Origin: Novosphingobium decolorationis
GTDB lineage: Bacteria > Pseudomonadota > Alphaproteobacteria > Sphingomonadales > Sphingomonadaceae
Length of the DNA stretch: 64,000 nt
NCBI RefSeq assembly: GCF_018417475.1
Contig: NZ_CP054856.1
Span: forward strand, 1,705,001 to 1,769,000
Reading direction: 5' to 3'
The translations under genes were made by a program, and so were the position numbers. The notes beneath the pieces were generated by a model that was not told the DNA's origin, ran no database searches, and was given only the letters and a program-made list of their open reading frames with translations. This document shows positions 1-64,000 of the stretch, piece by piece (within the stretch, counting starts at the first letter, position 1; each line of letters begins with the position of its first letter).

Positions 1-2256
1 CCCGAGATCATCGTGACCGCGCAGTTTCGCGAACAGCGCCTGCAGGACACGCCCATCGCCATCACCGCGACGAGCGGCGACCAGCTGGCCGCCAAGAGCG
101 TCGACAGCGTCACCGACCTCACCGCCATCGCGCCCAACGTGAACCTGTCCGAAGCGACCGGCCTCAACGGCAGCGCGGTGCAGGCCTATATCCGCGGCAT
201 CGGCCAGAACGATTCCAGCTTCGCGCTCGAACCGGGCGTGGGCATCTACATCGACGATGTCTATTACGGCACCACCTTCGGCGCGATCCTCGACCTCAAC
301 GACCTTGACCGCGTCGAAGTCCTGCGCGGGCCGCAAGGCACCCTCTCGGGCAAGAACTCGATCGGCGGCTCGATCAAGCTGTTCAGCCGCAAGCCCGACG
401 AGGTCAGCGATGGCTTCGTGGAGGCAACCACGGGCAGCTACGGCCGCATCGACCTGCGCGCGAGCGCCGGCTTCACCATTGCCGATGGGCTTTACGCGCG
501 CATTTCAGGTGTCTCGAAACACACCGACGGCTTCTTCAAGCTCTACGACTACGGCTGCCTGAACCCCGATTCCGGCATTGCGCCGACCGTGGGTGGCGGC
601 GACTGCCAGACCGGCACCGAGGGCGGCGTCGATGTCCAGGGCGGGCGCCTTGCGCTGCGCTATGCCCCTGTCGGATCGAGCCTCGAGATCAACCTCATCG
701 GCGACTACGCGATGAACAAGTCCGAGCAGGTTGCCACCAAGCTGATCTATGCGAACAGCAACGACACCCGCTCCTACGACGCGGCCGATCCGATGGGCGG
801 CGTCCCCTTCGACAGCCGCTTCCTGACCGGGCCGAAGTCCTATTCCAGTTACGCCAACTACGCCTCGGGCGGCAACTACACCACGATCTTCGGCACGCCG
901 CTGCAAGTCGCGCCCGGCACCTTCGACACCAGCCCGCAGAGCACCGCCAAGAGCTGGGGCGTGGCCGGTACGGTCGACTTCAAGTTGACCGACTTCCTCG
1001 CCGTCAAGTCGATCACCGCCTACCGCGAGGCGAGCGGCACCTCGGGCATCGATCTCGATGGCTCGCCCCTCTCGGTGCTGGTCCAGGAGTTCGACTACGA
1101 ACACGCCCAGTTCACCCAGGAACTGCGCCTTTCCGGCCAGGTCGGCACGCTCGTCGACTTCACCGTGGGCGGCTACTATTACGATGCCGACGACAACATC
1201 GCCGGACGCTCGCTCATCCCGACCGCGATGTTCGACTTCGTGCAGGACGACCCGATCTCGAACCGCTCCGTGTCCGCCTTCGCGCACTCCGAGTTTCACC
1301 TGACGCCCGACCTCAACGTGATCGCGGGCATCCGCTACACCGACGACAAGAAGACGTACCAGTTCACCCGGCGCAATCCGGACGGCACCCTGCCCTCGGG
1401 CATTCCCCTGACGACCAACTTCCTCGTCGCGGGGCTGGACGGGGAAGTGGGCCTCTTCAAGGGCACGCGCACCGACTATCGCCTCGGCGTCAACTACCGC
1501 TTCATGCCCGAGCTGATGGTCTATGCGCAGATCGCGACGGGCTACAAGGGCGGCGGCATCAACCCGCGCCCCTACACGCCTGACCAGATCGTGCCCTTCG
1601 ATCCCGAGACGCTCACCACCTACGAGGCGGGCTTCAAGTCGGACCTCCTGAACAACCGCGTGCGCTTCAACGGCACGTTCTTCTTCAACCGGTACAAGGA
1701 TCTCCAGATCAACCGCTACTTCTGCCCGGAAAGCGTGAGCCCGACCTGCTCGCAGCCGGCCAATGCGGGCGATGCGGACGTATGGGGCCTGGAGGCCGAG
1801 CTCTTTGCCGAGCCCATCGACAACCTCACCATCGACGGCGCGATGGGCTACCTGAACTTCGACTATACCCGCGTCGATCCCACGACTTTTGTCGAAGAGG
1901 ACATGGTCGCCCCCTTCAACCCCAGCTGGCAGCTGAGCGCCGGTATGCAGTACAAGGCACAGCTAGGCGATGGCATCGGCACGCTCACCCCGCGCGTCGA
2001 CTGGACCTACCAGTCTTCGTTCTACTTCAACTCGGTCAACAACCCGGACAACCAGATCGGTTCGCGCAGCCTCTTCAACCTGCGCCTGACTTACGCCTCG
2101 GACGACGAGACCTGGCAGGTCAGCACCGGCATCACCAACCTCTTCGACAAATTCTATTACACCGGCGTCAGCGAAAACGTGCAGAACTACGGCGTGAACA
2201 CCGGCTCGGTCGGCCGTCCGCGCGAGTGGTTCCTCTCGGTCCGCCGCGCGTTCTGA
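1..2256 (+). CDS. TonB-dependent outer-membrane receptor (5' end missing)
   Basis: This is the body of an outer-membrane TonB-dependent receptor that would import a ligand across the outer membrane using ExbBD-TonB energy. The reading frame is already open at base 1, and the first residues (PEIIVTAQFREQRLQDTPIA) match the TonB-box and plug start of sphingomonad receptors, so only the signal peptide and a few residues are missing. A plug domain follows (GIGQNDSSFALEPGVG, then EVLRGPQGTLSGKNSIGG). The rest is a beta-barrel of about 600 residues ending in the typical C-terminal phenylalanine (WFLSVRRAF). About 751 residues are visible. The ligand cannot be read from sequence. Its place next to an aromatic-acid symporter and catabolic genes suggests uptake of a phenolic or lignin-derived compound, which is inference. 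Confidence 0.93.
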   Translation, partial: PEIIVTAQFREQRLQDTPIAITATSGDQLAAKSVDSVTDLTAIAPNVNLSEATGLNGSAVQAYIRGIGQNDSSFALEPGVGIYIDDVYYGTTFGAILDLNDLDRVEVLRGPQGTLSGKNSIGGSIKLFSRKPDEVSDGFVEATTGSYGRIDLRASAGFTIADGLYARISGVSKHTDGFFKLYDYGCLNPDSGIAPTVGGGDCQTGTEGGVDVQGGRLALRYAPVGSSLEINLIGDYAMNKSEQVATKLIYANSNDTRSYDAADPMGGVPFDSRFLTGPKSYSSYANYASGGNYTTIFGTPLQVAPGTFDTSPQSTAKSWGVAGTVDFKLTDFLAVKSITAYREASGTSGIDLDGSPLSVLVQEFDYEHAQFTQELRLSGQVGTLVDFTVGGYYYDADDNIAGRSLIPTAMFDFVQDDPISNRSVSAFAHSEFHLTPDLNVIAGIRYTDDKKTYQFTRRNPDGTLPSGIPLTTNFLVAGLDGEVGLFKGTRTDYRLGVNYRFMPELMVYAQIATGYKGGGINPRPYTPDQIVPFDPETLTTYEAGFKSDLLNNRVRFNGTFFFNRYKDLQINRYFCPESVSPTCSQPANAGDADVWGLEAELFAEPIDNLTIDGAMGYLNFDYTRVDPTTFVEEDMVAPFNPSWQLSAGMQYKAQLGDGIGTLTPRVDWTYQSSFYFNSVNNPDNQIGSRSLFNLRLTYASDDETWQVSTGITNLFDKFYYTGVSENVQNYGVNTGSVGRPREWFLSVRRAF

Positions 2257-2300
2257 GCGCGGACCTTTCCGGCACGTTTCCAGGACGAGAGGACGACACG

Positions 2301-2717
2301 ATGCGCGCGCTCTATCACACCAGCCGCTGGATCTTCGGATTGTGGTACCTGTTCTCGGGGGTGGAGTACTTCACCCCCTTCGAACTCCAGCCGCTCGGCA
2401 ATACGCCGCTGGGCCAGGAATTCACGCTGGCGCTCATCCACTCCGGGCTCTTCGCCTGGATCAAGGTGGCCGAGATCGCGATTGCAGTCCTTGTCCTTGC
2501 CGACCGCATGATGCCGCTCGTTGCGGCCGCAGCCGTGCCGCTGACGGTCGTCATCGCCTACTGGAACTTCGCGCTGGAATGGGGCGTCGTCGAAGTCGTC
2601 TTCGGCGCGCTGACGATCCTCTTCAACGCGGTCCTGCTCTGGCCCTATCGGGCCTATTACCGACCCACGCTCACCGCCTGGCGCGGGGAGCGGGATTTCT
2701 CGCTTTCACTCGACTGA
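2301..2717 (+). CDS. DoxX-like small membrane protein
   Basis: A 138-residue protein with about four hydrophobic segments (near residues 8-20, 47-65, 69-90 and 93-113), typical of DoxX/DoxD-like membrane proteins. The ATG at 2301 follows a GAGAGGA ribosome-binding site at about 2287-2293. It lies 44 bases after the TonB receptor and probably shares its transcript. Its 3' end overlaps the convergent transporter gene by 61 bases. DoxX-like proteins are widespread and mostly without assigned biochemical function, so no specific role is claimed. Confidence 0.75.
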   Translation: MRALYHTSRWIFGLWYLFSGVEYFTPFELQPLGNTPLGQEFTLALIHSGLFAWIKVAEIAIAVLVLADRMMPLVAAAAVPLTVVIAYWNFALEWGVVEVVFGALTILFNAVLLWPYRAYYRPTLTAWRGERDFSLSLD

Positions 2718-3952
2718 GGCGCGGGACGCGCGGCCCGTCGCACGACGGGCAGCAACATCGTGAGGCCCAGGCACAAGGCCACCGGCAGCGCGGCAAAGGC
2801 GAAGAACAGCGCAGCCCCTACATCTCCCTCGATGACCGCAGCGCCCAGCAAGGGGCCGCCGATGGCGCCGATCCGGGCCACCGCCACGGCAAGGCCAATG
2901 AGGCTGGAGAGCAGGCGCGGCGGGACGAGCCCCGAGGCCACCGCCAGGATCGCGACGTGCACGCCTGAGATGCCGCCGCCTGCGATCAGCAGGAGGATAC
3001 CCCAGCCCAGCCGCGTGGGCGGGACGAGGCCAAAGGCCAGCAGCGCCAGCCCTATCGCGCCGTAGCTTGTCGCCAGCACCACCGTCACCCGCCCCCCGTC
3101 AAGCATGCGGGCGAGCAGGAGCCCGATGACCATGCCTCCGAATTGCAGGAGCGAGACCGCATGGGCCGCCGTCTCCAGCGTGAAACCAGCGTTCGGCAGG
3201 ACCGTGGGCACCCAGGAATTGATATAGTAGAGCGCTGCGGCGTTGACCCCGTAGAGCACGCATATAAGCGCGGTGACGTAGAAGATGGGCCGGTGCAGCA
3301 ACTGCACCAGTGGCGCTCCTGAACCTGCCCCCTCCTCGACATCACCCGCGACCGCCGGGGATTCGGACAAGGCCAACCAGAGGAGGCCCAGCAGCAGCAA
3401 AGTTACAAGCCCCGGAAGGATGAAGATCGCCTGCCACCCGAAGGCCGCAACAAGCGGTGAGACCACCAGACCCGATCCCGCCGCGCCGAGTGGGATCGCC
3501 ATCGAGACAATCGTCATCGTGCTCGCCCGCCGACCGGGCCGCGCCAGTTCGGCGCTGAGCGCAGTGACGTTGGGTAGGCACGCGCCGAGGGCAAGGCCGG
3601 TGAGAAGCCGCCAGGCGGTAAACGCCTCGACGCTCTGGCCCGTGGCCGTCCCGAAGGTCGCCAGCGCCAGCACCGGCAGGACGAGGAGGATCACACGCCG
3701 CCGCCCGAACCGATCGCCCAGCGGCGCCAGCCCCACCGCGCCAAGACCCAGCCCCAGCAGAACGGCGGAGAGCGCGAGACCAAAGGTCTCGGGCGCATGG
3801 CCATAGGCCTGAACCAGGTGCGGCACGGCCAGCGGCATCGCGGTCAGGTCATAGCCGTCAAGCAGCATGACCGCGCCGCACAGGATCAGCGAGGTCCAGC
3901 GCGCGCGGGCAGAAAGCGCGGGCGCTGCATCCGGCAGGAGGGTCGCGCTCAT
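2657..3952 (-). CDS. MFS aromatic acid:H+ symporter (AAHS-type)
   Basis: A 431-residue major facilitator with 12 predicted membrane segments. The first helix contains LLDGYDLTAMPLAVP, close to the DGxD motif of the aromatic acid:proton symporter (AAHS) family, and the loop after helix 2 has GDRFGRRR, the MFS signature. It would bring an aromatic acid across the inner membrane. The start codon at 3952 overlaps the stop of the upstream NTF2-like gene as ATGA, so the two are translationally coupled. It is the last gene of a three-gene leftward operon starting at 5453 under the TAACG-N2-CGTTA operator. Substrate unknown. Confidence 0.85.
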   Translation of the reverse strand: MSATLLPDAAPALSARARWTSLILCGAVMLLDGYDLTAMPLAVPHLVQAYGHAPETFGLALSAVLLGLGLGAVGLAPLGDRFGRRRVILLVLPVLALATFGTATGQSVEAFTAWRLLTGLALGACLPNVTALSAELARPGRRASTMTIVSMAIPLGAAGSGLVVSPLVAAFGWQAIFILPGLVTLLLLGLLWLALSESPAVAGDVEEGAGSGAPLVQLLHRPIFYVTALICVLYGVNAAALYYINSWVPTVLPNAGFTLETAAHAVSLLQFGGMVIGLLLARMLDGGRVTVVLATSYGAIGLALLAFGLVPPTRLGWGILLLIAGGGISGVHVAILAVASGLVPPRLLSSLIGLAVAVARIGAIGGPLLGAAVIEGDVGAALFFAFAALPVALCLGLTMLLPVVRRAARPAPQSSESEKSRSPRQAVSVGR

Positions 3953-4839
3953 CGCCCCTGCCCCTGAGCGTCCCAGGGCGAGGGCATGTGGTAGGGCACG
4001 GTGATGAAGTTCGCCTCGACCTGGCGGATCGCGCCGGCCTCGATCTTGAAGACTTCGGAGAGATAGAACGTGTGCGGGCGGCGGATATGCGATTCCACTT
4101 CGGTTCCGTCGGTCAGGGTATAGCGCTCCAGCACGCCGCGATGGTCGATGAAGCCATGGGCCATGACCAGCCCGCGTTCCACGTCGACAAGCGGGAAGCG
4201 GCGCGCGCGCAGGCGATCGTCGTAACGGTACCAGCCGAGGCGAAACTGCGCCTCGCAGCCCAGCTTCGCAATGGGCAACATGAAGGCCGGATTGTTGGTC
4301 GTCTGTGTCCCGTTCTCGACCCTCTGGCAGTCCGGGTGAAAGGCGGTGAAGAGCTGCCCGTCGTTCTGCTCGAGCGTCGCGAAGTAGCCGTTGGCCAATG
4401 TCAGCAGCCGTTCGCGGGTCATCCGCTCGGCCTCGGGCACAAAGGCGTCCATGACCGGCTTGGCCTCGAACCTGGGATCGGGGAACTGCAGGGCCTCGTC
4501 GCGTTGGCGCACGACGATCATTTCGGCCTCGCAGACCTCGCCCGCCCCGCTCACGCCAAGGCGCAGCGCGGCGGCGGATTCGTCGCCGCTCTCGATCACC
4601 GTCGTGAACAGGCCGATCTGCCCCGTCTCGGGATCGCAGAAGCGAAAGTCGTAGGTACCCCGGCCGGTGATCGTCGCCCACAGCCCATCGCCCGGAAGCA
4701 GCGCGACGTTGTTCTCAGTGTGGAAGACATCGCGCGTCCAGGCCACCTGCGTCGGATCACGCGCGTCCAGGGCGGCCAGATAGCGGTCGAGCACGGCATA
4801 GAGCGCGGCGCGATCAAGCCCTGACGACAGGCCGCTCAC
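3949..4839 (-). CDS. NTF2-like fold protein, about 296 residues, function unknown
   Basis: An uncharacterised protein of 296 residues. An N-terminal helix (LDRAALYAVLDRYLAALDARD) resembles the start of SnoaL/NTF2 domains. A central stretch (LLTLANGYFATLEQNDGQLF) begins a second NTF2-like unit, followed by FHPDCQRVENG and a C-terminal strand-rich part with LSEVFKIEAGAIRQVEA, the usual ending of such folds. I therefore read it as a double-domain NTF2-like protein, similar to proteins annotated only as hypothetical. The start overlaps the stop of the upstream SnoaL gene (ATGA at 4836-4839) and its stop overlaps the symporter start, so it sits inside a coupled operon. Substrate and reaction are unknown; a catalytic role on an aromatic intermediate is inference from context. 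Confidence 0.75.
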   Translation of the reverse strand: MSGLSSGLDRAALYAVLDRYLAALDARDPTQVAWTRDVFHTENNVALLPGDGLWATITGRGTYDFRFCDPETGQIGLFTTVIESGDESAAALRLGVSGAGEVCEAEMIVVRQRDEALQFPDPRFEAKPVMDAFVPEAERMTRERLLTLANGYFATLEQNDGQLFTAFHPDCQRVENGTQTTNNPAFMLPIAKLGCEAQFRLGWYRYDDRLRARRFPLVDVERGLVMAHGFIDHRGVLERYTLTDGTEVESHIRRPHTFYLSEVFKIEAGAIRQVEANFITVPYHMPSPWDAQGQGR

Positions 4840-5453
4840 GCGCCCGCCTCCGCCGCCTGATCGCCGTAATGAAAGGGCGGCACGAAGACCTCGGGAAACG
4901 CCTCATATTCGACCGTGGGGGGAAGGTCTGGCTTCAGCCCGTCGATCTTGCGCAGAAGCGGGATGCCGCCCTCGTTCAGGCCCTTGTCGTACTCGCAATA
5001 GAAGGTGATGAAGCCATGGAGCGAGGCGATGCGCCAGGCCCCGTCCTCGCGCACGTAGCTGTTTTCATACGTCGCCTCGCCCCAGCGCGCGACCCCGCCC
5101 AGCCAGGCGATCTGGATGAAGGTGCGCCAGCGCGCCTTTGCCGTATCTCCCTCGACGTGGATCACGGGCTGGAGCTGCATGTGGTTGAACAATGCGCCGC
5201 GCTCGTAGGGCGGCAAGGCATGCAGGTAAGCCCGCACCCGCTCACGCCCGACATAGACGCCGCGCCCCGCAATCTCGAGCGTACCCTCGCGGGCGAACAG
5301 ATCCGCTGCCTTGTCCCACAGCCCCTTGTCGACATAGTATCCGTACATCGCCTGGAGGTTGGCGATCTCGGTCCAGTCGCGCGCGGCGCGTGCTTCTTCG
5401 CGCAGCTGCGCCACTTCGGCCCGCAACTGGGCAATTGCCGGATCCTGATCCAT
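4836..5453 (-). CDS. SnoaL/NTF2-like protein with N-terminal coiled coil
   Basis: A 205-residue protein. Residues 1-30 form a charged helix or short coiled coil (IAQLRAEVAQLREEARAARD), followed by a SnoaL-like domain (WTEIANLQAMYGYYVDKGLWDKAADLF) with a strand-rich C-terminal half (WGEATYENSYVREDGAWRIA). The ATG at 5453 is preceded by GGAGAGAGG, a good ribosome-binding site. It is the first gene of the leftward operon that continues into a second NTF2-like gene and an aromatic-acid symporter. Some sphingomonad NTF2-like proteins of this larger size act as cofactor-free lyases on lignin dimers (the diarylpropane lyase LdpA is the case I know). That makes an enzymatic role plausible, but I cannot assign it from sequence. 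Confidence 0.82.
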   Translation of the reverse strand: MDQDPAIAQLRAEVAQLREEARAARDWTEIANLQAMYGYYVDKGLWDKAADLFAREGTLEIAGRGVYVGRERVRAYLHALPPYERGALFNHMQLQPVIHVEGDTAKARWRTFIQIAWLGGVARWGEATYENSYVREDGAWRIASLHGFITFYCEYDKGLNEGGIPLLRKIDGLKPDLPPTVEYEAFPEVFVPPFHYGDQAAEAGA

Positions 5454-5544
5454 GCAGCCTCTCTCCTCTCCCGAGCCCTCTTCCCGCGGCCGGAGAAACC
5501 AGATCGGCTCCCCCGAAACGCGTTTTGGGCGTTGCGCACCATCG

Positions 5545-5556
5545 TAACGTTCGTTA
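5545..5556. promoter_or_regulatory. TAACG-N2-CGTTA operator, copy 1 (divergent promoter)
   Basis: A perfect inverted repeat TAACG-TT-CGTTA between the leftward SnoaL operon (start 5453) and the rightward aldehyde dehydrogenase operon (start 5636). It is embedded in GTTGCGCACCATCG upstream, which is nearly repeated at copy 2 (12266). Its size and symmetry fit a MarR-dimer binding site; the candidate binder is the MarR protein at 15901. Confidence 0.6.
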
Positions 5557-5635
5557 TCGTTTTGGCAAGAGACGCGCACCCTCCGGCATCATTGTCGGAT
5601 CGCAAGCCGTGCGCACATGGAAGAGGACACCTGCA

Positions 5636-7108
5636 ATGACCCCTGAAGGCGTGGATATCCGCAACCCCGAGAAACTCTACATCGGTGGCAGCTGGATCGA
5701 ATCAACCGGCACCCAACGCTTCGAACTCGTCTCGCCCAACAGCGAGGAGGTGATCGGCGTGGTTGCCGACGCCACCGCCGCGGACATGGACAAGGCCGTT
5801 GCCGCCGCGCGCGAGGCTTTCGACACCGGCCCCTGGCCGCAGATGAGCCCGGCCGAGCGTGGGGCCGCCGTCCTGCGCTGGGCCGAGGAACTGGAGAAGC
5901 GCGAAGCCGAACTGTGCGCCTGCTGGACCGCGCAGGTCGGCGGCCTTTCCAGCTTTGCCCCGCAGATGCACGGCGGCGCGACCGCCACGATCAAGTTCAT
6001 CGCCTCGCTGGGCAAGGACTTCGAGTTCGTCGTGCGCCGCCCCAGCCAGATGGTCGACACCGCGCTTGTCGCCTACGAGCCGGTTGGCGTTGCCGCCTGC
6101 ATCGCGCCCTGGAACGCGCCTTACGGCATTCTTTCCAGCAAGGTCGCCTACGCGCTGGTTGCCGGCTGCACGGTCATCATGAAGCCCTCGCCCGAAACCC
6201 CGCTCGAAGCCTATATCATGGCCGAAGCGGCGGACGCGGCCGGCATCCCGGCGGGCGTCGTCAACCTGGTGTGCGGCGGGCGCGACGCGTCCGATCACCT
6301 CGTCAACAACCCCGGTATCGACAAGGTCAGCTTCACCGGCTCGACCATCGCGGGCAAGCGCATCGGCGAGGTCTGCGCGGGCCGCGTCGCGCGCTGCACG
6401 CTCGAACTGGGCGGCAAGTCGGCCGCCATCGTGCGCGACGACTTCCCGATCGAGGCCGCCGCCGCGATCCTGGGCAACACCATCACCGTGATGAGCGGGC
6501 AGGTCTGCGCCATGCTGAGCCGCGCCATTGTCACCAAAGCGCGCCACGACGAACTGGCCGATGCCATCGCCAGGGTCATGCAGGGCGTGAAAATCGGGGC
6601 CAGCACCGCGCCCGACACGCAGCTTGGTCCCCTTGCCATGAAGCGCCAACTCGAACGCGTCGAGGACTACATCGCCATCGGCAAGGCCGAAGGCGCCGAC
6701 CTCATCACCGGTGGCAACCGCCCGACCACGATGAACAAGGGCTACTTCCTCGAGCCCACCCTCTTTGCCAACGTCGACAACACGAGCCGCATCGCACAGG
6801 AAGAGATCTTCGGCCCGGTCCTCAGCCTCATCCCGGCCGAGGACGAAGAGGACGCGATCCGCATCGCCAATGAAAGCGCCTTCGGCCTCAACGGCTCGGT
6901 CCTGACCAACGACCACGAAGCGGCCTACCGCATCGGGCGCAAGGTGCGCGCGGGTGGTTTCGGCCAGAACGGCATGCGCCTCGAATTCGGCCTGCCCTTC
7001 GGTGGCTTCAAGCAGTCGGGCATCGGCCGCGAGGGCGGCGTGGAAGGTCTCTACTCCTTCCTCGAGAGCAAGACGATGCTGCTCGACGGCATGCCCTCGC
7101 AGCTGTGA
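5636..7108 (+). CDS. NAD(P)-dependent aldehyde dehydrogenase
   Basis: A 490-residue member of the aldehyde dehydrogenase superfamily, which oxidises an aldehyde to its acid. The sequence shows APWNAPYG, FTGSTIAGKRIG (nucleotide-binding region), ELGGKS with the general-base glutamate near residue 259, and SGQVCAM with the catalytic cysteine near residue 290. The C-terminal EEIFGPVLSL and FGGFKQSGIGRE blocks are also intact. The ATG at 5636 follows GAGGACACC. It opens a rightward operon with a SnoaL protein (GTG start overlapping this stop) and a short-chain dehydrogenase, controlled from the divergent operator at 5545. The substrate is probably an aromatic aldehyde produced by this cluster, which is inference. 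Confidence 0.9.
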   Translation: MTPEGVDIRNPEKLYIGGSWIESTGTQRFELVSPNSEEVIGVVADATAADMDKAVAAAREAFDTGPWPQMSPAERGAAVLRWAEELEKREAELCACWTAQVGGLSSFAPQMHGGATATIKFIASLGKDFEFVVRRPSQMVDTALVAYEPVGVAACIAPWNAPYGILSSKVAYALVAGCTVIMKPSPETPLEAYIMAEAADAAGIPAGVVNLVCGGRDASDHLVNNPGIDKVSFTGSTIAGKRIGEVCAGRVARCTLELGGKSAAIVRDDFPIEAAAAILGNTITVMSGQVCAMLSRAIVTKARHDELADAIARVMQGVKIGASTAPDTQLGPLAMKRQLERVEDYIAIGKAEGADLITGGNRPTTMNKGYFLEPTLFANVDNTSRIAQEEIFGPVLSLIPAEDEEDAIRIANESAFGLNGSVLTNDHEAAYRIGRKVRAGGFGQNGMRLEFGLPFGGFKQSGIGREGGVEGLYSFLESKTMLLDGMPSQL

Positions 7109-7542
7109 GCGCTTCGGCCGCGACGATGCCGTTGTGCGAAGCGGACTACATTCGGTACGTGGAGGCCTTCAACGCGCGCGACTACGCCGCGTTGGAGACC
7201 TTCTTCACCGACGACTTCGTGCTGGAGAACGCAGGCTTTGCGGTGCGCGGCAAGCCCGCGTTCCGCGCGTTCTACGCCTTCTTCCACGAGTACTGCCGTG
7301 AAACCGTCGACTTTCGCGGGTTCTATCCCGGCGCCGAGGGCTTCGTCGGCCATGTCGTCATCACCTTCGAGGGCCTGAAGGACCTCTCCCGCGAGGTGCT
7401 GGAGGCGCGTGGATTTTCCGGCATGTCGCTCGTGCCGAAAGGGGCACGGGTCGAGGTCGAGTTCCTGATCCTCTACAAGGTCGACGCGGCCGGCCTCATC
7501 CACCACATCAAGGGCGCGGTCTGGGAGCCGGAACGCCCCTGA
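7105..7542 (+). CDS. SnoaL-like (NTF2 fold) protein
   Basis: A 145-residue single-domain SnoaL-like protein. The start is GTG at 7105, overlapping the TGA of the aldehyde dehydrogenase, so it is translationally coupled. The domain opens with YIRYVEAFNARDYAALETFF and contains GKPAFRAFYAFFHEY. The gene at 12332 has almost the same layout (YDRYAAAFNARDYDAVYDFY, REAFRDFYGFLHDH), so the two are paralogues placed on opposite sides of the cluster. No catalytic residues can be assigned with confidence, and function is unknown beyond a probable small-molecule binding or lyase/cyclase role. Confidence 0.8.
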   Translation: MSASAATMPLCEADYIRYVEAFNARDYAALETFFTDDFVLENAGFAVRGKPAFRAFYAFFHEYCRETVDFRGFYPGAEGFVGHVVITFEGLKDLSREVLEARGFSGMSLVPKGARVEVEFLILYKVDAAGLIHHIKGAVWEPERP

Positions 7543-7698
7543 GCCGAGACCGATGCCCTGCACCTGCGCCTTGCAGGGCGGACGCTCCATGACCACATCC
7601 TGCCGCGACAGGCTCCATCCAGGGGCTTGGCGCGGCTTTGTTTTCCCGCACACCAGGGCCGTCACGACCACCCCGAAGAAGCGGGAAAGGAGCGCGAC

Positions 7699-8478
7699 AT
7701 GGCCCGCATTTTCGTCACCGGATCAACGCAGGGGATCGGTCGCAACGCCATCCAGACACTGATCGGCAACGGACACGATGTCATCCTCCATGCCCGCTCG
7801 AAAGAGCGCATCAACGCCTTTGGCGCGCTCGCCGACGTCAATACGGTCCTGACCGGCGATCTTGCCAGCCTCGAGGAGGTCCGCGCACTTGCCCGGGCGC
7901 TCAACGAAACGGGCCCTGTCGACGCGATCATTCACAACGCCGGGGTCATCGACTCGACGCGTGAGGTAACTCGCGAGGGCCTCCTGCGCGTCCTGATGGT
8001 GAACGCGATCGCCCCCTACATGCTCAGCCTGCTCGCCGAACGCCCTGCGCGCCTGATCTTCACCGGCAGCTCGATGCACTATGGCCATGAGGAAGCGCTC
8101 GACGACATGGACTGGCGCGAACGCCGCTGGTCGGGCGCGAGCGCTTATGGCGAGAGCAAGATGCTGCTGACGGCCATGGCCAACGGCCTTGCCCGCCACC
8201 TTCCCGACATCGCGTGCCACACCGTCGATCCGGGCTGGGTGCCCACCCGCATGGGCGGCGAATCGGCCAGCGATCCCCTCGACGAAGCCCACCTCACACA
8301 GTGCTGGCTTGCAACATGCCTGGACGGCGAGGCGGGAGCCAGCGGAGGCTACTGGCACCACATGGAGCGCCGCGAGCCCGATCCCAAGACGCTCGACACG
8401 AAGGTCCAGGACGCCGTTCTCACGCGCTTCGCCGCGCTATCGGGCGTCGCCATGTCCGCCGCTGCGTCGCGCCCATGA
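7699..8478 (+). CDS. Short-chain dehydrogenase/reductase family protein
   Basis: A 259-residue SDR protein. The nucleotide-binding motif is TGSTQGIG near residue 7, NAG appears as HNAGV, and the active-site pattern is the serine of FTGSSMHYG followed by a YGESK tetrad region (YxxxK). A late WVPTRMGG and WHHMERRE fit SDRs of the oxidoreductase/retinol dehydrogenase-like subgroup. The ATG at 7699 follows AAAGGAG; a longer frame upstream lacks a ribosome-binding site and family homology. It lies 156 bases after the SnoaL gene and is probably the third gene of the operon. It likely oxidises or reduces a carbonyl or alcohol in the pathway, inferred from family and context. Confidence 0.85.
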   Translation: MARIFVTGSTQGIGRNAIQTLIGNGHDVILHARSKERINAFGALADVNTVLTGDLASLEEVRALARALNETGPVDAIIHNAGVIDSTREVTREGLLRVLMVNAIAPYMLSLLAERPARLIFTGSSMHYGHEEALDDMDWRERRWSGASAYGESKMLLTAMANGLARHLPDIACHTVDPGWVPTRMGGESASDPLDEAHLTQCWLATCLDGEAGASGGYWHHMERREPDPKTLDTKVQDAVLTRFAALSGVAMSAAASRP

Positions 8479-8528
8479 CTGCCCCCTTTTCTAGTTAACG
8501 CGAGATGCTTATAGGAGTGGCCCAGATA

Positions 8529-8579
8529 CTTCGCGAAGCCAAGACCTTAGCCCGTCCTTAAGTATTCCAGGATACTTAA
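8529..8579. promoter_or_regulatory. Intergenic palindromes before the GGDEF gene
   Basis: The 137-base gap between the SDR and GGDEF genes is AT-richer than its surroundings and holds two inverted repeats. One is CTTCGCGAAG at 8529-8538. The other is an eight-base-arm palindrome TTAAGTAT-N6-ATACTTAA at 8558-8579. The second could be an operator for the diguanylate cyclase gene. It has no T-tract, so it does not look like a terminator. It partly resembles the GTATCC/GGATAC sites of the ferulate region but does not share their spacing. Confidence 0.4.
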
Positions 8580-8615
8580 CGCACCTTCACCACTCCTACG
8601 GTATTTGACCTCTCA

Positions 8616-9602
8616 TTGGCCCAGGCTGTCCCTCCCTTTTCCATCTCGCGGGCCGCCTTCGAGGCGATCACCCGCAGGGATTCGTGCGCGTCCGAGGGCG
8701 ACACGCAGAGTGACGGCACGCCCGTAGCGATCGGAGCCTTTTCGTGCGATCTGGGCGATCAGAGCCTGCGCTGGAACGAAGCGACTTTCGAGCTTTTCGG
8801 GTTCGCCCCTGGCGAGAAGGTCGACCGGCGCGAGGTGCTCGACATGTATGCCCCCGAATCGCGCCGCCTCCTTGAGGTGCGACGCGCGCAGGCCATCGAA
8901 GTGCTCGGGGCCTTTTCTCTGGAGGCGCAGATATATACCGCCGAGGGCGAGGAACGCTGGCTGCGCATCCATGCCCATGTCGAATCGCGCAATGGCCAGG
9001 CCCTGCGGCTGCACGGCACCAAGCAGGACATCACCCACGAGCGGCTCTATTTGCGCAAACTGGAAGAACTCGCCTTCACCGATCCGGTCTCCGGGCTGGG
9101 CAACCGCGCGCTGTTCCACGCCGCCTTTCTTCATGCGCCCCACGCGCCTTCCTCGCCAGCCTCCCGCAACATGGCCTCGGCCGGCGCACTGGTGCTGTTC
9201 GACTTCGACCACTTCAAGGCCGTCAACGACGCCTTCGGCCACATCGCAGGCGATGCCTGCCTTGCCCGCTTCGGTGCGCACTTGCGCAGCGCCTTTCCCG
9301 AAGCCCTGCTGCTCGCCCGCATCGGGGGCGACGAGTTCGCCATGGTGCTTGCGCAGAACCAGGACGAGGACCAGTTGCAGCAGCGCCTGAACGCTGCCCT
9401 GCACATGCTCGCCACGCCGTTCGACTGGGAGGGAACGTCCCTCTCGATCCGCGCCTCGTTCGGTCTCGCCCTGCCCCGCGCCGGAGAGCCGTCCTCTCCG
9501 AACGAGCTCTTCCGCCGGGCCGATGCCGACCTCTACCGCTCGAAGGAGCGCCGCACGCCGCGCGCGTCTAGTCCAGACGTTGCGAGTTGGGATCGGTCCT
9601 GA
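8616..9602 (+). CDS. PAS-GGDEF diguanylate cyclase
   Basis: About 328 residues with a PAS-like sensor region (residues about 40-145; FSCDLGDQSLRWNEATFELFGF to HGTKQDITHERLYL) and a GGDEF domain (residues about 150-315). The active-site loop is IGGDEF and the nucleotide/metal region is DFDHFKAVNDAFGH, so it should make cyclic di-GMP. I see no membrane segments, so it is probably cytoplasmic. The start is uncertain: the only plausible codon is TTG at 8616 without a clear ribosome-binding site, and there is no in-frame ATG upstream before a stop. Its 3' end overlaps the convergent SnoaL gene by 35 bases. Confidence 0.82.
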   Translation: MAQAVPPFSISRAAFEAITRRDSCASEGDTQSDGTPVAIGAFSCDLGDQSLRWNEATFELFGFAPGEKVDRREVLDMYAPESRRLLEVRRAQAIEVLGAFSLEAQIYTAEGEERWLRIHAHVESRNGQALRLHGTKQDITHERLYLRKLEELAFTDPVSGLGNRALFHAAFLHAPHAPSSPASRNMASAGALVLFDFDHFKAVNDAFGHIAGDACLARFGAHLRSAFPEALLLARIGGDEFAMVLAQNQDEDQLQQRLNAALHMLATPFDWEGTSLSIRASFGLALPRAGEPSSPNELFRRADADLYRSKERRTPRASSPDVASWDRS

Positions 9603-10074
9603 GCATCGCCGCACTCTTGATCGCCGGGTCCCAGTGCTCGGCTATCCGGCCATCCTGAATACGGAACAGATCGAACCAGCTGGTGTGGTAGGTCTCTCCA
9701 ACCTCACCCGTTTCGGTGCGCACGAAGGCCATCGTCACCATGTCCCGCTCCGCCACGATGGAGACCAGCGGCAGCTCGATGGTGGGCCGGACCTCGCGCG
9801 CCGGGCGCGAACCGCGGATGAAGCTTTCCAGCGCGGCGCGCCCGCTGACGACGTTGGGATTGTGCTGGATATAGCCCTCGGCGATGAATTCGTGCGCGCG
9901 GTCGGCATGACCGCCCTGCAGCACGATGCGGTACATGTCGTAGCAAAGCCGCTTGTTCGCCGCGAGAACGGGATCTGCGCTGGCGAGCAGCTGTGCATGG
10001 TCGGCCGCCACCATCGGCGGGGTCTGCCCCTCGGGCACACTCGCGCCGGGGACCAGCTGTGTGGCCATGTTCAT
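9568..10074 (-). CDS. SnoaL-like (NTF2 fold) protein
   Basis: A 168-residue protein with a SnoaL-like/ester-cyclase-type domain. Signature stretches are GYIQHNPNVVSGRAALESFI and IQDGRIAEHWDPAIKS, closely matched in the genes at 10071 and 11803 (YVQHAV/EHWDD and YIQHNQ/EHWDV). The start at 10074 overlaps the stop of the upstream SnoaL gene as ATGA. It is the last gene of a five-gene leftward operon that starts at 12219. In polyketide cyclases of this fold a His/Asp pair acts as acid-base catalyst; the conserved histidines in QHN and EHWD could play that part here, which is inference. Confidence 0.8.
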   Translation of the reverse strand: MNMATQLVPGASVPEGQTPPMVAADHAQLLASADPVLAANKRLCYDMYRIVLQGGHADRAHEFIAEGYIQHNPNVVSGRAALESFIRGSRPAREVRPTIELPLVSIVAERDMVTMAFVRTETGEVGETYHTSWFDLFRIQDGRIAEHWDPAIKSAAMLRTDPNSQRLD

Positions 10075-10496
10075 GAGCGCTCTCCCGACTGTTCCTCGGC
10101 CCAGGAGCGCGCCCATTTGCGGGTGTCGTCCCAGTGTTCGACGATGAGACCATCCTCCAGCCGGTACATGTCGAAGGCGTGCCCGGGGTAGGTCTGCCCT
10201 GGCCGTGCGGGATCGGGCTGGTCCTGGTGCCAGATCACCACGACCGTGTCGTCCTGCGCCACCGTGCGCACAAGGTGCTTGGTTGCCGGCGGTACGAATC
10301 CCTCGGGCGGATTGCGGATGAGGTCCGTCAGGTGCAGCAGTTGCTCGCGCCCCGAAGGCAGGTTCACCGCATGCTGCACGTAGTCCGGGTGGATATAGCG
10401 CAGCACGGCCTCGCGGCTCCCCTCGCGGATCACGCCCTGCCACATGTCGAGCACGATCCGGGCGTTGCGCTGCTGGAGCGTCTCAGCTTCGGCCAT
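10071..10496 (-). CDS. SnoaL-like (NTF2 fold) protein
   Basis: A 141-residue SnoaL-like protein with the same motifs as its neighbour: IHPDYVQHAVNLPSGREQLL near residue 35 and MYRLEDGLIVEHWDDTRKWA near residue 110. Both its start region (9 bases after the DUF3237 stop) and its end (ATGA overlap with the 9568 gene) show it is cotranslated. Having two adjacent, clearly related but distinct SnoaL proteins suggests either consecutive reactions or a hetero-oligomer. No substrate is known. Confidence 0.8.
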   Translation of the reverse strand: MAEAETLQQRNARIVLDMWQGVIREGSREAVLRYIHPDYVQHAVNLPSGREQLLHLTDLIRNPPEGFVPPATKHLVRTVAQDDTVVVIWHQDQPDPARPGQTYPGHAFDMYRLEDGLIVEHWDDTRKWARSWAEEQSGERS

Positions 10497-10504
10497 GACG
10501 CACC

Positions 10505-11032
10505 TCAGGTCAGCGCGTAGTAGCGCAGCAGGTTGCCATCCGCGCGCCGCTCACCCACGCCGATGAAGACGTGCTTGGTCAGCCAGTCGTGCTTGCCCAC
10601 CGGGCATTCGAAACTGGGGTTGCCGCGCAGGTAGTATTCCTGCTGCTCGACCGGTTCGCCCCCCTTGAAGGCCCAGTCGCGCAGGCGCTCCATCGTGCCG
10701 GGCTTGCGCCCCCACAGGAAGCCCCGGTTGTTGAGCAGGATCAGCGTCCCGTCGTCCTCCTCCAGCATGTAGCGCGCGTCGAACACGGCGACGTCGTCGG
10801 GGCGGAAGGTCGCGTAGTCACCGCCCGAGCCCGGCACCGCCTTGCCTTTCAGGTGCGGCCCCTCGAACGTCCCGCCATCGACATAGACCGCGCTGCGGTT
10901 GCCCCCCATCGGGGTGTTGGCGATCATCTGCACGCGCGGGAAGGTCAGGCGCACTTCCATCGCGAATTCGAGGCGCGGGTTGTCGAGCGTCGAGAAAGGC
11001 CCGGCAAAGGGCGTCGTGTCGTTATGGGTCAT
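10505..11032 (-). CDS. DUF3237 family protein
   Basis: A 175-residue protein recognisable as the DUF3237 family: LEFAMEVRLTFPRVQMIANT at the N-terminus, GGNRSAVYVDGGTFEGPHLKGKAVPGSGGDYATFRPDD in the middle (cited in parts), and YYLRGNPSFECP near the C-terminus. The ATG at 11032 follows GATGAGGA; a longer frame to 11065 overlaps the upstream gene and lacks a ribosome-binding site. The family is a small beta-barrel of unknown biochemical function that often occurs in aromatic or hydrocarbon catabolic clusters. Here it is the third gene of the leftward operon, between an SDR and two SnoaL genes. Confidence 0.82.
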   Translation of the reverse strand: MTHNDTTPFAGPFSTLDNPRLEFAMEVRLTFPRVQMIANTPMGGNRSAVYVDGGTFEGPHLKGKAVPGSGGDYATFRPDDVAVFDARYMLEEDDGTLILLNNRGFLWGRKPGTMERLRDWAFKGGEPVEQQEYYLRGNPSFECPVGKHDWLTKHVFIGVGERRADGNLLRYYALT

Positions 11033-11039
11033 GCCATCC

Positions 11040-11801
11040 TCATCCGATTTCCAGCGCGCCGCCATCGACCATCAGGTTGGCCGCGGTCACGAAACTTGCC
11101 TCGTTGGAGGCGAGAAAGAGCACCGCATCGGCCACTTCCTTCGCCGCGCCCATGCGCTTCATCGGCACGGCCGCGATCATCTGCTCGCGCATCGCCTCGA
11201 CCGCCGCCTCGTCCATACCGGGATTGCGGTAGAGGAGCGGCGTCTCGATGGGGCCCGGGCTCACCATGTTGACCCGGATCCCGCGCGCAACATACTCGCC
11301 CGCGAACTGGCGCATGGCGAGCGCAAGGCCCGCCTTGGCCGCGCCATAGGCCGCGTTGCCGGGCACGAAGGCATGGCCGCCGATAGATCCGGTGACGACA
11401 ATCGCGCCCCCTTCGCCCATCAGCCGCACCGCCTTCTGCATGGCAAAGACACAGCCCCTGAGATTGATCGAATGGACCTGGTCCCAGTATTCGCTCGTCA
11501 TGTCCTCGATCAGCGAAAAGCCGCCCATCCCGGCGTTGACCATGAGGACATCGATGCCGCCCTCCTCGGCCGCCACGGTCTCGTAGAAGGCGTCCATCGC
11601 GGCAAGGTCGGAAATGTCGACCGCGTTGCCCTTCGCCCCGGGGATCGAGGCGACGGCGCTGGCGATGGTCTGCGGGTCCCGGCCAGTGAGGCGCACGCCC
11701 GCGCCTTCCTCGGCAAACCCTTGTGCGCAGGCCAGCCCGATGCCGCTGTTGCCGCCCAGGACAACCACCCGCTTGCCGATGAAGCGATCCGCGCGCGCCA
11801 T
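11040..11801 (-). CDS. Short-chain dehydrogenase/reductase (classical SDR)
   Basis: A 253-residue classical SDR. It has the nucleotide-binding GGNSGIG near residue 16, VNAGMGG near residue 89, the catalytic serine in TGSIGG, YGAAKAG (YxxxK) near residue 151, and the typical ending VTAANLMVDGGALEIG. It would oxidise or reduce a hydroxyl/carbonyl group with NAD(P). The start at 11801 is only one base from the stop of the upstream SnoaL gene. Second gene of the leftward operon starting at 12219. Substrate unknown. Confidence 0.88.
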   Translation of the reverse strand: MARADRFIGKRVVVLGGNSGIGLACAQGFAEEGAGVRLTGRDPQTIASAVASIPGAKGNAVDISDLAAMDAFYETVAAEEGGIDVLMVNAGMGGFSLIEDMTSEYWDQVHSINLRGCVFAMQKAVRLMGEGGAIVVTGSIGGHAFVPGNAAYGAAKAGLALAMRQFAGEYVARGIRVNMVSPGPIETPLLYRNPGMDEAAVEAMREQMIAAVPMKRMGAAKEVADAVLFLASNEASFVTAANLMVDGGALEIG

Positions 11802-11802
11802 C

Positions 11803-12219
11803 TCAGAACGGTCCGATTGGGTTGGGGCTGTCCACCGGGACTTCCATCATCACGTCCCAGTGCTCGACCACCATCGTGTTCTCGAGCCGGAAGATATCCA
11901 TGATCGCGTAGCCCGTATCCCCCGGCCAGCGGCGCAGGTGGTAGTGCGCAATGACGTGGTCGCCATCGGCAAAGATGCGCTTGATGTCATGGCACGGCTC
12001 GGGCGAATGGACCTTGGCCTCGCGCAGGAACTGCTTGAGCGGCTCGGTGCCCTGCCCCACCATCTGGTTGTGCTGGATGTAGTCGGGCACGATGAACCGG
12101 TCGACCGCATCGGGATCGAGCGCGTCGAGCACCTCGCGGATCATCGTGCGTACGTGGTCGATGTTCGCCTGTTCCTGCGCGGTATAGACGCGCGTCTCGG
12201 GCTCTGTCGTCGGGTGCAA
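11803..12219 (-). CDS. SnoaL-like (NTF2 fold) protein, TTG start
   Basis: A 138-residue SnoaL-like protein with VPDYIQHNQMVGQGTEPLKQ and MDIFRLENTMVVEHWDVMME, the same fingerprint as the genes at 9568 and 10071. I chose the TTG at 12219 because AAGGGAGAGAG lies just upstream and because a longer frame would run through the operator at 12266. It is the first gene of a five-gene leftward operon (SnoaL, SDR, DUF3237, SnoaL, SnoaL), with very short gaps or overlaps throughout. Confidence 0.78.
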   Translation of the reverse strand: MHPTTEPETRVYTAQEQANIDHVRTMIREVLDALDPDAVDRFIVPDYIQHNQMVGQGTEPLKQFLREAKVHSPEPCHDIKRIFADGDHVIAHYHLRRWPGDTGYAIMDIFRLENTMVVEHWDVMMEVPVDSPNPIGPF

Positions 12220-12265
12220 GCTCTCTCTCCCTTCGCTGCATCGGGGCAGTCGTTGCGCATAATCG

Positions 12266-12277
12266 TAACGCTCGTTA
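12266..12277. promoter_or_regulatory. TAACG-N2-CGTTA operator, copy 2 (divergent promoter)
   Basis: A perfect inverted repeat TAACG-CT-CGTTA between the leftward five-gene SnoaL/SDR operon (start 12219) and the rightward SnoaL gene at 12332. The flank GTTGCGCATAATCG repeats that of copy 1, so conservation extends beyond the palindrome on one side. Confidence 0.6.
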
Positions 12278-12331
12278 TCAATATGTGCAAGGCGGAGCGA
12301 CACGCCATTTCGACAAGAGAGGAGCTGCCCG

Positions 12332-12727
12332 ATGACCCGCGAGGACTACGACCGCTACGCCGCGGCCTTCAACGCGCGCGACTACGATGCCGTCTACGAC
12401 TTCTACGCGCCCGGCGCGCACCTCACCTTCTTCGGCGTCGACCTCGCCACGCGTGAGGCGTTCCGCGATTTCTACGGCTTCCTGCACGACCACGTGGAGG
12501 AAACGCTGACCATCGAACGCTTCGCCGCCAGCGCCGAACTCGTTGCCCTCGAAGGGGTAATCCGCATCGAAGCGCGCAAGGACCTGACCGCAGAAGCGCT
12601 CGCCGCGCAGGGGCTCGACCAGTTCTTCCCGATCCGCAAGGGCGAGGTGCAGGAACTTCGCCAGTACATCCATTACCACGTGACGAATGGCCTGTTCACG
12701 GGCGTCTCGTGCGCGCTGATGGATTGA
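12332..12727 (+). CDS. SnoaL-like (NTF2 fold) protein
   Basis: A 131-residue SnoaL-like protein starting at an ATG preceded by AGAGGAGCT. It has the opening YDRYAAAFNARDYDAVYDFY, REAFRDFYGFLHDHVEE in the middle and YIHYHVTNGLFTG at the end. It is the paralogue of the 7105 protein. It lies alone on the right side of the divergent operator at 12266, possibly cotranscribed with the S41 peptidase gene 66 bases downstream. Role unknown. Confidence 0.8.
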   Translation: MTREDYDRYAAAFNARDYDAVYDFYAPGAHLTFFGVDLATREAFRDFYGFLHDHVEETLTIERFAASAELVALEGVIRIEARKDLTAEALAAQGLDQFFPIRKGEVQELRQYIHYHVTNGLFTGVSCALMD

Positions 12728-12793
12728 GCCCCCATCGATCCCGGTCGGCCATCCATCGAGCGCGCGCTTGAGCGCGGCAGGTCGCGCGCTAGC

Positions 12794-14266
12794 ATGTCGC
12801 CCATGATCCGAGTTCCTGCCGCGGCGCTCCTCGCCGCCACCTGCCTCAGCGCGCCCCTGTCCGCCCAAGCCCAAGCCGCGCAATCCAAGGCGCCGCGCCC
12901 GTGGGAGGCGGCAGGTCCTGTGCAGAGCATCGCACGCAGCGATGGCTCCACCGATCCGGCCGTGCGCGGCATCTGGCGTTCGCGCGGCTATGGCTGGCTG
13001 CTCGAGATCGACGAGGCTGGCGTCATCCGGCACCAGGAGGGAACGACCTGCTATCGCCCGCCCTTGGAGCGGGGCGCGCAAAGCGAGATGGACAGCGCGC
13101 GCTACCGCTATTTCCGCGCGCTTCCCGGCGGTCAGGCGGCGATCTTCCAGTTGCTGGAGGGGGACACCAACGTCGTCTTCGACCGCCTCCCCGCCTTGCC
13201 CGAAGCCTGCAGCGCGCCGACCGATCGCACACCCGGCGCCGTAGCCGCGGCCTTTCTCGACCATTTCGAACGCCACTACGCCTTCTTCGACAGGCGCCCT
13301 CCCGGGTTTGCGGCGCGCCGCGCGGCGCTGCGCGCAAAGATGCATCCTGGCATGGACGAGGCCCAGTTGTGGGACGCACTTGCCGCCTTCATGGAAGGGC
13401 TCTCCGACAGCCACACCAAGCTCTTGGGTGAAGTCGACGGAGAACGCCGCCGCGTGCAGGACGGTCAGGGGCAGACCCTCCCGCGCATCCGTGCCCGCGA
13501 GGGTGGCGAACCCGCCTGGCTCGGCGCGCTCATCGCGCAGACCACCGCGAAGCTGGGTAAGAGCGCGCGCACGGTCGGAGGCGGGCGCATCGTGTGGGGC
13601 GTGATCGACGGGCGCGTGGGCTATCTGCAGGTCTTTGTCATGGGTGGGTTCACCGAGCGCAGCGACTTTGCCACGCCCCAATGGGCCGAGGCGGAAATGG
13701 CGGCATTCCAGGATGCACTCGACCAGGCCATGGCCGACTTTGCCGGGCTCGACGGCGTGATCGTCGATCTTTCCAACAACCGGGGCGGATGGGACCAGAT
13801 CGCCAAGGCTCTGCCCGCCCGCTTCCTCGACACCGCGCAGACGGGCTTTACCACCCGCGCCCGCGGATCAGGGCTTGCCCCGTTCCCTCATGCCATCACG
13901 CCCGCCACGGGTGCGCGTTTCGCAGGGCCGGTCTACGTGATTACGAGCGATGTGACGGTCAGCGGCGGCGAACTCGCCACGCTCGCCTTTCGCCAGAACC
14001 CGCGCGTAACGCAGGTCGGCACCCGCACGCGCGGCGCCTTCTCCACGCCTCTTGCCAAGCCGCTTCCCAACGGCTGGCTGCTTGAACTCGCGAACGAGAC
14101 CTTCGCCGCGCCCGATGGCACGGTCTACGAGGAGACCGGCCTTGCGCCGGAGATCGAACTGGAGATCTACCCCGAAGAGGCCCCCGTCGCCGGCCACTGG
14201 AACGCGGTCGAGACGGTCGCCGCGATGGTGGCGCACGTCCGAGAGCGCACCGCTCAGCTCCGGTAG
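12794..14266 (+). CDS. Secreted S41-family peptidase-like protein
   Basis: A 490-residue protein with an N-terminal signal peptide (hydrophobic AAALLAATCLSAPLSAQAQA), so it is periplasmic or exported. Residues about 270-460 resemble the tail-specific protease / IRBP core of family S41: GYLQVFVMGG, LDGVIVDLSNNRGG and SDVTVSGGELATLAFRQNP, where the serine of VSGGE is the likely nucleophile. An alternative ATG at 12803 gives a more usual signal peptide. No PDZ domain is evident. Its stop overlaps the convergent flavoenzyme gene by 13 bases. Whether it belongs to the catabolic pathway or is an unrelated neighbour cannot be told. Confidence 0.8.
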   Translation: MSPMIRVPAAALLAATCLSAPLSAQAQAAQSKAPRPWEAAGPVQSIARSDGSTDPAVRGIWRSRGYGWLLEIDEAGVIRHQEGTTCYRPPLERGAQSEMDSARYRYFRALPGGQAAIFQLLEGDTNVVFDRLPALPEACSAPTDRTPGAVAAAFLDHFERHYAFFDRRPPGFAARRAALRAKMHPGMDEAQLWDALAAFMEGLSDSHTKLLGEVDGERRRVQDGQGQTLPRIRAREGGEPAWLGALIAQTTAKLGKSARTVGGGRIVWGVIDGRVGYLQVFVMGGFTERSDFATPQWAEAEMAAFQDALDQAMADFAGLDGVIVDLSNNRGGWDQIAKALPARFLDTAQTGFTTRARGSGLAPFPHAITPATGARFAGPVYVITSDVTVSGGELATLAFRQNPRVTQVGTRTRGAFSTPLAKPLPNGWLLELANETFAAPDGTVYEETGLAPEIELEIYPEEAPVAGHWNAVETVAAMVAHVRERTAQLR

Positions 14267-15813
14267 CGCGCAGGCCAGATCCCCTGCTTGCCCGGCGCCA
14301 GGATGCCATGGGGATCAAGCGCATCCTTGAGCACGCCGTTGAGCCGCCCCATCGCGCCCACCCCGGAGGCGTCCACGCCGTAGTTCTGGGTTGCCGCCAC
14401 CGTATCCATGGCATCGATATGGGTGCGGTACTCGCCATAGCCTTCTTTCGCCGCGTCCGCGATCAGCGTGTCCATCAGCTGGGGCACCGCGCGCGCCATC
14501 TGGGCGTTGTCGCGGTCGTAGAGGATCTCGTTGATATTGATGATCGCCCGCGCGCCTACCGAGAAGGCCCCGTAATAGTCGATGCCCGCCGCTTCGAAGC
14601 GGGCCCGCGTGCTTTCGAACTGCGCCTGCGCGCGCGCGCCATCGGCAGGCAGGATCGGGGAGAAACCAAGGTGCCCCCCGCGCCCGCCGTACCAGTCGAT
14701 CATGGCCATGTCGCGGGTCGAGGGAATGCCCGCATGGCTCGCGCCAAAGTCGTCGCCCTGGCGCCACAGCCGGGGCTCGGGACGCTGGCCCAACTGCGCC
14801 GCGAGCGCCTCGGCGACGACCTCGAACTTGGCCCGGATCACCTTTTCGGGCCCATAGAAGTTGAGCTGCGAATTCCACCAGCCGATGCCCAGCTGGCTGC
14901 GGATGCTTGCCCCCACGTCCTCGGGCAGAAGGCCCTCGCCCTCGTACCATTGCGCGCGGGGCCCCACGAACGAGGCAATGCCGACATAGCTGACCCAGGC
15001 CGGGTCGTGATCGATCAGCCCGCGCTGGCGAAGCGGGTAGAGCGCATCGACCCCGCGTGCGAGATCGCTGGCGTCGGGCAGCGCATAGTCCACGGACAGT
15101 GTCGCCTCGGGCGCGGGCATGAGCCACAGGCCAAGGCGCGTCACGATCCCGAAGTTCGACTGGCAGAACATCTGGTCCCAGGCCGGGCCGTAGGTGTCGC
15201 GCGACAGGTGCCAGGTCGCCGAGCCCTCCATGGCCCCGGTGCCCGTGCGCACCAGCGATCCGTCTGGGAGCATCACCTCCAGACCGCAGATCTGCGCGCC
15301 ATGATCGCCGTAGGGCTGCGGCCCCTTGCCACGTTCGAGCGCATTGCCCGCCACGCTCCCCCAGGCATTGCCCGGCACCGAGAGCCAGAGCGGATGTCCG
15401 CGCCTGGTGAGTTCGTCGTAGAGATCGTAGAACCCCACCCCCGGCTCGACCACGCAGACGCCCCGCTTCTCGTCGATCTCGTGAATGCGCCGGAGCCCGG
15501 AAAGGTCGACCACCACGGCGCCTGCCTGGACCGGTGCAGCGCCGCCATAGCCGAAGTTCTTGCCGCGCGAGATCGGCCAGAGCGGGACCTTGTGCACGTT
15601 GGCGGCCAGCACGACTTCGCGCAGTTCCTCGACCGAGCGCGGGGCCACCGCGCCCGAAGGTTCATGGCGGGCAAGATCGAAGCCCATCTGATCGCTGTAG
15701 GCCTGCCGGTCCTCCTCGCCCGCATGGACGCGGTCGGAACCGGTAACCTGCGCAACCGTTTTCAGGAACGCGGCAACCTCGTGCCTATTTACATTCACTC
15801 GGCTGTGCTCCAC
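14254..15813 (-). CDS. Vanillyl-alcohol oxidase / 4-cresol dehydrogenase-family flavoenzyme
   Basis: A 519-residue FAD enzyme of the VAO/PCMH family, which oxidises para-substituted phenols through a quinone methide. The FAD-binding part shows AVAPRSVEELREVVLAANVH, PLWPISRGKNFGYGG, GVGFYDLYDEL and LSVPGNAWGSVAGNALERG. The C-terminal part has FSVGARAIININEILYDR and LKDALDPHGILAPGKQGIWP. No cytochrome c subunit gene is adjacent, which favours an oxidase or an unlinked electron acceptor. I prefer the GTG at 15813 (AGGAG ten bases upstream); ATGs at 15831 and 15852 are possible but poorly spaced or inside the operator. It is divergent from the marR gene. Vanillyl alcohol, eugenol-type or propylphenol substrates are possible. 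Confidence 0.85.
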   Translation of the reverse strand: MEHSRVNVNRHEVAAFLKTVAQVTGSDRVHAGEEDRQAYSDQMGFDLARHEPSGAVAPRSVEELREVVLAANVHKVPLWPISRGKNFGYGGAAPVQAGAVVVDLSGLRRIHEIDEKRGVCVVEPGVGFYDLYDELTRRGHPLWLSVPGNAWGSVAGNALERGKGPQPYGDHGAQICGLEVMLPDGSLVRTGTGAMEGSATWHLSRDTYGPAWDQMFCQSNFGIVTRLGLWLMPAPEATLSVDYALPDASDLARGVDALYPLRQRGLIDHDPAWVSYVGIASFVGPRAQWYEGEGLLPEDVGASIRSQLGIGWWNSQLNFYGPEKVIRAKFEVVAEALAAQLGQRPEPRLWRQGDDFGASHAGIPSTRDMAMIDWYGGRGGHLGFSPILPADGARAQAQFESTRARFEAAGIDYYGAFSVGARAIININEILYDRDNAQMARAVPQLMDTLIADAAKEGYGEYRTHIDAMDTVAATQNYGVDASGVGAMGRLNGVLKDALDPHGILAPGKQGIWPARYRS

Positions 15814-15846
15814 GGAAATTTCACTCCTCATCCCTCCGGCGATAAG

Positions 15847-15858
15847 TAACATTCGTGA
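15847..15858. promoter_or_regulatory. Degenerate TAACG-N2-CGTTA site, copy 4
   Basis: TAACA-TT-CGTGA: same spacing as copies 1-3 with one change in each half-site. It lies between the flavoenzyme gene and the divergent marR gene, directly before a TTGACA hexamer, so it could give weak autoregulation. Confidence 0.4.
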
Positions 15859-15900
15859 TTATCTTGACAACCAGCAAAGCTCCTGCCCAAATGTCCGCCA

Positions 15901-16452
15901 ATGGCTGACACCGATCAGGAATCCTTGGAAGATGGAGCTGACAGCGGCGCGCTGGAGGCGATGGAAACATCGAGCCCGCACGCGGAGATTCTGCACCGCC
16001 TGCTCAAGCTGTCGAACCGGTTGATGACACCGTTCTCAGTCAACCTGGAGCACCAGTACAAGATCAGCATCAACGAGTTCCGCATGCTCATGCTGATCGG
16101 GCGCTACCCGCATTCGGCCAGCCACGAACTGGCCGAACGTACCGGCGTCAACTCGATGAGCGTCTCGCGCGCGGTCTCTGCCCTGGAGAAACATGGCCGC
16201 GTCAACGTTGAGCGCGATGAGACGAATCGCCGCCGCAAGCGGCTGACACTGACCGAGGAAGGCGAACGCCTCTACACGATCATGCGCCCACAGACCGAGC
16301 GCGTGGCCGACTATCTCCTCTCCGATCTGAAGCCCCACGAAGTGGCGATGTTCGACCACATCCTGAGCACGCTGATCACGACCTTGGAAGCCACCGACGC
16401 GCAAGGGCAATCGCTCTTCCTCGAGCGCACCCGCCCCACCGACGAGGCCTGA
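15901..16452 (+). CDS. MarR-family transcriptional regulator
   Basis: A 183-residue MarR-type regulator. A dimerisation helix (HAEILHRLLKLSNRLMTPF) leads into the winged helix: INEFRMLMLIG, SASHELAERTGVNSMSVSRAVSALEKHGRV (recognition helix region), then the wing with RDETNRRRKRLTLTEEGERLY. It is divergent from the flavoenzyme gene with a weak copy of the TAACG-N2-CGTTA motif between them. As the only regulator in the first 17 kb, it is the natural candidate to repress the three strong copies of that motif, with a pathway intermediate as inducer. No clear ribosome-binding site precedes the ATG. Confidence 0.87.
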   Translation: MADTDQESLEDGADSGALEAMETSSPHAEILHRLLKLSNRLMTPFSVNLEHQYKISINEFRMLMLIGRYPHSASHELAERTGVNSMSVSRAVSALEKHGRVNVERDETNRRRKRLTLTEEGERLYTIMRPQTERVADYLLSDLKPHEVAMFDHILSTLITTLEATDAQGQSLFLERTRPTDEA

Positions 16453-16581
16453 TCGCCGGGCATCGCAGGGCCTTGCCAGGCAGGTAGCGCGCCTCCTCCA
16501 TTCCGCTCCCCCCATGCGCCGCCGCGTCATCGTGGCTGCGAAGCGTGCACGTGCGCCTTGCCTCGTTGGCCCCACATACTA

Positions 16582-16593
16582 TAACGTTCGTTA
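16582..16593. promoter_or_regulatory. TAACG-N2-CGTTA operator, copy 3
   Basis: A perfect TAACG-TT-CGTTA, extended to ATAACG-TT-CGTTAT (16581-16594), 49 bases upstream of the Bcr/CflA efflux gene start. The AT-rich surrounding (TACTATAACG, TTATTATGAT) is likely the promoter itself, so occupation would block transcription. Confidence 0.62.
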
Positions 16594-16642
16594 TTATGAT
16601 GATCGACGCGCGCACGCACCGAACGGCCGGGACGACGGCCAT

Positions 16643-17878
16643 ATGACCTCCCCATCCCCCCAGAACCCAGCCGCCGCGGCGAGTGGAAAACCCACGCTCG
16701 GCTTCGGCATCGCGCTGGGCTTCCTGTCCGCCCTCGGCCCCTTCGCCATCGACCTCTATCTACCGGCCATGCCGGAGATGGCGGGCGCGCTGCAGGGCAA
16801 CGAGAACGCGGTGCAGCGCACGCTCTCGGCCTTCTTCTTCGGCCTCGCCTTCGCACAGATCCCGATCGGCGCGCTGGCGGATCGCTTCGGACGCCGCACG
16901 CCGCTGATCTTCGGCCTTGCACTCTTCATCCTTGCCTCCTTCGCCTGCAGCCTCGCCACGAGCCTCGACCAGCTCGTGGCGCTGCGCTTCGTGCAGGGCA
17001 TGGGCGCCTGTGCGGGCACCAGCAGCGCGCGCGCAATCATCCGCGACCTGCACCGCGGGCACCACGCGGCACGGCTGATGGCCTTTACCTTCCTCATCAT
17101 CGGCATCTCGCCCATGCTGGCGCCGCTCCTGGGAAGCGGCCTCCTCCAGTTCGTGTCCTGGCGCGGGCTCTTCGTGATCCTCTCGGGCGCAGGTCTGCTC
17201 GCCGCGATCTGCGTGGTCCTGTTCCTGCCCGAAACGCTGGCGCCCGAGAACCGCGCGCCCGACTGGAGCGGCCTCCCCCGTGCTCTCGCCGCGCTGCTTG
17301 GCAACGGGCGGTTCGTCGGCTGGGCCGTGGTCGCGGGTCTTGCCACCACGGTCCCCTTCGCCTTCGTGACCGCCGCCCCGTTTGTCTACTCGGGCGTCTA
17401 TGGCCTCGCTCCTGTCTGGTTCAGCGTGTTGCTCGCGGTGAATGCAGGCATGTCGATCATTGCCACCCAGATCGCCCCGCACCTGCTCAAGCGCCTGGGG
17501 GCCAGCCGCCTTGCCCTGCGCGCCGCGCTGGGAGCGCTGGCCATCACCGCCGCACTTGGACTTGCCTCGACGCTTCTGCCCGGCCGCGTGCCGCTCGCCG
17601 GGTTTCAGCTTTTCTCCGTGCTGCTCTTCATGGTCGCAGGGCTCGTCCTGACCCCGGCGGCGACGAGCGCGCTCGATTCGGTGCGCGAAGGCATTGGCGC
17701 GGCGGCCGGGCTCCTGGGCACGATCCAGCTCGCCGTCACCGCCCTCGCCAGCGCGGCCGTCACCCTCTGGCCGCCGGTATCGCTCCAGCCGCTGACGCTC
17801 GTTCTCGGGTCCGCATTCGCGCTGATGCTCATGATCGTCCTTGCCATTTCGCGCAGCGCCGCTCCCGAGCAGGCCTGA
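16643..17878 (+). CDS. Bcr/CflA-family MFS drug efflux transporter
   Basis: A 411-residue, 12-helix major facilitator. LGPFAIDLYLPAMPEMA in helix 1 is the hallmark of the Bcr/CflA drug:H+ antiporter subfamily, followed by GALADRFGRRTPL (MFS loop motif) and MGACAGTSSARAIIRDLHRG. It would export a toxic small molecule, here probably a phenolic substrate or intermediate. The ATG at 16643 gives the usual family N-terminus. The gene sits behind the third operator copy, so it would be derepressed together with the catabolic operons. Confidence 0.87.
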   Translation: MTSPSPQNPAAAASGKPTLGFGIALGFLSALGPFAIDLYLPAMPEMAGALQGNENAVQRTLSAFFFGLAFAQIPIGALADRFGRRTPLIFGLALFILASFACSLATSLDQLVALRFVQGMGACAGTSSARAIIRDLHRGHHAARLMAFTFLIIGISPMLAPLLGSGLLQFVSWRGLFVILSGAGLLAAICVVLFLPETLAPENRAPDWSGLPRALAALLGNGRFVGWAVVAGLATTVPFAFVTAAPFVYSGVYGLAPVWFSVLLAVNAGMSIIATQIAPHLLKRLGASRLALRAALGALAITAALGLASTLLPGRVPLAGFQLFSVLLFMVAGLVLTPAATSALDSVREGIGAAAGLLGTIQLAVTALASAAVTLWPPVSLQPLTLVLGSAFALMLMIVLAISRSAAPEQA

Positions 17879-17908
17879 CAACAAACCCCGACACGGAAGA
17901 AGAATTCC

Positions 17909-17980
17909 ATGTTCACCCACGTCCATTTCGGCAGCAACGACCTTGCCTAGTCAAGGCGTTCTATCACGCGTCCCATGACG
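17909..17980 (+). pseudogene. Remnant of a VOC/glyoxalase-family gene
   Basis: An ATG at 17909, preceded by GGAAGAAG, opens MFTHVHFGSNDLA, the typical N-terminus of a VOC-superfamily gene. A TAG follows at once. After one missing base the frame resumes as KAFYHAS, the expected continuation of this family. Only about 70 bases are recognisable, and nothing further downstream matches. It is a decayed gene start left between the efflux pump and the ferulate operator. Confidence 0.5.
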
Positions 17981-18017
17981 CACGGTGATGGTTTCGCTTG
18001 ATCCCAGCTTCCGATAT

Positions 18018-18034
18018 TGTATCCTGAGGATACA
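18018..18034. promoter_or_regulatory. TGTATCC-N3-GGATACA operator before ferB
   Basis: A perfect 17-base palindrome TGTATCC-TGA-GGATACA, 45 bases before the ferB start. The same motif lies before ferA (21340) and, degenerate, between ferC and the vanillin dehydrogenase gene (21865). Likely the binding site of the FerC-like MarR repressor, as expected from FerC control of ferBA in Sphingobium SYK-6. Confidence 0.68.
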
Positions 18035-18078
18035 TAAAACGTCAGGCCGGGAGAGCCTGCAAGGAAAGGAAGACAAGG

Positions 18079-18921
18079 ATGAGTGAAGAGCAAGCCGAGA
18101 CCGTCACCTACACGGTCGAGAACGGCGTCGCCTGGGTCTATTTCTCGCGTCCGGCCAAGCGCAACGCGATGAGCCCCAAGCTCAACCGCCGCATGATGGA
18201 AGTGCTCGACGAGCTGGAATACCGCGACGACGTGGGCGCTCTTGTGCTCGGCGGCGAAGGCACGGCCTGGTCGGCGGGCATGGATCTCAAGGAATACTTC
18301 CGCGAGACCGAGGCCAACGGCCTTCGCGGCATTCGCAAGTCGCAGTCGGAAAGCTACGGCTGGTTCCGCCGCCTGCGCTGGTACCAGAAGCCCACCATCG
18401 CGATGGTCAACGGCTGGTGCTTTGGCGGCGGGTTCGGTCCGCTCTTCGCCTGCGATCTCGCGATCTGCTCGGACGATGCCAAGTTCGGCCTGTCCGAGAT
18501 CAACTGGGGCATCCTACCCGGCGGCGGCGTGACCAAGGTCGTGGTCGACCTCCTGCCGATGCGCGACGCGATGTGGCTGACGCTGACCGGCGACCTCATC
18601 GACGGCAAGCAGGCCAGCGCGATGCGTCTCGTCAATGAGAGCGTTCCCGCCGACCAGCTCAAGGCCCGCACCGCCGAGATCGCCAACATGATGCTGGAGA
18701 AGAACCCGGTCACACTCAAGTTCGCCAAGGACGCCGTGCGCCGCGTGGGCCTGATGACCTACGACGAGGCCGAGGATTACCTCGTGCGCATGCAGGAAGC
18801 CTGCAACTTCCACGACAAGACCGAAGGCCGCAAGGAAGGCATCCGCCAGTTCATCGACGAGAAGAGCTACAAGCCGGGCCTGGGCGCCTACGACAAGGAC
18901 CGCGCCAAGGCCGACAGCTGA
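18079..18921 (+). CDS. ferB: Feruloyl-CoA hydratase/lyase
   Basis: A 280-residue crotonase-superfamily enzyme that hydrates feruloyl-CoA and splits it into vanillin and acetyl-CoA. It follows the p-hydroxycinnamoyl-CoA hydratase-lyase family closely: SRPAKRNAMSPKLNRRM, WSAGMDLKEYFRE, KPTIAMVNGWCFGGGFGPL (oxyanion-hole glycines), CDLAICSDDAKFGLSEINWGI with the catalytic glutamate in SEINWG, then RLVNESVP and EDYLVRMQEA. Ordinary enoyl-CoA hydratases lack MDLKEYFRE and NGWCFGGGF, so the assignment is specific. The ATG follows AAGGAAAGGAAG. It is a single-gene transcript with an operator upstream and a strong terminator downstream; p-coumaroyl-CoA and caffeoyl-CoA are probable alternative substrates. 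Confidence 0.9.
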   Translation: MSEEQAETVTYTVENGVAWVYFSRPAKRNAMSPKLNRRMMEVLDELEYRDDVGALVLGGEGTAWSAGMDLKEYFRETEANGLRGIRKSQSESYGWFRRLRWYQKPTIAMVNGWCFGGGFGPLFACDLAICSDDAKFGLSEINWGILPGGGVTKVVVDLLPMRDAMWLTLTGDLIDGKQASAMRLVNESVPADQLKARTAEIANMMLEKNPVTLKFAKDAVRRVGLMTYDEAEDYLVRMQEACNFHDKTEGRKEGIRQFIDEKSYKPGLGAYDKDRAKADS

Positions 18922-18939
18922 CGCCCTCCTGAATTAACG

Positions 18940-18974
18940 AAAAAGCCGCTCTCCCTATGGAAGGGCGGCTTTTT
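18940..18974 (+). terminator. Rho-independent terminator after ferB
   Basis: A stem AAAAAGCCGC...CTCCC pairing with GGG..GCGGCTTTTT around a TATG loop, ending in a T-run. The stem is nearly symmetrical, so it may also act on leftward transcription leaving ferA. Confidence 0.8.
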
Positions 18975-18984
18975 CGTTTGTAGG

Positions 18985-19125
18985 CAAGAAGAAGAGATTC
19001 AAGGGGCCATCGCCCCTTGACCCCAGAACGGGCAACCTCACCTTTCGCAGCCACCGCAGTGCGCGCAACGTGAGGGCGACAGTTTGGGGAGCCCGAGGGC
19101 GATGGCCCTCGGAATCTCTCTTCTC
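18985..19125. repeat. Dispersed bipartite hairpin repeat, copy R1
   Basis: Two hairpins separated by about 70 bases: TCAAGGGGC-CATC-GCCCCTTGA at 18999-19020 and CCGAGGGC-GATG-GCCCTCGG at 19093-19112, flanked by purine-rich and pyrimidine-rich ends (AGAAGAAGAG, CTCTTCTCTTC). The same elements recur in at least five other gaps of this window. Confidence 0.75.
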
Positions 19126-19128
19126 TTC

Positions 19129-21258
19129 TTACCCTGAAATCAGCGCATCAAGCGCCAGAGCACCTTCCCCTTCAGGAAGCACCAAGACCGGGTTGAGATC
19201 GAGCTCGCCGATCTCGGGGGTGCCCCGCACCACCGCGCCCAGCGCCTCCACCGTGGCCGCAAGCGCGTCGAGGTCGGCCATGGGCGCGCCGCGGAAGCCT
19301 TCCAGCAGCGGCGCCATGCGCAGTGTGCGGATCTTCGCCTTGATCTCCTCGCGCGTGAGATCCGGCGCGAGCAGCACCGCATCGTGCAGCAATTCCGCCG
19401 CCACGCCGCCAAAGCCGACGAGAAGCACGGGTCCCCAGCTGGGATCACGCTTGGCACCCACGATCATCTCCACCCCGCGCGGACCCATGCCCTCGACCAG
19501 CAAGCCATCGAGTTCGAGGCCGGGACGGGCCTTGGCGACATCGCCCTGCATCTTGCTCCAGGCCGCTTCCAGCGCATCGCCATCGGCAATGTTGATGATG
19601 ACGCCGCCCGCATCGCTCTTGTGGCTGAGCGCGGCGGCCTGCGCCTTCAGCACGACCGGGTAGCCGATCCGCTCGGCGATGGCGCGCGCCTCGGCCGCGC
19701 TCATCGCCAGTTCGCCGGGCGAGAAGAGCACGCCGTGGGGCGCGAGAAGCGCCTTGGCGCGGTATTCCGGGATCACCTCGCCCGGCGCCGGGCCGTCGAT
19801 GCGGATGGGAGCCGGTGCGCTTCCGCTGCGCACGCCGGTGCGGCTGTGGGCCAGCCGCGCGAGCGCCTTGAGCGCGCGTTCGGGGGTCGGGAAGTAGGGG
19901 ACACCGAGCTTGCGCAGCGCTGCGATATCGTCGTCAAGGACGCCGCCGCCCTCGTCGACGCCCGCCACCACGACAGGCTTGGCCCCGCCCAGTTCGCCCA
20001 CGGCCTGCGCCACGGCGGCGAACTTGATGTGGCTGGTGTGGGTATCGGTCTGGATCAGCGGCACGAGGATCGTGTCGATCCGGTCATCGCTGCCAAGCGC
20101 GGCCAGCGTGCGGTTGTAGAGCGTGGAATCGACAAGCCCCTGCGCCGTGATGTCGAGCGGATTGCTGACCGGCACGAAGACGGGAAGCGCCTCGCGCAGC
20201 GCCGGACTGTCCGCGTCCGTCAACTTGGGCAGCGGCAGGCTGAGCTTTTCCGCCCCGTCGAGCATCATCGCCTTGAGCGCGCCCGATTCCGAGACCACGG
20301 CAAGGTCGGGGCCCGGAAGCGATGGGCAGCGCAGCGCGATCTCGGCCACGTCGCCCAGTTCCTCCAGACCTTCGACCATGATGACGCCCGCATGAGTGAC
20401 CAGGGTCTCCATCACCGCATGGTCGCCCGCCATCGCGCCGGTGTGGGTGGCCGCGCTCTCGCGCCCGGCCTCGCTCGAACCGGGGTGCAGCAGGACAACA
20501 GTCTTGCCCTTAGCCCGCGCGCGTTCGCCGGCTTCCAGGTACTCCATGGGCTTGCGGAAATGCTCGACGATCATGGCGATGACCGCGGTATCCTCATCGC
20601 CTGCAAGATAGTCGAGATAGTCCTCGACCCCGCTCGCGGCCTCGTTACCGGTCGAGATATAGCAGGAGAGCGGCACGTCGCGCGCGATCATGGTGGTGGC
20701 CAGCACAGCGGCCATCGCGCCCGATTGCGAGACCACGCCGACCTTCTTCGCGCCCTTGGCGCGGGCGGGCGGCAATTCCACGAAGGTCAGCGCGACGTTG
20801 GCGTCGAAATTGACGAGGCCAAGGCAGTTGGGCCCTTCGATGACCATCCCCGCCTCGCGCGCCACGCGGGCCAGTTCTTCCTGCCGGGCGAGCCCTTCGG
20901 CACCGTCCTCGGCAAATCCGGCCGAGAAGATCACCGCCGAGCCGCAGCCCCGCTGCGCCAGCGCCTTCACCGCATCGAGCACCGCACCTTGCGGGATCGC
21001 CAGCACGGCGGCATCAATCCCCTCGGGCAGCGCGGACACGTCGGGTACGCACGGGCGCCCGCCGATCTCTTCGCGCTTGGGATTGACGAGATGAATGTCA
21101 CCCGGAAAGTCCGCCTCGACTAGGTTCTTGAGGACAGACGCCCCCAGCGAGCCCGGACGGTCCGAGGCTCCGACGATGGCGACACTGCGCGGGTTGAGAA
21201 GGCGGTCGATCGCGGCTCTGGCGACACGATCCTGTACGGCGGCTTCCTGCACGGACAC
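19129..21258 (-). CDS. ferA: Feruloyl-CoA synthetase, ADP-forming acyl-CoA synthetase type
   Basis: A 709-residue fusion of the two subunits of NDP-forming acyl-CoA synthetases: CoA-binding domain (LLNPRSVAIVGASDRPGSLG), ligase-CoA domain (VGVVSQSGAMAAVLAT), a conserved THTGAMAGD carrying the phosphohistidine, and a C-terminal ATP-grasp part (ERIGYPVVLKAQAAALSHKSD, GVEMIVGAKRDPSWGPVLL). FerA of Sphingobium SYK-6 belongs to this unusual type rather than to AMP-forming ligases, and the neighbouring ferB and ferC fit. It would activate ferulate and related hydroxycinnamates with CoA and ATP. I chose GTG at 21258 (GGGAGAG six bases upstream); ATGs at 21273 and 21294 are alternatives. A palindromic operator lies at 21340. 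Confidence 0.87.
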   Translation of the reverse strand: MSVQEAAVQDRVARAAIDRLLNPRSVAIVGASDRPGSLGASVLKNLVEADFPGDIHLVNPKREEIGGRPCVPDVSALPEGIDAAVLAIPQGAVLDAVKALAQRGCGSAVIFSAGFAEDGAEGLARQEELARVAREAGMVIEGPNCLGLVNFDANVALTFVELPPARAKGAKKVGVVSQSGAMAAVLATTMIARDVPLSCYISTGNEAASGVEDYLDYLAGDEDTAVIAMIVEHFRKPMEYLEAGERARAKGKTVVLLHPGSSEAGRESAATHTGAMAGDHAVMETLVTHAGVIMVEGLEELGDVAEIALRCPSLPGPDLAVVSESGALKAMMLDGAEKLSLPLPKLTDADSPALREALPVFVPVSNPLDITAQGLVDSTLYNRTLAALGSDDRIDTILVPLIQTDTHTSHIKFAAVAQAVGELGGAKPVVVAGVDEGGGVLDDDIAALRKLGVPYFPTPERALKALARLAHSRTGVRSGSAPAPIRIDGPAPGEVIPEYRAKALLAPHGVLFSPGELAMSAAEARAIAERIGYPVVLKAQAAALSHKSDAGGVIINIADGDALEAAWSKMQGDVAKARPGLELDGLLVEGMGPRGVEMIVGAKRDPSWGPVLLVGFGGVAAELLHDAVLLAPDLTREEIKAKIRTLRMAPLLEGFRGAPMADLDALAATVEALGAVVRGTPEIGELDLNPVLVLPEGEGALALDALISG

Positions 21259-21339
21259 TCTCAGCTCTCCCATCTGGTTCACGCGCCGCCCCACGGGCCC
21301 GGCGCACGGCTTCCGGTCCTTTCCGGCAAGCCCCAGCTT

Positions 21340-21356
21340 TGTATCCTAGGGATACA
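21340..21356. promoter_or_regulatory. TGTATCC-N3-GGATACA operator before ferA
   Basis: A perfect TGTATCC-TAG-GGATACA palindrome 82 bases upstream of the ferA start and just past the ferC stop (21407). Both ferA and ferC run leftward, so this site controls a separate ferA promoter. Confidence 0.68.
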
Positions 21357-21406
21357 TAGCGTGCAAGCCGATTGCGCGGCCCCTTTCCCCTCATGCACGT
21401 AACGAA

Positions 21407-21835
21407 TTATGGCGCGCGCTGGTGCAGCCGCTGCAGCATTTCCAGGAGCGACTTGCGCTCCGCCGCGCTCAGGACACCGAAGAAGCGCCGCTCATTCTCT
21501 TCCAACGCCACGTCGACATCGGCGGCAAACTGCTCGCCCTTGGAGGTCAGTTCCAGCGCATGCGCGCGCGGGTCCGCGCTGGGTGCCCGGCGGATCAGGC
21601 CGCGTCCCTCGAGCAGGTCGACGATCTTCATCGCGCTCGACCGGTTGACGTTGAGCGCGCCGCCGAGCGCCGACTGCGAGCACCCCGGATTGGCCCGAAT
21701 GAGCAGAAGTGCGGTCGCGCGCGCGGGCGTGATATCAAGGTGCTCGAGCGCCGCACGCGCGGCTTCATGCGCCATCGGATGGACCAGTTGGACCTGGTAT
21801 CCCAACTGCCCGGCAAGATCGCCTCCCACCTTCAT
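21407..21835 (-). CDS. ferC: FerC-like MarR-family repressor
   Basis: A 142-residue MarR regulator: ALEHLDITPARATALLLIRA, then the helix-turn-helix SQSALGGALNVNRSSAMKIVDLLEGRGLI and the wing RRAPSADPRAHALELTSKGE. It lies between ferA and the vanillin dehydrogenase gene, and three copies of one palindrome flank exactly the genes of this pathway. By analogy with FerC of SYK-6 it should release DNA on binding a hydroxycinnamoyl-CoA. I use the ATG at 21835; a GTG at 21853 would add six residues. The site at 21865 immediately upstream suggests autoregulation. Confidence 0.82.
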   Translation of the reverse strand: MKVGGDLAGQLGYQVQLVHPMAHEAARAALEHLDITPARATALLLIRANPGCSQSALGGALNVNRSSAMKIVDLLEGRGLIRRAPSADPRAHALELTSKGEQFAADVDVALEENERRFFGVLSAAERKSLLEMLQRLHQRAP

Positions 21836-21864
21836 TTCCCGTTCACCCCACACCTTGCCATCTT

Positions 21865-21881
21865 TGTATCCCAGGCGTACA
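21865..21881. promoter_or_regulatory. Degenerate copy of the ferulate operator between ferC and ligV
   Basis: TGTATCC-CAG-GCGTACA: the left half-site is perfect and the right half differs at two positions. It lies in the divergent region of ferC and the vanillin dehydrogenase gene, 30 bases before the ferC start and 94 before the dehydrogenase start. Confidence 0.55.
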
Positions 21882-21975
21882 TAAAGCCGCGCCCGAGAGA
21901 AAGGGACTTCGCGTCAATGCGCCTGACAGCGGGAAAAATTCCCTGTAGCATCGACGCTAAACAAGGAGAGCGATC

Positions 21976-23400
21976 GTGAAAACCGATTTCAAGCTGCTGA
22001 TTGACGGCAAACTCGTCGATGGCGTGTCTACGTTCGACGTCGTCAACCCGGCGACCGAAGAGTCCTTTGCCCAGTGCCCGCGCGCCAGCGAAGCCATGCT
22101 CGACGAAGCCGTGGCCGCAGCGAAGGCCGCCCAGCCAGCCTGGGCCGCGCTGAGCGCCGACGAGCGTCAGGCCTATCTCAACAAGCTGGCCGACGCGATG
22201 GAAGCGCATCACGAGGAATTCGGCCGCCTCCTCACCGCCGAACAGGGCAAGCCGCTCGACCAGGCGATGTATGAGATCGGCGGCAGCATCTACACCATCC
22301 GCGCCATTGCCGCGATGCGCCTGCCCGACCAGACCATGCGCGATGCAGGCGGCAACACCATCATCGAGCACCGCACGCCGCTGGGCGTGTGCGCCGCGAT
22401 CACGCCCTGGAACTTCCCGGTGATCCTGCTCGTGGGCAAGATGGCGCCCTGCCTCATCACCGGCAACACGATGGTCGCCAAGCCCGCGCCGACGACCCCG
22501 CTCACCACACTGCTCCTGGCCGAACTGGCCGCCGACATCCTGCCCGCGGGCGTCTTCAATGTCGTGTGCGACCAGAACGAGCTTGGCCCCAAGCTCACCG
22601 GCCACCCGGACATCGCCAAGGTCTCGTTCACCGGCTCGACCGCGACGGGCAAGAAGGTCATGGCGTCGGCCGCCGAAGGGGTGAAGCGCGTAACGCTCGA
22701 ACTGGGCGGGAACGACGCCGCCATCGTGCTCGATGACGTCCCCGCCAAGGTCGCCGCCGAGAAGGTCTACAACGGCGCCATGGCGAACGCGGGCCAGATC
22801 TGCGTCGCGATCAAGCGCGCCTACGTGCCCACCGCGATGTACGATGAATTCTGCGCCGAGATCGCCAAGCTGACCAAGGCCGCCGTCGTCGACGACGGCT
22901 CCAAGCAGGGCGCGACCGTGGGCCCGGTCCAGAACAAGATGCAGTACGACAAGGTCCTCGCCATGATCGCGGATGCCAAGGCCAACGGCACCCTCATCGC
23001 CGAGGCCGCGAAGCCCGACAAGGCCGGCTACTTCATCGCGCCGACCGTCATCGGCGGCCTTTCCGATGATGCCCCGCTGGTGGCCGAGGAACAGTTCGGC
23101 CCGGTTCTCCCCGTCCTCACCTACGACGACATCGAGGACGTCATCCAGCGCGCGAACGACAGCCCGTTTGGCCTGGGCGGTACCGTCTGGGGCATGGACC
23201 AGCTGCGCGCGATGGACGTCGCCCGCCGCATCAATTCGGGGACGGTCTGGGTCAACCAGCACCTCGCCATCGACCCGAACATTCCGTTCCGTGGCTCCAA
23301 GCAGTCGGGCCTGGGCTCCGAGCACGGCACCGCCGGCCTCATGGAATACACCCAGGCGCACATCATCAATGCGGTGAGCCTCGAAGCCGAACCGGCCTGA
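21976..23400 (+). CDS. ligV: Vanillin dehydrogenase (aldehyde dehydrogenase family)
   Basis: A 474-residue NAD-dependent aldehyde dehydrogenase. Motifs are TPWNFPVILLVGKMAPCL, FTGSTATGKKVM, TLELGGNDAAI with the general-base glutamate, NAGQICVAIKR with the catalytic cysteine near residue 278, and EEQFGPVLPV. The GTG start at 21976 follows AAGGAGAG. Vanillin is the product of FerB, and this gene sits next to ferC in a promoter with a ferulate operator, so oxidation of vanillin to vanillate is the best assignment. The family is broad, so the substrate is inferred from context. Confidence 0.83.
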   Translation: MKTDFKLLIDGKLVDGVSTFDVVNPATEESFAQCPRASEAMLDEAVAAAKAAQPAWAALSADERQAYLNKLADAMEAHHEEFGRLLTAEQGKPLDQAMYEIGGSIYTIRAIAAMRLPDQTMRDAGGNTIIEHRTPLGVCAAITPWNFPVILLVGKMAPCLITGNTMVAKPAPTTPLTTLLLAELAADILPAGVFNVVCDQNELGPKLTGHPDIAKVSFTGSTATGKKVMASAAEGVKRVTLELGGNDAAIVLDDVPAKVAAEKVYNGAMANAGQICVAIKRAYVPTAMYDEFCAEIAKLTKAAVVDDGSKQGATVGPVQNKMQYDKVLAMIADAKANGTLIAEAAKPDKAGYFIAPTVIGGLSDDAPLVAEEQFGPVLPVLTYDDIEDVIQRANDSPFGLGGTVWGMDQLRAMDVARRINSGTVWVNQHLAIDPNIPFRGSKQSGLGSEHGTAGLMEYTQAHIINAVSLEAEPA

Positions 23401-23422
23401 TCCACCGCCTTCACCAGTATGA

Positions 23423-23456
23423 AGAAAGGGCCGTCCCGGAAGGAGCGGCCCTTTCT
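23423..23456 (+). terminator. Rho-independent terminator after ligV
   Basis: An 11-base perfect stem, AGAAAGGGCCG pairing with CGGCCCTTTCT, with a 12-base loop, followed by CGTTCG rather than a long T-run beyond the stem. Confidence 0.72.
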
Positions 23457-23466
23457 CGTTCGTATT

Positions 23467-23572
23467 TGCGAAGAAGAGGAACCCTCACCTTTCGCGCGCC
23501 ACGTTAGTGGAGAATGGTGAGGTCGCCGATTCCGGGGGCCAAGGGGCGATGGCCCCTTGAATCGTCCCTTCC
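23467..23572. repeat. Dispersed bipartite hairpin repeat, copy R2
   Basis: Contains GGTGAGGTCGCCGATTCCGG followed by the hairpin CAAGGGGC-GATG-GCCCCTTG at 23540-23559, with CCTCACCTTTCGCGCGCCA on the left as in R1. The second hairpin type is missing here. Confidence 0.7.
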
Positions 23573-23574
23573 TC

Positions 23575-24696
23575 TTAGCTTTCTTCCGAAATCCGCAGCA
23601 CCGGCTTGATGACCTCCCCGCTCTCGCTCGCCGCGATGGCCGCGTTGATATCCGCAAAAGCAAAGTGGCCGATCAGGCGGTCGAAGGGGAAGCGACCCGC
23701 ACGGTAGTGCTCCATCAGCTCGGGCAGGAAGGTCGCGATGTCGCTGTCGCCACCCAGGATTCCCATGACGCGGCGCCCGCCCCCCATCAGCTCGGCCTCG
23801 TTGAGAGTAAGCGTATCGGCCGGGTCAGACGCACCGACCAGGCCCAGGATACCCATCGGCGCAAGCAGGTGGAATGCCCCTTCGATCAGCGTGTTCACGC
23901 CGGTCGTATCGAAGGCGTAGCCCAGCCCCTGCGGGCACAGTTCACGGATCTGCGCGGCCACGTCCTCGCGCCCGTTAATGGTGTGGGTCGCGCCCAGTTC
24001 GCGCGCGATCTCTAGGCGGGAATCGTGGATGTCGATGGCGATGATGGGGTCCGCGCCTGCAATCTTGGCGGCCATGATCGCGGCCATGCCGACGGTTCCG
24101 GCTCCCCAGATGGCAATAGGCAGGCCCTTGCGCACCTGAATCGAGCGCAGCACCGCGCCCGCGCCGGTCATAAGGCCGCAGCCGATGGGGGCGAGCACGT
24201 CGAGCGGCACCTCGTCCATCGTCTCGGGCACCTTCACCACGTTGCGTTCGTGCGCAATGGCGTGGGTGGCAAAGCTCGACTGGCCGAAAAAGTTGCCGTG
24301 GAGCGGCTTGCCGTCGCGGAACAGCGTGGGACTGCCATCGGCGCGCGCGCCCGACCAGTTGTGCGGGAAGAAGTCGTAGCAATAGGTCGGCGCCTCGACC
24401 GCGCAGCTGGGGCATTCGCCGCAGGAGTGGAAGCTCATCACCACCCGGTCTCCCGGCTTGGCGACGGTCACGCCCTCGCCCACGGCCTCGACGATGCCCG
24501 CGCCTTCGTGGCCAAGCACGATGGGCAGCGGCACCGGCAACTGGCGGTCGCGCACGGCAAGGTCGGTGTGGCAGATCCCACAGGCGACGATGCGTACGCG
24601 CACTTCGTCGCTGCGCAGCGCATCCAGCGTCACATCCGCGAATTCGAACGCGCTACCTTCGCCGGTGCAGATCGCGGCCTTTGCCATTTCGGTCAT
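23575..24696 (-). CDS. Zinc-dependent aryl-alcohol dehydrogenase (XylB/AdhC-like)
   Basis: A 373-residue zinc alcohol dehydrogenase. Catalytic zinc region CGICHTDLAVRD and GHEGAGIV; structural zinc cysteines in CGECPSCAVEAPTYC; coenzyme-binding GAGTVGM followed by IDIHDSRLE, whose aspartate favours NAD. Length and motifs are those of benzyl/aryl-alcohol dehydrogenases. It probably interconverts vanillyl-type alcohols and aldehydes, feeding the vanillin dehydrogenase. A GAGAGGA lies upstream of the ATG at 24696; a second ATG three codons in is possible. Divergent from the MetE-like gene. Confidence 0.86.
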   Translation of the reverse strand: MTEMAKAAICTGEGSAFEFADVTLDALRSDEVRVRIVACGICHTDLAVRDRQLPVPLPIVLGHEGAGIVEAVGEGVTVAKPGDRVVMSFHSCGECPSCAVEAPTYCYDFFPHNWSGARADGSPTLFRDGKPLHGNFFGQSSFATHAIAHERNVVKVPETMDEVPLDVLAPIGCGLMTGAGAVLRSIQVRKGLPIAIWGAGTVGMAAIMAAKIAGADPIIAIDIHDSRLEIARELGATHTINGREDVAAQIRELCPQGLGYAFDTTGVNTLIEGAFHLLAPMGILGLVGASDPADTLTLNEAELMGGGRRVMGILGGDSDIATFLPELMEHYRAGRFPFDRLIGHFAFADINAAIAASESGEVIKPVLRISEES

Positions 24697-24750
24697 GATT
24701 TCAATATCCTCTCGCAGTTTCCCGCCCTCACTGCGGCGGACATAGTATAT

Positions 24751-24764
24751 TTCATGGATGCGAA
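24751..24764. promoter_or_regulatory. TTCATNNATRCGAA half-site before the MetE-like operon
   Basis: TTCATGGATGCGAA in the 137-base divergent gap between the alcohol dehydrogenase and the MetE-like gene. Both arms of the palindrome at 30265-30294 have this 14-base pattern (TTCATCTATACGAA on the plus strand; TTCATGGATACGAA on the minus strand). Only one arm is clear here. The IclR protein encoded 1.6 kb downstream is the candidate binder. Confidence 0.4.
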
Positions 24765-24833
24765 GCTATACACATTTGTGAAAAAATGGCATGACCTCAC
24801 AGGACCGAGAGGAGCCAACAAGGAGAGCCCCTG

Positions 24834-25976
24834 ATGACGATCGACACGACCCACGTCGGCAGCCTGCCGCGCGGGAGCGAACTGACGCCGCTGCTGCTCG
24901 CCCGCGACAAGGGCGAGGCCTATGACGCTGCCGAATTCGACCGCGTGGTGCAAGCCGCCGTCGACGAAGGCGTCCGCAAGCAGGTCGAATGCGGCGTCAC
25001 CATCGTCAGCGACGGGGAACTCGGCAAGGTCGGCTACTCGACCTACATGATCGAACGCCTGACCGGCTTTGGCGGACACATCGACCGCAAGCCCGCCGCC
25101 GACCTGGCCGCGCACCCGGACCTTTCCAAGAAGCTCTCCGCGATGATGGGCAGCCAGGAGTTCACCCGCGCCTCGTGCATCGGGCCGGTCCGGCTCAAGA
25201 CGCTCGAGCCGCTGCACGAGGACATTCGCCGCTTCCGCAACGCGCTCGACAAGCACGGCAAGCCGGGCGTGCGCGGCTTCCTCAACGCGGCCTCGCCCGG
25301 GCTCGTCACCGCCTTCCAGGTCAACCGCCACTACCCCAGCCACGAGGCCTACCTCGCCGACCTCGTCGATGCGATGAAGCCCGAGTACGAGGCCATCGTC
25401 GCGGCCGGCTTCGACATCCAGCTCGATTGCCCCGACCTCGCGATGTCGCGCCACACCGGCTACCAGGACCAGGAGGAAGCCGAGTTCCTCAAGACCGCCG
25501 CGGCCAATGTCGAGGCGCTCAACGCGGCCACCGCCAACATCGCGCCCGAACGCCTGCGCATGCACGTGTGCTGGGGCAACTACGAGGGCCCGCACGACTG
25601 CGACATCGACCTTTCCAAGATCATCGACACGGTGATCGCCGCGCGTCCCGCGACGGTCCTGTTCGAGGCGGCCAACCCGCGCCACGAGCATGAGTGGAAG
25701 GTCTGGCGCGATGCCAAGCTGCCCGACTACAAGATGCTCGCGCCCGGCCTCATCGACACCTGCTCCAACTACGTCGAGCACCCCGAGCTGATCGCCCAGC
25801 GCCTCGAGCGTTACATCGGCATCGTCGGCGTGGACCGCGTGGTCGCCAGTACCGACTGCGGCTTCGGCACCTTCGCGGGCTATGGCAAGATCGACCCGGA
25901 CGTGACCTGGAAGAAGCTGCGCGCGCTGCGTGAAGGCGCCGACATCGCCGAAGCCCGCGCCGGGGTGGCCGCATGA
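24834..25976 (+). CDS. MetE-fold (cobalamin-independent methionine synthase II-like) protein
   Basis: A 380-residue protein with the fold and zinc-site pattern of the C-terminal half of MetE: HVGSLPRGSEL at the start, VSDGELGK, MHVCWGNYEGPHDCD (His-x-Cys zinc ligands), LFEAANPRHEHEW (glutamate) and ASTDCGFGTF (second cysteine). It lacks the MetE N-terminal domain. Members of this family move methyl or alkyl groups between a thiol and another carrier. The ATG at 24834 follows AAGGAGAG. It heads a short operon with a SnoaL protein (ATGA overlap) and an IclR regulator. In this setting a role in methyl transfer or thiol chemistry during methoxyaromatic breakdown is possible, but the acceptor is not shown. 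Confidence 0.78.
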   Translation: MTIDTTHVGSLPRGSELTPLLLARDKGEAYDAAEFDRVVQAAVDEGVRKQVECGVTIVSDGELGKVGYSTYMIERLTGFGGHIDRKPAADLAAHPDLSKKLSAMMGSQEFTRASCIGPVRLKTLEPLHEDIRRFRNALDKHGKPGVRGFLNAASPGLVTAFQVNRHYPSHEAYLADLVDAMKPEYEAIVAAGFDIQLDCPDLAMSRHTGYQDQEEAEFLKTAAANVEALNAATANIAPERLRMHVCWGNYEGPHDCDIDLSKIIDTVIAARPATVLFEAANPRHEHEWKVWRDAKLPDYKMLAPGLIDTCSNYVEHPELIAQRLERYIGIVGVDRVVASTDCGFGTFAGYGKIDPDVTWKKLRALREGADIAEARAGVAA

Positions 25977-26374
25977 GCGCAGACCTCACGCCCGAAGCCG
26001 TGCGCGCGATCGAGCACGACTGCGCCAAGCTCGTCGCCCGCTACGCCAACCACAACGACGCGGCGGACTGGGAGGCGGTGGTCGCGCTCTATGCAAAGGA
26101 CGGGCGCATGGCGCGCCCCTCCGCTCCCGACGACTGGATCGAGGGGCGCGAGGCGATCCTTGCTGCCTTCACCGCCCGCGCCGCGCGCACCACCCGGCAC
26201 GTATGCTCCAACGTCGAGATTACCGTCCTCGACGCCGACACCGCCATCGGCGAGAGCGCGATGCTGCTCTTCACCGGCGAGAGCGTGCCCAAGGTCGGCT
26301 CGTTCGAGGATCGCTTCGTGCGTACGGTGGAGGGCTGGAAGTTCGCCGAGCGCCGCGGCCTGATGACATTCTAA
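25973..26374 (+). CDS. SnoaL-like (NTF2 fold) protein
   Basis: A 133-residue SnoaL-like protein (IEHDCAKLVARYANHNDAAD at the start; DWIEGREAILAAF in the middle; GSFEDRFVRTVEGWKFAERR at the end). Its ATG overlaps the stop of the MetE-like gene, so the two are cotranslated and probably functionally linked. It belongs to the SnoaL_4-like subgroup, unlike most of the copies in the first 13 kb. Function unknown. Confidence 0.8.
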   Translation: MSADLTPEAVRAIEHDCAKLVARYANHNDAADWEAVVALYAKDGRMARPSAPDDWIEGREAILAAFTARAARTTRHVCSNVEITVLDADTAIGESAMLLFTGESVPKVGSFEDRFVRTVEGWKFAERRGLMTF

Positions 26375-26402
26375 GATAACGCGAAGGAAAGGTAGACCCA
26401 CA

Positions 26403-27158
26403 ATGGCCACCACAGGGGGGACGGGCTCGGGCGGCGCCGTCAAATCGGCCATGCGCACGCTCGACATCATCGAATATGTCGTGGCCCATCCCACCGGCGT
26501 CGTCGCCCAGGAAATCTCGCAGGCGCTGTCGATCCCCGTCAGCAGCCTGTCCTACCTCCTGGGCACGCTCGTCGACCGTCAGTACCTGGTGCGTGCAGGA
26601 CGTCTCTACCAGCCGGGCAGCGGGCTCGACCGCCTGCGGCTTGCTCCACAAGGGCTCCCGCTGGTCGAGCGCGTGCGCCCGCTGGTGCGCACCTTGCGCA
26701 TGCGCCTCGATGAAACCTCCTCGTTCTTCGTGCGGCGCGACTGGCAGATCGAGGCGATCATCACCGAGACCGCCGAACACACCCTGCGCTATTCCATTGC
26801 GGTGGGCGCACTAACCCCGATGCATTGCCTGGCTGCGGGCAAGGCGATCCTCGCCACGCTTTCCGAGGACGAACTTGCCGCCTATTTCGCAGGCACGCTG
26901 CGCGCGCAGTTCTCGGCCAACACGATCATCGACGAAGGCCAACTGCGCAACGAACTGGCGCGCACCCGCGAACAGGGCTTTGCCGTCACCCGCAACGAGT
27001 ATACGCCGGGCATCTGCGGTATCGGGCGGGTGCTGCGGGATGCGGGCCAGGTCGTCGGCTCGCTCGCCGTCGCCATCCCCGTGGTGCGCTGCGACGCCAA
27101 TGTCGAAGCGAGCGCGGGCGAGACGCTCAAGACCATCGCGGAGAGTTTCTCGGCGTGA
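26403..27158 (+). CDS. IclR-family transcriptional regulator
   Basis: A 251-residue IclR-type regulator: winged-helix domain with AMRTLDIIEYVVAHPTGVVA, then SQALSIPVSSLSYLLGTLVDRQYL, followed by an effector domain with MHCLAAGKAILATLSEDELA and TREQGFAVTRNEYTPGICGIG. The ATG follows AAGGAAAGG, 28 bases after the SnoaL stop, so it may be the last gene of that operon. In SYK-6 an IclR-type protein (DesX) controls the syringate O-demethylase gene. This protein could similarly serve the O-demethylase region 1-3 kb downstream, where a palindrome shares a half-site with the promoter of its own operon. Confidence 0.87.
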   Translation: MATTGGTGSGGAVKSAMRTLDIIEYVVAHPTGVVAQEISQALSIPVSSLSYLLGTLVDRQYLVRAGRLYQPGSGLDRLRLAPQGLPLVERVRPLVRTLRMRLDETSSFFVRRDWQIEAIITETAEHTLRYSIAVGALTPMHCLAAGKAILATLSEDELAAYFAGTLRAQFSANTIIDEGQLRNELARTREQGFAVTRNEYTPGICGIGRVLRDAGQVVGSLAVAIPVVRCDANVEASAGETLKTIAESFSA

Positions 27159-27162
27159 AGTA

Positions 27163-27230
27163 GGCAGAAGAGAGATTCCGAGAGCCATCGCCCTCGGGCT
27201 CCCGGAACTGTCTGGCTCACTTTTCGCGTG
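27163..27230. repeat. Dispersed hairpin repeat, partial copy R3
   Basis: Only one hairpin: CCGAGAGC-CATC-GCCCTCGG at 27178-27197, preceded by AGAAGAGAGATT and followed by GCTCCCGGAACTGTC as in copy R6. The following sequence to about 27460 is AT-richer and I see no supported gene in it. Confidence 0.65.
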
Positions 27231-27459
27231 GGGCCTCAGATGCAGAGCGTGAGGGCACTTGCCCTTGGATCAAGGAATATTGCTCCCTTGAGCAATTACC
27301 TTCATCCGGCCCAAGCGAGTTGCGCAACGCTCACCTCTGTCTCTCTGAGCAGCATGGCCAATGACAAGCGTCCGGTTCCGACCCCTTATGGATATTCAGG
27401 TTCGACCGGCTCAATATCTGACATGGCGGAGAAAGCAGACGTCAAGCCTGGCGCATTGA

Positions 27460-27864
27460 TCACAACATGCCGACAATGACGACACGGCTGCCCCCTTCAC
27501 TTGGGATGAAACCTACGAGAGTGTCGGTTACCGCAGAGGGCCAGAAAAGAAAGACTTCCTCACCGTTTCGAGACTTACGCGTTTCATGATATTTCAATTC
27601 GCCGACCAATTCTGGATGCCGCAGATTAAGGCAATCGAAATTAAATCGACTGCTATCAACCCGTTCCTGCGTCTCGTGGCTTGTAGAAGTCTTAATAGGG
27701 AAGCGGTCTTCTAACTCGGCAAACCAGATATTTTCAGATACAAACGAATCGCAATGCGTTGGCTGGCTTGAACAGCCAGTAAGAAGAACCGCAAACATCA
27801 TAACTTGAAATTTGTGGCATTGACCCATTGAAAACACCATTCCCCATATCCGGCCGAGTTTCAT
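27460..27864 (-). CDS. Putative small lipoprotein, low-GC island
   Basis: A 134-codon frame beginning with a basic/hydrophobic signal and a lipobox (VMMFAVLLTGCSSQ), so the mature product would be a lipoprotein of about 110 residues with two further cysteines. Nothing else is recognisable. GC content is well below the neighbouring genes and codon use differs, consistent with recent acquisition. ATGs at 27840 and 27828 are alternative starts. It lies in the gap between the IclR gene and the O-demethylase gene. Probably real because of the clean lipobox, but unproven. Confidence 0.45.
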   Translation of the reverse strand: MKLGRIWGMVFSMGQCHKFQVMMFAVLLTGCSSQPTHCDSFVSENIWFAELEDRFPIKTSTSHETQERVDSSRFNFDCLNLRHPELVGELKYHETRKSRNGEEVFLFWPSAVTDTLVGFIPSEGGSRVVIVGML

Positions 27865-27984
27865 TCGCCCCGCAATTCGTCGTTAGCTGACATTGGGCAA
27901 TGAAAATGGCAATGCCCGCAGCCACCCTAAGCAGATGGCCCACGTAGCGACAAATTTTGCCCCGCCACCTCAGCGCAGCGCCAC

Positions 27985-28016
27985 AAAAAAGGGGCCGCCG
28001 GTGTCCCGGCAGCCCC
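27985..28016 (-). terminator. Rho-independent terminator after the O-demethylase gene
   Basis: On the minus strand a GGGGCTGCCGGG stem, ACA loop and CCGGCGGCCCC arm (one bulge) run into TTTTTT, 38 bases past the O-demethylase stop. Confidence 0.8.
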
Positions 28017-28053
28017 TCCTCTCTCACTCGCGTCAGAGTGTTCGGGTGTTCGT

Positions 28054-29463
28054 TCAGGCCTTGGCCTTGGTGCGCCAGCCGTCGGCGTAGTTGTCGCGGG
28101 CGACTTCCGAATAGGGGACCGAGGCGACGACCGCCTTGATCTGGGTCTGCTCGTGCGGCTCGACGGTGGGCTTGCGGGTGCCGCCGTTGGGCTCGCCCCA
28201 GACCAGCGTCACTTCGGTGCCCGGCTCGGCGATGCTTTCATCGACCATGGCGAGCGAGAGGAAGCGGCCCTCGTTCTGGGTGTAACCGATCCAGGTCGAG
28301 ATACCGGCCATCTTGCCGTCGGCGTCGAGCACCATGTCGTAGGGGTGCATCGCGTAGACCGCGCTCGGATAGTCCATGTACTTGGCGCGCGGCGCGCCCT
28401 TGGTCAGCATCGAGGACTGGACGCGCATCACGTCTTCGTTGTCGAGCGCGAGCGTGACCTTCTTGCGCTTGGGCTGGTCGACCATCTTTTCAAGCGCTTC
28501 GCGGCCGATGAAGTCATGGTCGAACTTGACCATGATGCCATAGCCCAGCTCCCACGGGTTGAGGTAGTAGTCCTCGATGTTGTCCGAGACGAACGAGCCG
28601 CCCAGCGACGTCATGCCCTCATAGCACTTGGCGCCGGCCCATTCGCGGAAGCCCTTGGAGCCTTCGCCGGTGTAGAGCGCGGGCAGCGGCGAGGGAATCC
28701 AGCCCGATTCCAGAGTGTTCGAGCTGTAGGTACGGCCGCCCGAGGGACGGATGCCGAATTCCTCACCCGCCGCCAGGAGCGCGGTGCGCACCTTGTCGTA
28801 GTCCTTCCAGGGGCCGAACAGTTCATAGCCCGGCTGGCCGGCCATGCCGTGGCGCAGCGCGCGCACTTCGACACCGTCGATCATGACCGGCGCCATGTGG
28901 AAGAACTTGAGGTCGGGCGGGGTCTGGCCCATCGCCTTTTCCAGCGTCTTCATGGCGTTGGGGCCCTGGAGCTGGAAGCGGTAGTTGCGGCGGTAGCCCT
29001 GCTGGTCGGCCGGACGCGCGGCGGTGCGCTCGTCACGCTCGACCTTGACGTTCCACTTGCCGGTCTGGGCCCAGTACTCGACCCACTCGATGGTCGGCGC
29101 GCGGCCGACGAGCTCGAAGGTCTCTTCCTCGAGGTAGAACAGGATGACGTCGCCGATGACGTAGCCTTCGGGGGTAACCGGCGCGAACTGCTTGGCGCGG
29201 TTCGGCTTGAAGCCCTTGAAGCTGTTGGGCGCGAGGTACGAAAGCATCTCGAAGGCGTCGGGGCCAGTGACCAGAAGGTCCACCATGTGGAAGCTCTGGT
29301 TGAAGAGCACGGCCGTCTCGGCCCAGGCGCGCTGTTCGTCGCGCCAGTTCGAGTATTCGCCCGGAACGCCCGGATAGACGTTGGGACCAGTCTGCTGGTT
29401 ACGCAGGAACTCGACGATATCTCCCTTTTCGTCGAGCAGCTGCTGAAGGGTTTGTCCGGTCAT
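28054..29463 (-). CDS. Tetrahydrofolate-dependent aromatic O-demethylase (LigM/DesA type)
   Basis: A 469-residue GcvT/aminomethyltransferase-fold enzyme that moves the O-methyl group of a methoxylated aromatic acid to tetrahydrofolate. It matches LigM (vanillate) and DesA (syringate) of Sphingobium SYK-6 along its whole length: YSNWRDEQRAWAETAVLFNQ, HMVDLLVTGPDAFEML, RFQLQGPNAM, LRHGMAGQPGYELFGPW, SNTLESGWIPSPLPALYTG, GSFVSDNIEDYY, KFDHDFIGREALE and WGEPNGGTRKPTVEPH. I cannot tell LigM from DesA activity, and it may be a third subtype. The nearby metF-purU-folD and ligAB genes fit both its methyl product and its aromatic product. It lies downstream of, and on the same strand as, an alpha/beta hydrolase gene. 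Confidence 0.88.
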   Translation of the reverse strand: MTGQTLQQLLDEKGDIVEFLRNQQTGPNVYPGVPGEYSNWRDEQRAWAETAVLFNQSFHMVDLLVTGPDAFEMLSYLAPNSFKGFKPNRAKQFAPVTPEGYVIGDVILFYLEEETFELVGRAPTIEWVEYWAQTGKWNVKVERDERTAARPADQQGYRRNYRFQLQGPNAMKTLEKAMGQTPPDLKFFHMAPVMIDGVEVRALRHGMAGQPGYELFGPWKDYDKVRTALLAAGEEFGIRPSGGRTYSSNTLESGWIPSPLPALYTGEGSKGFREWAGAKCYEGMTSLGGSFVSDNIEDYYLNPWELGYGIMVKFDHDFIGREALEKMVDQPKRKKVTLALDNEDVMRVQSSMLTKGAPRAKYMDYPSAVYAMHPYDMVLDADGKMAGISTWIGYTQNEGRFLSLAMVDESIAEPGTEVTLVWGEPNGGTRKPTVEPHEQTQIKAVVASVPYSEVARDNYADGWRTKAKA

Positions 29464-29516
29464 GTCAGCTATGCCTTTCAGGTTGGTTGGTTATTGTTTG
29501 GGTTCGGGTGTGAACT

Positions 29517-30275
29517 TCAGGCGGCGGACGGCGCGTCGACGCTGGCCTTGAGCCAGCGGCGCAGCGCCGCATTGAAAGCCTCGGGCGCCTCGGCCGGAGC
29601 CATGTGGCCGGCCTTGGGGATCACCGTCAGCGGACAGGGATCGGCCCAGTGGGGCGCGATGGTATCGGCAATGTCCTGGTGCTGCGACGGCGGCGCCCAG
29701 GCATCGTCCTCGCCCACCATCAGCGCGACGGGGCAGGTGAGCGACGAGAGTACGTCCTCGACATCGGGGCGGTGGAGGAGCGCCTCGATCTGCGCCTCGA
29801 AGACCTCCTGCCCGGCGCGCAGGCACATCGTGCGCAGCGCCTGGTAGAGATCGGCGTCCTCGCGGCGCTCAGGCCCGATCATCGGGGGAAGCCAGGTGTC
29901 GACGAGCGCGCCGAAGCCTTGCGTGCGGCCAATATCGCGCAGCGCGTGGCGCTTGGCGGGCTCACCCTCGCGCACGGGATGGATGCCCGTGTCGGCCAGC
30001 GCCAGGCGCACGACGCGCGTGGGCGCCATACGGCAGACCTCGAGCGCGACGCGCGCGCCCATGGAATGGCCAAACAGCGATACGCGCGGAGGAATACGGT
30101 CGAGCACGTAATCGGCCATGGCCTCAAGGCTGTCCGCCCCGCCATAAAAACCATCGATTACCATCGCTTCGGGAAACGCGTCGAGCTGCGCGCCGAACAT
30201 CCCCGAGTCGCACAACAGACCCGGCAGAATCACGAGCGCTTCGGCGCCCTCCTCTTCCCATTTTTTCGTATCCAT
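29517..30275 (-). CDS. Alpha/beta hydrolase
   Basis: A 252-residue alpha/beta hydrolase with a nucleophile elbow GHSMGA (serine near residue 90), a probable acid in GEDDAWAP and a histidine in KAGHMAP. It lies 53 bases upstream of the O-demethylase gene on the same strand and shares the divergent control region with the metF operon. In sphingomonad syringate breakdown, ring opening of 3-O-methylgallate gives a methyl ester that an alpha/beta hydrolase (DesD in SYK-6 and Novosphingobium) must hydrolyse. This gene is a candidate for that step by location, but sequence alone does not prove it. Confidence 0.82.
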   Translation of the reverse strand: MDTKKWEEEGAEALVILPGLLCDSGMFGAQLDAFPEAMVIDGFYGGADSLEAMADYVLDRIPPRVSLFGHSMGARVALEVCRMAPTRVVRLALADTGIHPVREGEPAKRHALRDIGRTQGFGALVDTWLPPMIGPERREDADLYQALRTMCLRAGQEVFEAQIEALLHRPDVEDVLSSLTCPVALMVGEDDAWAPPSQHQDIADTIAPHWADPCPLTVIPKAGHMAPAEAPEAFNAALRRWLKASVDAPSAA

Positions 30276-30294
30276 GAATTTTCATCTATACGAA
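30265..30294. promoter_or_regulatory. 30-base palindromic operator at the divergent hydrolase/metF promoter
   Basis: TTCGTATCCATGAA-TT-TTCATCTATACGAA: 14-base arms in which the outer seven (TTCGTAT/ATACGAA) and inner three (GAA/TTC) bases pair exactly. It covers the hydrolase start codon (30275) and lies 57 bases before the metF start, so one regulator could control both transcripts. Its half-site recurs at 24751. Confidence 0.55.
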
Positions 30295-30350
30295 GCGAGC
30301 GCGCTGCGCTAGAGGGTAATGCAACAAGACTGAGAAGGGAGAGAGAATCG

Positions 30351-31220
30351 GTGAGCACTCCGATCATCCATCCGAACTGGGCGCGTCCGGCCATCAACAT
30401 GGTGGAAGGCTACTCGCTTGAAATGACCGCCAAGGACATCGAGTCGCTGCGCGAAGCGGCCCCCGGCATTGCGCCCGAGACCCCGATTGCCGTGACCTTC
30501 CTGCCCGGTGAAGCCTTCGAGGCCCGCATTGCGGCGGCCCGCCTCGTGCGCGAGCTCGGCTTCGAACCGATGCCGCACTTCTCGGCGCGCCGGATCGTCT
30601 CCGAGGACGAATTCCGCGAGTACCTGAAGGCCGTGACCAGGGAAGCGGGCGTGAAGCGCTGCTTCGTCATCGCGGGCGACCCCTCCGAGCCGGAAGGTCC
30701 CTTCGCGGACAGCTCCGCGCTGATCGCGACCGGCGCTTTCGAAGATGCCGGGATCACCGCGATCGGCATCGGCGGCCACCCCGAAGGCCACCCCAACATG
30801 TCGGACGAGGAATGCTGGAGCGTGCTCCAGACCAAGTGCGACGAGATCGAGAAGCGCGGCATGGCCCCGCTGATCGTCACCCAGTTCGCGTTCGACGCGG
30901 GCGCTGTCCTGTCCTGGCTCGCCGAACTGCGCAAGCGCGGCCTCACCGCGCCGGTGCGCCTGGGCATTCCGGGGCCTGCGGGCATCAAGACCCTGATGCG
31001 CTTTGCCGCGCGCTGCGGCGTAGGCGCTTCGGCTTCGGTGCTGACCAAGTACGGCATCTCGATCACCAAGCTGATCGGCACCGCGGGCCCGGACAAGCTG
31101 GTCGACCAGATCGAGAAGGGCCTGACCGAAGAACACGGCGCGGTGCGCCTGCACTTCTACCCCTTCGGCGGCCTCACCAAGACGGTGGGCTGGATCAACG
31201 ACTACGCCAAGTCCCACTGA
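30351..31220 (+). CDS. metF: Methylenetetrahydrofolate reductase-like protein (methyl-THF oxidation)
   Basis: A 289-residue MetF-fold protein: YSLEMTAKDIESLREAAPGI, TPIAVTFLPGEAFEARIAAA, ARRIVSEDEFREYL, CFVIAGDPSEPEGP, GIGGHPEGHPNMSDEE, LIVTQFAFDAGAVLSWL and RLGIPGPAGIKTLMRFAARCG. In sphingomonads such a metF accompanies ligM and works in the oxidative direction, converting 5-methyl-THF from O-demethylation to 5,10-methylene-THF. The GTG start at 30351 follows AGAAGGGAGAGA. It is the first gene of the metF-purU-folD-folB-ligA-ligB operon. Confidence 0.88.
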   Translation: MSTPIIHPNWARPAINMVEGYSLEMTAKDIESLREAAPGIAPETPIAVTFLPGEAFEARIAAARLVRELGFEPMPHFSARRIVSEDEFREYLKAVTREAGVKRCFVIAGDPSEPEGPFADSSALIATGAFEDAGITAIGIGGHPEGHPNMSDEECWSVLQTKCDEIEKRGMAPLIVTQFAFDAGAVLSWLAELRKRGLTAPVRLGIPGPAGIKTLMRFAARCGVGASASVLTKYGISITKLIGTAGPDKLVDQIEKGLTEEHGAVRLHFYPFGGLTKTVGWINDYAKSH

Positions 31221-31328
31221 TTTTCCGCCCGTCCCCCGCAGCGCGCGGGGACGGGTCTCCGCGTGCCGCCCGACCAGCGCTGGCGCGCCAAGCAGAACAA
31301 CAATATCTCTAGAGAGGAGTCCCACCCC

Positions 31329-32186
31329 GTGAGCACGACCTATTCGTTGCGCCTGCAGTGCCAGGACAAGGCCGGCATCGTGGCCGCCGTTTCGGTATTC
31401 CTGGCCGAACGCGGCGGCAATATCGTCGACGCGCAGCAGTTCCATGACCAGCTTTCGGGCCGGTTCTTCATGCGCATCGAATTCATTCCTGGCGAAGACC
31501 AGACCGTCGAGGGCCTGACCAAGGGCTTTGCCGAGAAGGTCGCGACCGAGGACATGGAGTGGGGCCTTCGCGACAACGCGGTGCCCAAGAAGGTGCTGCT
31601 GATGGTCTCCAAGTGGGACCACTGCCTGGGTGACCTTCTCTACCGCAACCGCATCGGCGAACTGGGCATGGAGGTGGTCGGCATTGTCTCGAACCACCCC
31701 AAGGAAGTGCTCCACACCTCCCTGATGAACGGCCTGCCCTACCACCACCTGCCGATCACCAAGGACACCAAGCCCCAGCAGGAAGCGCAGATCAAGCAGG
31801 TCGTGAACGAGACCGGCGCTGAACTGATCGTGCTCGCGCGCTACATGCAGATCCTCTCGGACGATCTTGCCGCATTCCTTTCGGGCCGCTGCATCAACAT
31901 CCACCACTCGTTCCTGCCCGGCTTCAAGGGCGCCAAGCCTTACCACCAGGCCTTCGACCGCGGCGTCAAGATGATTGGTGCGACCGCGCACTACGTCACC
32001 GCCGACCTCGACGAAGGCCCGATCATCCACCAGGACGTGGAGCGCGTGACCCACGCCGACATGCCCGAGGAACTGGTCCGCAAGGGCCGCGACATCGAGC
32101 GCCGCGTGCTGGCTGAAGCCGTGCGCCTGCATCTGGATGACCGCGTCTTCATGAACGGGGCCCGCACCGTCGTCTTCAAGGACTGA
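31329..32186 (+). CDS. purU: Formyltetrahydrofolate deformylase
   Basis: A 285-residue PurU: an N-terminal ACT-like domain (LRLQCQDKAGIVAAVSVFLA) and a formyltransferase-fold domain with LVSKWDHCLGDLLYR-like and VSNHP stretches, ARYMQILSDDLAAFL, then HHSFLPGFKGAKPYHQAFDRG and GATAHYVTADLDEGPIIHQD, containing the catalytic Asn-His-Asp-type residues. It hydrolyses 10-formyl-THF to formate and THF. The GTG start at 31329 follows AGAGAGGAG. Between metF and folD it completes an oxidative path from methyl-THF to free THF. In SYK-6 the comparable step is assigned to the formate-THF ligase LigH, so this is a different solution. Confidence 0.92.
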   Translation: MSTTYSLRLQCQDKAGIVAAVSVFLAERGGNIVDAQQFHDQLSGRFFMRIEFIPGEDQTVEGLTKGFAEKVATEDMEWGLRDNAVPKKVLLMVSKWDHCLGDLLYRNRIGELGMEVVGIVSNHPKEVLHTSLMNGLPYHHLPITKDTKPQQEAQIKQVVNETGAELIVLARYMQILSDDLAAFLSGRCINIHHSFLPGFKGAKPYHQAFDRGVKMIGATAHYVTADLDEGPIIHQDVERVTHADMPEELVRKGRDIERRVLAEAVRLHLDDRVFMNGARTVVFKD

Positions 32187-32190
32187 CCCG

Positions 32191-33060
32191 ATGGCGGAGC
32201 GTATCGACGGGAAGGCAATGGCCCGGGCCATGCTGGCCGAGACCACGGCCGCCGTGGCCGACCTCGAGGCGCGGGGGATCTCCCCCGCCCTCGCCGTCGT
32301 CCTCGTCGGCGCGGACCCGGCCAGCGAAGTCTATGTCGGGCGCAAGGTGCGCGAGTGCGAGAAGGCGGGTATCCGCTCGATCGAGCACCGCCTTGCCGCC
32401 GACACCGACGAGGACGCGCTGATCGCGCTCATCGACGAGATGAACGTGGACGGCGCCATTCACGGCATCCTCATCCAGCTGCCGCTGCCCGCCCACATCA
32501 ACGCCAGCCGGGTCCTTGACCGGATCACGCCGGGCAAGGACGTCGACGGCTTCCACCCGGTCAATGTCGGGCGCCTCTCGACCGGCACCGGCGGCCTTGT
32601 CCCGTGCACGCCGCTGGGCATCATGAAGCTGCTCGACTCGGTGATCGAGGACTACCGCGGCCTCGATGCCGTGGTGATCGGCAAGTCGAACATCGTGGGC
32701 AAGCCCGTGGCCATGCTCCTCCTCGAACGCGAAGCGACGGTCACGGTCACCCACATCGAGACCAAGGGCCTGCCCGACATCGCCCGCAAGGCCGACATCA
32801 TCGTCGCCGCTGCAGGTGCCCCGCACCTGGTGCGCGGTTACTGGGTCAAGGAAGGCGCGGTCGTCATCGATGTCGGCATCACCCGCGTCACCGACCACGA
32901 CGGCCATACGAAGATCGTGGGCGACTGCGCCACGCACGAGCTGGAACACGCCCGCGCGGTGACGCCCGTGCCCGGAGGCGTGGGCCCCATGACCATCGCC
33001 TGCCTCCTTGCCAACACGGTGAGCGCAGCGCGCGCCACTCTCGAAAGCGAACCGGCATGA
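32191..33060 (+). CDS. folD: Methylene-THF dehydrogenase / methenyl-THF cyclohydrolase
   Basis: A 289-residue bifunctional FolD. Signatures are GADPASEVYVGRKVRECEKAG with the catalytic lysine, ILIQLPLPAHIN, PGKDVDGFHPVNVGRL, VIGKSNIVGKPVAMLLL and PVPGGVGPMTIACLLANTV. It takes methylene-THF from MetF to 10-formyl-THF for PurU. It starts four bases after purU and its stop overlaps folB (ATGA), so it is translationally linked. Probably a pathway-dedicated copy rather than the only folD of the cell, which is inference. Confidence 0.94.
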   Translation: MAERIDGKAMARAMLAETTAAVADLEARGISPALAVVLVGADPASEVYVGRKVRECEKAGIRSIEHRLAADTDEDALIALIDEMNVDGAIHGILIQLPLPAHINASRVLDRITPGKDVDGFHPVNVGRLSTGTGGLVPCTPLGIMKLLDSVIEDYRGLDAVVIGKSNIVGKPVAMLLLEREATVTVTHIETKGLPDIARKADIIVAAAGAPHLVRGYWVKEGAVVIDVGITRVTDHDGHTKIVGDCATHELEHARAVTPVPGGVGPMTIACLLANTVSAARATLESEPA

Positions 33061-33478
33061 ACCAGATTGCACCGCAAGGCTTTACCGGCGTCACCACCCA
33101 TGCGCTCACCACCGTAAGGGTGCGTGACCTGGAGCTTCTGGCCGATATCGGCATCAACCCCGACGAGGTGGGACGGCGCCAGCCGCTCGTCCTCACTGTC
33201 GAGCTGGAGCTGACCGGCACGGGCATCACCGCGATCGACGAGACCGTCGACTACCGCCGTGTGGTGGCCGCCGCCGAAGCGCTCGCGCTCGTCCACATCC
33301 CGCTGATCGAGACCTTCGGCCAGCGCCTGGCCGAGGAGTGCCTCGGCTGGCCCTGCGTCCAGCAGGCGCGCGTCAGCATCGACAAGCCCTTTGCCCTCAC
33401 CCGCGGCATGGCGGGCGTCGAGGTCATCATGACAAGACCGGTCCGCTTCCCCGGGCCCAATGGAGAGGAGAGCCGCCC

Positions 33479-33482
<4 letters not shown>
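33057..33482 (+). CDS. folB: Dihydroneopterin aldolase-like protein (FolB family)
   Basis: A 141-residue FolB/FolX-type protein: RVRDLELLADIGINPDEVGRRQPL (opening of the T-fold), VELELTG, DETVDYRRVVAAAEALA and LIETFGQRLAEECL with the conserved glutamate region, ending in VSIDKPFALTRGMAGVEVIM. FolB converts dihydroneopterin to 6-hydroxymethyl-dihydropterin in folate synthesis. Its start overlaps folD and its stop overlaps ligA (ATGA on both sides). Location in a THF-consuming catabolic operon suggests that it boosts folate supply when methoxyaromatics are degraded. Confidence 0.85.
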
Positions 33483-34757
<1,275 letters not shown>

Positions 34758-34779
34758 CGAAGCCCTCTCCCGACACACG

Positions 34780-34819
34780 AAAAGGCCCGGTTACGCAGGT
34801 AGCGTAACCGGGCCTTTTT
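34780..34819. terminator. Bidirectional terminator between ligB and the MHS transporter
   Basis: A perfect 17-base stem AAAAGGCCCGGTTACGC with a five-base AGGTA loop and GCGTAACCGGGCCTTTT, A/T-rich at both ends. It can end transcription of both convergent units. A second hairpin without T-run (CGGCCTCCC/GGGAGGCCG) lies at 34837-34860. Confidence 0.88.
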
Positions 34820-34868
34820 CATGCCTGCTCGTAAGGCGGCCTCCCCCGGAAGGGAGGCCGGGACACTC

Positions 34869-36182
34869 TTAGCGGCGGCTTGCGAGGCTGCGGTTGAACC
34901 ACAGCGCGAGCAGCGTCGCGACCGCACCCGAGAAGAGGTAGGCGCCCGAAGCCATGAGGCCGAAGTTGGCCGAGAGCAGTAGCGCGACGAGCGGCGCGAA
35001 ACCGGCACCGAAGAGCCAGGCAAGGTCGCTGGTCAGCGCCGAGCCGGTGTAGCGGTACTCGGTCGGGAATTCGGAGGAGACAACGCCCGAGGACTGGCCG
35101 AAGGCGAGGCCCAGGATGATGAAGCCAATGACCATGAACAGGATCTCGCCCATGGCGCCGCCATCGAGGAGGAGCGGCGCGAAGCCCGAGAACACGGCAA
35201 TGGCGACCGCGCACGAGCCGAGCAGCGTGCGGCGGCCGAACTTGTCGGCAAGGTAGCCCGAAGCGAGCACGGCGACGACGCCGAAGGCCGCAGCCATCGC
35301 TTCGATCAGGAGGAAGCTGACCGGCGTGTCCGAGGTAAACAGGAACACCCACGAAAGCGGGAAGACGGTGACCATGTGGAACAGCGCGAAGCTGGCGAGC
35401 GGGGCGAAAGCGCCCAGAACGATGGTCTTGCCGGCCTTGCTCAGGGTCGAGCCGATGCTGGTGGCCTGCAGGTCACGGGTGTCGAAGAGGTGCTGGAATT
35501 CTTCGGTGACCACGATGCGCAGACGCGCAAAGAGCGCGACGACGTTGATCGCGAAGGCCACGAAGAACGGGAAGCGCCAGCCGAAGGCGAGGAAGTCCTC
35601 GGCCGGAAGCGCGGTCACCATGTAGGCGAACAGCAGGCTGGCCACCATCAGGCCGAAGGGCGCGCCAAGCTGCGGGATCATGGCGTACCAGCCACGCTTT
35701 TCCTCAGGCGCATTGAGCGCGAGGAGCGAGGCAAGGCCGTCCCAGGTACCGCCGAGCGCGAAGCCCTGGCCCAGACGCAGCAGCGCCAGCGCCCAGATCG
35801 TGCTCGCCCCGACCGTCTCGTAGGCAGGCAGGAACGCGATGGCCGCGGTCGATCCGCCCAAGAGGAACAGCGCGATGGTGAGCTTGGTGCCGCGGCCGTA
35901 GGCACGGTCGATCGCCATGAAGAAGACCGAACCGAAGGGGCGGGCGACGAAGGCCAGCGCGAAGATCGCGAACGAGTAGATCGTGCCCGTCAGCGCATCC
36001 ACGAAGGGAAAGAACAGCGAAGGGAACACGAGCACCGAGGCGATGCCGTAGACGAAGAAGTCGAAGAACTCCGAGGTACGCCCGATGATCACGCCGATCG
36101 CGATCTCGCCGGGCGAGGGTTCGTGGTGCCCCTTCAAGGCTGGGAGCCCCAGGGCTTCGCGGGTCGGACTAAGTGTGCTCAT
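34869..36182 (-). CDS. MHS-family MFS metabolite:H+ symporter
   Basis: A 437-residue, 12-helix transporter of the metabolite:H+ symporter (MHS) type: GVIIGRTSEFFDFFVYGIAS in helix 1, FVARPFGSVFFMAIDRAYGR after helix 2, LRLGQGFALGGTWDGLASLL in helix 4-5 and GYLADKFGRRTLLG in the second half. Substrates of the family include dicarboxylates, 4-methylmuconolactone and aromatic acids. I chose the ATG at 36182 (GAAGG upstream), since 22 extra residues of the longer frame are uncharged and unlike family N-termini. Convergent to ligB, so uptake of vanillate, syringate or protocatechuate is plausible but not shown. Confidence 0.85.
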   Translation of the reverse strand: MSTLSPTREALGLPALKGHHEPSPGEIAIGVIIGRTSEFFDFFVYGIASVLVFPSLFFPFVDALTGTIYSFAIFALAFVARPFGSVFFMAIDRAYGRGTKLTIALFLLGGSTAAIAFLPAYETVGASTIWALALLRLGQGFALGGTWDGLASLLALNAPEEKRGWYAMIPQLGAPFGLMVASLLFAYMVTALPAEDFLAFGWRFPFFVAFAINVVALFARLRIVVTEEFQHLFDTRDLQATSIGSTLSKAGKTIVLGAFAPLASFALFHMVTVFPLSWVFLFTSDTPVSFLLIEAMAAAFGVVAVLASGYLADKFGRRTLLGSCAVAIAVFSGFAPLLLDGGAMGEILFMVIGFIILGLAFGQSSGVVSSEFPTEYRYTGSALTSDLAWLFGAGFAPLVALLLSANFGLMASGAYLFSGAVATLLALWFNRSLASRR

Positions 36183-36300
36183 TGCAATACTGCGGCCTTC
36201 ATCTGTCATGACTGGTTGGGCCCTATCGGACCGGCAGGCACGAATCATTTTTCAGGCGCCACGCGGAGCGCCCGGATCGATACCTGTGGCCCTATCGTCA

Positions 36301-36334
36301 TTGATACGCATCAAGTGGATTGGACAAAATGTCC
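36301..36334. promoter_or_regulatory. FNR-type box and adjacent inverted repeat before cyoA
   Basis: TTGAT-ACGC-ATCAA at 36301-36314 is a perfect FNR/FnrL/FixK consensus palindrome. Seven bases further on, GGACA-AAA-TGTCC at 36322-36334 forms a second inverted repeat. Both lie in the divergent gap, about 40-70 bases upstream of the cyoA start, so oxygen-responsive control of the oxidase operon is likely. Confidence 0.65.
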
Positions 36335-36372
36335 TATGTTCGCTCTCGCAGCATAGTCCTAGGCGCAGCGCC

Positions 36373-37638
36373 ATGCGCTCTCCAGAGTCCCGAACGATGC
36401 CGCGCCGTCCTGTAGCGCCGCCCCGAGCCCCAGTCACCCGCATCGCCGCCGCACTGGCGCTGACGGGTGCCCTTTCCGCCTGCAACACCGTCGTGCTCAA
36501 GCCGGCGGGTGACGTTGCGCAGCAGCAGGGGGACCTCGTCGTCATATCGACCCTCCTGATGCTGCTCATCATCGTCCCCGTCATTGGACTGACGCTGTTC
36601 TTCGCGTTCAAGTACCGCGCGTCGAACAAGGAGGCGAACTACCAGCCCGACTGGGATCACTCGACCCAGCTCGAACTGGTCATCTGGGCCGCTCCGCTGC
36701 TCATCATCATCTGCCTGGGCGCCCTGACCTGGGTGAGCACGCACCTTCTCGATCCCTACCGCACCATCGGGCGAATCGATCCCGAAACCCCGATCAGCGC
36801 GCAAGCTGAACCGCTCGAGGTCGACGTCGTCGCGCTCGACTGGAAGTGGCTGTTCATCTACCCCGAGCAGGGCGTCGCGACGGTCAACGAACTGGTCGTT
36901 CCCACCAACCGCCCGCTGCACTTCCGCATCACCGCATCGAGCGTGATGAACTCGTTCTACGTGCCCGCGATGGCCGGCCAGATCTATGCCATGCCCGGCA
37001 TGGAGACCCGCCTCAACGCGGTCATGAACCGTACCGGTGACGATTTCATCGGCTTCTCCGCCAACTACTCGGGCGCGGGCTTCTCGGGCATGCGCTTCCC
37101 GGTCCGTTCGGTCGACGATGCCGGCTTCGCCGCGTGGGTCGCGGACGTGAAGGACGGCGGCGAGAAGGCGGCCGGCACGCTGGATGCGCCCAAGTACCTC
37201 GACCTTGAAAAGCCCAGCGAGAACGTTCCCGCGATGCACTTCGCGAACGTCGACGCCAAGCTCTACGGCCGCATCGTCGACATGTGCGTCGAGCCCGGCA
37301 AGATGTGCATGAGCGAAATGATGGCGATCGATGCGCGTGGTGGTCTGGGCAAGGCCGGCATCCACAACGTCGAGATGCTGACCTACGACAAGCACGGCCG
37401 CGAGGCCGCCCTCGATGCGACCCGCAACCCCGACGCCGCGCTCACCCGCGAACTGGCCTGGGTGCGCGCCCTGTGCGAGCAGGAAGCCGGAGCCGTCATC
37501 GACAACACCGTTGTGGCGCCCGCGGACAAGAACTCGCTGACCGGGTTCGGCCTCTCGGCCCCGCAGTCGCTCTCGCTGGCTGGCCAGAACGACTCCCAGA
37601 GCACGCCGGCTCGCCCCTCCAAGACTTCCCGGAACTAA
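36373..37638 (+). CDS. cyoA: Cytochrome bo3 quinol oxidase subunit II
   Basis: A 421-residue subunit II with a lipoprotein-type signal ([11 protein letters not shown] lipobox), two membrane helices ([19 protein letters not shown] and [20 protein letters not shown]) and a periplasmic cupredoxin-like domain ([42 protein letters not shown]). The cysteines and histidines of a CuA centre are absent, which separates quinol oxidases from cytochrome c oxidases. ATG at 36397 is an alternative that gives a shorter signal peptide. It starts the cyoABCD-SURF1-regBA gene string; no cyoE (haem O synthase) is present here. Confidence 0.93.
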
Positions 37639-37642
37639 GACC

Positions 37643-39652
37643 ATGGCAATCGAAGCCGTAGATCATTCGCACTGGAGCCCGCTATTGGGCCGCCTGTGGT
37701 GGGACGCGATCCCACCCGACCCGATCGTGTGGGCCACTTTCGCCGGCGTGATGCTGGGCGGTATCGCCCTCGTCGCCGCCCTCACCTACTTCAAGGTCTG
37801 GGGCTATCTCTGGAAGGAGTGGTTCACCAGCGTGGACCACAAGAAGATCGGCATCATGTACATGGTGCTGGGCCTTGTCATGTTCATCCGCGGCTTTGCC
37901 GACGCGATCATGATGCGCCTCCAGCAGGCGCTCGCCTTCGGGGGCAGCGAGGGCTACCTCAACGCCCACCACTTCGACCAGGTCTTCACCGCCCACGGCG
38001 TGATCATGATCTTCTTTGCGGCCATGCCGTTCGTGACCGGTTTCATGAACTACGTGGTTCCGCTCCAGATCGGTGCCCGCGACGTCAGCTTCCCGTTCCT
38101 GAACAACTTCAGCTTCTGGATGACGACTTCGGGCGCGGTCCTGATCATGGCCTCGCTGTTCATCGGTGAGTTCGGGCAGACCGGCTGGCTGGCCTATCCC
38201 CCGCTTTCGGGCATTGCCTATAGTCCCTACGTGGGTGTCGACTACTGGATCTGGTCTCTCCAGATCGCCGGTGTCGGTACGCTGCTCTCGGGCGTCAACC
38301 TGATCTGCACCATCGTCAAGATGCGCGCACCGGGCATGAACATGATGAAGATGCCGATCTTCACCTGGACCGCCCTTTGCACCAACATCCTGATCGTGGC
38401 GGCCTTCCCGGTCCTGACCGCGGTTCTGACCATGCTCTCGATGGACCGCTACCTGGGCTTCAACTTCTTCACCAACGATCTTGGCGGCAGCGCCATGATG
38501 TACGTGAACCTGATCTGGATCTGGGGTCACCCCGAGGTCTACATCCTGATCCTGCCGATCTTCGGCGTGTTCTCGGAAATCACCGCCACCTTCTGCGGCA
38601 AGCGCCTCTTCGGCTACACCTCGATGGTCTACGCCACGATGGTCATCACCATCCTGTCGTACATCGTGTGGCTGCACCACTTCTTCACGATGGGTTCGGG
38701 CGCGAGCGTCAACTCGTTCTTCGGCATCACCACCATGGTGATCTCGATCCCGACCGGTGCAAAGCTGTTCAACTGGCTCTTCACCATGTACCGCGGTCGC
38801 ATCCGCTTCGAACTGCCCATGATGTGGACGGTTGCTTTCATGGTCACCTTCACCATCGGCGGCATGACCGGCGTGCTGCTCGCCGTTCCCCCGGCGGACT
38901 TCGTCCTCCACAACTCGCTGTTCCTGATCGCCCACTTCCACAACGTGATCATCGGCGGCGTCGTCTTCGGTGTCTTTGCCGGCATCAACTTCTGGTGGCC
39001 CAAGGCCTTCGGCTTCAAGCTCCATGAGGGTCTCGGCAAGATCTCGTTCTGGTGCTGGGTGGTGGGCTTCTACCTTGCCTTCATGCCGCTCTACGTGCTC
39101 GGTCTCATGGGCGTTACCCGCCGCATGCGCGTGTTCGACGACCCGAGCCTGCACATCTGGTTCATCGTTGCCGCCATCGGCGCCGCGGTGATCGCAGCGG
39201 GCATCGGCGCCTTCGTCCTCCAGGTCGCCTTCTCGATCTGGAAGCGCAAGGAACTGGCCTGCGACGGCGACCCCTGGGGCGGCCGTACGCTGGAGTGGTC
39301 GACCACCTCGCCCCCGCCGCACTACAACTTCGCGTTCACCCCGGTCGTCCACGACATCGACGCCTGGGAAGACATGAAGCGCTGCGACGTGGCCGCGCCC
39401 AAGTCGGGCTTCCTGGACATCCACATGCCCAAGAACACCGGCACCGGCATCATCCTGGGCGGGATCGCCACGGTCTTCGGCTTTGCCATGATCTGGCAGA
39501 TCTGGTGGCTGGCCGCGATCACCTTCGTGGGCATGATCGGCTACTCGATCGCCCATACCTTCAACTACAACCGCGACTATTACATCCCTGCCGATGAAGT
39601 CGCGGAAACCGAAGCGGCGGCCCATGGCCAGCCCCTGCCCGCAGGAGCCTGA
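37643..39652 (+). CDS. cyoB: Cytochrome bo3 quinol oxidase subunit I
   Basis: A 669-residue haem-copper oxidase subunit I, the catalytic proton-pumping core. Haem ligands and CuB histidines are visible: [32 protein letters not shown] (His-Tyr pair), [10 protein letters not shown] (two CuB histidines) and [12 protein letters not shown] (haem histidines). [14 protein letters not shown] and RYLGFNFF stretches are family typical. It starts five bases after cyoA. The very long antisense frame over this gene is a GC-skew shadow. Confidence 0.96.
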
Positions 39653-39655
39653 ACC

Positions 39656-40315
39656 ATGACCGCCACGACACGGGACACCATGACCAACTCGACCGCGACC
39701 GCGGCAAGCCCCGAAGCGCGCACCGCCGCCTTCTACGAGCTGGAGCCGCACCACCATCCCGAAGGCGCCAGCACCATGCTGGGCTTCTGGATCTACCTGA
39801 TGAGCGACTGCCTCATCTTCGCGATGCTCTTCGCGGCCTACGGCGTTCTCGGCGGCAACTTTGCCGCCGGGCCCGGCCCCAAGGACCTGTTCGAGCTGCC
39901 GCTCATCGCGGTGAATACCGCGATGCTGCTGTTCTCCTCGATCACCTACGGCTTCGCGATGCTGGTGATGGAAAAGGGCAAGGTCCGCGCGACGCAGGGG
40001 TGGCTGCTGGTCACCGCCGTCTTCGGCGCGTGCTTCCTCGCCATCGAGCTCTACGAGTTCTCGCACCTGATCCATGAAGGCGCCGGCCCCTGGCGCTCGG
40101 GCTTCCTCACCGCGTTCTTCTCGCTGGTGGGCACCCACGGCCTGCACGTCACCTTCGGCCTGATCTGGCTGTTCACGCTCGTCGTGCAGCTTTCGAAGAA
40201 GGGCCTGACCCCGGCCAACCAGCGCCGTCTGCAGTGCCTCTCGCTGTTCTGGCACTTCCTCGACGTCATCTGGATCGGCGTCTTCACCTTCGTCTACCTG
40301 ATGGGAATGCTGTGA
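39656..40315 (+). CDS. cyoC: Cytochrome bo3 quinol oxidase subunit III
   Basis: A 219-residue subunit III with five membrane segments and family motifs LGFWIYLMSDCLIFAMLFAAY, ELYEFSHLIHEGAGPWRSGF and GTHGLHVTFGLIWLFTLVVQ. It starts four bases after cyoB, and its stop overlaps the cyoD start by one base (TGATG). The first in-frame ATG is used; another lies eight codons in. It stabilises subunit I and the proton path. Confidence 0.94.
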   Translation: MTATTRDTMTNSTATAASPEARTAAFYELEPHHHPEGASTMLGFWIYLMSDCLIFAMLFAAYGVLGGNFAAGPGPKDLFELPLIAVNTAMLLFSSITYGFAMLVMEKGKVRATQGWLLVTAVFGACFLAIELYEFSHLIHEGAGPWRSGFLTAFFSLVGTHGLHVTFGLIWLFTLVVQLSKKGLTPANQRRLQCLSLFWHFLDVIWIGVFTFVYLMGML

Positions 40316-40695
40316 TGAGCGACCACTCCAACCCCCACGCGGAAGATCACCACGACGACCACGGCGCCGGCCACGGCACCATGCGCGACTACGTGATCGG
40401 CTTCCTGCTCTCGGTCATCCTCACCGCCATTCCCTTCTGGCTGGTGATGACCGACGCGATTGCCGACAAGGCGACCACCGCCATCGTCATCATGGCCTTC
40501 GCGATCGTGCAGATCGTCGTGCACATGATCTACTTCCTGCACATGAACACCAAGTCCAACAACGGCTGGACGGTCATGGCCCTGATCTTCACGATCATCA
40601 TCGTGGTCATTGCCCTCTCCGGCTCGCTGTGGGTCATGCATCACCTGAACACCAACATGATGCCGATGCCCCACGATATGGGACAGCTGCCCTGA
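40315..40695 (+). CDS. cyoD: Cytochrome bo3 quinol oxidase subunit IV
   Basis: A 126-residue subunit IV with a histidine- and aspartate-rich N-terminus (HAEDHHDDHGAGHG) and three membrane helices (YVIGFLLSVILTAIPFWLVM, IVIMAFAIVQIVVHMIYFLH, MALIFTIIIVVIALSGSLWV). The ATG at 40315 overlaps the cyoC stop. Confidence 0.93.
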   Translation: MSDHSNPHAEDHHDDHGAGHGTMRDYVIGFLLSVILTAIPFWLVMTDAIADKATTAIVIMAFAIVQIVVHMIYFLHMNTKSNNGWTVMALIFTIIIVVIALSGSLWVMHHLNTNMMPMPHDMGQLP

Positions 40696-40712
40696 CCCGG
40701 CCTGTGGCCGAC

Positions 40713-41450
40713 ATGGACACGCAGAAAGAAGCGCGGCGGCCCTGGGGGCTCGCCGCGTTTCTCCTTCTGGCCGCTGTCCTCTTCCTTGCGCTCGGCATCT
40801 GGCAGGTCCAGCGCATGCACTGGAAGCACGACCTGATCGCCCGCGTGAACGCACGTGTCACCGCCGCGCCCGTCACGCTCCCCACACCCGATGCGCTCAG
40901 CCGAATGCACACGGATTCCTACGAATACCTGCGCGTCGAGATCGCCGGGCAGTACCGCCCCGCCGCCACCGCCCTCGTGCGCGCGGCCACGGCCCTTGGC
41001 ACCGGTTACTGGACGATGACCCTTCTCGAGACCGGGGAGGGTCGCAAGGTCTGGATCAACCGGGGCTACCTGCCCTCAGGCACCGACCTTGCCACCGCCC
41101 GCGCCAGCGCGCCCGAAGGCCCCGTCCGCGTGATCGGCCTCGTGCGCCTCTCAGAACCCGATGGTAGCCTCCTGCAAGCGAACCGGCCCGCCGACGAGCG
41201 CTGGTACTCGCGCGACCTGGCTGCGCTCTCGGCAACCCGCGGGACAGGCCCGAGCGAACCGGTCTTCATCGACGTCCAGGACGAGAAGGCGGACCGTCCA
41301 GCCACGGGCGAAACGCCTGTTCCCGGCCTCACCGTCATCCAGTTTCCGGACAACCACCTCGGCTACGCGCTGACCTGGTTTGCGCTTTGCGCACTCTCGC
41401 TTTTCGGAATTTTCCTTGCATGGAGGCGCACAGGCCGCTCATTGGCCTGA
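40713..41450 (+). CDS. SURF1-family oxidase assembly protein
   Basis: A 245-residue SURF1/Shy1-like inner-membrane protein. One helix lies near the N-terminus (GLAAFLLLAAVLFLALGIWQVQR, shown in part) and one at the C-terminus (LTWFALCALSLFGIFLAWRR), with a periplasmic domain between them containing ETGEGRKVWINRGYLP and VIQFPDNHLGYALTW, the hallmark of the family. It assists haem insertion into haem-copper oxidases, here presumably CyoB. It starts 18 bases after cyoD and its stop overlaps the sensor kinase start as TGATG. Confidence 0.9.
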   Translation: MDTQKEARRPWGLAAFLLLAAVLFLALGIWQVQRMHWKHDLIARVNARVTAAPVTLPTPDALSRMHTDSYEYLRVEIAGQYRPAATALVRAATALGTGYWTMTLLETGEGRKVWINRGYLPSGTDLATARASAPEGPVRVIGLVRLSEPDGSLLQANRPADERWYSRDLAALSATRGTGPSEPVFIDVQDEKADRPATGETPVPGLTVIQFPDNHLGYALTWFALCALSLFGIFLAWRRTGRSLA

Positions 41451-42745
41451 TGCACCTCATGGCCCCGCCCCCCGCGACCCGCTCGGAAAGCTGGCGCAAC
41501 GTCTACCTGCTGATGCAGCTGCGCTGGATCGCGGTGATCGGCCAGCTCGTGACAATCGTGGGGGTGGCCCAGCTTTTCGCGGTGCGCCTGCCGCTCGGCC
41601 CGCTCCTGCTGGCGCCGCTGTTCCTGATCGTCCTCAACTTCACGATCGCAGGCGTCCTTGCGCGGCGCACCAGCTTCCCCCAGCCCGAGCTGTTTTCCGC
41701 GCTCCTCATCGATGTCGGCGTGCTCACCTGGCAGCTCTACCACTCGGGCGGAGCGACCAACCCCTTCACCTTCCTGTTCCTGCTGCAGATCGTCATCGGC
41801 GCGGTGATCCTGGAGAAGCAGTGGAGCTGGGCCATCGCGGCCATTGCCAGCCTCGCCGTCTTTGCCCTCACCTTCGTCTACATCCCGCTCGAATTGCCCG
41901 CCGAGCATCTCGACAATCCCTTCGGCCTCTACCTCCTGGGCAGCCTGTTCTGCTTCATCCTCACCGCCGTACTGCTCGTCGTCTTCGTGATCCGGCTCGA
42001 CCGCAACCGACGCGACAGCACCAGCGCGCTCGCCGAGCTCCAGCAGCAGGCGGCCGAGGAAGACCACATCATCCGCATGGGCCTGCTCGCCTCGGGCGCG
42101 GCACACGAACTGGGCACGCCCCTCTCGCTGCTCTCGGTCGTGCTCGGGGACTGGGCGCGCCTCCCCCGCATCGCTGACGATCCGGAGCTGAGCGAGGACC
42201 TCACCGCCATGCGCACCGAGCTCGAGCGCTGCAAGACCATCGTTGGCGGGATCCTCATGTCGGCGGGCGAGATGCGCGGCGTGAACCCGGCCGTCACCAC
42301 CGTACGGGCCTTCTTCGAGGACCTCCTTGCCGAATGGGATGCCCGCCGCGAGGGCGAACTGCGCTTCCTCGACGAGATTGGCGAGGACATCGTGATCGTT
42401 GCCGATCCGGGCCTTCGCCAGGTCATCGGCAATGTCATCGACAACGCGCAGGAAGTCTCGCCCGAACTCGTTGTCCTGGCGCTCGAACGTCGCGGCGAGG
42501 ACATCATCGTCACCGTGACCGACCGGGGCCCCGGCTTCACGCCTGAAATGCTGGCGCGCGTGGGTCAGCCCTATTCCTCGACCAAGGGGCGTCCGGGTGG
42601 TGGCCTTGGCCTGTTCCTTGTCGTAAACGTGGTGCGCAAGCTTGGCGGACAGGTTCAGGTCGCGAACCTGGAAGCCGGCGGCGCCCGCGTGCGCTTGACC
42701 CTGCCCCTCGCCGCGCTTGCCTACACCAAGGACGACACGCCATGA
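41450..42745 (+). CDS. regB: RegB/PrrB/ActS-type redox sensor histidine kinase
   Basis: A 431-residue membrane histidine kinase with six predicted helices. The heptad GGATNPF after helix 3-4 matches the GGxxNPF quinone-binding motif of RegB. The H-box is GLLASGAAHELGTPLSLLSV, an ERCK cysteine 42 residues after the phosphorylated histidine sits where the redox-active cysteine of RegB is found, and the ATPase part has NVIDNAQE, DRGPGF and GGGLGLFLV. I chose the ATG at 41450 because it overlaps the SURF1 stop; upstream starts at 41387 and 41420 run into SURF1. It senses the redox state of the quinone pool and phosphorylates the adjacent RegA. Confidence 0.9.
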   Translation: MHLMAPPPATRSESWRNVYLLMQLRWIAVIGQLVTIVGVAQLFAVRLPLGPLLLAPLFLIVLNFTIAGVLARRTSFPQPELFSALLIDVGVLTWQLYHSGGATNPFTFLFLLQIVIGAVILEKQWSWAIAAIASLAVFALTFVYIPLELPAEHLDNPFGLYLLGSLFCFILTAVLLVVFVIRLDRNRRDSTSALAELQQQAAEEDHIIRMGLLASGAAHELGTPLSLLSVVLGDWARLPRIADDPELSEDLTAMRTELERCKTIVGGILMSAGEMRGVNPAVTTVRAFFEDLLAEWDARREGELRFLDEIGEDIVIVADPGLRQVIGNVIDNAQEVSPELVVLALERRGEDIIVTVTDRGPGFTPEMLARVGQPYSSTKGRPGGGLGLFLVVNVVRKLGGQVQVANLEAGGARVRLTLPLAALAYTKDDTP

Positions 42746-43308
42746 CCACCCTGCCCGAAGACGGGCCAGCCCCCACCGAGCCCCCCGCCCCCAGCCTGCT
42801 TATCGTCGAGGACGATCCAGCCTTCTCGCGCACGCTGGCCCGCTCGTTCGAGCGGCGCGGCTACCGCGTGGCTTGCGCGGCCAGCGCGCAGGAAGCCGCC
42901 GAGCTCGCCCGCGCGGACCACTTCGCCTACGCGGTCGTGGACCTGAAGCTGGGGACCGATTCCGGCCTCACCGTGGTGCAGGACCTGCACGAGCACGATC
43001 CCGACACCCACATCGTCGTCCTCACCGGCTTTGCCAGCATCGCCACCGCTGTCGAAGCGATCAAGCTCGGCGCCTCGCACTACCTCGCCAAGCCCAGCAA
43101 TTCCGACGACATCGAGGCCGCCTTCGCCAGCAAGCAGGGCGACGCCAGCATCCCGGTCGAGGGACGCAAGACCTCGATCAAGACGCTGGAATGGGAATAC
43201 ATCCACCAGACCTTGGTGGAATGTGACTTCAACATCTCCGAAGCCGCCCGCCGCCTCGGCCTTCATCGCCGCACTCTTGCCCGCAAGCTGGAAAAGCGCC
43301 GGCTGTAG
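42742..43308 (+). CDS. regA: RegA/PrrA/ActR-type response regulator
   Basis: A 188-residue response regulator: receiver domain with acidic pair LLIVEDD, phospho-acceptor aspartate in VVDLKLGTDSGL, threonine in VVLTGFASI and lysine in YLAKPSN, then a Fis-like helix-turn-helix EWEYIHQTLVECDFNISEAARRLGLHRRTLARKL (cited in part) that is almost invariant in this family. Its start overlaps regB by four bases. It would regulate respiration and carbon metabolism genes and perhaps this oxidase operon. Confidence 0.94.
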   Translation: MTTLPEDGPAPTEPPAPSLLIVEDDPAFSRTLARSFERRGYRVACAASAQEAAELARADHFAYAVVDLKLGTDSGLTVVQDLHEHDPDTHIVVLTGFASIATAVEAIKLGASHYLAKPSNSDDIEAAFASKQGDASIPVEGRKTSIKTLEWEYIHQTLVECDFNISEAARRLGLHRRTLARKLEKRRL

Positions 43309-43740
43309 CGCAGGCATCGGACAAGCAAGGAAGCTGCCTCCTCCTGCGGCCCGGATTTCCACCCGAGAGAAGATCCCGGCCTGAGGTTCACCTGGCACAC
43401 CCCGATAGAAATCCCGGCCAAGACAGGAGAATGCTTCCGAGGGCCATCGCCCTCGAGCTCCCCAAACTGTCCAGCCCCCATTTCACACGCCACCTTGCCC
43501 GAGAAGGGTGGGGACGCCCATTCGGGGGGCAAGGAGCGAGGCCCCTTGCAAGGATCACTGCGTTTTCCAATATGGCCGGCGTGTGATCCACCAGCACATA
43601 TACCGCCATCAGGCTACATGCCGTGGCGCGTCCCGACTGCAGCACCTTCGCGTGCCCTTTCTCCGCACAATTGCGGATAGGGCATTTCGCGGGTTCAACC
43701 CTAACGCCGCAGCAGCCCATTTCGTGACAAGACGCTCACC
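43309..43740. other. 432-base gap without a supported gene (contains repeat R4)
   Basis: No frame here has recognisable homology or a good start. The part at 43425-43555 is a copy of the dispersed hairpin repeat. The remaining 43560-43740 shows no clear hairpin or T-tract; the promoter of the PilZ gene must lie here, but I cannot pinpoint it. Confidence 0.6.
43425..43555. repeat. Dispersed bipartite hairpin repeat, copy R4
   Basis: First hairpin CCGAGGGC-CATC-GCCCTCGA at 43437-43456, followed by GCTCCCCAAACTGTCC. The second part has CGCCCATTCGGGGGGCAAGG and a decayed second hairpin (GGAGCGAGGCCCCTTG). Same order and spacing as copy R6. Confidence 0.7.
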
Positions 43741-44178
43741 ATGCGCGAAACCGATCCCTCCGATTGCCATGTACGCCGCAGGACCATCAGCCGGGCCGCG
43801 CTCGAAAACCGTCCCGAGGTGCCCTCCGGACGGCGTAGCCAGAGCCGCCTGCGCGTTCGGCTACCCGCACGGATCGAAACCCTAGCCGAAGACTTCCAGG
43901 TCATTCTGGCCGACCTTTCCGGCAACGGCGCCCGCTTCCTGACCGACGCGCGGCTCGCCCCGGGCAGCGAAGTCGTGCTCGCCTGGGGCCGCCACGAAGC
44001 CTTTGGCGAGGTCGTCTGGTGCGCCCACAACCAGTGCGGCCTTGCCTTTGTCGAACCGCTCGATCGGCGCGTCCTTCTCGACACCCGCGCCCTCAACGAT
44101 GCAGCCCAACTGCCCGACGATCGCGCCATGCTCAAGCAGATCGCTTCCCAGTGGGTGCGCGGCGTACGGCGTCTCTAG
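43741..44178 (+). CDS. PilZ-domain protein (probable c-di-GMP receptor)
   Basis: A 145-residue protein with a PilZ domain. The c-di-GMP binding motifs are visible as GRRSQSRLRVRLPARI (RxxxR) near residue 31 and DLSGNGARFL (D/NxSxxG) near residue 58, followed by beta strands VVLAWGRHEAFGEVVWCAHNQCGLAFVEP (cited in part). It would respond to c-di-GMP, such as that made by the PAS-GGDEF protein at 8616, although no direct link is shown. Stand-alone gene. Confidence 0.83.
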   Translation: MRETDPSDCHVRRRTISRAALENRPEVPSGRRSQSRLRVRLPARIETLAEDFQVILADLSGNGARFLTDARLAPGSEVVLAWGRHEAFGEVVWCAHNQCGLAFVEPLDRRVLLDTRALNDAAQLPDDRAMLKQIASQWVRGVRRL

Positions 44179-44249
44179 TTCGGCTTGCCAACTCACCGGG
44201 CTCCTCCAGCTGGATCCCTCACGTCCCGCCCGCGCCTTGGTCGAGACAG

Positions 44250-44310
44250 CCGAGGTTTCCGATTCCGGGGTCAAGGGGCGATGGCCCCTTGGAAAAATTC
44301 TCCCTTCTTC
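44250..44310. repeat. Dispersed hairpin repeat, partial copy R5
   Basis: GAGGTTTCCGATTCCGGGGT followed by the hairpin CAAGGGGC-GATG-GCCCCTTG (44272-44291) and a pyrimidine-rich end. Only the second arm of the element is present. Confidence 0.65.
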
Positions 44311-44344
44311 ATGTTATAGGCCCCTGAGGCCAAACTCCCCACGC

Positions 44345-45319
44345 TCAAAGCGGCATCGCCCCAGTCAGTTCGAGCTGCGCGAAATAGCGCGCCATCGCAT
44401 CCTGCGTGGATTGGGACAGCGCGATGAAGGCCCGCCGCCGGTCGCTGTCATCGCACACGCGCACGAACAGCCCGGCTTCCACCATCTGGCCAATCCAGCG
44501 CAGCGCCGTCGTCGGGGGTACGCCTGAGGCGATGCACAGCGATGTTACCGAAACACGTTTCCCCTCCCCTTGCGAGGCGGTGAGATCGAGCAGCATGTCC
44601 CACGCCGGATCGGCAAAAAGATCGCCTTCGAAGAAGCGCCCGCGCTGCTGGCGCTGGCGCAGGATCCGGCGCACCAGCGCAGCCGGGGGAAGTTCAGGGA
44701 GCGTATCGGCCTTGGCGGCCGCTCCAGGCTTCGTTTCGACCCTTTGGCCGAAGTCGAAGACAGGACCATTGCCCACTGCCCCTGCTCCCGATCCGGGTCC
44801 CAGCCGCTGGATCTGCCCGGCGATCTGGCCGACCTGTTCGGTCAGCCGCAGCAGCATCAGGCGGTCATCCTCGGACAGCTCGCGCAAACGCGTCTGGCCA
44901 AAGCTTGCCATGACCCGGCCAAGCGCGAGCACGCGTTCCGCCCGGTCGGGATCGACCAGCAGGATCGGATCGGACTGGTCCATGCACGAAAAGACGCAGT
45001 CGAGCGCCTCCACCGATGTCGATACGATGAGCCGGGTGCCCGAACGCCGGGCCGTCTGATCGAGGCGCGCCAGCATGGCGGTGCCGCGCGCATCCACCTG
45101 CGGACAATCGACAAGAACGATGTCACCCAGCGGGCGGACATCCTCGAACGCGAGGTCCTCCAGGCTTCCCGTCGCGGTGACTTCCAGCCCGGCGGCAACC
45201 GCGTCTTCGCGAACGCCCGCGCGCAGATTGGGCCTGTCCGCGTAGATCGAGAGCCGGGTGCGTGCCTGCCCGGCCTCCCCATAGGCGAAATCCCTGTGCG
45301 AAACGTCCGTCCCTCGCAT
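44345..45319 (-). CDS. Pseudo-receiver plus winged-helix regulator
   Basis: A 324-residue protein of a type seen in sphingomonads. The N-terminal 130 residues look like a response-regulator fold without a clear phosphorylation pocket (LSIYADRPNLRAGVREDAVA, DIVLVDCPQVDARGTAML, ILLVDPDRAERVLALG). A flexible linker follows, and residues about 225-315 form a MarR-like winged helix (LLDLTASQGEGKRVSVTSLC, GVPPTTALRWIGQMVEAGL, VRVCDDSDRRRAFIALS). It is probably a DNA-binding regulator; ligand and targets are unknown. It ends the strand upstream of ferrochelatase but is separated from it by 83 bases, so it may be the last gene of the mrp-hemH operon. Confidence 0.75.
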   Translation of the reverse strand: MRGTDVSHRDFAYGEAGQARTRLSIYADRPNLRAGVREDAVAAGLEVTATGSLEDLAFEDVRPLGDIVLVDCPQVDARGTAMLARLDQTARRSGTRLIVSTSVEALDCVFSCMDQSDPILLVDPDRAERVLALGRVMASFGQTRLRELSEDDRLMLLRLTEQVGQIAGQIQRLGPGSGAGAVGNGPVFDFGQRVETKPGAAAKADTLPELPPAALVRRILRQRQQRGRFFEGDLFADPAWDMLLDLTASQGEGKRVSVTSLCIASGVPPTTALRWIGQMVEAGLFVRVCDDSDRRRAFIALSQSTQDAMARYFAQLELTGAMPL

Positions 45320-45402
45320 CTGCCCGACTCCGTAAAATTCCGATGGAACAGGAGTAGAACAAAGAAGAATGGCGTCAATCGCGCGGCCCGGTTAAATTCC
45401 TG

Positions 45403-46413
45403 TCACCATCCACCAAGTTCCTGACGAACAAGAACTTCCAGCATCTCGATGCCGATGGGCTTGGCGTTGAGGCAGGTCAGTGTCGCGAAGTCCCGGCCTC
45501 CCGCCTCCTCGAACTGTTCGCGTCCGCGCAAGGCCAGTTCTTCGAGTGTCTCCACGCAATCGGCCGAGAAACCCGGAGCCGCCACCGCGATCCGCTTCGT
45601 GCCAGCCGCCGCTTCCTTCGCCAGGACCACGTCGGTCGCCGGCTCCAGCCACTTGGCGCGCCCGAAGCGCGACTGGAAGCTCGTTTCGACCCGCAGATCG
45701 GGCAGGCGCCGGGCGAGGCGTTCAGAAAGCAGGCGCGCGGTCTTGCGGCATTGGCAGTGGTAGGGATCGCCCAGGTGCAGTGTGCGTTCGGGCATGCCGT
45801 GGAAGGAGAGCAGCAGCACCTCGGGCACGAACGCCAGCGCCTCGATCTCTGCGGCCAGGTCCTCTTCGAGCGCCGCGACGTGGGCGGGATGGTCGTAGTA
45901 GGGGGGCAGCGTGCGGATCGCCGGTTGCCAACGCATACCCTTCAGCGCCTCGCCCAGCTTGTCCATGACCGAGGCCGTCGTTGCGCCCGAATACTGCGGG
46001 TAGAGCGGCGCGATGAGGATGCGGTCGCACCCCTCCTCCTTCAGGGCCTGGAGCCGGTCGGGGATCGAGGGATTGCCGTAGCGCATGGCCCAGTCGACCC
46101 GGACATCCTCGCCCAGGCGCTCCTGCAGCGCCTCGGCCTGGTCGCTGGTGATGGCGGCCAAGGGCGAGCCCTTCTCGGTCCAGACCTGACTATAGGCATG
46201 TGCGGACTTGGCCGGGCGCGTGCGCAGGATGATGCCGTGCAGGATCGGCTTCCAGGCGAGCGGCGGGATCTCGATCACGCGCGGGTCGGACAGGAACTCG
46301 GCAAGATAGCGGCGCACGGCCGGCGCGGTGGGCGCCTCGGGCGTGCCCAGGTTGACCAGCAGAACGCCGATACGCCCCACAGGGGCCGCCGGATGAGTGT
46401 CGGGACGCAGCAT
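45403..46413 (-). CDS. hemH: Ferrochelatase
   Basis: A 336-residue ferrochelatase, which inserts Fe2+ into protoporphyrin IX. Motifs are GVLLVNLGTPEAPTAPAVRR, MRYGNPSIPDRL, LIAPLYPQYSGATTASVMD, LLLSFHGMPERTLHLGDPYH with the catalytic histidine, YHCQCRKTARLL and PGFSADCVETLEEL. The ATG at 46413 shares one base with the stop of the upstream molybdenum-hydroxylase gene, so hemH is translated as the third gene of a coupled operon. It supplies haem for the cytochrome oxidase encoded nearby, among other uses. Confidence 0.95.
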   Translation of the reverse strand: MLRPDTHPAAPVGRIGVLLVNLGTPEAPTAPAVRRYLAEFLSDPRVIEIPPLAWKPILHGIILRTRPAKSAHAYSQVWTEKGSPLAAITSDQAEALQERLGEDVRVDWAMRYGNPSIPDRLQALKEEGCDRILIAPLYPQYSGATTASVMDKLGEALKGMRWQPAIRTLPPYYDHPAHVAALEEDLAAEIEALAFVPEVLLLSFHGMPERTLHLGDPYHCQCRKTARLLSERLARRLPDLRVETSFQSRFGRAKWLEPATDVVLAKEAAAGTKRIAVAAPGFSADCVETLEELALRGREQFEEAGGRDFATLTCLNAKPIGIEMLEVLVRQELGGW

Positions 46414-48683
46414 CACAGTTCCTCGGAAAAAAGCGGCAAACGCCGGAAACGAAGCCCGGTTGCCGAGAAAAGCGCATTGGCGAGCGCGGGCGCCGCGACA
46501 GCAACACCCAGTTCGCCCGGATCGACCGGCTCGGCATCGCTGGTGACGAAGGCGACCTCGATCTCGGGCGTGTCCTTCAATGTCGGCAGGCCCAGTTCGC
46601 CCAGGGTCTCGATCTGGGGGCGGCCTGTCACGTAGCGGGTGCTGCAGCCCAGGGCGAGGCCGAGCCCGAACAGCAAGCCGCCTTCGATCTGCTGGCGCGC
46701 GATGTCGGTGTTCACGATCCGCCCGATGTCGGCCACCGCGCTCAGCCGTTCGACCTTCACCCCGCCTTCTTCGCGCCGGACACTGGCGATGGCCGCAATG
46801 TAGCCGCCGCCCAGCGCATGGCAGGCGAGCCCCTGCCCGCTCTGGTTCGCGCCCCCGTCCCACTGCGCCAGGGAGGCGACACGCTGCAGGCATTCGGCGA
46901 GGCGCGGCGTCTGGCCGAGCAACGCCATGCGCAGCGCCAGGGGCTCTTTCTGATGGCGGTGGGCCATCTCGTCGAAGAAGCACTCGGTAAAGAAGGCGGT
47001 GTAGCCATGCGCGTTGCCGCGAAGGCGCCCGGTAGGCAGCGCAATGCGCGCAGGCACATGATCGATCTCGATATGCGGAATGGCGTAGACCGGCACCGCG
47101 CCCTCCAGGACCAGCGCATCCTCTTCGCCGTCAACCGCCGCGATGGCCTGTGCCGATGTATCGCCATCGATCAGGCGGCGGCCGAACTCACGCGCGCTGG
47201 CCGGCACCGCGATGCGCGCGCGCCAGGCCCCGATGCCGCCATTGGTGTCCGGGCGCCCGGCCATGACTGCGACGGCGGGCGTACGCGGAAAACCGGCGCG
47301 ATGCTCCTCGGCGCGCGACCAGACGAGCTGGACGGGCCGTCCCGCATCCCGCGCAAGGCTCGCCACCTGGCCTGCAAGAGCGACTTCGAGCCGCCGGTCG
47401 AAACTGCCACCCAGCGGCATCGGGTAGAGGACGACCTGCGAAGGCGAGAGCCCGGCGGCCTCGGCCGCCATGCGCTTTGCAGCTTCGGGCGCCTGCGTCC
47501 CGATCCACAGTTCGAGGAGGCCGTCTTCAAGCCGCGCGGTGGCCGCCGCCGTCTCGATCCCGGCGTGCAGCGCGGGCGTCACCTCATAGCGCAGCTGAAC
47601 CGGCAACGCGCCGCCGGTAAGATCCATGTCCCCCTGGCCGAAGACACGGTGGGCGTGGCCATCGCGAAGGGCCGTGTCGAGCGCGGTCTCGACCTCGGCG
47701 CTGTCGACGCCACCGGCAAAGCGGAACAGCGGCTGCATGCGTTCCAGCGCGGTCTCGGCCGCCCAGCCGTTGCTGGCGAGCGCGGCCACCCAGGCAACGC
47801 CCTGCGTTTCGCCTTTCACGATCCGCTCGAAGCCGTGCACCTCCTTGCCCCGGGCCTCGTCGATCGTTTCGAGACGGCTCGACGCCGCGATGGGGCCATG
47901 CCGGATCGCGGCGTGGAGCATGCCGGGCAAACGCACATCGCCTGCAAAGGTCCACGAGCCATCAACCTTGGAGGGCAGATCCAAACGCGGGAAGGCAAGC
48001 TCGGCACCGGGCGGGAAGTCGCTCGGGTCCTCGGCCGGCGCCACGGGCTGGAGCGGGGGCACATCGGGCGGGTCCAGACGGCTCGCCGCCTCGGCTAACG
48101 CGCCGAAGGGCAAGGTCTGCTCCCCGTGGCGGACGAGACCATCGGCGACGGTGCATTCCTCCCACGCCACGCCCCAACGCTCGGCGGCGGCCTGCATCAG
48201 GAGCGCGCGGGTTGATGCGGCCGCGGCGCGCGCGGGGGCTTCGTAGGCGGCGAGCGCGGTGCCGTCGGCGGTGACGTTGAAGCGGTTATCCTCAGCCCAG
48301 CGGCGGGTGACGAGGTCCTCGGGCTGCTCAACGAGGCGCGGCGCGGCGGGCAGCCACATCTCGCCCCAGCGGGCAGCGAGGACAGTGTTGGCATAGTGCG
48401 CGCTGACCGGCGCGGGCTCGACCGCGACCTGGCGCCAGTCCGCGCCCAGTTCCATCGCGACGATCTGCGGCAGGAGCGTGGTAATCCCCTGCCCCATCTC
48501 CACCTGCGGGACGGCGACGGTGACGACGCCCTGGCGCGAGATCTTGATCCAGGCGTCGAAGGCCTGTTCGTCGGGGCCGGGCTGGAGCGGCAGCGGAAAG
48601 CTGCGCGGGCGCAGCAACCAGCCGACGGCAAGTCCGCCGCCGACAAGTCCCCCTATCAGGATGCCCCGACGCGTGACGCGCAT
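46413..48683 (-). CDS. Molybdenum hydroxylase large subunit (isoquinoline 1-oxidoreductase beta-like)
   Basis: A 756-residue molybdopterin-binding large subunit of the xanthine oxidase superfamily, IorB-like. It has a Tat-like signal (RVTRRGILIGGLVGGGLAVG), VPQVEMGQGITTLLPQIVAMELG near residue 60, PLGGSFDRRLE, RGNAHGYTAFFTECFFDEMA, CHALGGGYIAAIASVRREE and a C-terminal LGVAVAAPALANALFSATG. A conserved PVDPGELGVAVAAP places the active-site glutamate. Such enzymes need a small [2Fe-2S] subunit, often encoded next door, but none is present here. It sits between mrp and hemH with one-base or four-base overlaps on both sides. Substrate unknown. Confidence 0.85.
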   Translation of the reverse strand: MRVTRRGILIGGLVGGGLAVGWLLRPRSFPLPLQPGPDEQAFDAWIKISRQGVVTVAVPQVEMGQGITTLLPQIVAMELGADWRQVAVEPAPVSAHYANTVLAARWGEMWLPAAPRLVEQPEDLVTRRWAEDNRFNVTADGTALAAYEAPARAAAASTRALLMQAAAERWGVAWEECTVADGLVRHGEQTLPFGALAEAASRLDPPDVPPLQPVAPAEDPSDFPPGAELAFPRLDLPSKVDGSWTFAGDVRLPGMLHAAIRHGPIAASSRLETIDEARGKEVHGFERIVKGETQGVAWVAALASNGWAAETALERMQPLFRFAGGVDSAEVETALDTALRDGHAHRVFGQGDMDLTGGALPVQLRYEVTPALHAGIETAAATARLEDGLLELWIGTQAPEAAKRMAAEAAGLSPSQVVLYPMPLGGSFDRRLEVALAGQVASLARDAGRPVQLVWSRAEEHRAGFPRTPAVAVMAGRPDTNGGIGAWRARIAVPASAREFGRRLIDGDTSAQAIAAVDGEEDALVLEGAVPVYAIPHIEIDHVPARIALPTGRLRGNAHGYTAFFTECFFDEMAHRHQKEPLALRMALLGQTPRLAECLQRVASLAQWDGGANQSGQGLACHALGGGYIAAIASVRREEGGVKVERLSAVADIGRIVNTDIARQQIEGGLLFGLGLALGCSTRYVTGRPQIETLGELGLPTLKDTPEIEVAFVTSDAEPVDPGELGVAVAAPALANALFSATGLRFRRLPLFSEEL

Positions 48684-49699
48684 CAGTTGCTCTCCGCGCC
48701 CGCCGTGCTGTCCAGCCACGCGGCGACCTGCTGCCCCAGCGCGGCAAAGGCCTCGGCCTGCTTGCCCTCACCGGCCGCAGGCGGCGTTCCGGCATCGCTC
48801 TGCGTTCGGATGGCGATGTCGAGCGGGATGCGCCCGAGGAAAGGGACGCCCAGTTCCTGCGCCGAGGCCTGCGCCCCGCCGCACCCGAAGGGATCGCTTT
48901 CCTCGCCGCAATGGGGGCAGATGTAGCCCGCCATGTTCTCGACCAGGCCCACGATCGGTACGCCGCCCTTGGTGAACAGCTCGATCGCGCGGGTCGCGTC
49001 GATCAGCGCCAGGTCCTGCGGGGTCGAGACGATGACCGCCCCTGCCGGCTTGAACTTCTGGAGCATGGTCAGCTGCACGTCGCCCGTACCCGGCGGGAGG
49101 TCGACGACGAGCACGTCGGCGTCCTCCCAGTGGGCTTCCAGGAGCTGCGTCAGCGCGCCTGCTGCCATCGGCCCGCGCCACGCAATCGCCTGCCCGGGTT
49201 CGGAGAGGTGCGCCATCGAAAGCACCGGCACGCCCCAGGGGCTTGCCACCGGAACCAGCCGCTTGTCGTGGGCGACCGGCTTGATGCCCTCGGTGCCGAG
49301 GAGACGCGCCTGCGAGGGGCCGTAGATATCGGCATCGACGAGGCCGACCTTGAGCCCCTGGCGCGCGAGGGCGACAGCCAGGTTGGTCGAAAGCGTCGAC
49401 TTGCCGACCCCGCCCTTGCCCGAGCCGACCGCGAGAATGCGCGGGGCCGCCTTGACGGCACCGGCGTCCTTGTCGGCCATGAAGGCGATGCGCACTTCGG
49501 CGATATCCTCTTCGCGCAGCAGCGCCTTGCGCGCCGCGATCTCTAGCGCGGCGCGATCCCTTGCGGAAAGTCCGGAGGCCTCAAGGATCAGCGTGACCGT
49601 AGCTTCGGCGCAACGCAGCGATTGCAGGCGCTCGCGCGCCTGGGCGGGAAGAAGCGCGCGCAGCGCCTCGGTATCGGGAGTGCTGTCGGGGGTGCTCAT
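48683..49699 (-). CDS. mrp: Mrp/ApbC-family iron-sulfur cluster carrier ATPase
   Basis: A 338-residue P-loop ATPase that carries Fe-S clusters. The N-terminal DUF59-like domain is short (LILEASGLSARDRAALE). Then come the deviant Walker A GSGKGGVGKSTLSTNLA, DADIYGPSQARLL, VVDLPPGTGDVQLTMLQ and the CxxC motif YICPHCGEES, also GCGGAQ. It is the first gene of a coupled leftward operon with the molybdenum hydroxylase and hemH, fitting a cofactor-supply theme. Divergent from hflK with 135 bases between them. Confidence 0.93.
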   Translation of the reverse strand: MSTPDSTPDTEALRALLPAQARERLQSLRCAEATVTLILEASGLSARDRAALEIAARKALLREEDIAEVRIAFMADKDAGAVKAAPRILAVGSGKGGVGKSTLSTNLAVALARQGLKVGLVDADIYGPSQARLLGTEGIKPVAHDKRLVPVASPWGVPVLSMAHLSEPGQAIAWRGPMAAGALTQLLEAHWEDADVLVVDLPPGTGDVQLTMLQKFKPAGAVIVSTPQDLALIDATRAIELFTKGGVPIVGLVENMAGYICPHCGEESDPFGCGGAQASAQELGVPFLGRIPLDIAIRTQSDAGTPPAAGEGKQAEAFAALGQQVAAWLDSTAGAESN

Positions 49700-49834
49700 G
49701 ACAGGGGCGTCGCTTTGCGGAATTGTGAGCGGTTCATGGCGCTCAGGTGGCCCAGCGAAGGAAAAAGGGCAAGAGTGGCCCTGTTTTTCGGTGCAAGGGT
49801 GTTTTTTGGCACAAGCCTTCCTATAGATAACGCC

Positions 49835-51052
49835 ATGAAAGCGATTGGCGATGCAATTACGCGAGCAGGCCTGAAGATGGCCGGACGCAACAGCCCCTGG
49901 GGCTCGGGCGGCGGCTCATCGGGTGAGGATGGCACCGGATCGGGGCAGGACGGCAGCGGCGCGGACGACGCCTCGAGCGGCGGTTCCGGCGATGGCGATG
50001 GTGACAAGGGTGGCTCGGGCGACAGCGCGGGCCCGCGCAATCCCTGGCTTCCCAGCGGCAATCCCCCGCCGCGCCGTTCGGCCAGCATCGAGGACATCTT
50101 CCGCTCGCGCGATCCGCGCAAGGGCGGTGGAGGCGGCGGCCCGCGCGGCCCCGGCGGTGGTTTCCCGCAGATGCCGCGCCGGCCCGACGGCTCCTCCTGG
50201 ATGCCCTTCCTGATCGGCGGCGTGGTCGTGCTGTTCCTCTTCCTGTCGAGCTTTCACCAGCTCGATCCGGGCGAACAGGGCGTCGTCACCCGCTTCGGGC
50301 GCTATTCGCGCGTCATCGATTCGGGCATCAACCTGACCGCCCCCTGGCCTATCGAAAGCGTGAAGGTGGAGGACGTGCGCTCGTTCAACGTCGACACCAT
50401 CCCGGAAGGCAGCGGCGAGAAGCTGATGCTCACCAGCGACAAGAACCTGGTCGACCTGACCTACCTCGTGCGCTGGAACATCAAGGACCTCAAGAACTAC
50501 ACCTTCCGCCTGGCCGATCCGCAGGAAACCGTACGCGAGGTCGCCGAGACCGCGATGCGCGCCTCGATCGCGCAGATCTCGCTCAACGATGCCATCTCGG
50601 GTGACGGACGTGCCCGCGTCGAGCAGGACGTGCGTGAGCGCATGCAGACGCTGCTCGACTACTACAAGTCGGGCATCGCCATCCAGGGCGTGGAAATCAA
50701 GAAGTCCGACCCGCCGTCCAAGACCCGCTCGGCCTTCGAGCAGGTGACGGTGGCCCAGCAGGACGCCGAGCGCGACCGTTCCGAAGCCCGCGCCTGGGCC
50801 CAGCAGAAGCTGGCCGAGGCGGAAGGTAACGCCTCGCAGTTCGACAAGGTCTACGAGGAATACCGCCAGGCCCCCGAAGTGACCAAGCGGCGCATGTACT
50901 ACGAGACGATGGAGCGTGTCCTGCGCAACAACGACACGGTCGTGGCCGAGGCCGACGGCGTGACCCCCTACATCCCGCTGCCCGAAGTGACCCGCAGGGC
51001 CGCGCCGGCCGCCAGCGCGGACGGGAATGCCAACGCGAAGGGAGGCCAGTGA
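49835..51052 (+). CDS. hflK: HflK, FtsH-protease modulator
   Basis: A 405-residue SPFH-family membrane protein. The first 120 residues are glycine/serine/aspartate-rich and disordered (GSGGGSSGEDGTGSGQDGSG). One membrane helix follows (MPFLIGGVVVLFLFLSSF), then the SPFH domain with LDPGEQGVVTRFGRYSRVID and LTSDKNLVDLTYLVRWNIKD, and a helical stretch with VTVAQQDAERDRSEARAWAQ. It forms a periplasm-facing complex with HflC that controls FtsH. ATG 49835 is used; the upstream frame lacks a ribosome-binding site. Confidence 0.93.
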   Translation: MKAIGDAITRAGLKMAGRNSPWGSGGGSSGEDGTGSGQDGSGADDASSGGSGDGDGDKGGSGDSAGPRNPWLPSGNPPPRRSASIEDIFRSRDPRKGGGGGGPRGPGGGFPQMPRRPDGSSWMPFLIGGVVVLFLFLSSFHQLDPGEQGVVTRFGRYSRVIDSGINLTAPWPIESVKVEDVRSFNVDTIPEGSGEKLMLTSDKNLVDLTYLVRWNIKDLKNYTFRLADPQETVREVAETAMRASIAQISLNDAISGDGRARVEQDVRERMQTLLDYYKSGIAIQGVEIKKSDPPSKTRSAFEQVTVAQQDAERDRSEARAWAQQKLAEAEGNASQFDKVYEEYRQAPEVTKRRMYYETMERVLRNNDTVVAEADGVTPYIPLPEVTRRAAPAASADGNANAKGGQ

Positions 51053-51897
51053 TGAGCGCCTCGATGCAGAAGTACACCGGCCTCCTGGTCGCCGCGGCCA
51101 TCGTTCTCGTCGGCCTGTGGATGAGCGTGATCATCGTGCCCGAGGACCAGCAGGTGGTGATCGTGCGCGGTGGTAAGCCCAACCGCGTCTACAACGCCTA
51201 TGTCGCGGGCGCGCCCTATGGCGCGACCGATGCGGGCATCCACTTCCACATTCCCGGCTACGAGCGCGTCCAGCGCATCGACAAGCGCCTGCTGTCCGTC
51301 GACATGAGCCAGGAACAGGTGCTCTCGACCGACCAGCAGCGCGTCAATGTCGATGCCTATGCCCGCTACCGCATCACCGATCCGGTCAAGATGATCGAGA
51401 CCGCGCGCACCACCGAGAACGTGACGCAGCAGCTGATCCCGATCCTGTCCTCGAACGTGCGCCAGGAACTGGGCAAGCGGACCTTTACCTCGCTACTGAC
51501 CGCCGAGCGCGGGCAGGCGATGGCCAACATCCGCGACCTGCTCGACAGCGAGGCCCGGCAGTACGGCGCGCGCGTGGTCGACGTGCGCATCAAGCGCGCC
51601 GATCTTCCCGACGGTGCCCAGGAAAGTGCCTTCAACCGCATGGTCGCCTCGCGCCAGGAAGAGGCCAAGACGATCACCGCGCGCGGCCAGCGCGATGCCC
51701 GCATCATCCGCGCCGAAGCCGAAGCCCAGGCGGCGGGGATCTATGCCGAGAGCTTCGGCAAGGACCCGGCCTTCTACGACTTCTATCGCGCCATGCAGAG
51801 CTACGACGTGTCGTTTGCCAAGGATGGCGAATCCGGATCGAAGACCCTGTTGCTTTCGCCGGACAATGCCTACCTCAAGCACTTCCGGCAGCCCTGA
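51052..51897 (+). CDS. hflC: HflC, FtsH-protease modulator
   Basis: A 281-residue SPFH protein with an N-terminal helix (LLVAAAIVLVGLWMSVIIV), VPEDQQVVIVRGGKPNRVYN, RIDKRLLSVDMSQEQVLSTDQQRV (cited in part) and RIKRADLPDGAQESAFNRM before a helical C-terminus. The ATG at 51052 overlaps the hflK stop (TGATG) and has GGAGG ten bases upstream. Confidence 0.94.
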   Translation: MSASMQKYTGLLVAAAIVLVGLWMSVIIVPEDQQVVIVRGGKPNRVYNAYVAGAPYGATDAGIHFHIPGYERVQRIDKRLLSVDMSQEQVLSTDQQRVNVDAYARYRITDPVKMIETARTTENVTQQLIPILSSNVRQELGKRTFTSLLTAERGQAMANIRDLLDSEARQYGARVVDVRIKRADLPDGAQESAFNRMVASRQEEAKTITARGQRDARIIRAEAEAQAAGIYAESFGKDPAFYDFYRAMQSYDVSFAKDGESGSKTLLLSPDNAYLKHFRQP

Positions 51898-52033
51898 ACG
51901 GCCCGGATTTTTGGACAGATACCAGCCCGAGCCCCGCACCATTCAAACCCGGTTAAGTTGCGCCGCTTCATCCGGGGGGCGGGGTCGGAACAAACGGTGC
52001 CGTGACACCGTTGCAACGGAGGAATCAAAGGAC

Positions 52034-53572
52034 GTGAAGCCCGTGCGATACGCTTATGGATTGACCACCGCCCTCCTTCTGGGAGGCGCCACCCTCTCGC
52101 TGGCGACCGGATATCCCGCCGGGGCGCAAGTCGCCCAGAACGAAGCCAGCCAGATGACGCATGTCGTGCCGCGCTCCGGCGCGCCGGCCAGCTTCGCCGA
52201 TCTCACCGAACAGCTGGCCCCTGCCGTCGTCAACATCTCGACGCGTCAGCGCATCCAGGTCCAGCAGCAGGCCAACCCGTTTGCCGGCACGCCCTTCGAG
52301 GGCCTGTTCGGCAACCGTGGCGGCTCGCCCCAGACGCGCGAGGCGCAGTCGCTGGGTTCGGGCTTCGTGATTTCGGCGGACGGCTATGTCGTCACCAACA
52401 ACCACGTGATCACCGCGGACGGCAAGGGCGAGGTCGAATCGATCACCGTCACCATGCCCGACGGCACCGAGTACCCGGCCAAGCTCGTCGGCAAGGACGC
52501 CGCCTCGGACCTGGCCGTACTCAAGATCGGCCGTGACAAGCCCTTCCCCTTCGTGAAGTTCGGCGACAGCTCGAAGTCGCGCGTGGGCGAATGGATCATC
52601 GCCATCGGCAACCCGTTTGGCCTGGGCGGCACCGTCACCTCGGGCATCATCTCGGCGGTCTACCGCAACACCGGCGGCGGCGGCGCCTATGACCGCTACC
52701 TGCAGACCGACGCGGCGATCAACCGGGGCAACTCGGGCGGCCCGATGTTCGACATGAACGGCAACGTCATCGGCATCAACAACGCAATCTTCTCGCCGAC
52801 CGGCGGCAGCGTGGGCATCGGCTTTGCCATTCCGGCCGAGACCGCAGCCCCCATCGTCCAGAAGCTCATCAAGGGCGAGGCAATCGAGCGCGGCTATCTG
52901 GGTGTGCGCATCCAGCCGCTCAACGACGATCTCGCCGAAGCGCTGGGCGTGGAAAAGAACAAGGGCGAATTCATCCAGGCGGTCGAGCCCGAAGGTGCGG
53001 CAGCCAAGGCCGGGATGAAGGCGGGCGACGTCGTGATCTCGGTCGACGGCAAGGAAGTGAACCGCGAGCAGTCGCTCTCCTTCCTCGTCGCCAACACCGA
53101 GCCGGGCAGCCGCATTCCGCTGGTGGTCCTGCGCGATGGCCGCAAGATCACGCTCAACGCCACGGTCGCCAAGCGCCCTGGCGAGGACGAACTGAACCAG
53201 GCGTTCAACCCGGACGATGATTCCGACTCCAACCCCTTCGACAACCGCGGTCAGGAAGACACCCAGGGCGTGATCGAGGAGACCCTCGGCGTCTCGGTGA
53301 TCGACATGAGCCCGCAGATCGCGCGCCAGCTGGGCGTCAGCGATCCGTCCAAGGGCGTGGTCATCGCCGGTGTCGATGCCGCCTCGGACGCGGCCCAGAA
53401 GGGCCTTCGCCGCGGCATGATCGTGCTGCTGGCCGACGGCAAGGAAGTGAACTCCAAGGCCGAATTCGCCAAGGCCGTCGAAGCGGCCAAGTCGGAGAAG
53501 CGCTCGGCCATGCTGCTGCGCGTCCAGCCGCGCGGCAACCCGCCGATCTTCATCCCGGTGCGCCTGCGCTGA
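52034..53572 (+). CDS. degP: DegP/HtrA-type periplasmic serine protease
   Basis: A 512-residue HtrA protease/chaperone with an N-terminal signal (YGLTTALLLGGATLSLATG) and FADLTEQLAPAVVNIS typical of the mature start. Trypsin-like domain with the catalytic triad histidine in VVTNNHVITAD, aspartate in AASDLAVLKI and serine in NRGNSGGPMF. Two PDZ domains follow (GYLGVRIQPLNDDLAEALGV; LGVSVIDMSPQIARQLGVSD). The GTG at 52034 follows AAAGGA and gives a normal signal peptide. It lies 136 bases after hflC and probably has its own stress promoter. Confidence 0.93.
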   Translation: MKPVRYAYGLTTALLLGGATLSLATGYPAGAQVAQNEASQMTHVVPRSGAPASFADLTEQLAPAVVNISTRQRIQVQQQANPFAGTPFEGLFGNRGGSPQTREAQSLGSGFVISADGYVVTNNHVITADGKGEVESITVTMPDGTEYPAKLVGKDAASDLAVLKIGRDKPFPFVKFGDSSKSRVGEWIIAIGNPFGLGGTVTSGIISAVYRNTGGGGAYDRYLQTDAAINRGNSGGPMFDMNGNVIGINNAIFSPTGGSVGIGFAIPAETAAPIVQKLIKGEAIERGYLGVRIQPLNDDLAEALGVEKNKGEFIQAVEPEGAAAKAGMKAGDVVISVDGKEVNREQSLSFLVANTEPGSRIPLVVLRDGRKITLNATVAKRPGEDELNQAFNPDDDSDSNPFDNRGQEDTQGVIEETLGVSVIDMSPQIARQLGVSDPSKGVVIAGVDAASDAAQKGLRRGMIVLLADGKEVNSKAEFAKAVEAAKSEKRSAMLLRVQPRGNPPIFIPVRLR

Positions 53573-53594
53573 GCGCATCGTCCCCGATGACACG

Positions 53595-53626
53595 AAAAGC
53601 CCGCCGGTCACCCCGGCGGGCTTTTT
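53595..53626 (+). terminator. Rho-independent terminator after degP
   Basis: A 13-base perfect stem AAAAGCCCGCCGG / CCGGCGGGCTTTT with a five-base loop (TCACC) and T-run. Confidence 0.88.
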
Positions 53627-53644
53627 CCTTCAAGGGAAAGGGGG

Positions 53645-53795
53645 AGTAGGAAGAAGGATAATTCCGAGGGCCATCGCCCTCGGGCTCCCCGAACTGTCTG
53701 CCCCGCGCCCCACACCCCGCCCTGGCTGGGAACGGTGAGGTCGCCCATTCTGGGGTCAAGGGGCGATGGCCCCTTGAAATGGCTTTCTTCCTTTT
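53645..53795. repeat. Dispersed bipartite hairpin repeat, copy R6 (full)
   Basis: The most complete copy. Hairpin CCGAGGGC-CATC-GCCCTCGG at 53664-53683, then GCTCCCCGAACTGTCTGCCC, GGTGAGGTCGCCCATTCTGG and hairpin CAAGGGGC-GATG-GCCCCTTG at 53757-53776, with AGGAAGAAGG at the left end and CTTTCTTCCTTTT at the right as an imperfect terminal inverted repeat. Confidence 0.78.
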
Positions 53796-53836
53796 ACTTT
53801 CTCTGTTCGATGACGGATGGCGTCACCCCAGTAACC

Positions 53837-54391
53837 TCAGCCCTGCGCCGCCTCCTCATGCAGCCAGGCCGCGTGGCGCGGCGCGCGGCGGGTGCGGCTC
53901 CATTCCTCCAGCATGTCGTCGGCCACGGCCTTGAGGCGCCCCATCTGGTCGGACGTGCCGAACTGCCAGGCCAGTTCCAGCCGGTGGCCGTTGGGGTCGA
54001 AGAAGTAGATCGACTTGAACACCCCGTGGTGAACCGGCCCCACCACCTCCAATTCGCGCGCTTCCAGACGGGCCTTGGCCGCGAGCAGATCGTCCTCGCT
54101 GTCGACCTTGAAGGCGATGTGCTGGACCCATTCGGGCGTCGCGCGGTCGCGGTCCATCGCGGGCGAATTGGGCAGTTCGAAGAAGGCCAACACGTTGCCG
54201 CCCCCGCAATCGAGGAAGACGTGCATGTACGGATCGGGCGCGCCGGTGGAGGGCACCTTGTCCTCGGCGATGGCGAGCTGGAAATCCATGCCCAGCACGT
54301 CCCGGTAGAAGTCCACGGTCTCCTTCGCATCCCGGCAGCGGTACGCAACGTGGTGGATGCCGCCAAGCGACGGTGCAGGAAGTTGGGTCAT
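53837..54391 (-). CDS. VOC-superfamily (glyoxalase-like) protein
   Basis: A 184-residue VOC-fold protein: GGIHHVAYRCRDAKETVDFYRDVLGM (cited in part) with the first metal histidine, HVFLDCGGGNVLAFFELPNS, WVQHIAFKVDSEDDLLAAKA with another histidine, and KSIYFFDPNGHRLELAWQFG with the metal glutamate. The spacing of H, H and E suggests a metal-binding enzyme of the extradiol dioxygenase/glyoxalase type. It is the third gene of the phhA-hppD operon, 118 bases after hppD. A role with tyrosine/homogentisate intermediates is likely by position; exact reaction unknown. Confidence 0.82.
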   Translation of the reverse strand: MTQLPAPSLGGIHHVAYRCRDAKETVDFYRDVLGMDFQLAIAEDKVPSTGAPDPYMHVFLDCGGGNVLAFFELPNSPAMDRDRATPEWVQHIAFKVDSEDDLLAAKARLEARELEVVGPVHHGVFKSIYFFDPNGHRLELAWQFGTSDQMGRLKAVADDMLEEWSRTRRAPRHAAWLHEEAAQG

Positions 54392-54509
54392 GGCATTCTC
54401 TCCCGGTGTCTCATGTGGGGGGCGTGCCGGACCTCGACCCGGAGGAAGGGAGGTCCGGCACGCGGCGGAGGCGGTGGCTCCCTGAACGGTCCACCTTCCC
54501 CCGTCTGTC

Positions 54510-55619
54510 TCAATCCTTCGAGCCGTTTTCTTCGACGTGGAGGACGCCGCGGCGGACCTGGTCACGCTCCATCGATTCGAACAGCGCCTTGAAGTTGCCT
54601 TCGCCGAAGCCATCGTCGCCCTGGCGCTCGATGAATTCGAAGAAGACGGGGCCCACCTGCGCCTCGGCGAAAATCTGGAGGAGAAGGCGCGGGGCGCCCC
54701 CTTCGGTCGTTCCATCGAGGAGAATGCCGCGCGCCTGCAGTTCGCCCACGTCCTGGCCATGGCCGGGCAGGCGCTCGGCCAGCATCTCGTAGTAGGTTTC
54801 AGGCGGCGCGCTCATGAAGGGGACGCCCAGGTCCTTGAGGCGGTCCCACGCGGCGACAAGGTCATCTGTAATGAGCGCGATGTGCTGAATTCCCTCGCCG
54901 TTGAAGGCGCGCAGGAATTCCTCGATCTGGCCCTTCCCGCCCTCGCCCTCTTCGTTGAGCGGAATACGGATGCGCCCGTCTGGGGCCGTCAGCGCCTTCG
55001 AGGTGAGACCGGTGTACTCGCCCTTGATGTCGAAATAGCGGATCTCACGGAAGTTGAAGAGCTTTTCGTAGTAGTCCGCCCAGTAGGCCATGCGCCCGCC
55101 GTAGACGTTGTGGGTGAGGTGATCGATCGTGTTGAAGCCCGCGCCCGCCGGATGGCGCTCGACGCCGGGCAAGTACGCGAAGTCGATGTCGTAGATCGAG
55201 AGCGCCGCCGGGTCAGCCGCGCTCTCGTAGCGGTCGACGAGATAGATGATCGAGCTTCCAATGCCCCGGATGCCAGGCAGGCGCAGCTCCATCGGACCAG
55301 TCTCGACATGGACCGGCTCGGCCGAGCGGCGCAGCAATTCCTCGTAGGCCGCGCGCGCGTCCTTGACCCGAAACCCCATGCCGCAGGCCGAAGGGCCATG
55401 CTCGCGCGCAAAGAACCAGGCCGGGCTGTGGGGTTCATAGTTCGTGATGAAGTTGATCCCGCCCTGGCGCCACAGCTCCACATCCTTGGAGCGGTGGCGC
55501 GCCACGCGGGTAAAGCCCATCGCGGTGAACACAGGTTCGAGTAGGCCCTTCTCGGGCGCGGAAAACTCGACGAACTCGAAGCCGTCGAGGCCAATCGGGT
55601 TTTCGAAAAGGTCGGTCAT
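54510..55619 (-). CDS. hppD: 4-hydroxyphenylpyruvate dioxygenase
   Basis: A 369-residue HPPD, which converts 4-hydroxyphenylpyruvate to homogentisate. Two VOC-like domains: [16 protein letters not shown] at the start, then [20 protein letters not shown] and VYLVD-like linker, then [20 protein letters not shown] with an iron histidine, [14 protein letters not shown] with the second histidine and [20 protein letters not shown] with the iron glutamate. The start overlaps the phhA stop as ATGA, so the two are coupled. Confidence 0.94.
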
Positions 55620-56479
55620 GCAGTCTCTCCCAGATTATCGAATGTCGTCTCGCCCGGCAGGCACGCGCCCGGGGCAATCGGCGGCGTGTGGCGCCAGCGC
55701 GCATAGAAAGGCGTAAGGTCGAGCGCGACGAGCCGCTCGACGAGTTCGGGCAGGCTATCGAGGACGAAGTACGTCTCCTGGAACGCGTCGATGCGGTAGC
55801 CCGTGCGCATGATCCGCAAGGGATCGAAGGGCAGGCGCAGCACGTCTGGGTCCGTCACCGAGAAGCGCGTCTCGCCTGCCGAGGACAGGATGCCTGCGCC
55901 AAACACCTTGAGCGCGCCGTCCTCGCGCACGAGGCCGAACTCGATGGTGTACCAGTAGAGCCGCGCCAGCATGTCGAGCGCGCCCAGTTCCATCGCCCGT
56001 GCGCCCGCCGTGCCATAAGCCTGCAGGAAATCGGCGATGGCCGGGTCGAGCAGCATCGGCACATGGCCGAAGAAGTCGTGGAACACATCGGGCTCCACCA
56101 GATAGTCGAGCTCGTGCTCCTCGCGCAGCCAGCGGGTCACCGGGAAACGGCGGTGGGCCAGATGCTCGAAGAAAACCGCGTCGGGGATGAACCCGGGCAC
56201 GGCGACGAGCCGCCAGCCGGTGGCCGGTTCCAGCACGCGGTTCGCGTCCGAAAAGCGCGGAATGGCCTGCGCGCAATCGAGCCGCGCCAAACCCTCACCA
56301 AACGCGCGACACCCGTGCCGGCGCGTCAGTTCGGCCTGCGCCTGGTAAAGGCGGCGCCACCTGTCGTGCATCGCGGGCGTATAGGCATCCCACTCCTGCG
56401 CGGCGGTGTAGTCCGCGCCCACCTTGCCATACTCTCCACGAAGACCACTTGCGCTTGTTGTCGTCTGCGGTGTCTTCAT
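55616..56479 (-). CDS. phhA: Phenylalanine 4-monooxygenase
   Basis: A 287-residue bacterial phenylalanine hydroxylase, which makes tyrosine with tetrahydropterin and O2. Iron ligands are the histidines in [16 protein letters not shown] and the glutamate in [11 protein letters not shown]; also [20 protein letters not shown] and [15 protein letters not shown]. It heads the leftward operon phhA-hppD-VOC; homogentisate dioxygenase is not in the window. No pterin-carbinolamine dehydratase gene is adjacent. Divergent from an AsnC-type regulator with 107 bases between them. Confidence 0.94.
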
Positions 56480-56545
56480 GAGGGAGATAGTACCACAGGC
56501 CCCGCGCCGTTTTCGTGCGCACTGCGCTCCCCAGAAGGGCCTTCA

Positions 56546-56560
56546 TGGTGTATTCCACCA
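56546..56560. promoter_or_regulatory. Inverted repeat in the phhA/asnC divergent promoter
   Basis: TGGTG-TATTC-CACCA, 15 bases with perfect five-base arms, 26 bases before the regulator start. Size and symmetry suit an Lrp/AsnC-type site. Confidence 0.42.
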
Positions 56561-56586
56561 AGAAACAACCTGGAATTGGATGATTC

Positions 56587-57048
56587 ATGCCGCTGGACGA
56601 ATTCGACCGGAAGATCCTCGCCGCGCTCCAGGAAGATGCGCGCATGCCCGTGGCGCAAGTGGCCGAACACGCCGCACTCTCGGCGACGCCGGTCAGCCGC
56701 CGTATCCGCAAGCTGGAAGAAGACGGCGTGATCCGGGGCTACCAGCCCGTGCTCGATCCGCGCAAGCTGGGGCTTGAGCTCAACGCCTACGTGCTCATCA
56801 ACCTCGATGCCCATTCGGACGTCAACATCGAACGCTTCGAAAGCGCGATCCAGGACAACGCCTATGTCATCGCCTGCCATGCGGTGACCGGCGACATGGA
56901 CTACCTGGTCCATGTCATCGCGCGCGATGTCGAGCATCTCTCGCAGATCACGCTCAAATCCCTGCTGCGCATCCCCGGCGTACGGGACGTGAAATCGATC
57001 ATCGTGCTCGAGACGATCAAGCCACCGCTCAAGCTTCCGCTGGGCTGA
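56587..57048 (+). CDS. Lrp/AsnC-family regulator (probably of phhA operon)
   Basis: A 153-residue Lrp/AsnC regulator: LDEFDRKILAALQEDARMPV, helix-turn-helix VAEHAALSATPVSRRIRKLEEDGVI (cited in part), then the RAM/ligand domain GLELNAYVLINLDAHSDVNI and CHAVTGDMDYLVHVIARDVE, ending IPGVRDVKSIIVLETIKPP. Divergent orientation to phhA suggests it senses phenylalanine or tyrosine and activates that operon, as PhhR- or Lrp-type proteins do elsewhere; this is inference. Confidence 0.9.
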   Translation: MPLDEFDRKILAALQEDARMPVAQVAEHAALSATPVSRRIRKLEEDGVIRGYQPVLDPRKLGLELNAYVLINLDAHSDVNIERFESAIQDNAYVIACHAVTGDMDYLVHVIARDVEHLSQITLKSLLRIPGVRDVKSIIVLETIKPPLKLPLG

Positions 57049-57167
57049 GGACGAGCCCACTTCATCCGCCAGCCGGATTGCTGCAAGTGCGAAGGATTGC
57101 TTTTGCCCGCACCTGCGCGCAGAGCGGGGAGATCAGCCCTCTCCCGCACAACAGCGCCGGAACCCGC

Positions 57168-58259
57168 GTGACCCTTCTTCCTTCGCATCCGCAGCGCTGG
57201 CTTGCTCTCATCGCCCTCTCGGTGGTGCTGGGCGCGGGCGGAAACCTGCTTCACATCCCGGCCAGCCTGATGCTCGGCCCCATGTTCGCGGCCATCGCGT
57301 TCGCCTTGCGCGACTACGAGATGAAAGCGGACCCGGGCCTTTTCGCAGCCGCGCAGTCCATTGTCGGCTGCCTCATCGCCGCCTCGATGGGCCCCGAGGT
57401 CGTCGCACGCTTTGCCGCCGACTGGCCGATCTTCATCGGCGGCGCGCTTGCCACGCTCTTCGTCGCCTTCGGCACGGGCATTCTTCTGGCGGCCTTTCGC
57501 ATCCTGCCGGGCGCCGTCGCGATCTGGGGTTCGGCGCCCGGCCTTGCAACCGCCATGGTGCTGATGGCGCGCGACAGCGGCGAGGACTTCCGCATGGTCG
57601 CCTTCATGACCTACGTCCGCGTGGTCATGGTCACGCTGGGCGCCTCGGCGCTGGCGATGACGCTGGGCGAGGAAAGCTCCGCCCACGCGGTCACCACCGC
57701 TTCGCAGCCCTGGTTCTGGCCGGTCGCGCCCATGCCCATGCTGGCGACGCTCGCTACGGCAGCGGCGGGGCTGTTCCTCGGGCGTCTGGTGCGCCTGCCG
57801 GCTCCCAACATCCTGGGACCACTGGTCCTGGGCACCATTCTCCATGCGAGCGGCCTCGTCGAGAGCTTCGCGGTCCCACGCGCGCTCCTTGCCGTCGCCT
57901 ACATGGTGGTGGGCTGGGGCATCGGCTCGCGTTTCACGATCGAGACGATCCAGCGCGCCCGCACGGTCTTTCCCGCCGTCCTCGTTGCGATTGCCGCGAT
58001 GATGGGGACCTGCTTCCTGCTCGGCCTGGGCTTGTCGCGCATCGCACACGTCAGCATCGCCACCGCCTACCTCGCGACGAGCCCGGGCGGCATGGATTCG
58101 ATCGCCATTGTCGCGGCGTCCTCGCCCGTCGACGTGGGCTTCGTAATGACGCTCCAGACCGCGCGCATGGCCGCGATCCTGCTGCTGGGCCCCTGGCTGG
58201 CCCGCACTATCGCCAAGCGCTTCGTCCACCCGCGCGCGGCAGACCAGTCCGCAGACTGA
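57168..58259 (+). CDS. AbrB-family membrane protein (putative transporter)
   Basis: A 363-residue membrane protein with about ten hydrophobic segments and the internal duplication of the AbrB/ammonia-monooxygenase-like family: GGNLLHIPASLMLGPMFAAI, PGAVAIWGSAPGLATAMVLM, LPAPNILGPLVLGTIL and YLATSPGGMDSIAIVAASS. The two PG-rich repeats (GSAPGLATAM and TSPGGMDSIA) are typical. GTG at 57168 is chosen because family similarity starts there; no strong ribosome-binding site is seen. Function in this genus unknown. Confidence 0.82.
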   Translation: MTLLPSHPQRWLALIALSVVLGAGGNLLHIPASLMLGPMFAAIAFALRDYEMKADPGLFAAAQSIVGCLIAASMGPEVVARFAADWPIFIGGALATLFVAFGTGILLAAFRILPGAVAIWGSAPGLATAMVLMARDSGEDFRMVAFMTYVRVVMVTLGASALAMTLGEESSAHAVTTASQPWFWPVAPMPMLATLATAAAGLFLGRLVRLPAPNILGPLVLGTILHASGLVESFAVPRALLAVAYMVVGWGIGSRFTIETIQRARTVFPAVLVAIAAMMGTCFLLGLGLSRIAHVSIATAYLATSPGGMDSIAIVAASSPVDVGFVMTLQTARMAAILLLGPWLARTIAKRFVHPRAADQSAD

Positions 58260-58280
58260 CCCGCCGCGCGCGCGCGGCGT

Positions 58281-61200
58281 TCAGCGCTTGAGCAGGTTGC
58301 GCGCCTGCACCGCGATCTGCGCAAGCATCGCGGGTGTATGCGTGCCTGCTTCCTCGGCCCGGCGCACAACCGTACGGAAGGCAGAGATCGCGGCCGAGTT
58401 CTCGCGCGTCCACTGTGCGGTCGCGCCGTCGAGATCGTCCTTGCCCGCCTTGGTGCGCACGAGCGCCTTCAGGAAATCGAGCCGCATCTGCTGGAAATCG
58501 CGGGCAAGTCCCGCCACCAGCAGACGCTCCCAGGGGTCGGTCGGCGTCATCAGGGCGGCGCTCGCCTGCGCCCAGTCGAGCCCCAGCCCGGCGCCCAGCG
58601 AGGTAAAGGCCTCCACCAGTTCGCGCGCCGCGATCTTCGTCTCGGCGGCAAGGTCGGAGATGCCGACCGCGCCATCGAGATCGAACAGGCGCGTCACTGC
58701 GCGGGCCTGCTCCTCGGGCGCGCCAAGCTCACACAAGCTCTCGAAGATGCGCTTCGACTGCCCCTGCGCGTGTTCGCCCAGGAGGTCGTAGACGTCGGCC
58801 TTGAGGACCTTCATGCCGCCCTTGAGGCGATCCTTGAGCTCGCCCGGCGCCACGCGTCCTGCGCCAGCCCGCAGCAGGTCGGCCATATGCGAGCGCATCG
58901 CGCCCGCCGTCCGGTCAAACAGGGCGAGACGCGCTTCTTCTGGCATCTCGGCAGTCTCGAGCTGGCTCCACAGATCGCCCAGATCGAACATGTCCTCGGC
59001 CAGAACGAAGGCCGCGGCCATCTGGCCCAGCGTCGCGCCCTCTTCCTCGGCCACCTCGAAGGGATGGACGAGGCCCAGACGATTGACGATGCGGTTGGCA
59101 AGCTTGGTCGCAATGATCTCGCGCGCTAGGCGGTGTTCGCGGATGAAGGTCGTGTACTTGGCCTGCATCGGCTCGGGAAAAGCCCCGACCAGCATCGGCT
59201 CCAGAGTTTCGCCATCGGGCAACGAACTGTTCTCGATGGCGTCCTGCAGGACCAGCTTGCTGCTCGAAAGGAGAACGGCGAGCTCAGGGCGGACCAGTCC
59301 GCGCCCGTCCTGCCCGCGCCGCACCAGCGTCTCGTTCTCGGCCAGCCCTTCGGTCACGCGGTCGAGGTTGCCACCTTCTTCGAGCATTTCGATGAGGCGG
59401 ATGTGCGAGTGGACCGTGTCCGCTCCGCCGCGCCCGGCAATCGAAAGGGCAAGCGCCTGGAGGCGGTTGTCCTCAAGCACGATCTCGGCGACTTCGTCGG
59501 TCATGTCGCGCAGCAGCGCCACGCGCTTCTTCTCGGTAAGCTTGCCTGCCCGGCGCGCCGCGGCGAGCGAGATCTTGATGTTGACCTCGTTGTCCGAGCA
59601 GTCGACGCCCGCCGAGTTGTCGATGAAGTCGGTGTTGATGCGCCCACCACGGCCCGCATCGCCCTTGAGCGCAAACTCGATGCGCCCGGCCTGCGTGACG
59701 CCCAGGTTCGCGCCCTCGCCGATGACCCGCGCGCCGACCTCGTTGGCGCTGACACGCAGCGCGTCGTTGGCGGGATCACCCACGGTCGCGTTGTTCTCGC
59801 TCGAGGCTTTCACGTAAGTCCCGATGCCGCCGAACCAGAGGAGGTCGACCTTGGCCCACAGGATCGCCGAAATCAGCGAATCCGGATCGAGCGCCTCGAC
59901 TTCGACGCCCAGCGCCTTGCGGATTTCCGGGCTCAGCGGGATCGACTTCATCGAGCGCGGGAAGACCCCGCCGCCCTTGGAGATGAGCGACTTGTCGTAA
60001 TCATCCCAGCTTGAATGGGTGAGCTCGAACAGGCGCTTGCGCTCGTCCCAGCCGGTCTTCGGGTCGGGATCGGGATCGATGAAGATATGGCGGTGGTCAA
60101 AGGCCGCCACCAGCTTGATCGCCTTGGAGAGCAGCATGCCGTTGCCGAACACGTCGCCCGACATGTCCCCGCAGCCCACGACACGGACCGGGTCGGTCTG
60201 CACGTCGATCCCCATTTCGAGGAAGTGGCGCTGCACCGAGACCCAGGCGCCGCGTGCGGTGATGCCCATGGCCTTGTGGTCATAACCGTTCGAGCCGCCG
60301 CTGGCGAAGGCATCGTCGAGCCAGAAGTCCTTCGATTCCGCGATACCATTGGCCACATCGGAGAACTTGGCCGTGCCCTTGTCGGCCGCGACCACGAAGT
60401 AGGGGTCCTCGCCGTCCCGGATCTCGACACATTCGGGATGGACGACCTTGCCCTCGACGATGTTGTCGGTGACCGAGAGCAGGGTTGCGATGAAGATCTC
60501 GTAGCTGGCCTGCCCCTCGGCCGCCCAGCCTGCGCGGTCGCGCGTGGGATCGGGCAGCTGCTTGGGATAGAAACCACCCTTCGCACCCGTCGGCACGATC
60601 ACCGCGTTCTTGACGCGCTGCGCCTTCATCAGGCCCAGGATCTCGGTGCGGAAGTCGTCGCGCCGGTCGGACCAGCGAAGGCCGCCGCGTGCGATCGGCC
60701 CGGCCCGCAAGTGGATGCCTTCGACCCGGCGCGAATAGACGAAGATCTCGCGCCAGGGCAGCGGCTTGGGAAGCCCGGGAACGCCTGCGGAATCGAACTT
60801 GAAGGCCAGCGCCACCTGCGCGTGCGGGGCAAAGGCGTTGGTGCGCAGCATGGCCAGCACGAGGTCGCGGTAGGCGCGCAGCAGACGGTCATCGTTGAGG
60901 GCGCCAACCCCGGCCAGGCCTTCGCGGATGGCTTCTTCCGCGCTCCCCTGCGCGGCCTTGCGGTCGCCCTTGAAGTCAGGCTGGTGGAGCGCACGGAACA
61001 GGTCGACAATGCCCAGTGTCACCTTGGGTGCGCCGAGCAGCGCCTCGACCACGGTCGCGATGCCAAAGTGCATGCCGCCCTGGCGCAGGTAGCGGTAGAA
61101 GGCGCGCAGCCAGTTGGCCTCGCGCTTGGAGAGGCCAAGGCCGGGGACGAGGCGGTTGAAGGCGTCGTTCTCCCCCTCGCCGTTGAGGACCGCGCACAAG

Positions 61201-63044
61201 GTGTCCTCGATCATGGGCGCAAGTCCCAGCACCGCATGGGGCTCGGTGCCTGCCGGAAGTTCCAGCGTGAAGTCGTGGATCGTGCCGATGCGCCCCTGGT
61301 CGAGCACGGTCGGCACTTCGGCCAGGACGCGGAAGCCGAAGTTCTCAAGCGCCGGGACCGCATCGGAGAGCGGCAGCTGGCCCGCAGCCTGGTAGATCTT
61401 CAGGCGCAGGTTGCCCTCTTCGTCCTGTTCATGGGCGTAGAGGCGCGCGTCGCGCTGGCCCGTGGCGCGTGCGGCCTCGCCCGCCTCGCCGACCACGATC
61501 TTGCGCATATGGGCGATGTCGATGGCGGCTTCGGCCGGGCCATACTCGCTGCGGTAGCCAAGCGGGAAGCCTTCCGCATAGCGGCCCGCGATGGCGTTGG
61601 CTCGCGCCGGTTCAAGCTGCTGGGCAAGGACGGCGGCGACCGCCTCGGTCCAGCCGCGCAGCAGCACCTGCAGGCGATGGTCGAGTTGGGCCTCGTCGGG
61701 CTCCTGCGCGCCTTCGCGAATGTCGAAAGTGTAGCGCAGCATGGCCAGGCTTCCCGATTCCACCACCAGCGTCCAGTCGAGCGCGGGCGCGTTGGCCGCT
61801 TCCTCGACGAGCGCCTGAATGCGGTGGCGCATCTTGGTCGAGACCAGGTCACGCGGCAGCCAGATGAAGGCGAAGAGGTGGCGCATGAGCGGTGCGGTCG
61901 CCAGCAGCAGGCGCGGCCGGGGCCGGTCCACGAGGCCGGTCATCGTGCCCGCCAGCCGCTCGACATCGGCATCTTCCAGACCGAGCACCAGATCGTGCGG
62001 CAGGCTGGTCAGCGCATGCGCCAGCGCCTTGCCGGTGTGGCTGCGCGGATCGCAGTTCATGTTCGAGGCAATGCGCGCAAGCACTCCGCGCAGGCGCGGC
62101 ACGCGGTCGGGCGTCGATGCCAGCGCCTCGCTGGTCCAGATGCCGGCATGGACCGAAAGCGCCGTGACCTTGCCCTCCTCGACGACGGGCACGAGGAACA
62201 GGTCGAGCGGAACCCTGCGGTGCACGCTCGACACGCGGTTGGCCTTGATCACCATCGGCGCGGTCAGCTTGCCCTCGGCAAGCTGGGCATCGAACGTGGC
62301 AAAGGCGCGTTCGTAGCTGGCATCGGAGAGAAGCGTCTTCACCCCGCGGCGGCAGATGCCCAGGCGCTTGGAGTGGCTTTCATCGCGCCCGCGCGTGACG
62401 TGCCCCAGGATCGTGAGCATGCCTGAGGCGAACCACTCCAGCAGGGCGGCGCCTTCGCGGTCCGCGATGGTGGAGGCGTCCTCGTGGAGCGCATCGACCA
62501 TGCGCGGCCAGTCCGCGACCGCGCTGCGCACGTCGGCCAGCATCGATTCCAGAGTGCGCTTGAGTTCGCCGCGCTGGCGGGCATCGACGCGCGCCATCTC
62601 GATGTAGATCATCGATTCGCGGGTGAAGGCCTCGTCATGGCCATCCGGGCCAAAGCGCGCGAGCGTCCCGTCCGCCTCGCGCGCGACATTGACGATGGGG
62701 TGGACCAGCCGGTCGATCACGAGGCCCAGCGCAGCGAGCGCGGCCGCGGTCGAATCGACCAGGAAGGGCATGTCCTCGTTGATGAGCGCCACGCGCAGAA
62801 CCGGGCGTTCCTCGCCCGCCGAGGCCACTTCGACCACGCTCTCGCCATCCTCGCGCGTTTTCGCCGCATCGAGCAGGAACGCCGCGGCGTCCTCGATCCA
62901 GGGCTCGTCCTTCGCGCCGTCACCGGGCAGGAGTCCGGCGCGGATCTGATCGGCCAGAATCTGCGCCAGATCATCGCTTCCGCGCGATGCCTTGGCCGAC
63001 TTGGTGGCCTTGGCCTTCGAGGTGGTCTTGCCTTCACTCATCAT
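58281..63044 (-). CDS. gdhB: Large NAD-specific glutamate dehydrogenase
   Basis: A 1587-residue NAD-GDH of the 180-kDa class, which deaminates glutamate to 2-oxoglutarate. The N-terminal regulatory region holds ACT-like parts ([20 protein letters not shown]). The catalytic centre is in residues about 780-1190: [40 protein letters not shown] (cited in part, with substrate-binding lysines), [16 protein letters not shown] and [21 protein letters not shown] (dinucleotide fold). [21 protein letters not shown] is a family hallmark. Two tandem ATGs at 63044 and 63041 follow GCGGAGACG. It is a stand-alone gene linking amino-acid breakdown to the TCA cycle. Confidence 0.95.
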   Translation of the reverse strand: [1587 protein letters not shown]

Positions 63045-63423
63045 CGTCTCCGCCCAATTGCCGCGTCTTGCTTCGGCCCTTGCCCCTGCCTGGGGAACAA
63101 GGCCTGCGCGCGCTTCGGGTTCCCTTCTTGCAAAGGGTTTGTTTCCGTTCGACTTGCGCAGGCCCCGGCACTTGTCCGAGATACCCGGCGCAAAGCCGTC
63201 CGATGCCCCGTGGTAACGCCGGTTCGACACCGAACCAAGAGCTTCACCACGCCCGACTCCGCACGCAAATTAGCGCACGACGCGAAATTTACGTAGACGT
63301 TGTTATAATTTTCGTTCGAGCACACGCAACGGACTTGAGTTGCATTTTTCGCGCGCAGCAAAAAGGGCGGCGAAACCCCTGCTTCGCCGCCCTTCCCGAT
63401 ACTGTGTGCCTGGGCATTTCGCC
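63045..63423. other. Promoter region of gdhB and terminator of leuD
   Basis: A 379-base gap. No gene is supported. The AT-rich 63265-63345 (TTTACGTAGACGTTGTTATAAT) probably contains the gdhB promoter on the minus strand. The left 200 bases would be a long gdhB leader. Confidence 0.5.
63360..63395 (-). terminator. Rho-independent terminator after leuD
   Basis: Minus-strand stem AAGGGCGGCGAA / TTCGCCGCCCTT with an eight-base loop, followed by TTTTTGCTGC, 29 bases past the leuD stop. Confidence 0.85.
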
Positions 63424-64000
63424 TCAGATCGCGAGCGGCTCGTAAAGCCAGGGCTGCGCGGCGCGCTGGCCCTCCTCGAACGTCGAGATCGCCGCGCCCC
63501 AGCGGCTCTGGATCATGCCGGTTTCGTCCCAGCCCTTGAGCAGGCGTTCGCGCGCGTTGTCCGAGATCTCGAAATCGAGGACCTTCTCACCCGCCGTGAT
63601 CGTGCGCGCGACGAGATCCACGCTCAGTTCGCCGTCCTTGCCGAAGGCGGCAAGTTCCTCGACCGTCGCGGGATCAAGGACGATGGGCAGGACCCCGTTG
63701 CGCAGGCAGTTGGCCTGGAAGATCTCGCCAAAGCTTTCCGCGATCACGCAGGTGATACCGAAGTCCTTGATCGTCCAGACCGCCTGTTCGCGGCTCGACC
63801 CACAGCCGAATTCGCGGCCCGCGATGAGGATGCCCGCACCGCGTTCCTTGGCCTCGTCGATCGGATTGGCCATCGCGTTGCCTTCGGAATCGACGCGGCG
63901 GTCGGCGCAGAAGTACTGCCCCAGCCCCTCGCGCTGCATGATGAGCAGGAAGCGCGCGGGGTAGATGATGTCGGTGTCGATGCGGTTCTCGCGCAGGAGC
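63424..64000 (-). CDS. leuD: 3-isopropylmalate dehydratase small subunit (5' end outside window)
   Basis: The C-terminal 191 residues of LeuD, which with LeuC isomerises 2- to 3-isopropylmalate in leucine synthesis. The frame stays open to base 64000 (LLRENRIDTDIIYPARFLLI precedes the internal ATG at 63939), so the true start lies beyond the edge. Motifs are GAGILIAGREFGCGSSREQAVW, FGITCVIAESFGEIFQANCLRNGVLPI (cited in part) and LLKGWDETGMIQSRW near the end. Confidence 0.93.
   Translation of the reverse strand, partial: LLRENRIDTDIIYPARFLLIMQREGLGQYFCADRRVDSEGNAMANPIDEAKERGAGILIAGREFGCGSSREQAVWTIKDFGITCVIAESFGEIFQANCLRNGVLPIVLDPATVEELAAFGKDGELSVDLVARTITAGEKVLDFEISDNARERLLKGWDETGMIQSRWGAAISTFEEGQRAAQPWLYEPLAI

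Follow-up and report, generated by a model that had tools for sequence, protein, structure and literature searches.

A locus of Novosphingobium decolorationis, carrying seven genes for NTF2/SnoaL-type proteins, probably directs the breakdown of a lignin- or lignan-type phenolic dimer with enzymes of the types known from the pin pathway, to whose gene cluster it would be a sister lineage. This explanation is based on gene content, homology, synteny and fold, from which all the reactions proposed here, the substrate and the roles of the NTF2 proteins are deduced. The window, a stretch of 64,000 nucleotides, cuts the locus and contains its downstream half: the whole locus spans about 28 kb, from 1,694,804 to 1,722,878 of the genome (C1). 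The observation reported in a preliminary description of the window is confirmed, and its interpretation is supported in part: the data reported below agree with a catabolic cluster that acts on a bulky phenolic of the lignin type and has NTF2 proteins among its conserved members.

Gene content and density

Genes of the cluster within the window are listed below. Fractions indicate in how many of 80 loci, collected around a DUF3237 bait with up to 10 kb on each side, a match of at least 40% identity is present.

13-2256 (+): TonB-dependent receptor; Pfam TonB_dep_Rec and Plug; first gene in the window of the upstream module
2301-2717 (+): small DoxX-like membrane protein; weak DoxX match, below cut-off
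2660-3952 (-): MFS transporter (MFS1), AAHS-like; Pfam MFS_1; 18/80
3949-4839 (-): NTFa, putative tandem NTF2-type protein; AlphaFold2 model and Foldseek; 41/80
4836-5453 (-): SNOb, SnoaL_4 protein; Pfam SnoaL_4; 9/80
5636-7108 (+): aldehyde dehydrogenase; Pfam
7105-7542 (+): SNOc, SnoaL_2 protein; Pfam SnoaL_2; 6/80
7627-8478 (+): SDR-type oxidoreductase (SDRa), lineage-specific; Pfam; 2/80
8616-9602: PAS-GGDEF protein; 4/80
9568-10074 (-): SNOd, SnoaL protein; Pfam SnoaL/SnoaL_2; 9/80; 70% identity in SYK-6
10071-10496 (-): SNOe, SnoaL protein; Pfam SnoaL_2; 8/80; 71% identity in SYK-6
10505-11065 (-): DUF3237 protein, PinX/PhcF/PhcG decarboxylase family; Pfam, 1.5e-36
11040-11801 (-): classical SDR (SDRb), conserved operon partner; Pfam; 71/80
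11803-12303 (-): SNOf, SnoaL protein; Pfam SnoaL/SnoaL_2; 72/80
12332-12727 (+): SNOg, SnoaL_2 protein, divergent from SNOf; Pfam SnoaL_2; 48/80
12794-14266: S41 peptidase; 2/80
14254-15852 (-): VAO/eugenol-oxidase-type flavoenzyme; Pfam FAD_binding_4; PDB matches to VAO, EUGO and 4-allylsyringol oxidase
15901-16452 (+): MarR-type regulator (MarR1); Pfam; 47/80
16514-17878 (+): Bcr/CflA-type efflux MFS transporter; NCBIfam TIGR00710, above cut-off

A looser threshold (E 1e-10), applied to the same 80 loci, took in paralogues: counts rose to 40 for MFS1, 46 for NTFa, 52 for MarR1, 12 for SNOb and, for the GMC oxidase described below, from 3 to 23.

The seven NTF2/SnoaL genes begin where the preliminary description had placed them, and lie within 8.8 kb; six match Pfam, while the seventh, at 3949-4839, is recognized by its fold model. 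Their density is far above chance. A genome-wide search with SnoaL_2 and SnoaL_4 (SnoaL, PF07366, is outside this count) gives thirteen loci above the curated cut-off of one or the other model. Of their starts, six fall in 7.7 kb and 10 in 75 kb. When the loci were placed at random 20,000 times, no stretch of 7.7 kb held more than 4, and three or more shared one in 0.24% of placements. Four-base stop/start overlaps mark four junctions: 4836/3949, 3949/MFS1, aldehyde dehydrogenase/7105 and 10071/9568. Three subgroups had been described; pairwise BLAST gives four sets, {9568, 10071, 11803}, {7105, 12332}, {4836} and {3949}.

Most of the other genes originally named are found as described: Pfam recognizes the two SDRs, the aldehyde dehydrogenase, the DUF3237 protein and the VAO-family flavoenzyme (the last also by PDB matches), and the efflux pump scores above the cut-off of the Bcr/CflA model. 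The TonB receptor is present, but falls just outside the range originally given to the cluster (2301..17878). For the supposed aromatic-acid symporter AAHS is the best NCBIfam model, but the protein is below the cut-off of each of the 25 models listed. The DoxX-like, PAS-GGDEF, S41 and MarR genes had been omitted from the preliminary description.

The SYK-6 DNA used is unannotated; its genes are named here from their positions and patterns of identity. The aldehyde dehydrogenase at 5636-7108 is 78% identical to the SYK-6 copy at 3,011,795 and 65% to the copy at 759,426, which are 65% identical to each other; it probably belongs to the BzaB/SLG_07270 group, a name resting on position and on the identity pattern in PMC5353671. 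DesV was rejected, as identity to the SYK-6 copy fitting DesV is 46%, versus 78% to the one fitting BzaB. The DUF3237 protein, of a family with known decarboxylase function (PMC12607616), is 95% identical in Novosphingobium sp. RL4 and 87% in SYK-6.

Upstream half, conservation and downstream genes

Directly upstream of the window, Pfam identifies (stretch L014 of the same genome) a p-cresol-type flavoprotein with its cytochrome c, a further SnoaL gene beyond the seven, a PinZ-like reductase, a PQQ dehydrogenase and a GMC oxidase (L014:16352-17962); a lignostilbene-type dioxygenase (LSD) is found by PF03055. A GMC oxidase of the same type (at least 40% identity) occurs in only 3 of the 80 loci, others having one at 36–40%.

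The closest named locus is that of Novosphingobium profundi EaN21-2, with 90–99% identity over the genes of the locus. In RL4 the whole series flavoprotein-cytochrome-reductase-PQQ-GMC-LSD-TonB-DoxX-ALDH-DUF3237-SDR-SNOf-SNOg-MarR-MFS-FerA is found, at 55–95% identity, with just two of the seven NTF2 genes, the homologues of 11803 and 12332. The upstream series is kept, whole or largely, in six more Novosphingobium loci (L191-L196), GMC, LSD and DoxX not being seen in that of L193. In RL4 and in five of these (L191, L192, L194-L196) the TonB receptor follows the LSD-type gene, and the DoxX-like gene adjoins the receptor. SNOf and SDRb are both present in 70 of the 80 DUF3237 loci. DUF3237 proteins 95–99% identical to the one studied accompany differing NTF2 sets (RL4, L086, L087).

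Downstream, the window contains further genes for aromatic catabolism:

18079-18921 (+): p-hydroxycinnamoyl-CoA hydratase/lyase, FerB type; NCBIfam NF006588, 457.8 bits (cut-off 276)
19129-21294 (-): ADP-forming acyl-CoA ligase, FerA-like; Pfam domain set; adjoins ferB
21976-23400 (+): aromatic aldehyde dehydrogenase; Pfam; 71% to a SYK-6 aldehyde dehydrogenase
28054-29463 (-): syringate/vanillate O-demethylase, DesA/LigM type; NCBIfam DesA 825.5 bits (cut-off 800), LigM 641.4 bits (cut-off 580)
33338-34757 (+): protocatechuate 4,5-dioxygenase, LigA (33338-33889) and LigB (33912-34757); Pfam LigA, LigB

The ligase is presumably FerA, a name taken from its context. The SYK-6 match of the aldehyde dehydrogenase at 21976-23400 is probably BzaA, by its position in Table 1 of PMC12997858. 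LigV was rejected for the same gene: its 71% match lies beside a BzaB-type gene, and it is only 33% identical to the SYK-6 gene located where ligV (SLG_07060) should lie. The surrounding island also carries LdpA, a second LSD and at least one GST gene.

Such an island could bring unrelated catabolic genes to lie merely side by side, as would agree with its LdpA, LSD and GST genes and with the rarity of the S41, SDRa and PAS-GGDEF genes among related loci. This is very unlikely, as DUF3237-SDRb-SNOf and the upstream series recur together across many named genera.

NTF2-type proteins

NTFa has no Pfam match at E 0.001 (non-NTF2 noise alone appears up to E 1) and no NCBIfam match. Its AlphaFold2 model, built from 21 sequences, has a mean pLDDT of 93.2 and a pTM of 0.92, and features two successive alpha+beta units. 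Best Foldseek matches are two-domain epoxide hydrolases, Lsd19 and MonB (E 3e-7 to 3e-5); since TM is only about 0.33 over the whole length, the domain arrangement differs. Single NTF2-type proteins, e.g. SnoaL2, AclR and ketosteroid isomerase, follow. On the model, we read NTFa as a tandem NTF2-type protein.

SNOb appears to be a distant paralogue of LdpA. Its nearest solved structures by sequence are 8abv and 8abt (LdpA), at E 7e-14, and its Asp42 and His91 fall on matching residues in LdpA, with Gln at the His position in chain 8abu. A His-Asp dyad is the catalyst in such NTF2 proteins (PMC11476836); which residues form the exact dyad in LdpA, we infer. SNOb was rejected as LdpA itself, being just 29% identical over 168 residues to the LdpA of the same genome, an orthologue located elsewhere (L015:2876-3724) that matches LdpA chains at E 2e-112. 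A role as bile-acid dehydratase was also rejected, the BaiE match being weaker than the LdpA match.

SNOf is the most conserved NTF2 member of the cluster. In its structure model (mean pLDDT 80.6) the first 34 residues are poor, and translation may actually begin about 35 codons further on. Asn47, Tyr75, Gln77, Asp115, Asp136 and Glu-His-Trp-Asp147-150 are kept in 15 aligned rows. The best solved relative is 3g0k (Saro_2880), with 50% identity in the Foldseek alignment and E 2.5e-38 by sequence.

A route largely free of cofactors, with successive steps catalyzed by the seven NTF2 proteins, would suit the presence of seven such genes with four translationally coupled junctions, and the precedent of LdpA and PcfL, both NTF2 lyases. 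It is highly improbable: in RL4 the operon persists although just two of these genes are present, SNOb, SNOc, SNOd and SNOe are each found in fewer than ten of the 80 loci, and redox enzymes cover the core steps. A cofactor-free route "built around" the seven NTF2 proteins, as originally proposed, is thus not supported; the other steps belong to enzyme types that depend on NAD(P)H, FAD, heme, PQQ and iron.

Comparison with the pin pathway

The steps and enzyme families of the pin pathway (pinZYXWVU) are described for Novosphingobium rhizosphaerae LY (PMC12607616; PMC12997858, Table 1). At the level of enzyme families, the locus shares with it a PinZ-family reductase, a GMC oxidase, a putative decarboxylase of the DUF3237 type, a p-cresol-dehydrogenase-type flavocytochrome and an LSD-type dioxygenase, and PinZ-type loci such as L181-L184 likewise carry homologues of SNOf, SDRb, NTFa, PQQ and the aldehyde dehydrogenase. 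The non-NTF2 enzymes are of pin pathway types (PMC12607616), so that the statement in the preliminary description that the cluster matches no known pathway is not supported; the upstream half, which lies outside the window, was not visible to it.

The locus differs from pin in its separate reductase and dioxygenase clades, its gene order, its extra NTF2 genes and its VAO-type enzyme; SNOb lies in the cluster itself, while many PinZ-type loci carry an LdpA orthologue instead. By sequence, it is a sister lineage of the pin cluster and not the pin cluster itself. No PinZ orthologue was found: the best protein of the genome is 46–51% identical to PinZ-type proteins, which share 69–94% with one another (a range that leaves out L076, at 56–65%). 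The reductase, the one match at E 1e-15 in its genome, falls in a separate clade of 13 rows (SH-aLRT 100; the tree was a quick one and gave long-branch warnings). A corresponding split is seen among the dioxygenases, with the LSD of the locus in a sister clade.

Solved structures matched by the reductase are of five kinds (QOR2, TMR, 3e48, 5f5n, SimC7), which are those given for NrPinZ in the PinZ paper. Of the seven published pocket residues of NrPinZ, it keeps Arg82, Tyr144, Trp256, Met261 and Phe264; His is replaced by Gln at position 143, and position 151 (Met) probably also differs. The stretch from Pro242 to Trp256, including PinZ's extra loop, is equal in length. The DUF3237 protein appears to be of the PinX type, with 65–74% identity to those of PinZ-type loci L070, L071, L074 (fitting pinX SLG_07290 by position), L075, L156, L159 and L160. 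Flavocytochrome and LSD show 41–46% and 54–58% identity to genes of the same families in PinZ-type and related loci, and the GMC oxidase 73% to the SYK-6 gene fitting SLG_27980 by position.

The locus could also encode a functionally equivalent pin pathway, with pinoresinol as substrate and sequences simply diverged. The set of enzymes is identical in type and, among 194 Novosphingobium genomes searched, nine of the 69 with a reductase match carry only a 47–50% match and none of the PinZ type (62% or above); such mutual exclusion could be chance, the genomes being few. The deep split common to both trees, and the pocket changes at 143 and probably 151, make this possibility rather unlikely.

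None of the six essential pin genes of LY is of the NTF2 type, an ldpA homologue (R9J51_00435) lying near pinZ (gene order from Table 1 of PMC12997858). Judging by how genes are ordered in other loci, R9J51_00390 and R9J51_00395 would be PQQ and NTFa homologues.

Proposed pathway

In the favored explanation, a sister lineage of pin acting on a phenolic dimer, the substrate would enter through the TonB receptor and the PinZ-family NADPH reductase would open a furan ring. GMC oxidase, PQQ dehydrogenase and an aldehyde dehydrogenase would convert the free CH2OH to an acid; the DUF3237 enzyme would remove CO2 and open the second ring. Flavocytochrome and/or the VAO-type enzyme would turn the phenol into a quinone methide, whose loss of formaldehyde would give a diene, cleaved by the LSD-type dioxygenase into two aldehydes. 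Aldehyde dehydrogenases, FerA/FerB, the O-demethylase and LigAB would complete breakdown.

As the upstream and DUF3237 enzymes match the pin pathway type for type, most steps would use redox or metal enzymes. The NTF2 proteins, conserved co-members, may supply a lyase or tautomerase step, most likely acting on unstable intermediates that resemble quinone methides. SNOb would then be a lyase or dehydratase similar to LdpA, while SNOf, SNOg and NTFa would serve as tautomerases, as dehydratases or in binding. The pathway may not always include ring opening, because no reductase or PQQ gene was found in the 58 kb read around the SYK-6 locus, and just 10 of the 80 DUF3237 loci have a reductase match.

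Counted in favor of this explanation are the synteny with RL4 and L191-L196, the structure matches, pocket and loop of the reductase, the co-occurrence of SNOf and SDRb, the location of Saro_2880 near pinX and the downstream FerB, DesA/LigM and LigAB; counted against it, besides the missing reductase and PQQ genes, are the changes at 143/151, the rarity of the GMC type, the essential genes of LY and the varying NTF2 sets.

A bolder proposal, tentative and unlikely, is that of a second widespread sphingomonad lignan/dilignol pathway, present also in SYK-6, for a dimer that pin does not handle, where NTF2 proteins, SNOb above all, catalyze quinone-methide deformylation or tautomerization; the pin work names no separate enzyme for either. 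If the favored explanation is right, a concrete gene set for a beta-beta or related dimer would be common to an environmental Novosphingobium and the lignin model strain SYK-6, lsdF and the pinY homologue of SYK-6 would gain a pathway, and a new reductase specificity could be compared with PinZ. It would also show whether the recurring NTF2 proteins of such clusters, one of them solved (3g0k), are enzymes. Carbon-carbon linked dimers remain after lignin depolymerization, and such genes are therefore wanted for engineering.

Comparison with other known systems

The orthologous SYK-6 locus (3,001,714-3,021,010) contains, by position, lsdF (SLG_27970), the pinY homologue SLG_27980 and probably bzaA (SLG_27910). 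Fourteen gene families match at 41–87% identity, SNOu at 69%, and the LSD is in the same clade; reductase, PQQ, SDRb and SNOg, in contrast, are not found in the 58 kb around it. A literature search on this locus and its locus tags found no assigned pathway and no characterization of a SnoaL gene.

The phc pathway for dehydrodiconiferyl alcohol (SYK-6, PhcCDFG) similarly uses a GMC oxidase, a DUF3237 decarboxylase and an LSD in turn. The DUF3237 protein of the locus, however, shares 46% and 42% identity with two neighboring SYK-6 proteins that fit phcG and phcF, and SNOf, SDRb and NTFa have no match in four phcF/phcG-type stretches (L079, L080, L082, L204). The same chemistry might be directed to another dimer, beta-5 (phenylcoumaran) or beta-1 in type, or to a product such as a free stilbene or diaryl acid, and not to a beta-beta furofuran lignan. 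PhcF and PhcG work in the beta-5 route (PMC12997858), the stretch read around the SYK-6 counterpart contains no gene of the PinZ type and, according to PMC8191317, SYK-6 LSD5 (LsdF) in lysates favored lignostilbene over the beta-5 stilbene. This is unlikely: the reductase largely retains the pocket and the loop length of the PinZ type, and DUF3237 identity is 63–74% in loci with a PinZ-type or related reductase, versus the low values for the phcG/phcF-like pair.

With the gamma-formaldehyde lyases LdpA and PcfL, SNOb shares the NTF2 type and, for LdpA, the Asp and His positions, at the low identity given above. The SNOf relative 3g0k comes from the pin-type side of the family: in N. aromaticivorans F199, Saro_2880 is three locus tags from pinX (Saro_2877, per Table 1 of PMC12997858).

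NTF2-rich stretch and its downstream genes

Between 3949 and 12727, seven NTF2/SnoaL-type genes are interspersed with genes for two SDRs, one aldehyde dehydrogenase and one DUF3237 protein, and a VAO-type flavoenzyme gene lies a short way beyond; the genes named in the preliminary description are present at their places, and their crowding is beyond chance. The seven proteins form four sequence sets: SNOd (9568), SNOe (10071) and SNOf (11803); SNOc (7105) and SNOg (12332); SNOb (4836); NTFa (3949). Their genes are joined to neighbours by four 4-base stop/start overlaps. Six of the seven match SnoaL-type Pfam families, while NTFa (3949-4839) gives no NTF2-type match in Pfam and NCBIfam profile searches. 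Its structure model (pLDDT 93.2) features two NTF2-type units in succession, and Foldseek ranks two-domain Lsd19/MonB enzymes top, followed by single NTF2-type proteins.

The downstream part of the window contains a FerB equivalog, a FerA-like ligase, folate enzymes, LigAB and an O-demethylase scoring above both the DesA and LigM cut-offs. The aldehyde dehydrogenase at 5636-7108 fits the BzaB/SLG_07270 group by its identity pattern (PMC5353671). For the Zn alcohol dehydrogenase at 23575-24696, the top NCBIfam models include mycothiol-/glutathione-dependent formaldehyde dehydrogenase, far under cut-offs; release of formaldehyde would agree with the chemistry proposed.

Upstream half of the locus

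The window start cuts the locus: a lignostilbene-type dioxygenase gene (LSD; PF03055, genome contig C1, 1,703,093-1,704,481) directly precedes the window's first TonB receptor. Upstream of it lie genes for a GMC oxidase, a PQQ alcohol dehydrogenase, an NmrA-type reductase, a SnoaL_4 protein, a cytochrome c and a p-cresol-type flavoprotein. The SnoaL_4 gene is an additional NTF2 member:

L014:12578-13174 (C1 1,697,578-1,698,174), eighth NTF2-type (SnoaL_4) gene, between cytochrome c and reductase

It has matches in 19 of the 134 loci searched (17 distinct), with 69% identity in SYK-6. Flanked by catabolic genes, a further reading frame (L014:5685-6602) resembles, by eye from sequence only, an intron-type reverse transcriptase.

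Conservation across related loci

Of 171 loci found around DUF3237 relatives, 80 named ones were kept for a conservation survey (at most 10 kb each side), a match being at least 40% identity. SNOf is found in 72 loci and the SDR gene SDRb in 71, both together in 70. Intermediate counts are obtained for SNOg (48), the regulator MarR1 (47), NTFa (41), LSD (29), PQQ (23) and the transporter MFS1 (18); the reductase (10), SNOb (9), SNOd (9), SNOe (8), SNOc (6) and the own-type GMC oxidase (3) are rare. SNOf, SDRb and NTFa have no match in L079, L080 and L082, phcF/phcG-type loci each with two adjacent DUF3237 genes, or in the SYK-6 phc stretch (L204). In Novosphingobium sp. RL4, from rhizosphere soil of Rheum palmatum, the upstream series described above is also present and continues as ALDH, DUF3237, SDRb, SNOf, SNOg, MarR, MFS and FerA, without the seven-gene crowd; of the seven, the core therefore holds SNOf and SNOg only.

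A PAS-GGDEF gene amid the catabolic genes (8616-9602), perhaps a candidate substrate sensor, is matched at 40% identity or more in 4/80 loci. The S41-family peptidase gene adjoining SNOg (12794-14266) occurs in only two of the 80, L084 and L085, the closest ones. The MetE-like gene and the SnoaL_4 gene that comes after it (24834-26374), which may perhaps serve methyl-group handling after O-demethylation, have matches of at least 40% near DUF3237 clusters (24/80 and 18/80 loci).

Counterpart locus in SYK-6

At 3.00-3.02 Mb, the SYK-6 genome matches the cytochrome (72%), flavoprotein (80%), DUF3237 (87%), MarR (67%), LSD (64%) and GMC (73%) genes, two ALDHs (71% and 78%) and MFS (51%). NTF2 matches are SNOd (70%, and a second at 64%), SNOe (71%), SNOf (41%), SNOb (72%) and NTFa (69%), and the eighth, SnoaL_4 gene also has its match here (69%). 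The LSD and GMC genes, which are neighbours, correspond to lsdF (SLG_27970) and to SLG_27980, the homologue of pinY. Matches to the reductase, PQQ, SDRb and SNOg genes are absent from the 58 kb read around this locus. The sister-type flavoprotein is present despite the absence of a pinW entry for SYK-6 in the table of PMC12997858. The literature searched, covering few subscription journals, gave no pathway assignment for the locus.

Reductase and dioxygenase relationships

The sole strong SYK-6 match to PinZ, the pinoresinol pathway reductase, lies at 766,014-766,955 (next best 34%) and fits SLG_07320, which identifies PinZ in that genome. Its relative L075 has His143, Tyr144, Met151, Trp256, Met261 and Phe264 at precisely the NrPinZ positions (PMC12817470). 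PinZ-clade proteins are mutually 69-94% identical (L076 apart), the own reductase 46-51% to them. Among 194 Novosphingobium genomes, 60 carry the PinZ type (at least 62%) and nine only a 47-50% match; eight of these nine loci (all but EaN21-2) were placed in the reductase tree, seven in the own clade and L190 outside. In this quick tree, with long-branch warnings for L058, L132 and L190, the own clade stands apart with 13 rows (SH-aLRT 100), against 19 PinZ rows (SH-aLRT 95). The dioxygenase tree gives the same split (supports 85 and 89), with L070 in between. The own reductase retains Arg82, Tyr144, Trp256, Met261, Phe264 and the PinZ loop stretch length, but position 143 is Gln and an ungapped count puts Ala at position 151. 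The same reaction type would be expected, on a related lignan, possibly another one.

Possible roles of the NTF2 proteins

The NTF2 lyases LdpA and PcfL remove formaldehyde, LdpA via a quinone methide (PMC12997858). SNOb is a distant relative of these lyases (29% identity, Asp and His positions conserved), and the solved structures nearest to it by sequence are LdpA chains (8abv is LdpA according to PMC11476836). The own genome also encodes an LdpA orthologue, some 30 kb upstream of the reductase gene:

L015:2876-3724 (C1 1,667,876-1,668,724), LdpA orthologue, E 2e-112 to chain 8abt
C1 1,662,571-1,663,968, second LSD-type gene, about 4 kb from the orthologue

The two genes probably serve a route for beta-1 dimers within this island. 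Orthologues 67-72% identical to the own one fall within the fetched stretch in 13 of 19 distinct PinZ-clade loci, and in none of the 12 other sister-clade reductase loci, within stretches mostly of only about 20 kb. This distribution matches the ldpA homologue of Novosphingobium rhizosphaerae LY, R9J51_00435, and suggests that SNOb may fill a similar slot here. Against this reading, the LY transposon screen on pinoresinol did not recover the ldpA homologue (PMC12607616).

The solved relative of SNOf, 3g0k, is Saro_2880 of N. aromaticivorans (50% identical), deposited with function unknown. Since pinX is Saro_2877 in Table 1 of PMC12997858, a SNOf-type gene lies three tags from pinX in F199, and the pin context would give this orphan structure a setting. 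In L181-L184-type loci, NTFa and PQQ genes are directly upstream of DUF3237. Insertions in two genes upstream of LY pinX lowered fitness, while deletion did not abolish growth (PMC12607616); from gene order, PQQ and NTFa homologues would fit these two.

Comparison with the pin pathway

In LY, the reductase PinZ, the GMC oxidase PinY and the DUF3237 decarboxylase PinX are followed by the p-cresol-type flavocytochrome PinWV and the LSD-type dioxygenase PinU, yielding vanillin and coniferaldehyde (PMC12607616); homologues are tabulated in a review (PMC12997858, Table 1). Every pin enzyme type is present in the own locus, and on sequence grounds the assignment by enzyme type is firm. The lignin-type dimer proposed earlier as substrate was a good guess; the view that no known pathway matches appears wrong, given the pin-type enzymes, and a mainly cofactor-free route is not borne out by this enzyme set. 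A third pin-like lineage would be represented by L190 (genome G267), where GMC, TonB, ALDH, LSD, reductase and DUF3237 occur together, each about 48-60% identical to its closest query, whichever of the two types that is. By its gene content and trees, the own locus is best read as a sister of pin, distinct from pin itself: an unusually NTF2-rich variant of a pin-type dimer pathway, with a putative lignan-type substrate and candidate roles for the NTF2 proteins.
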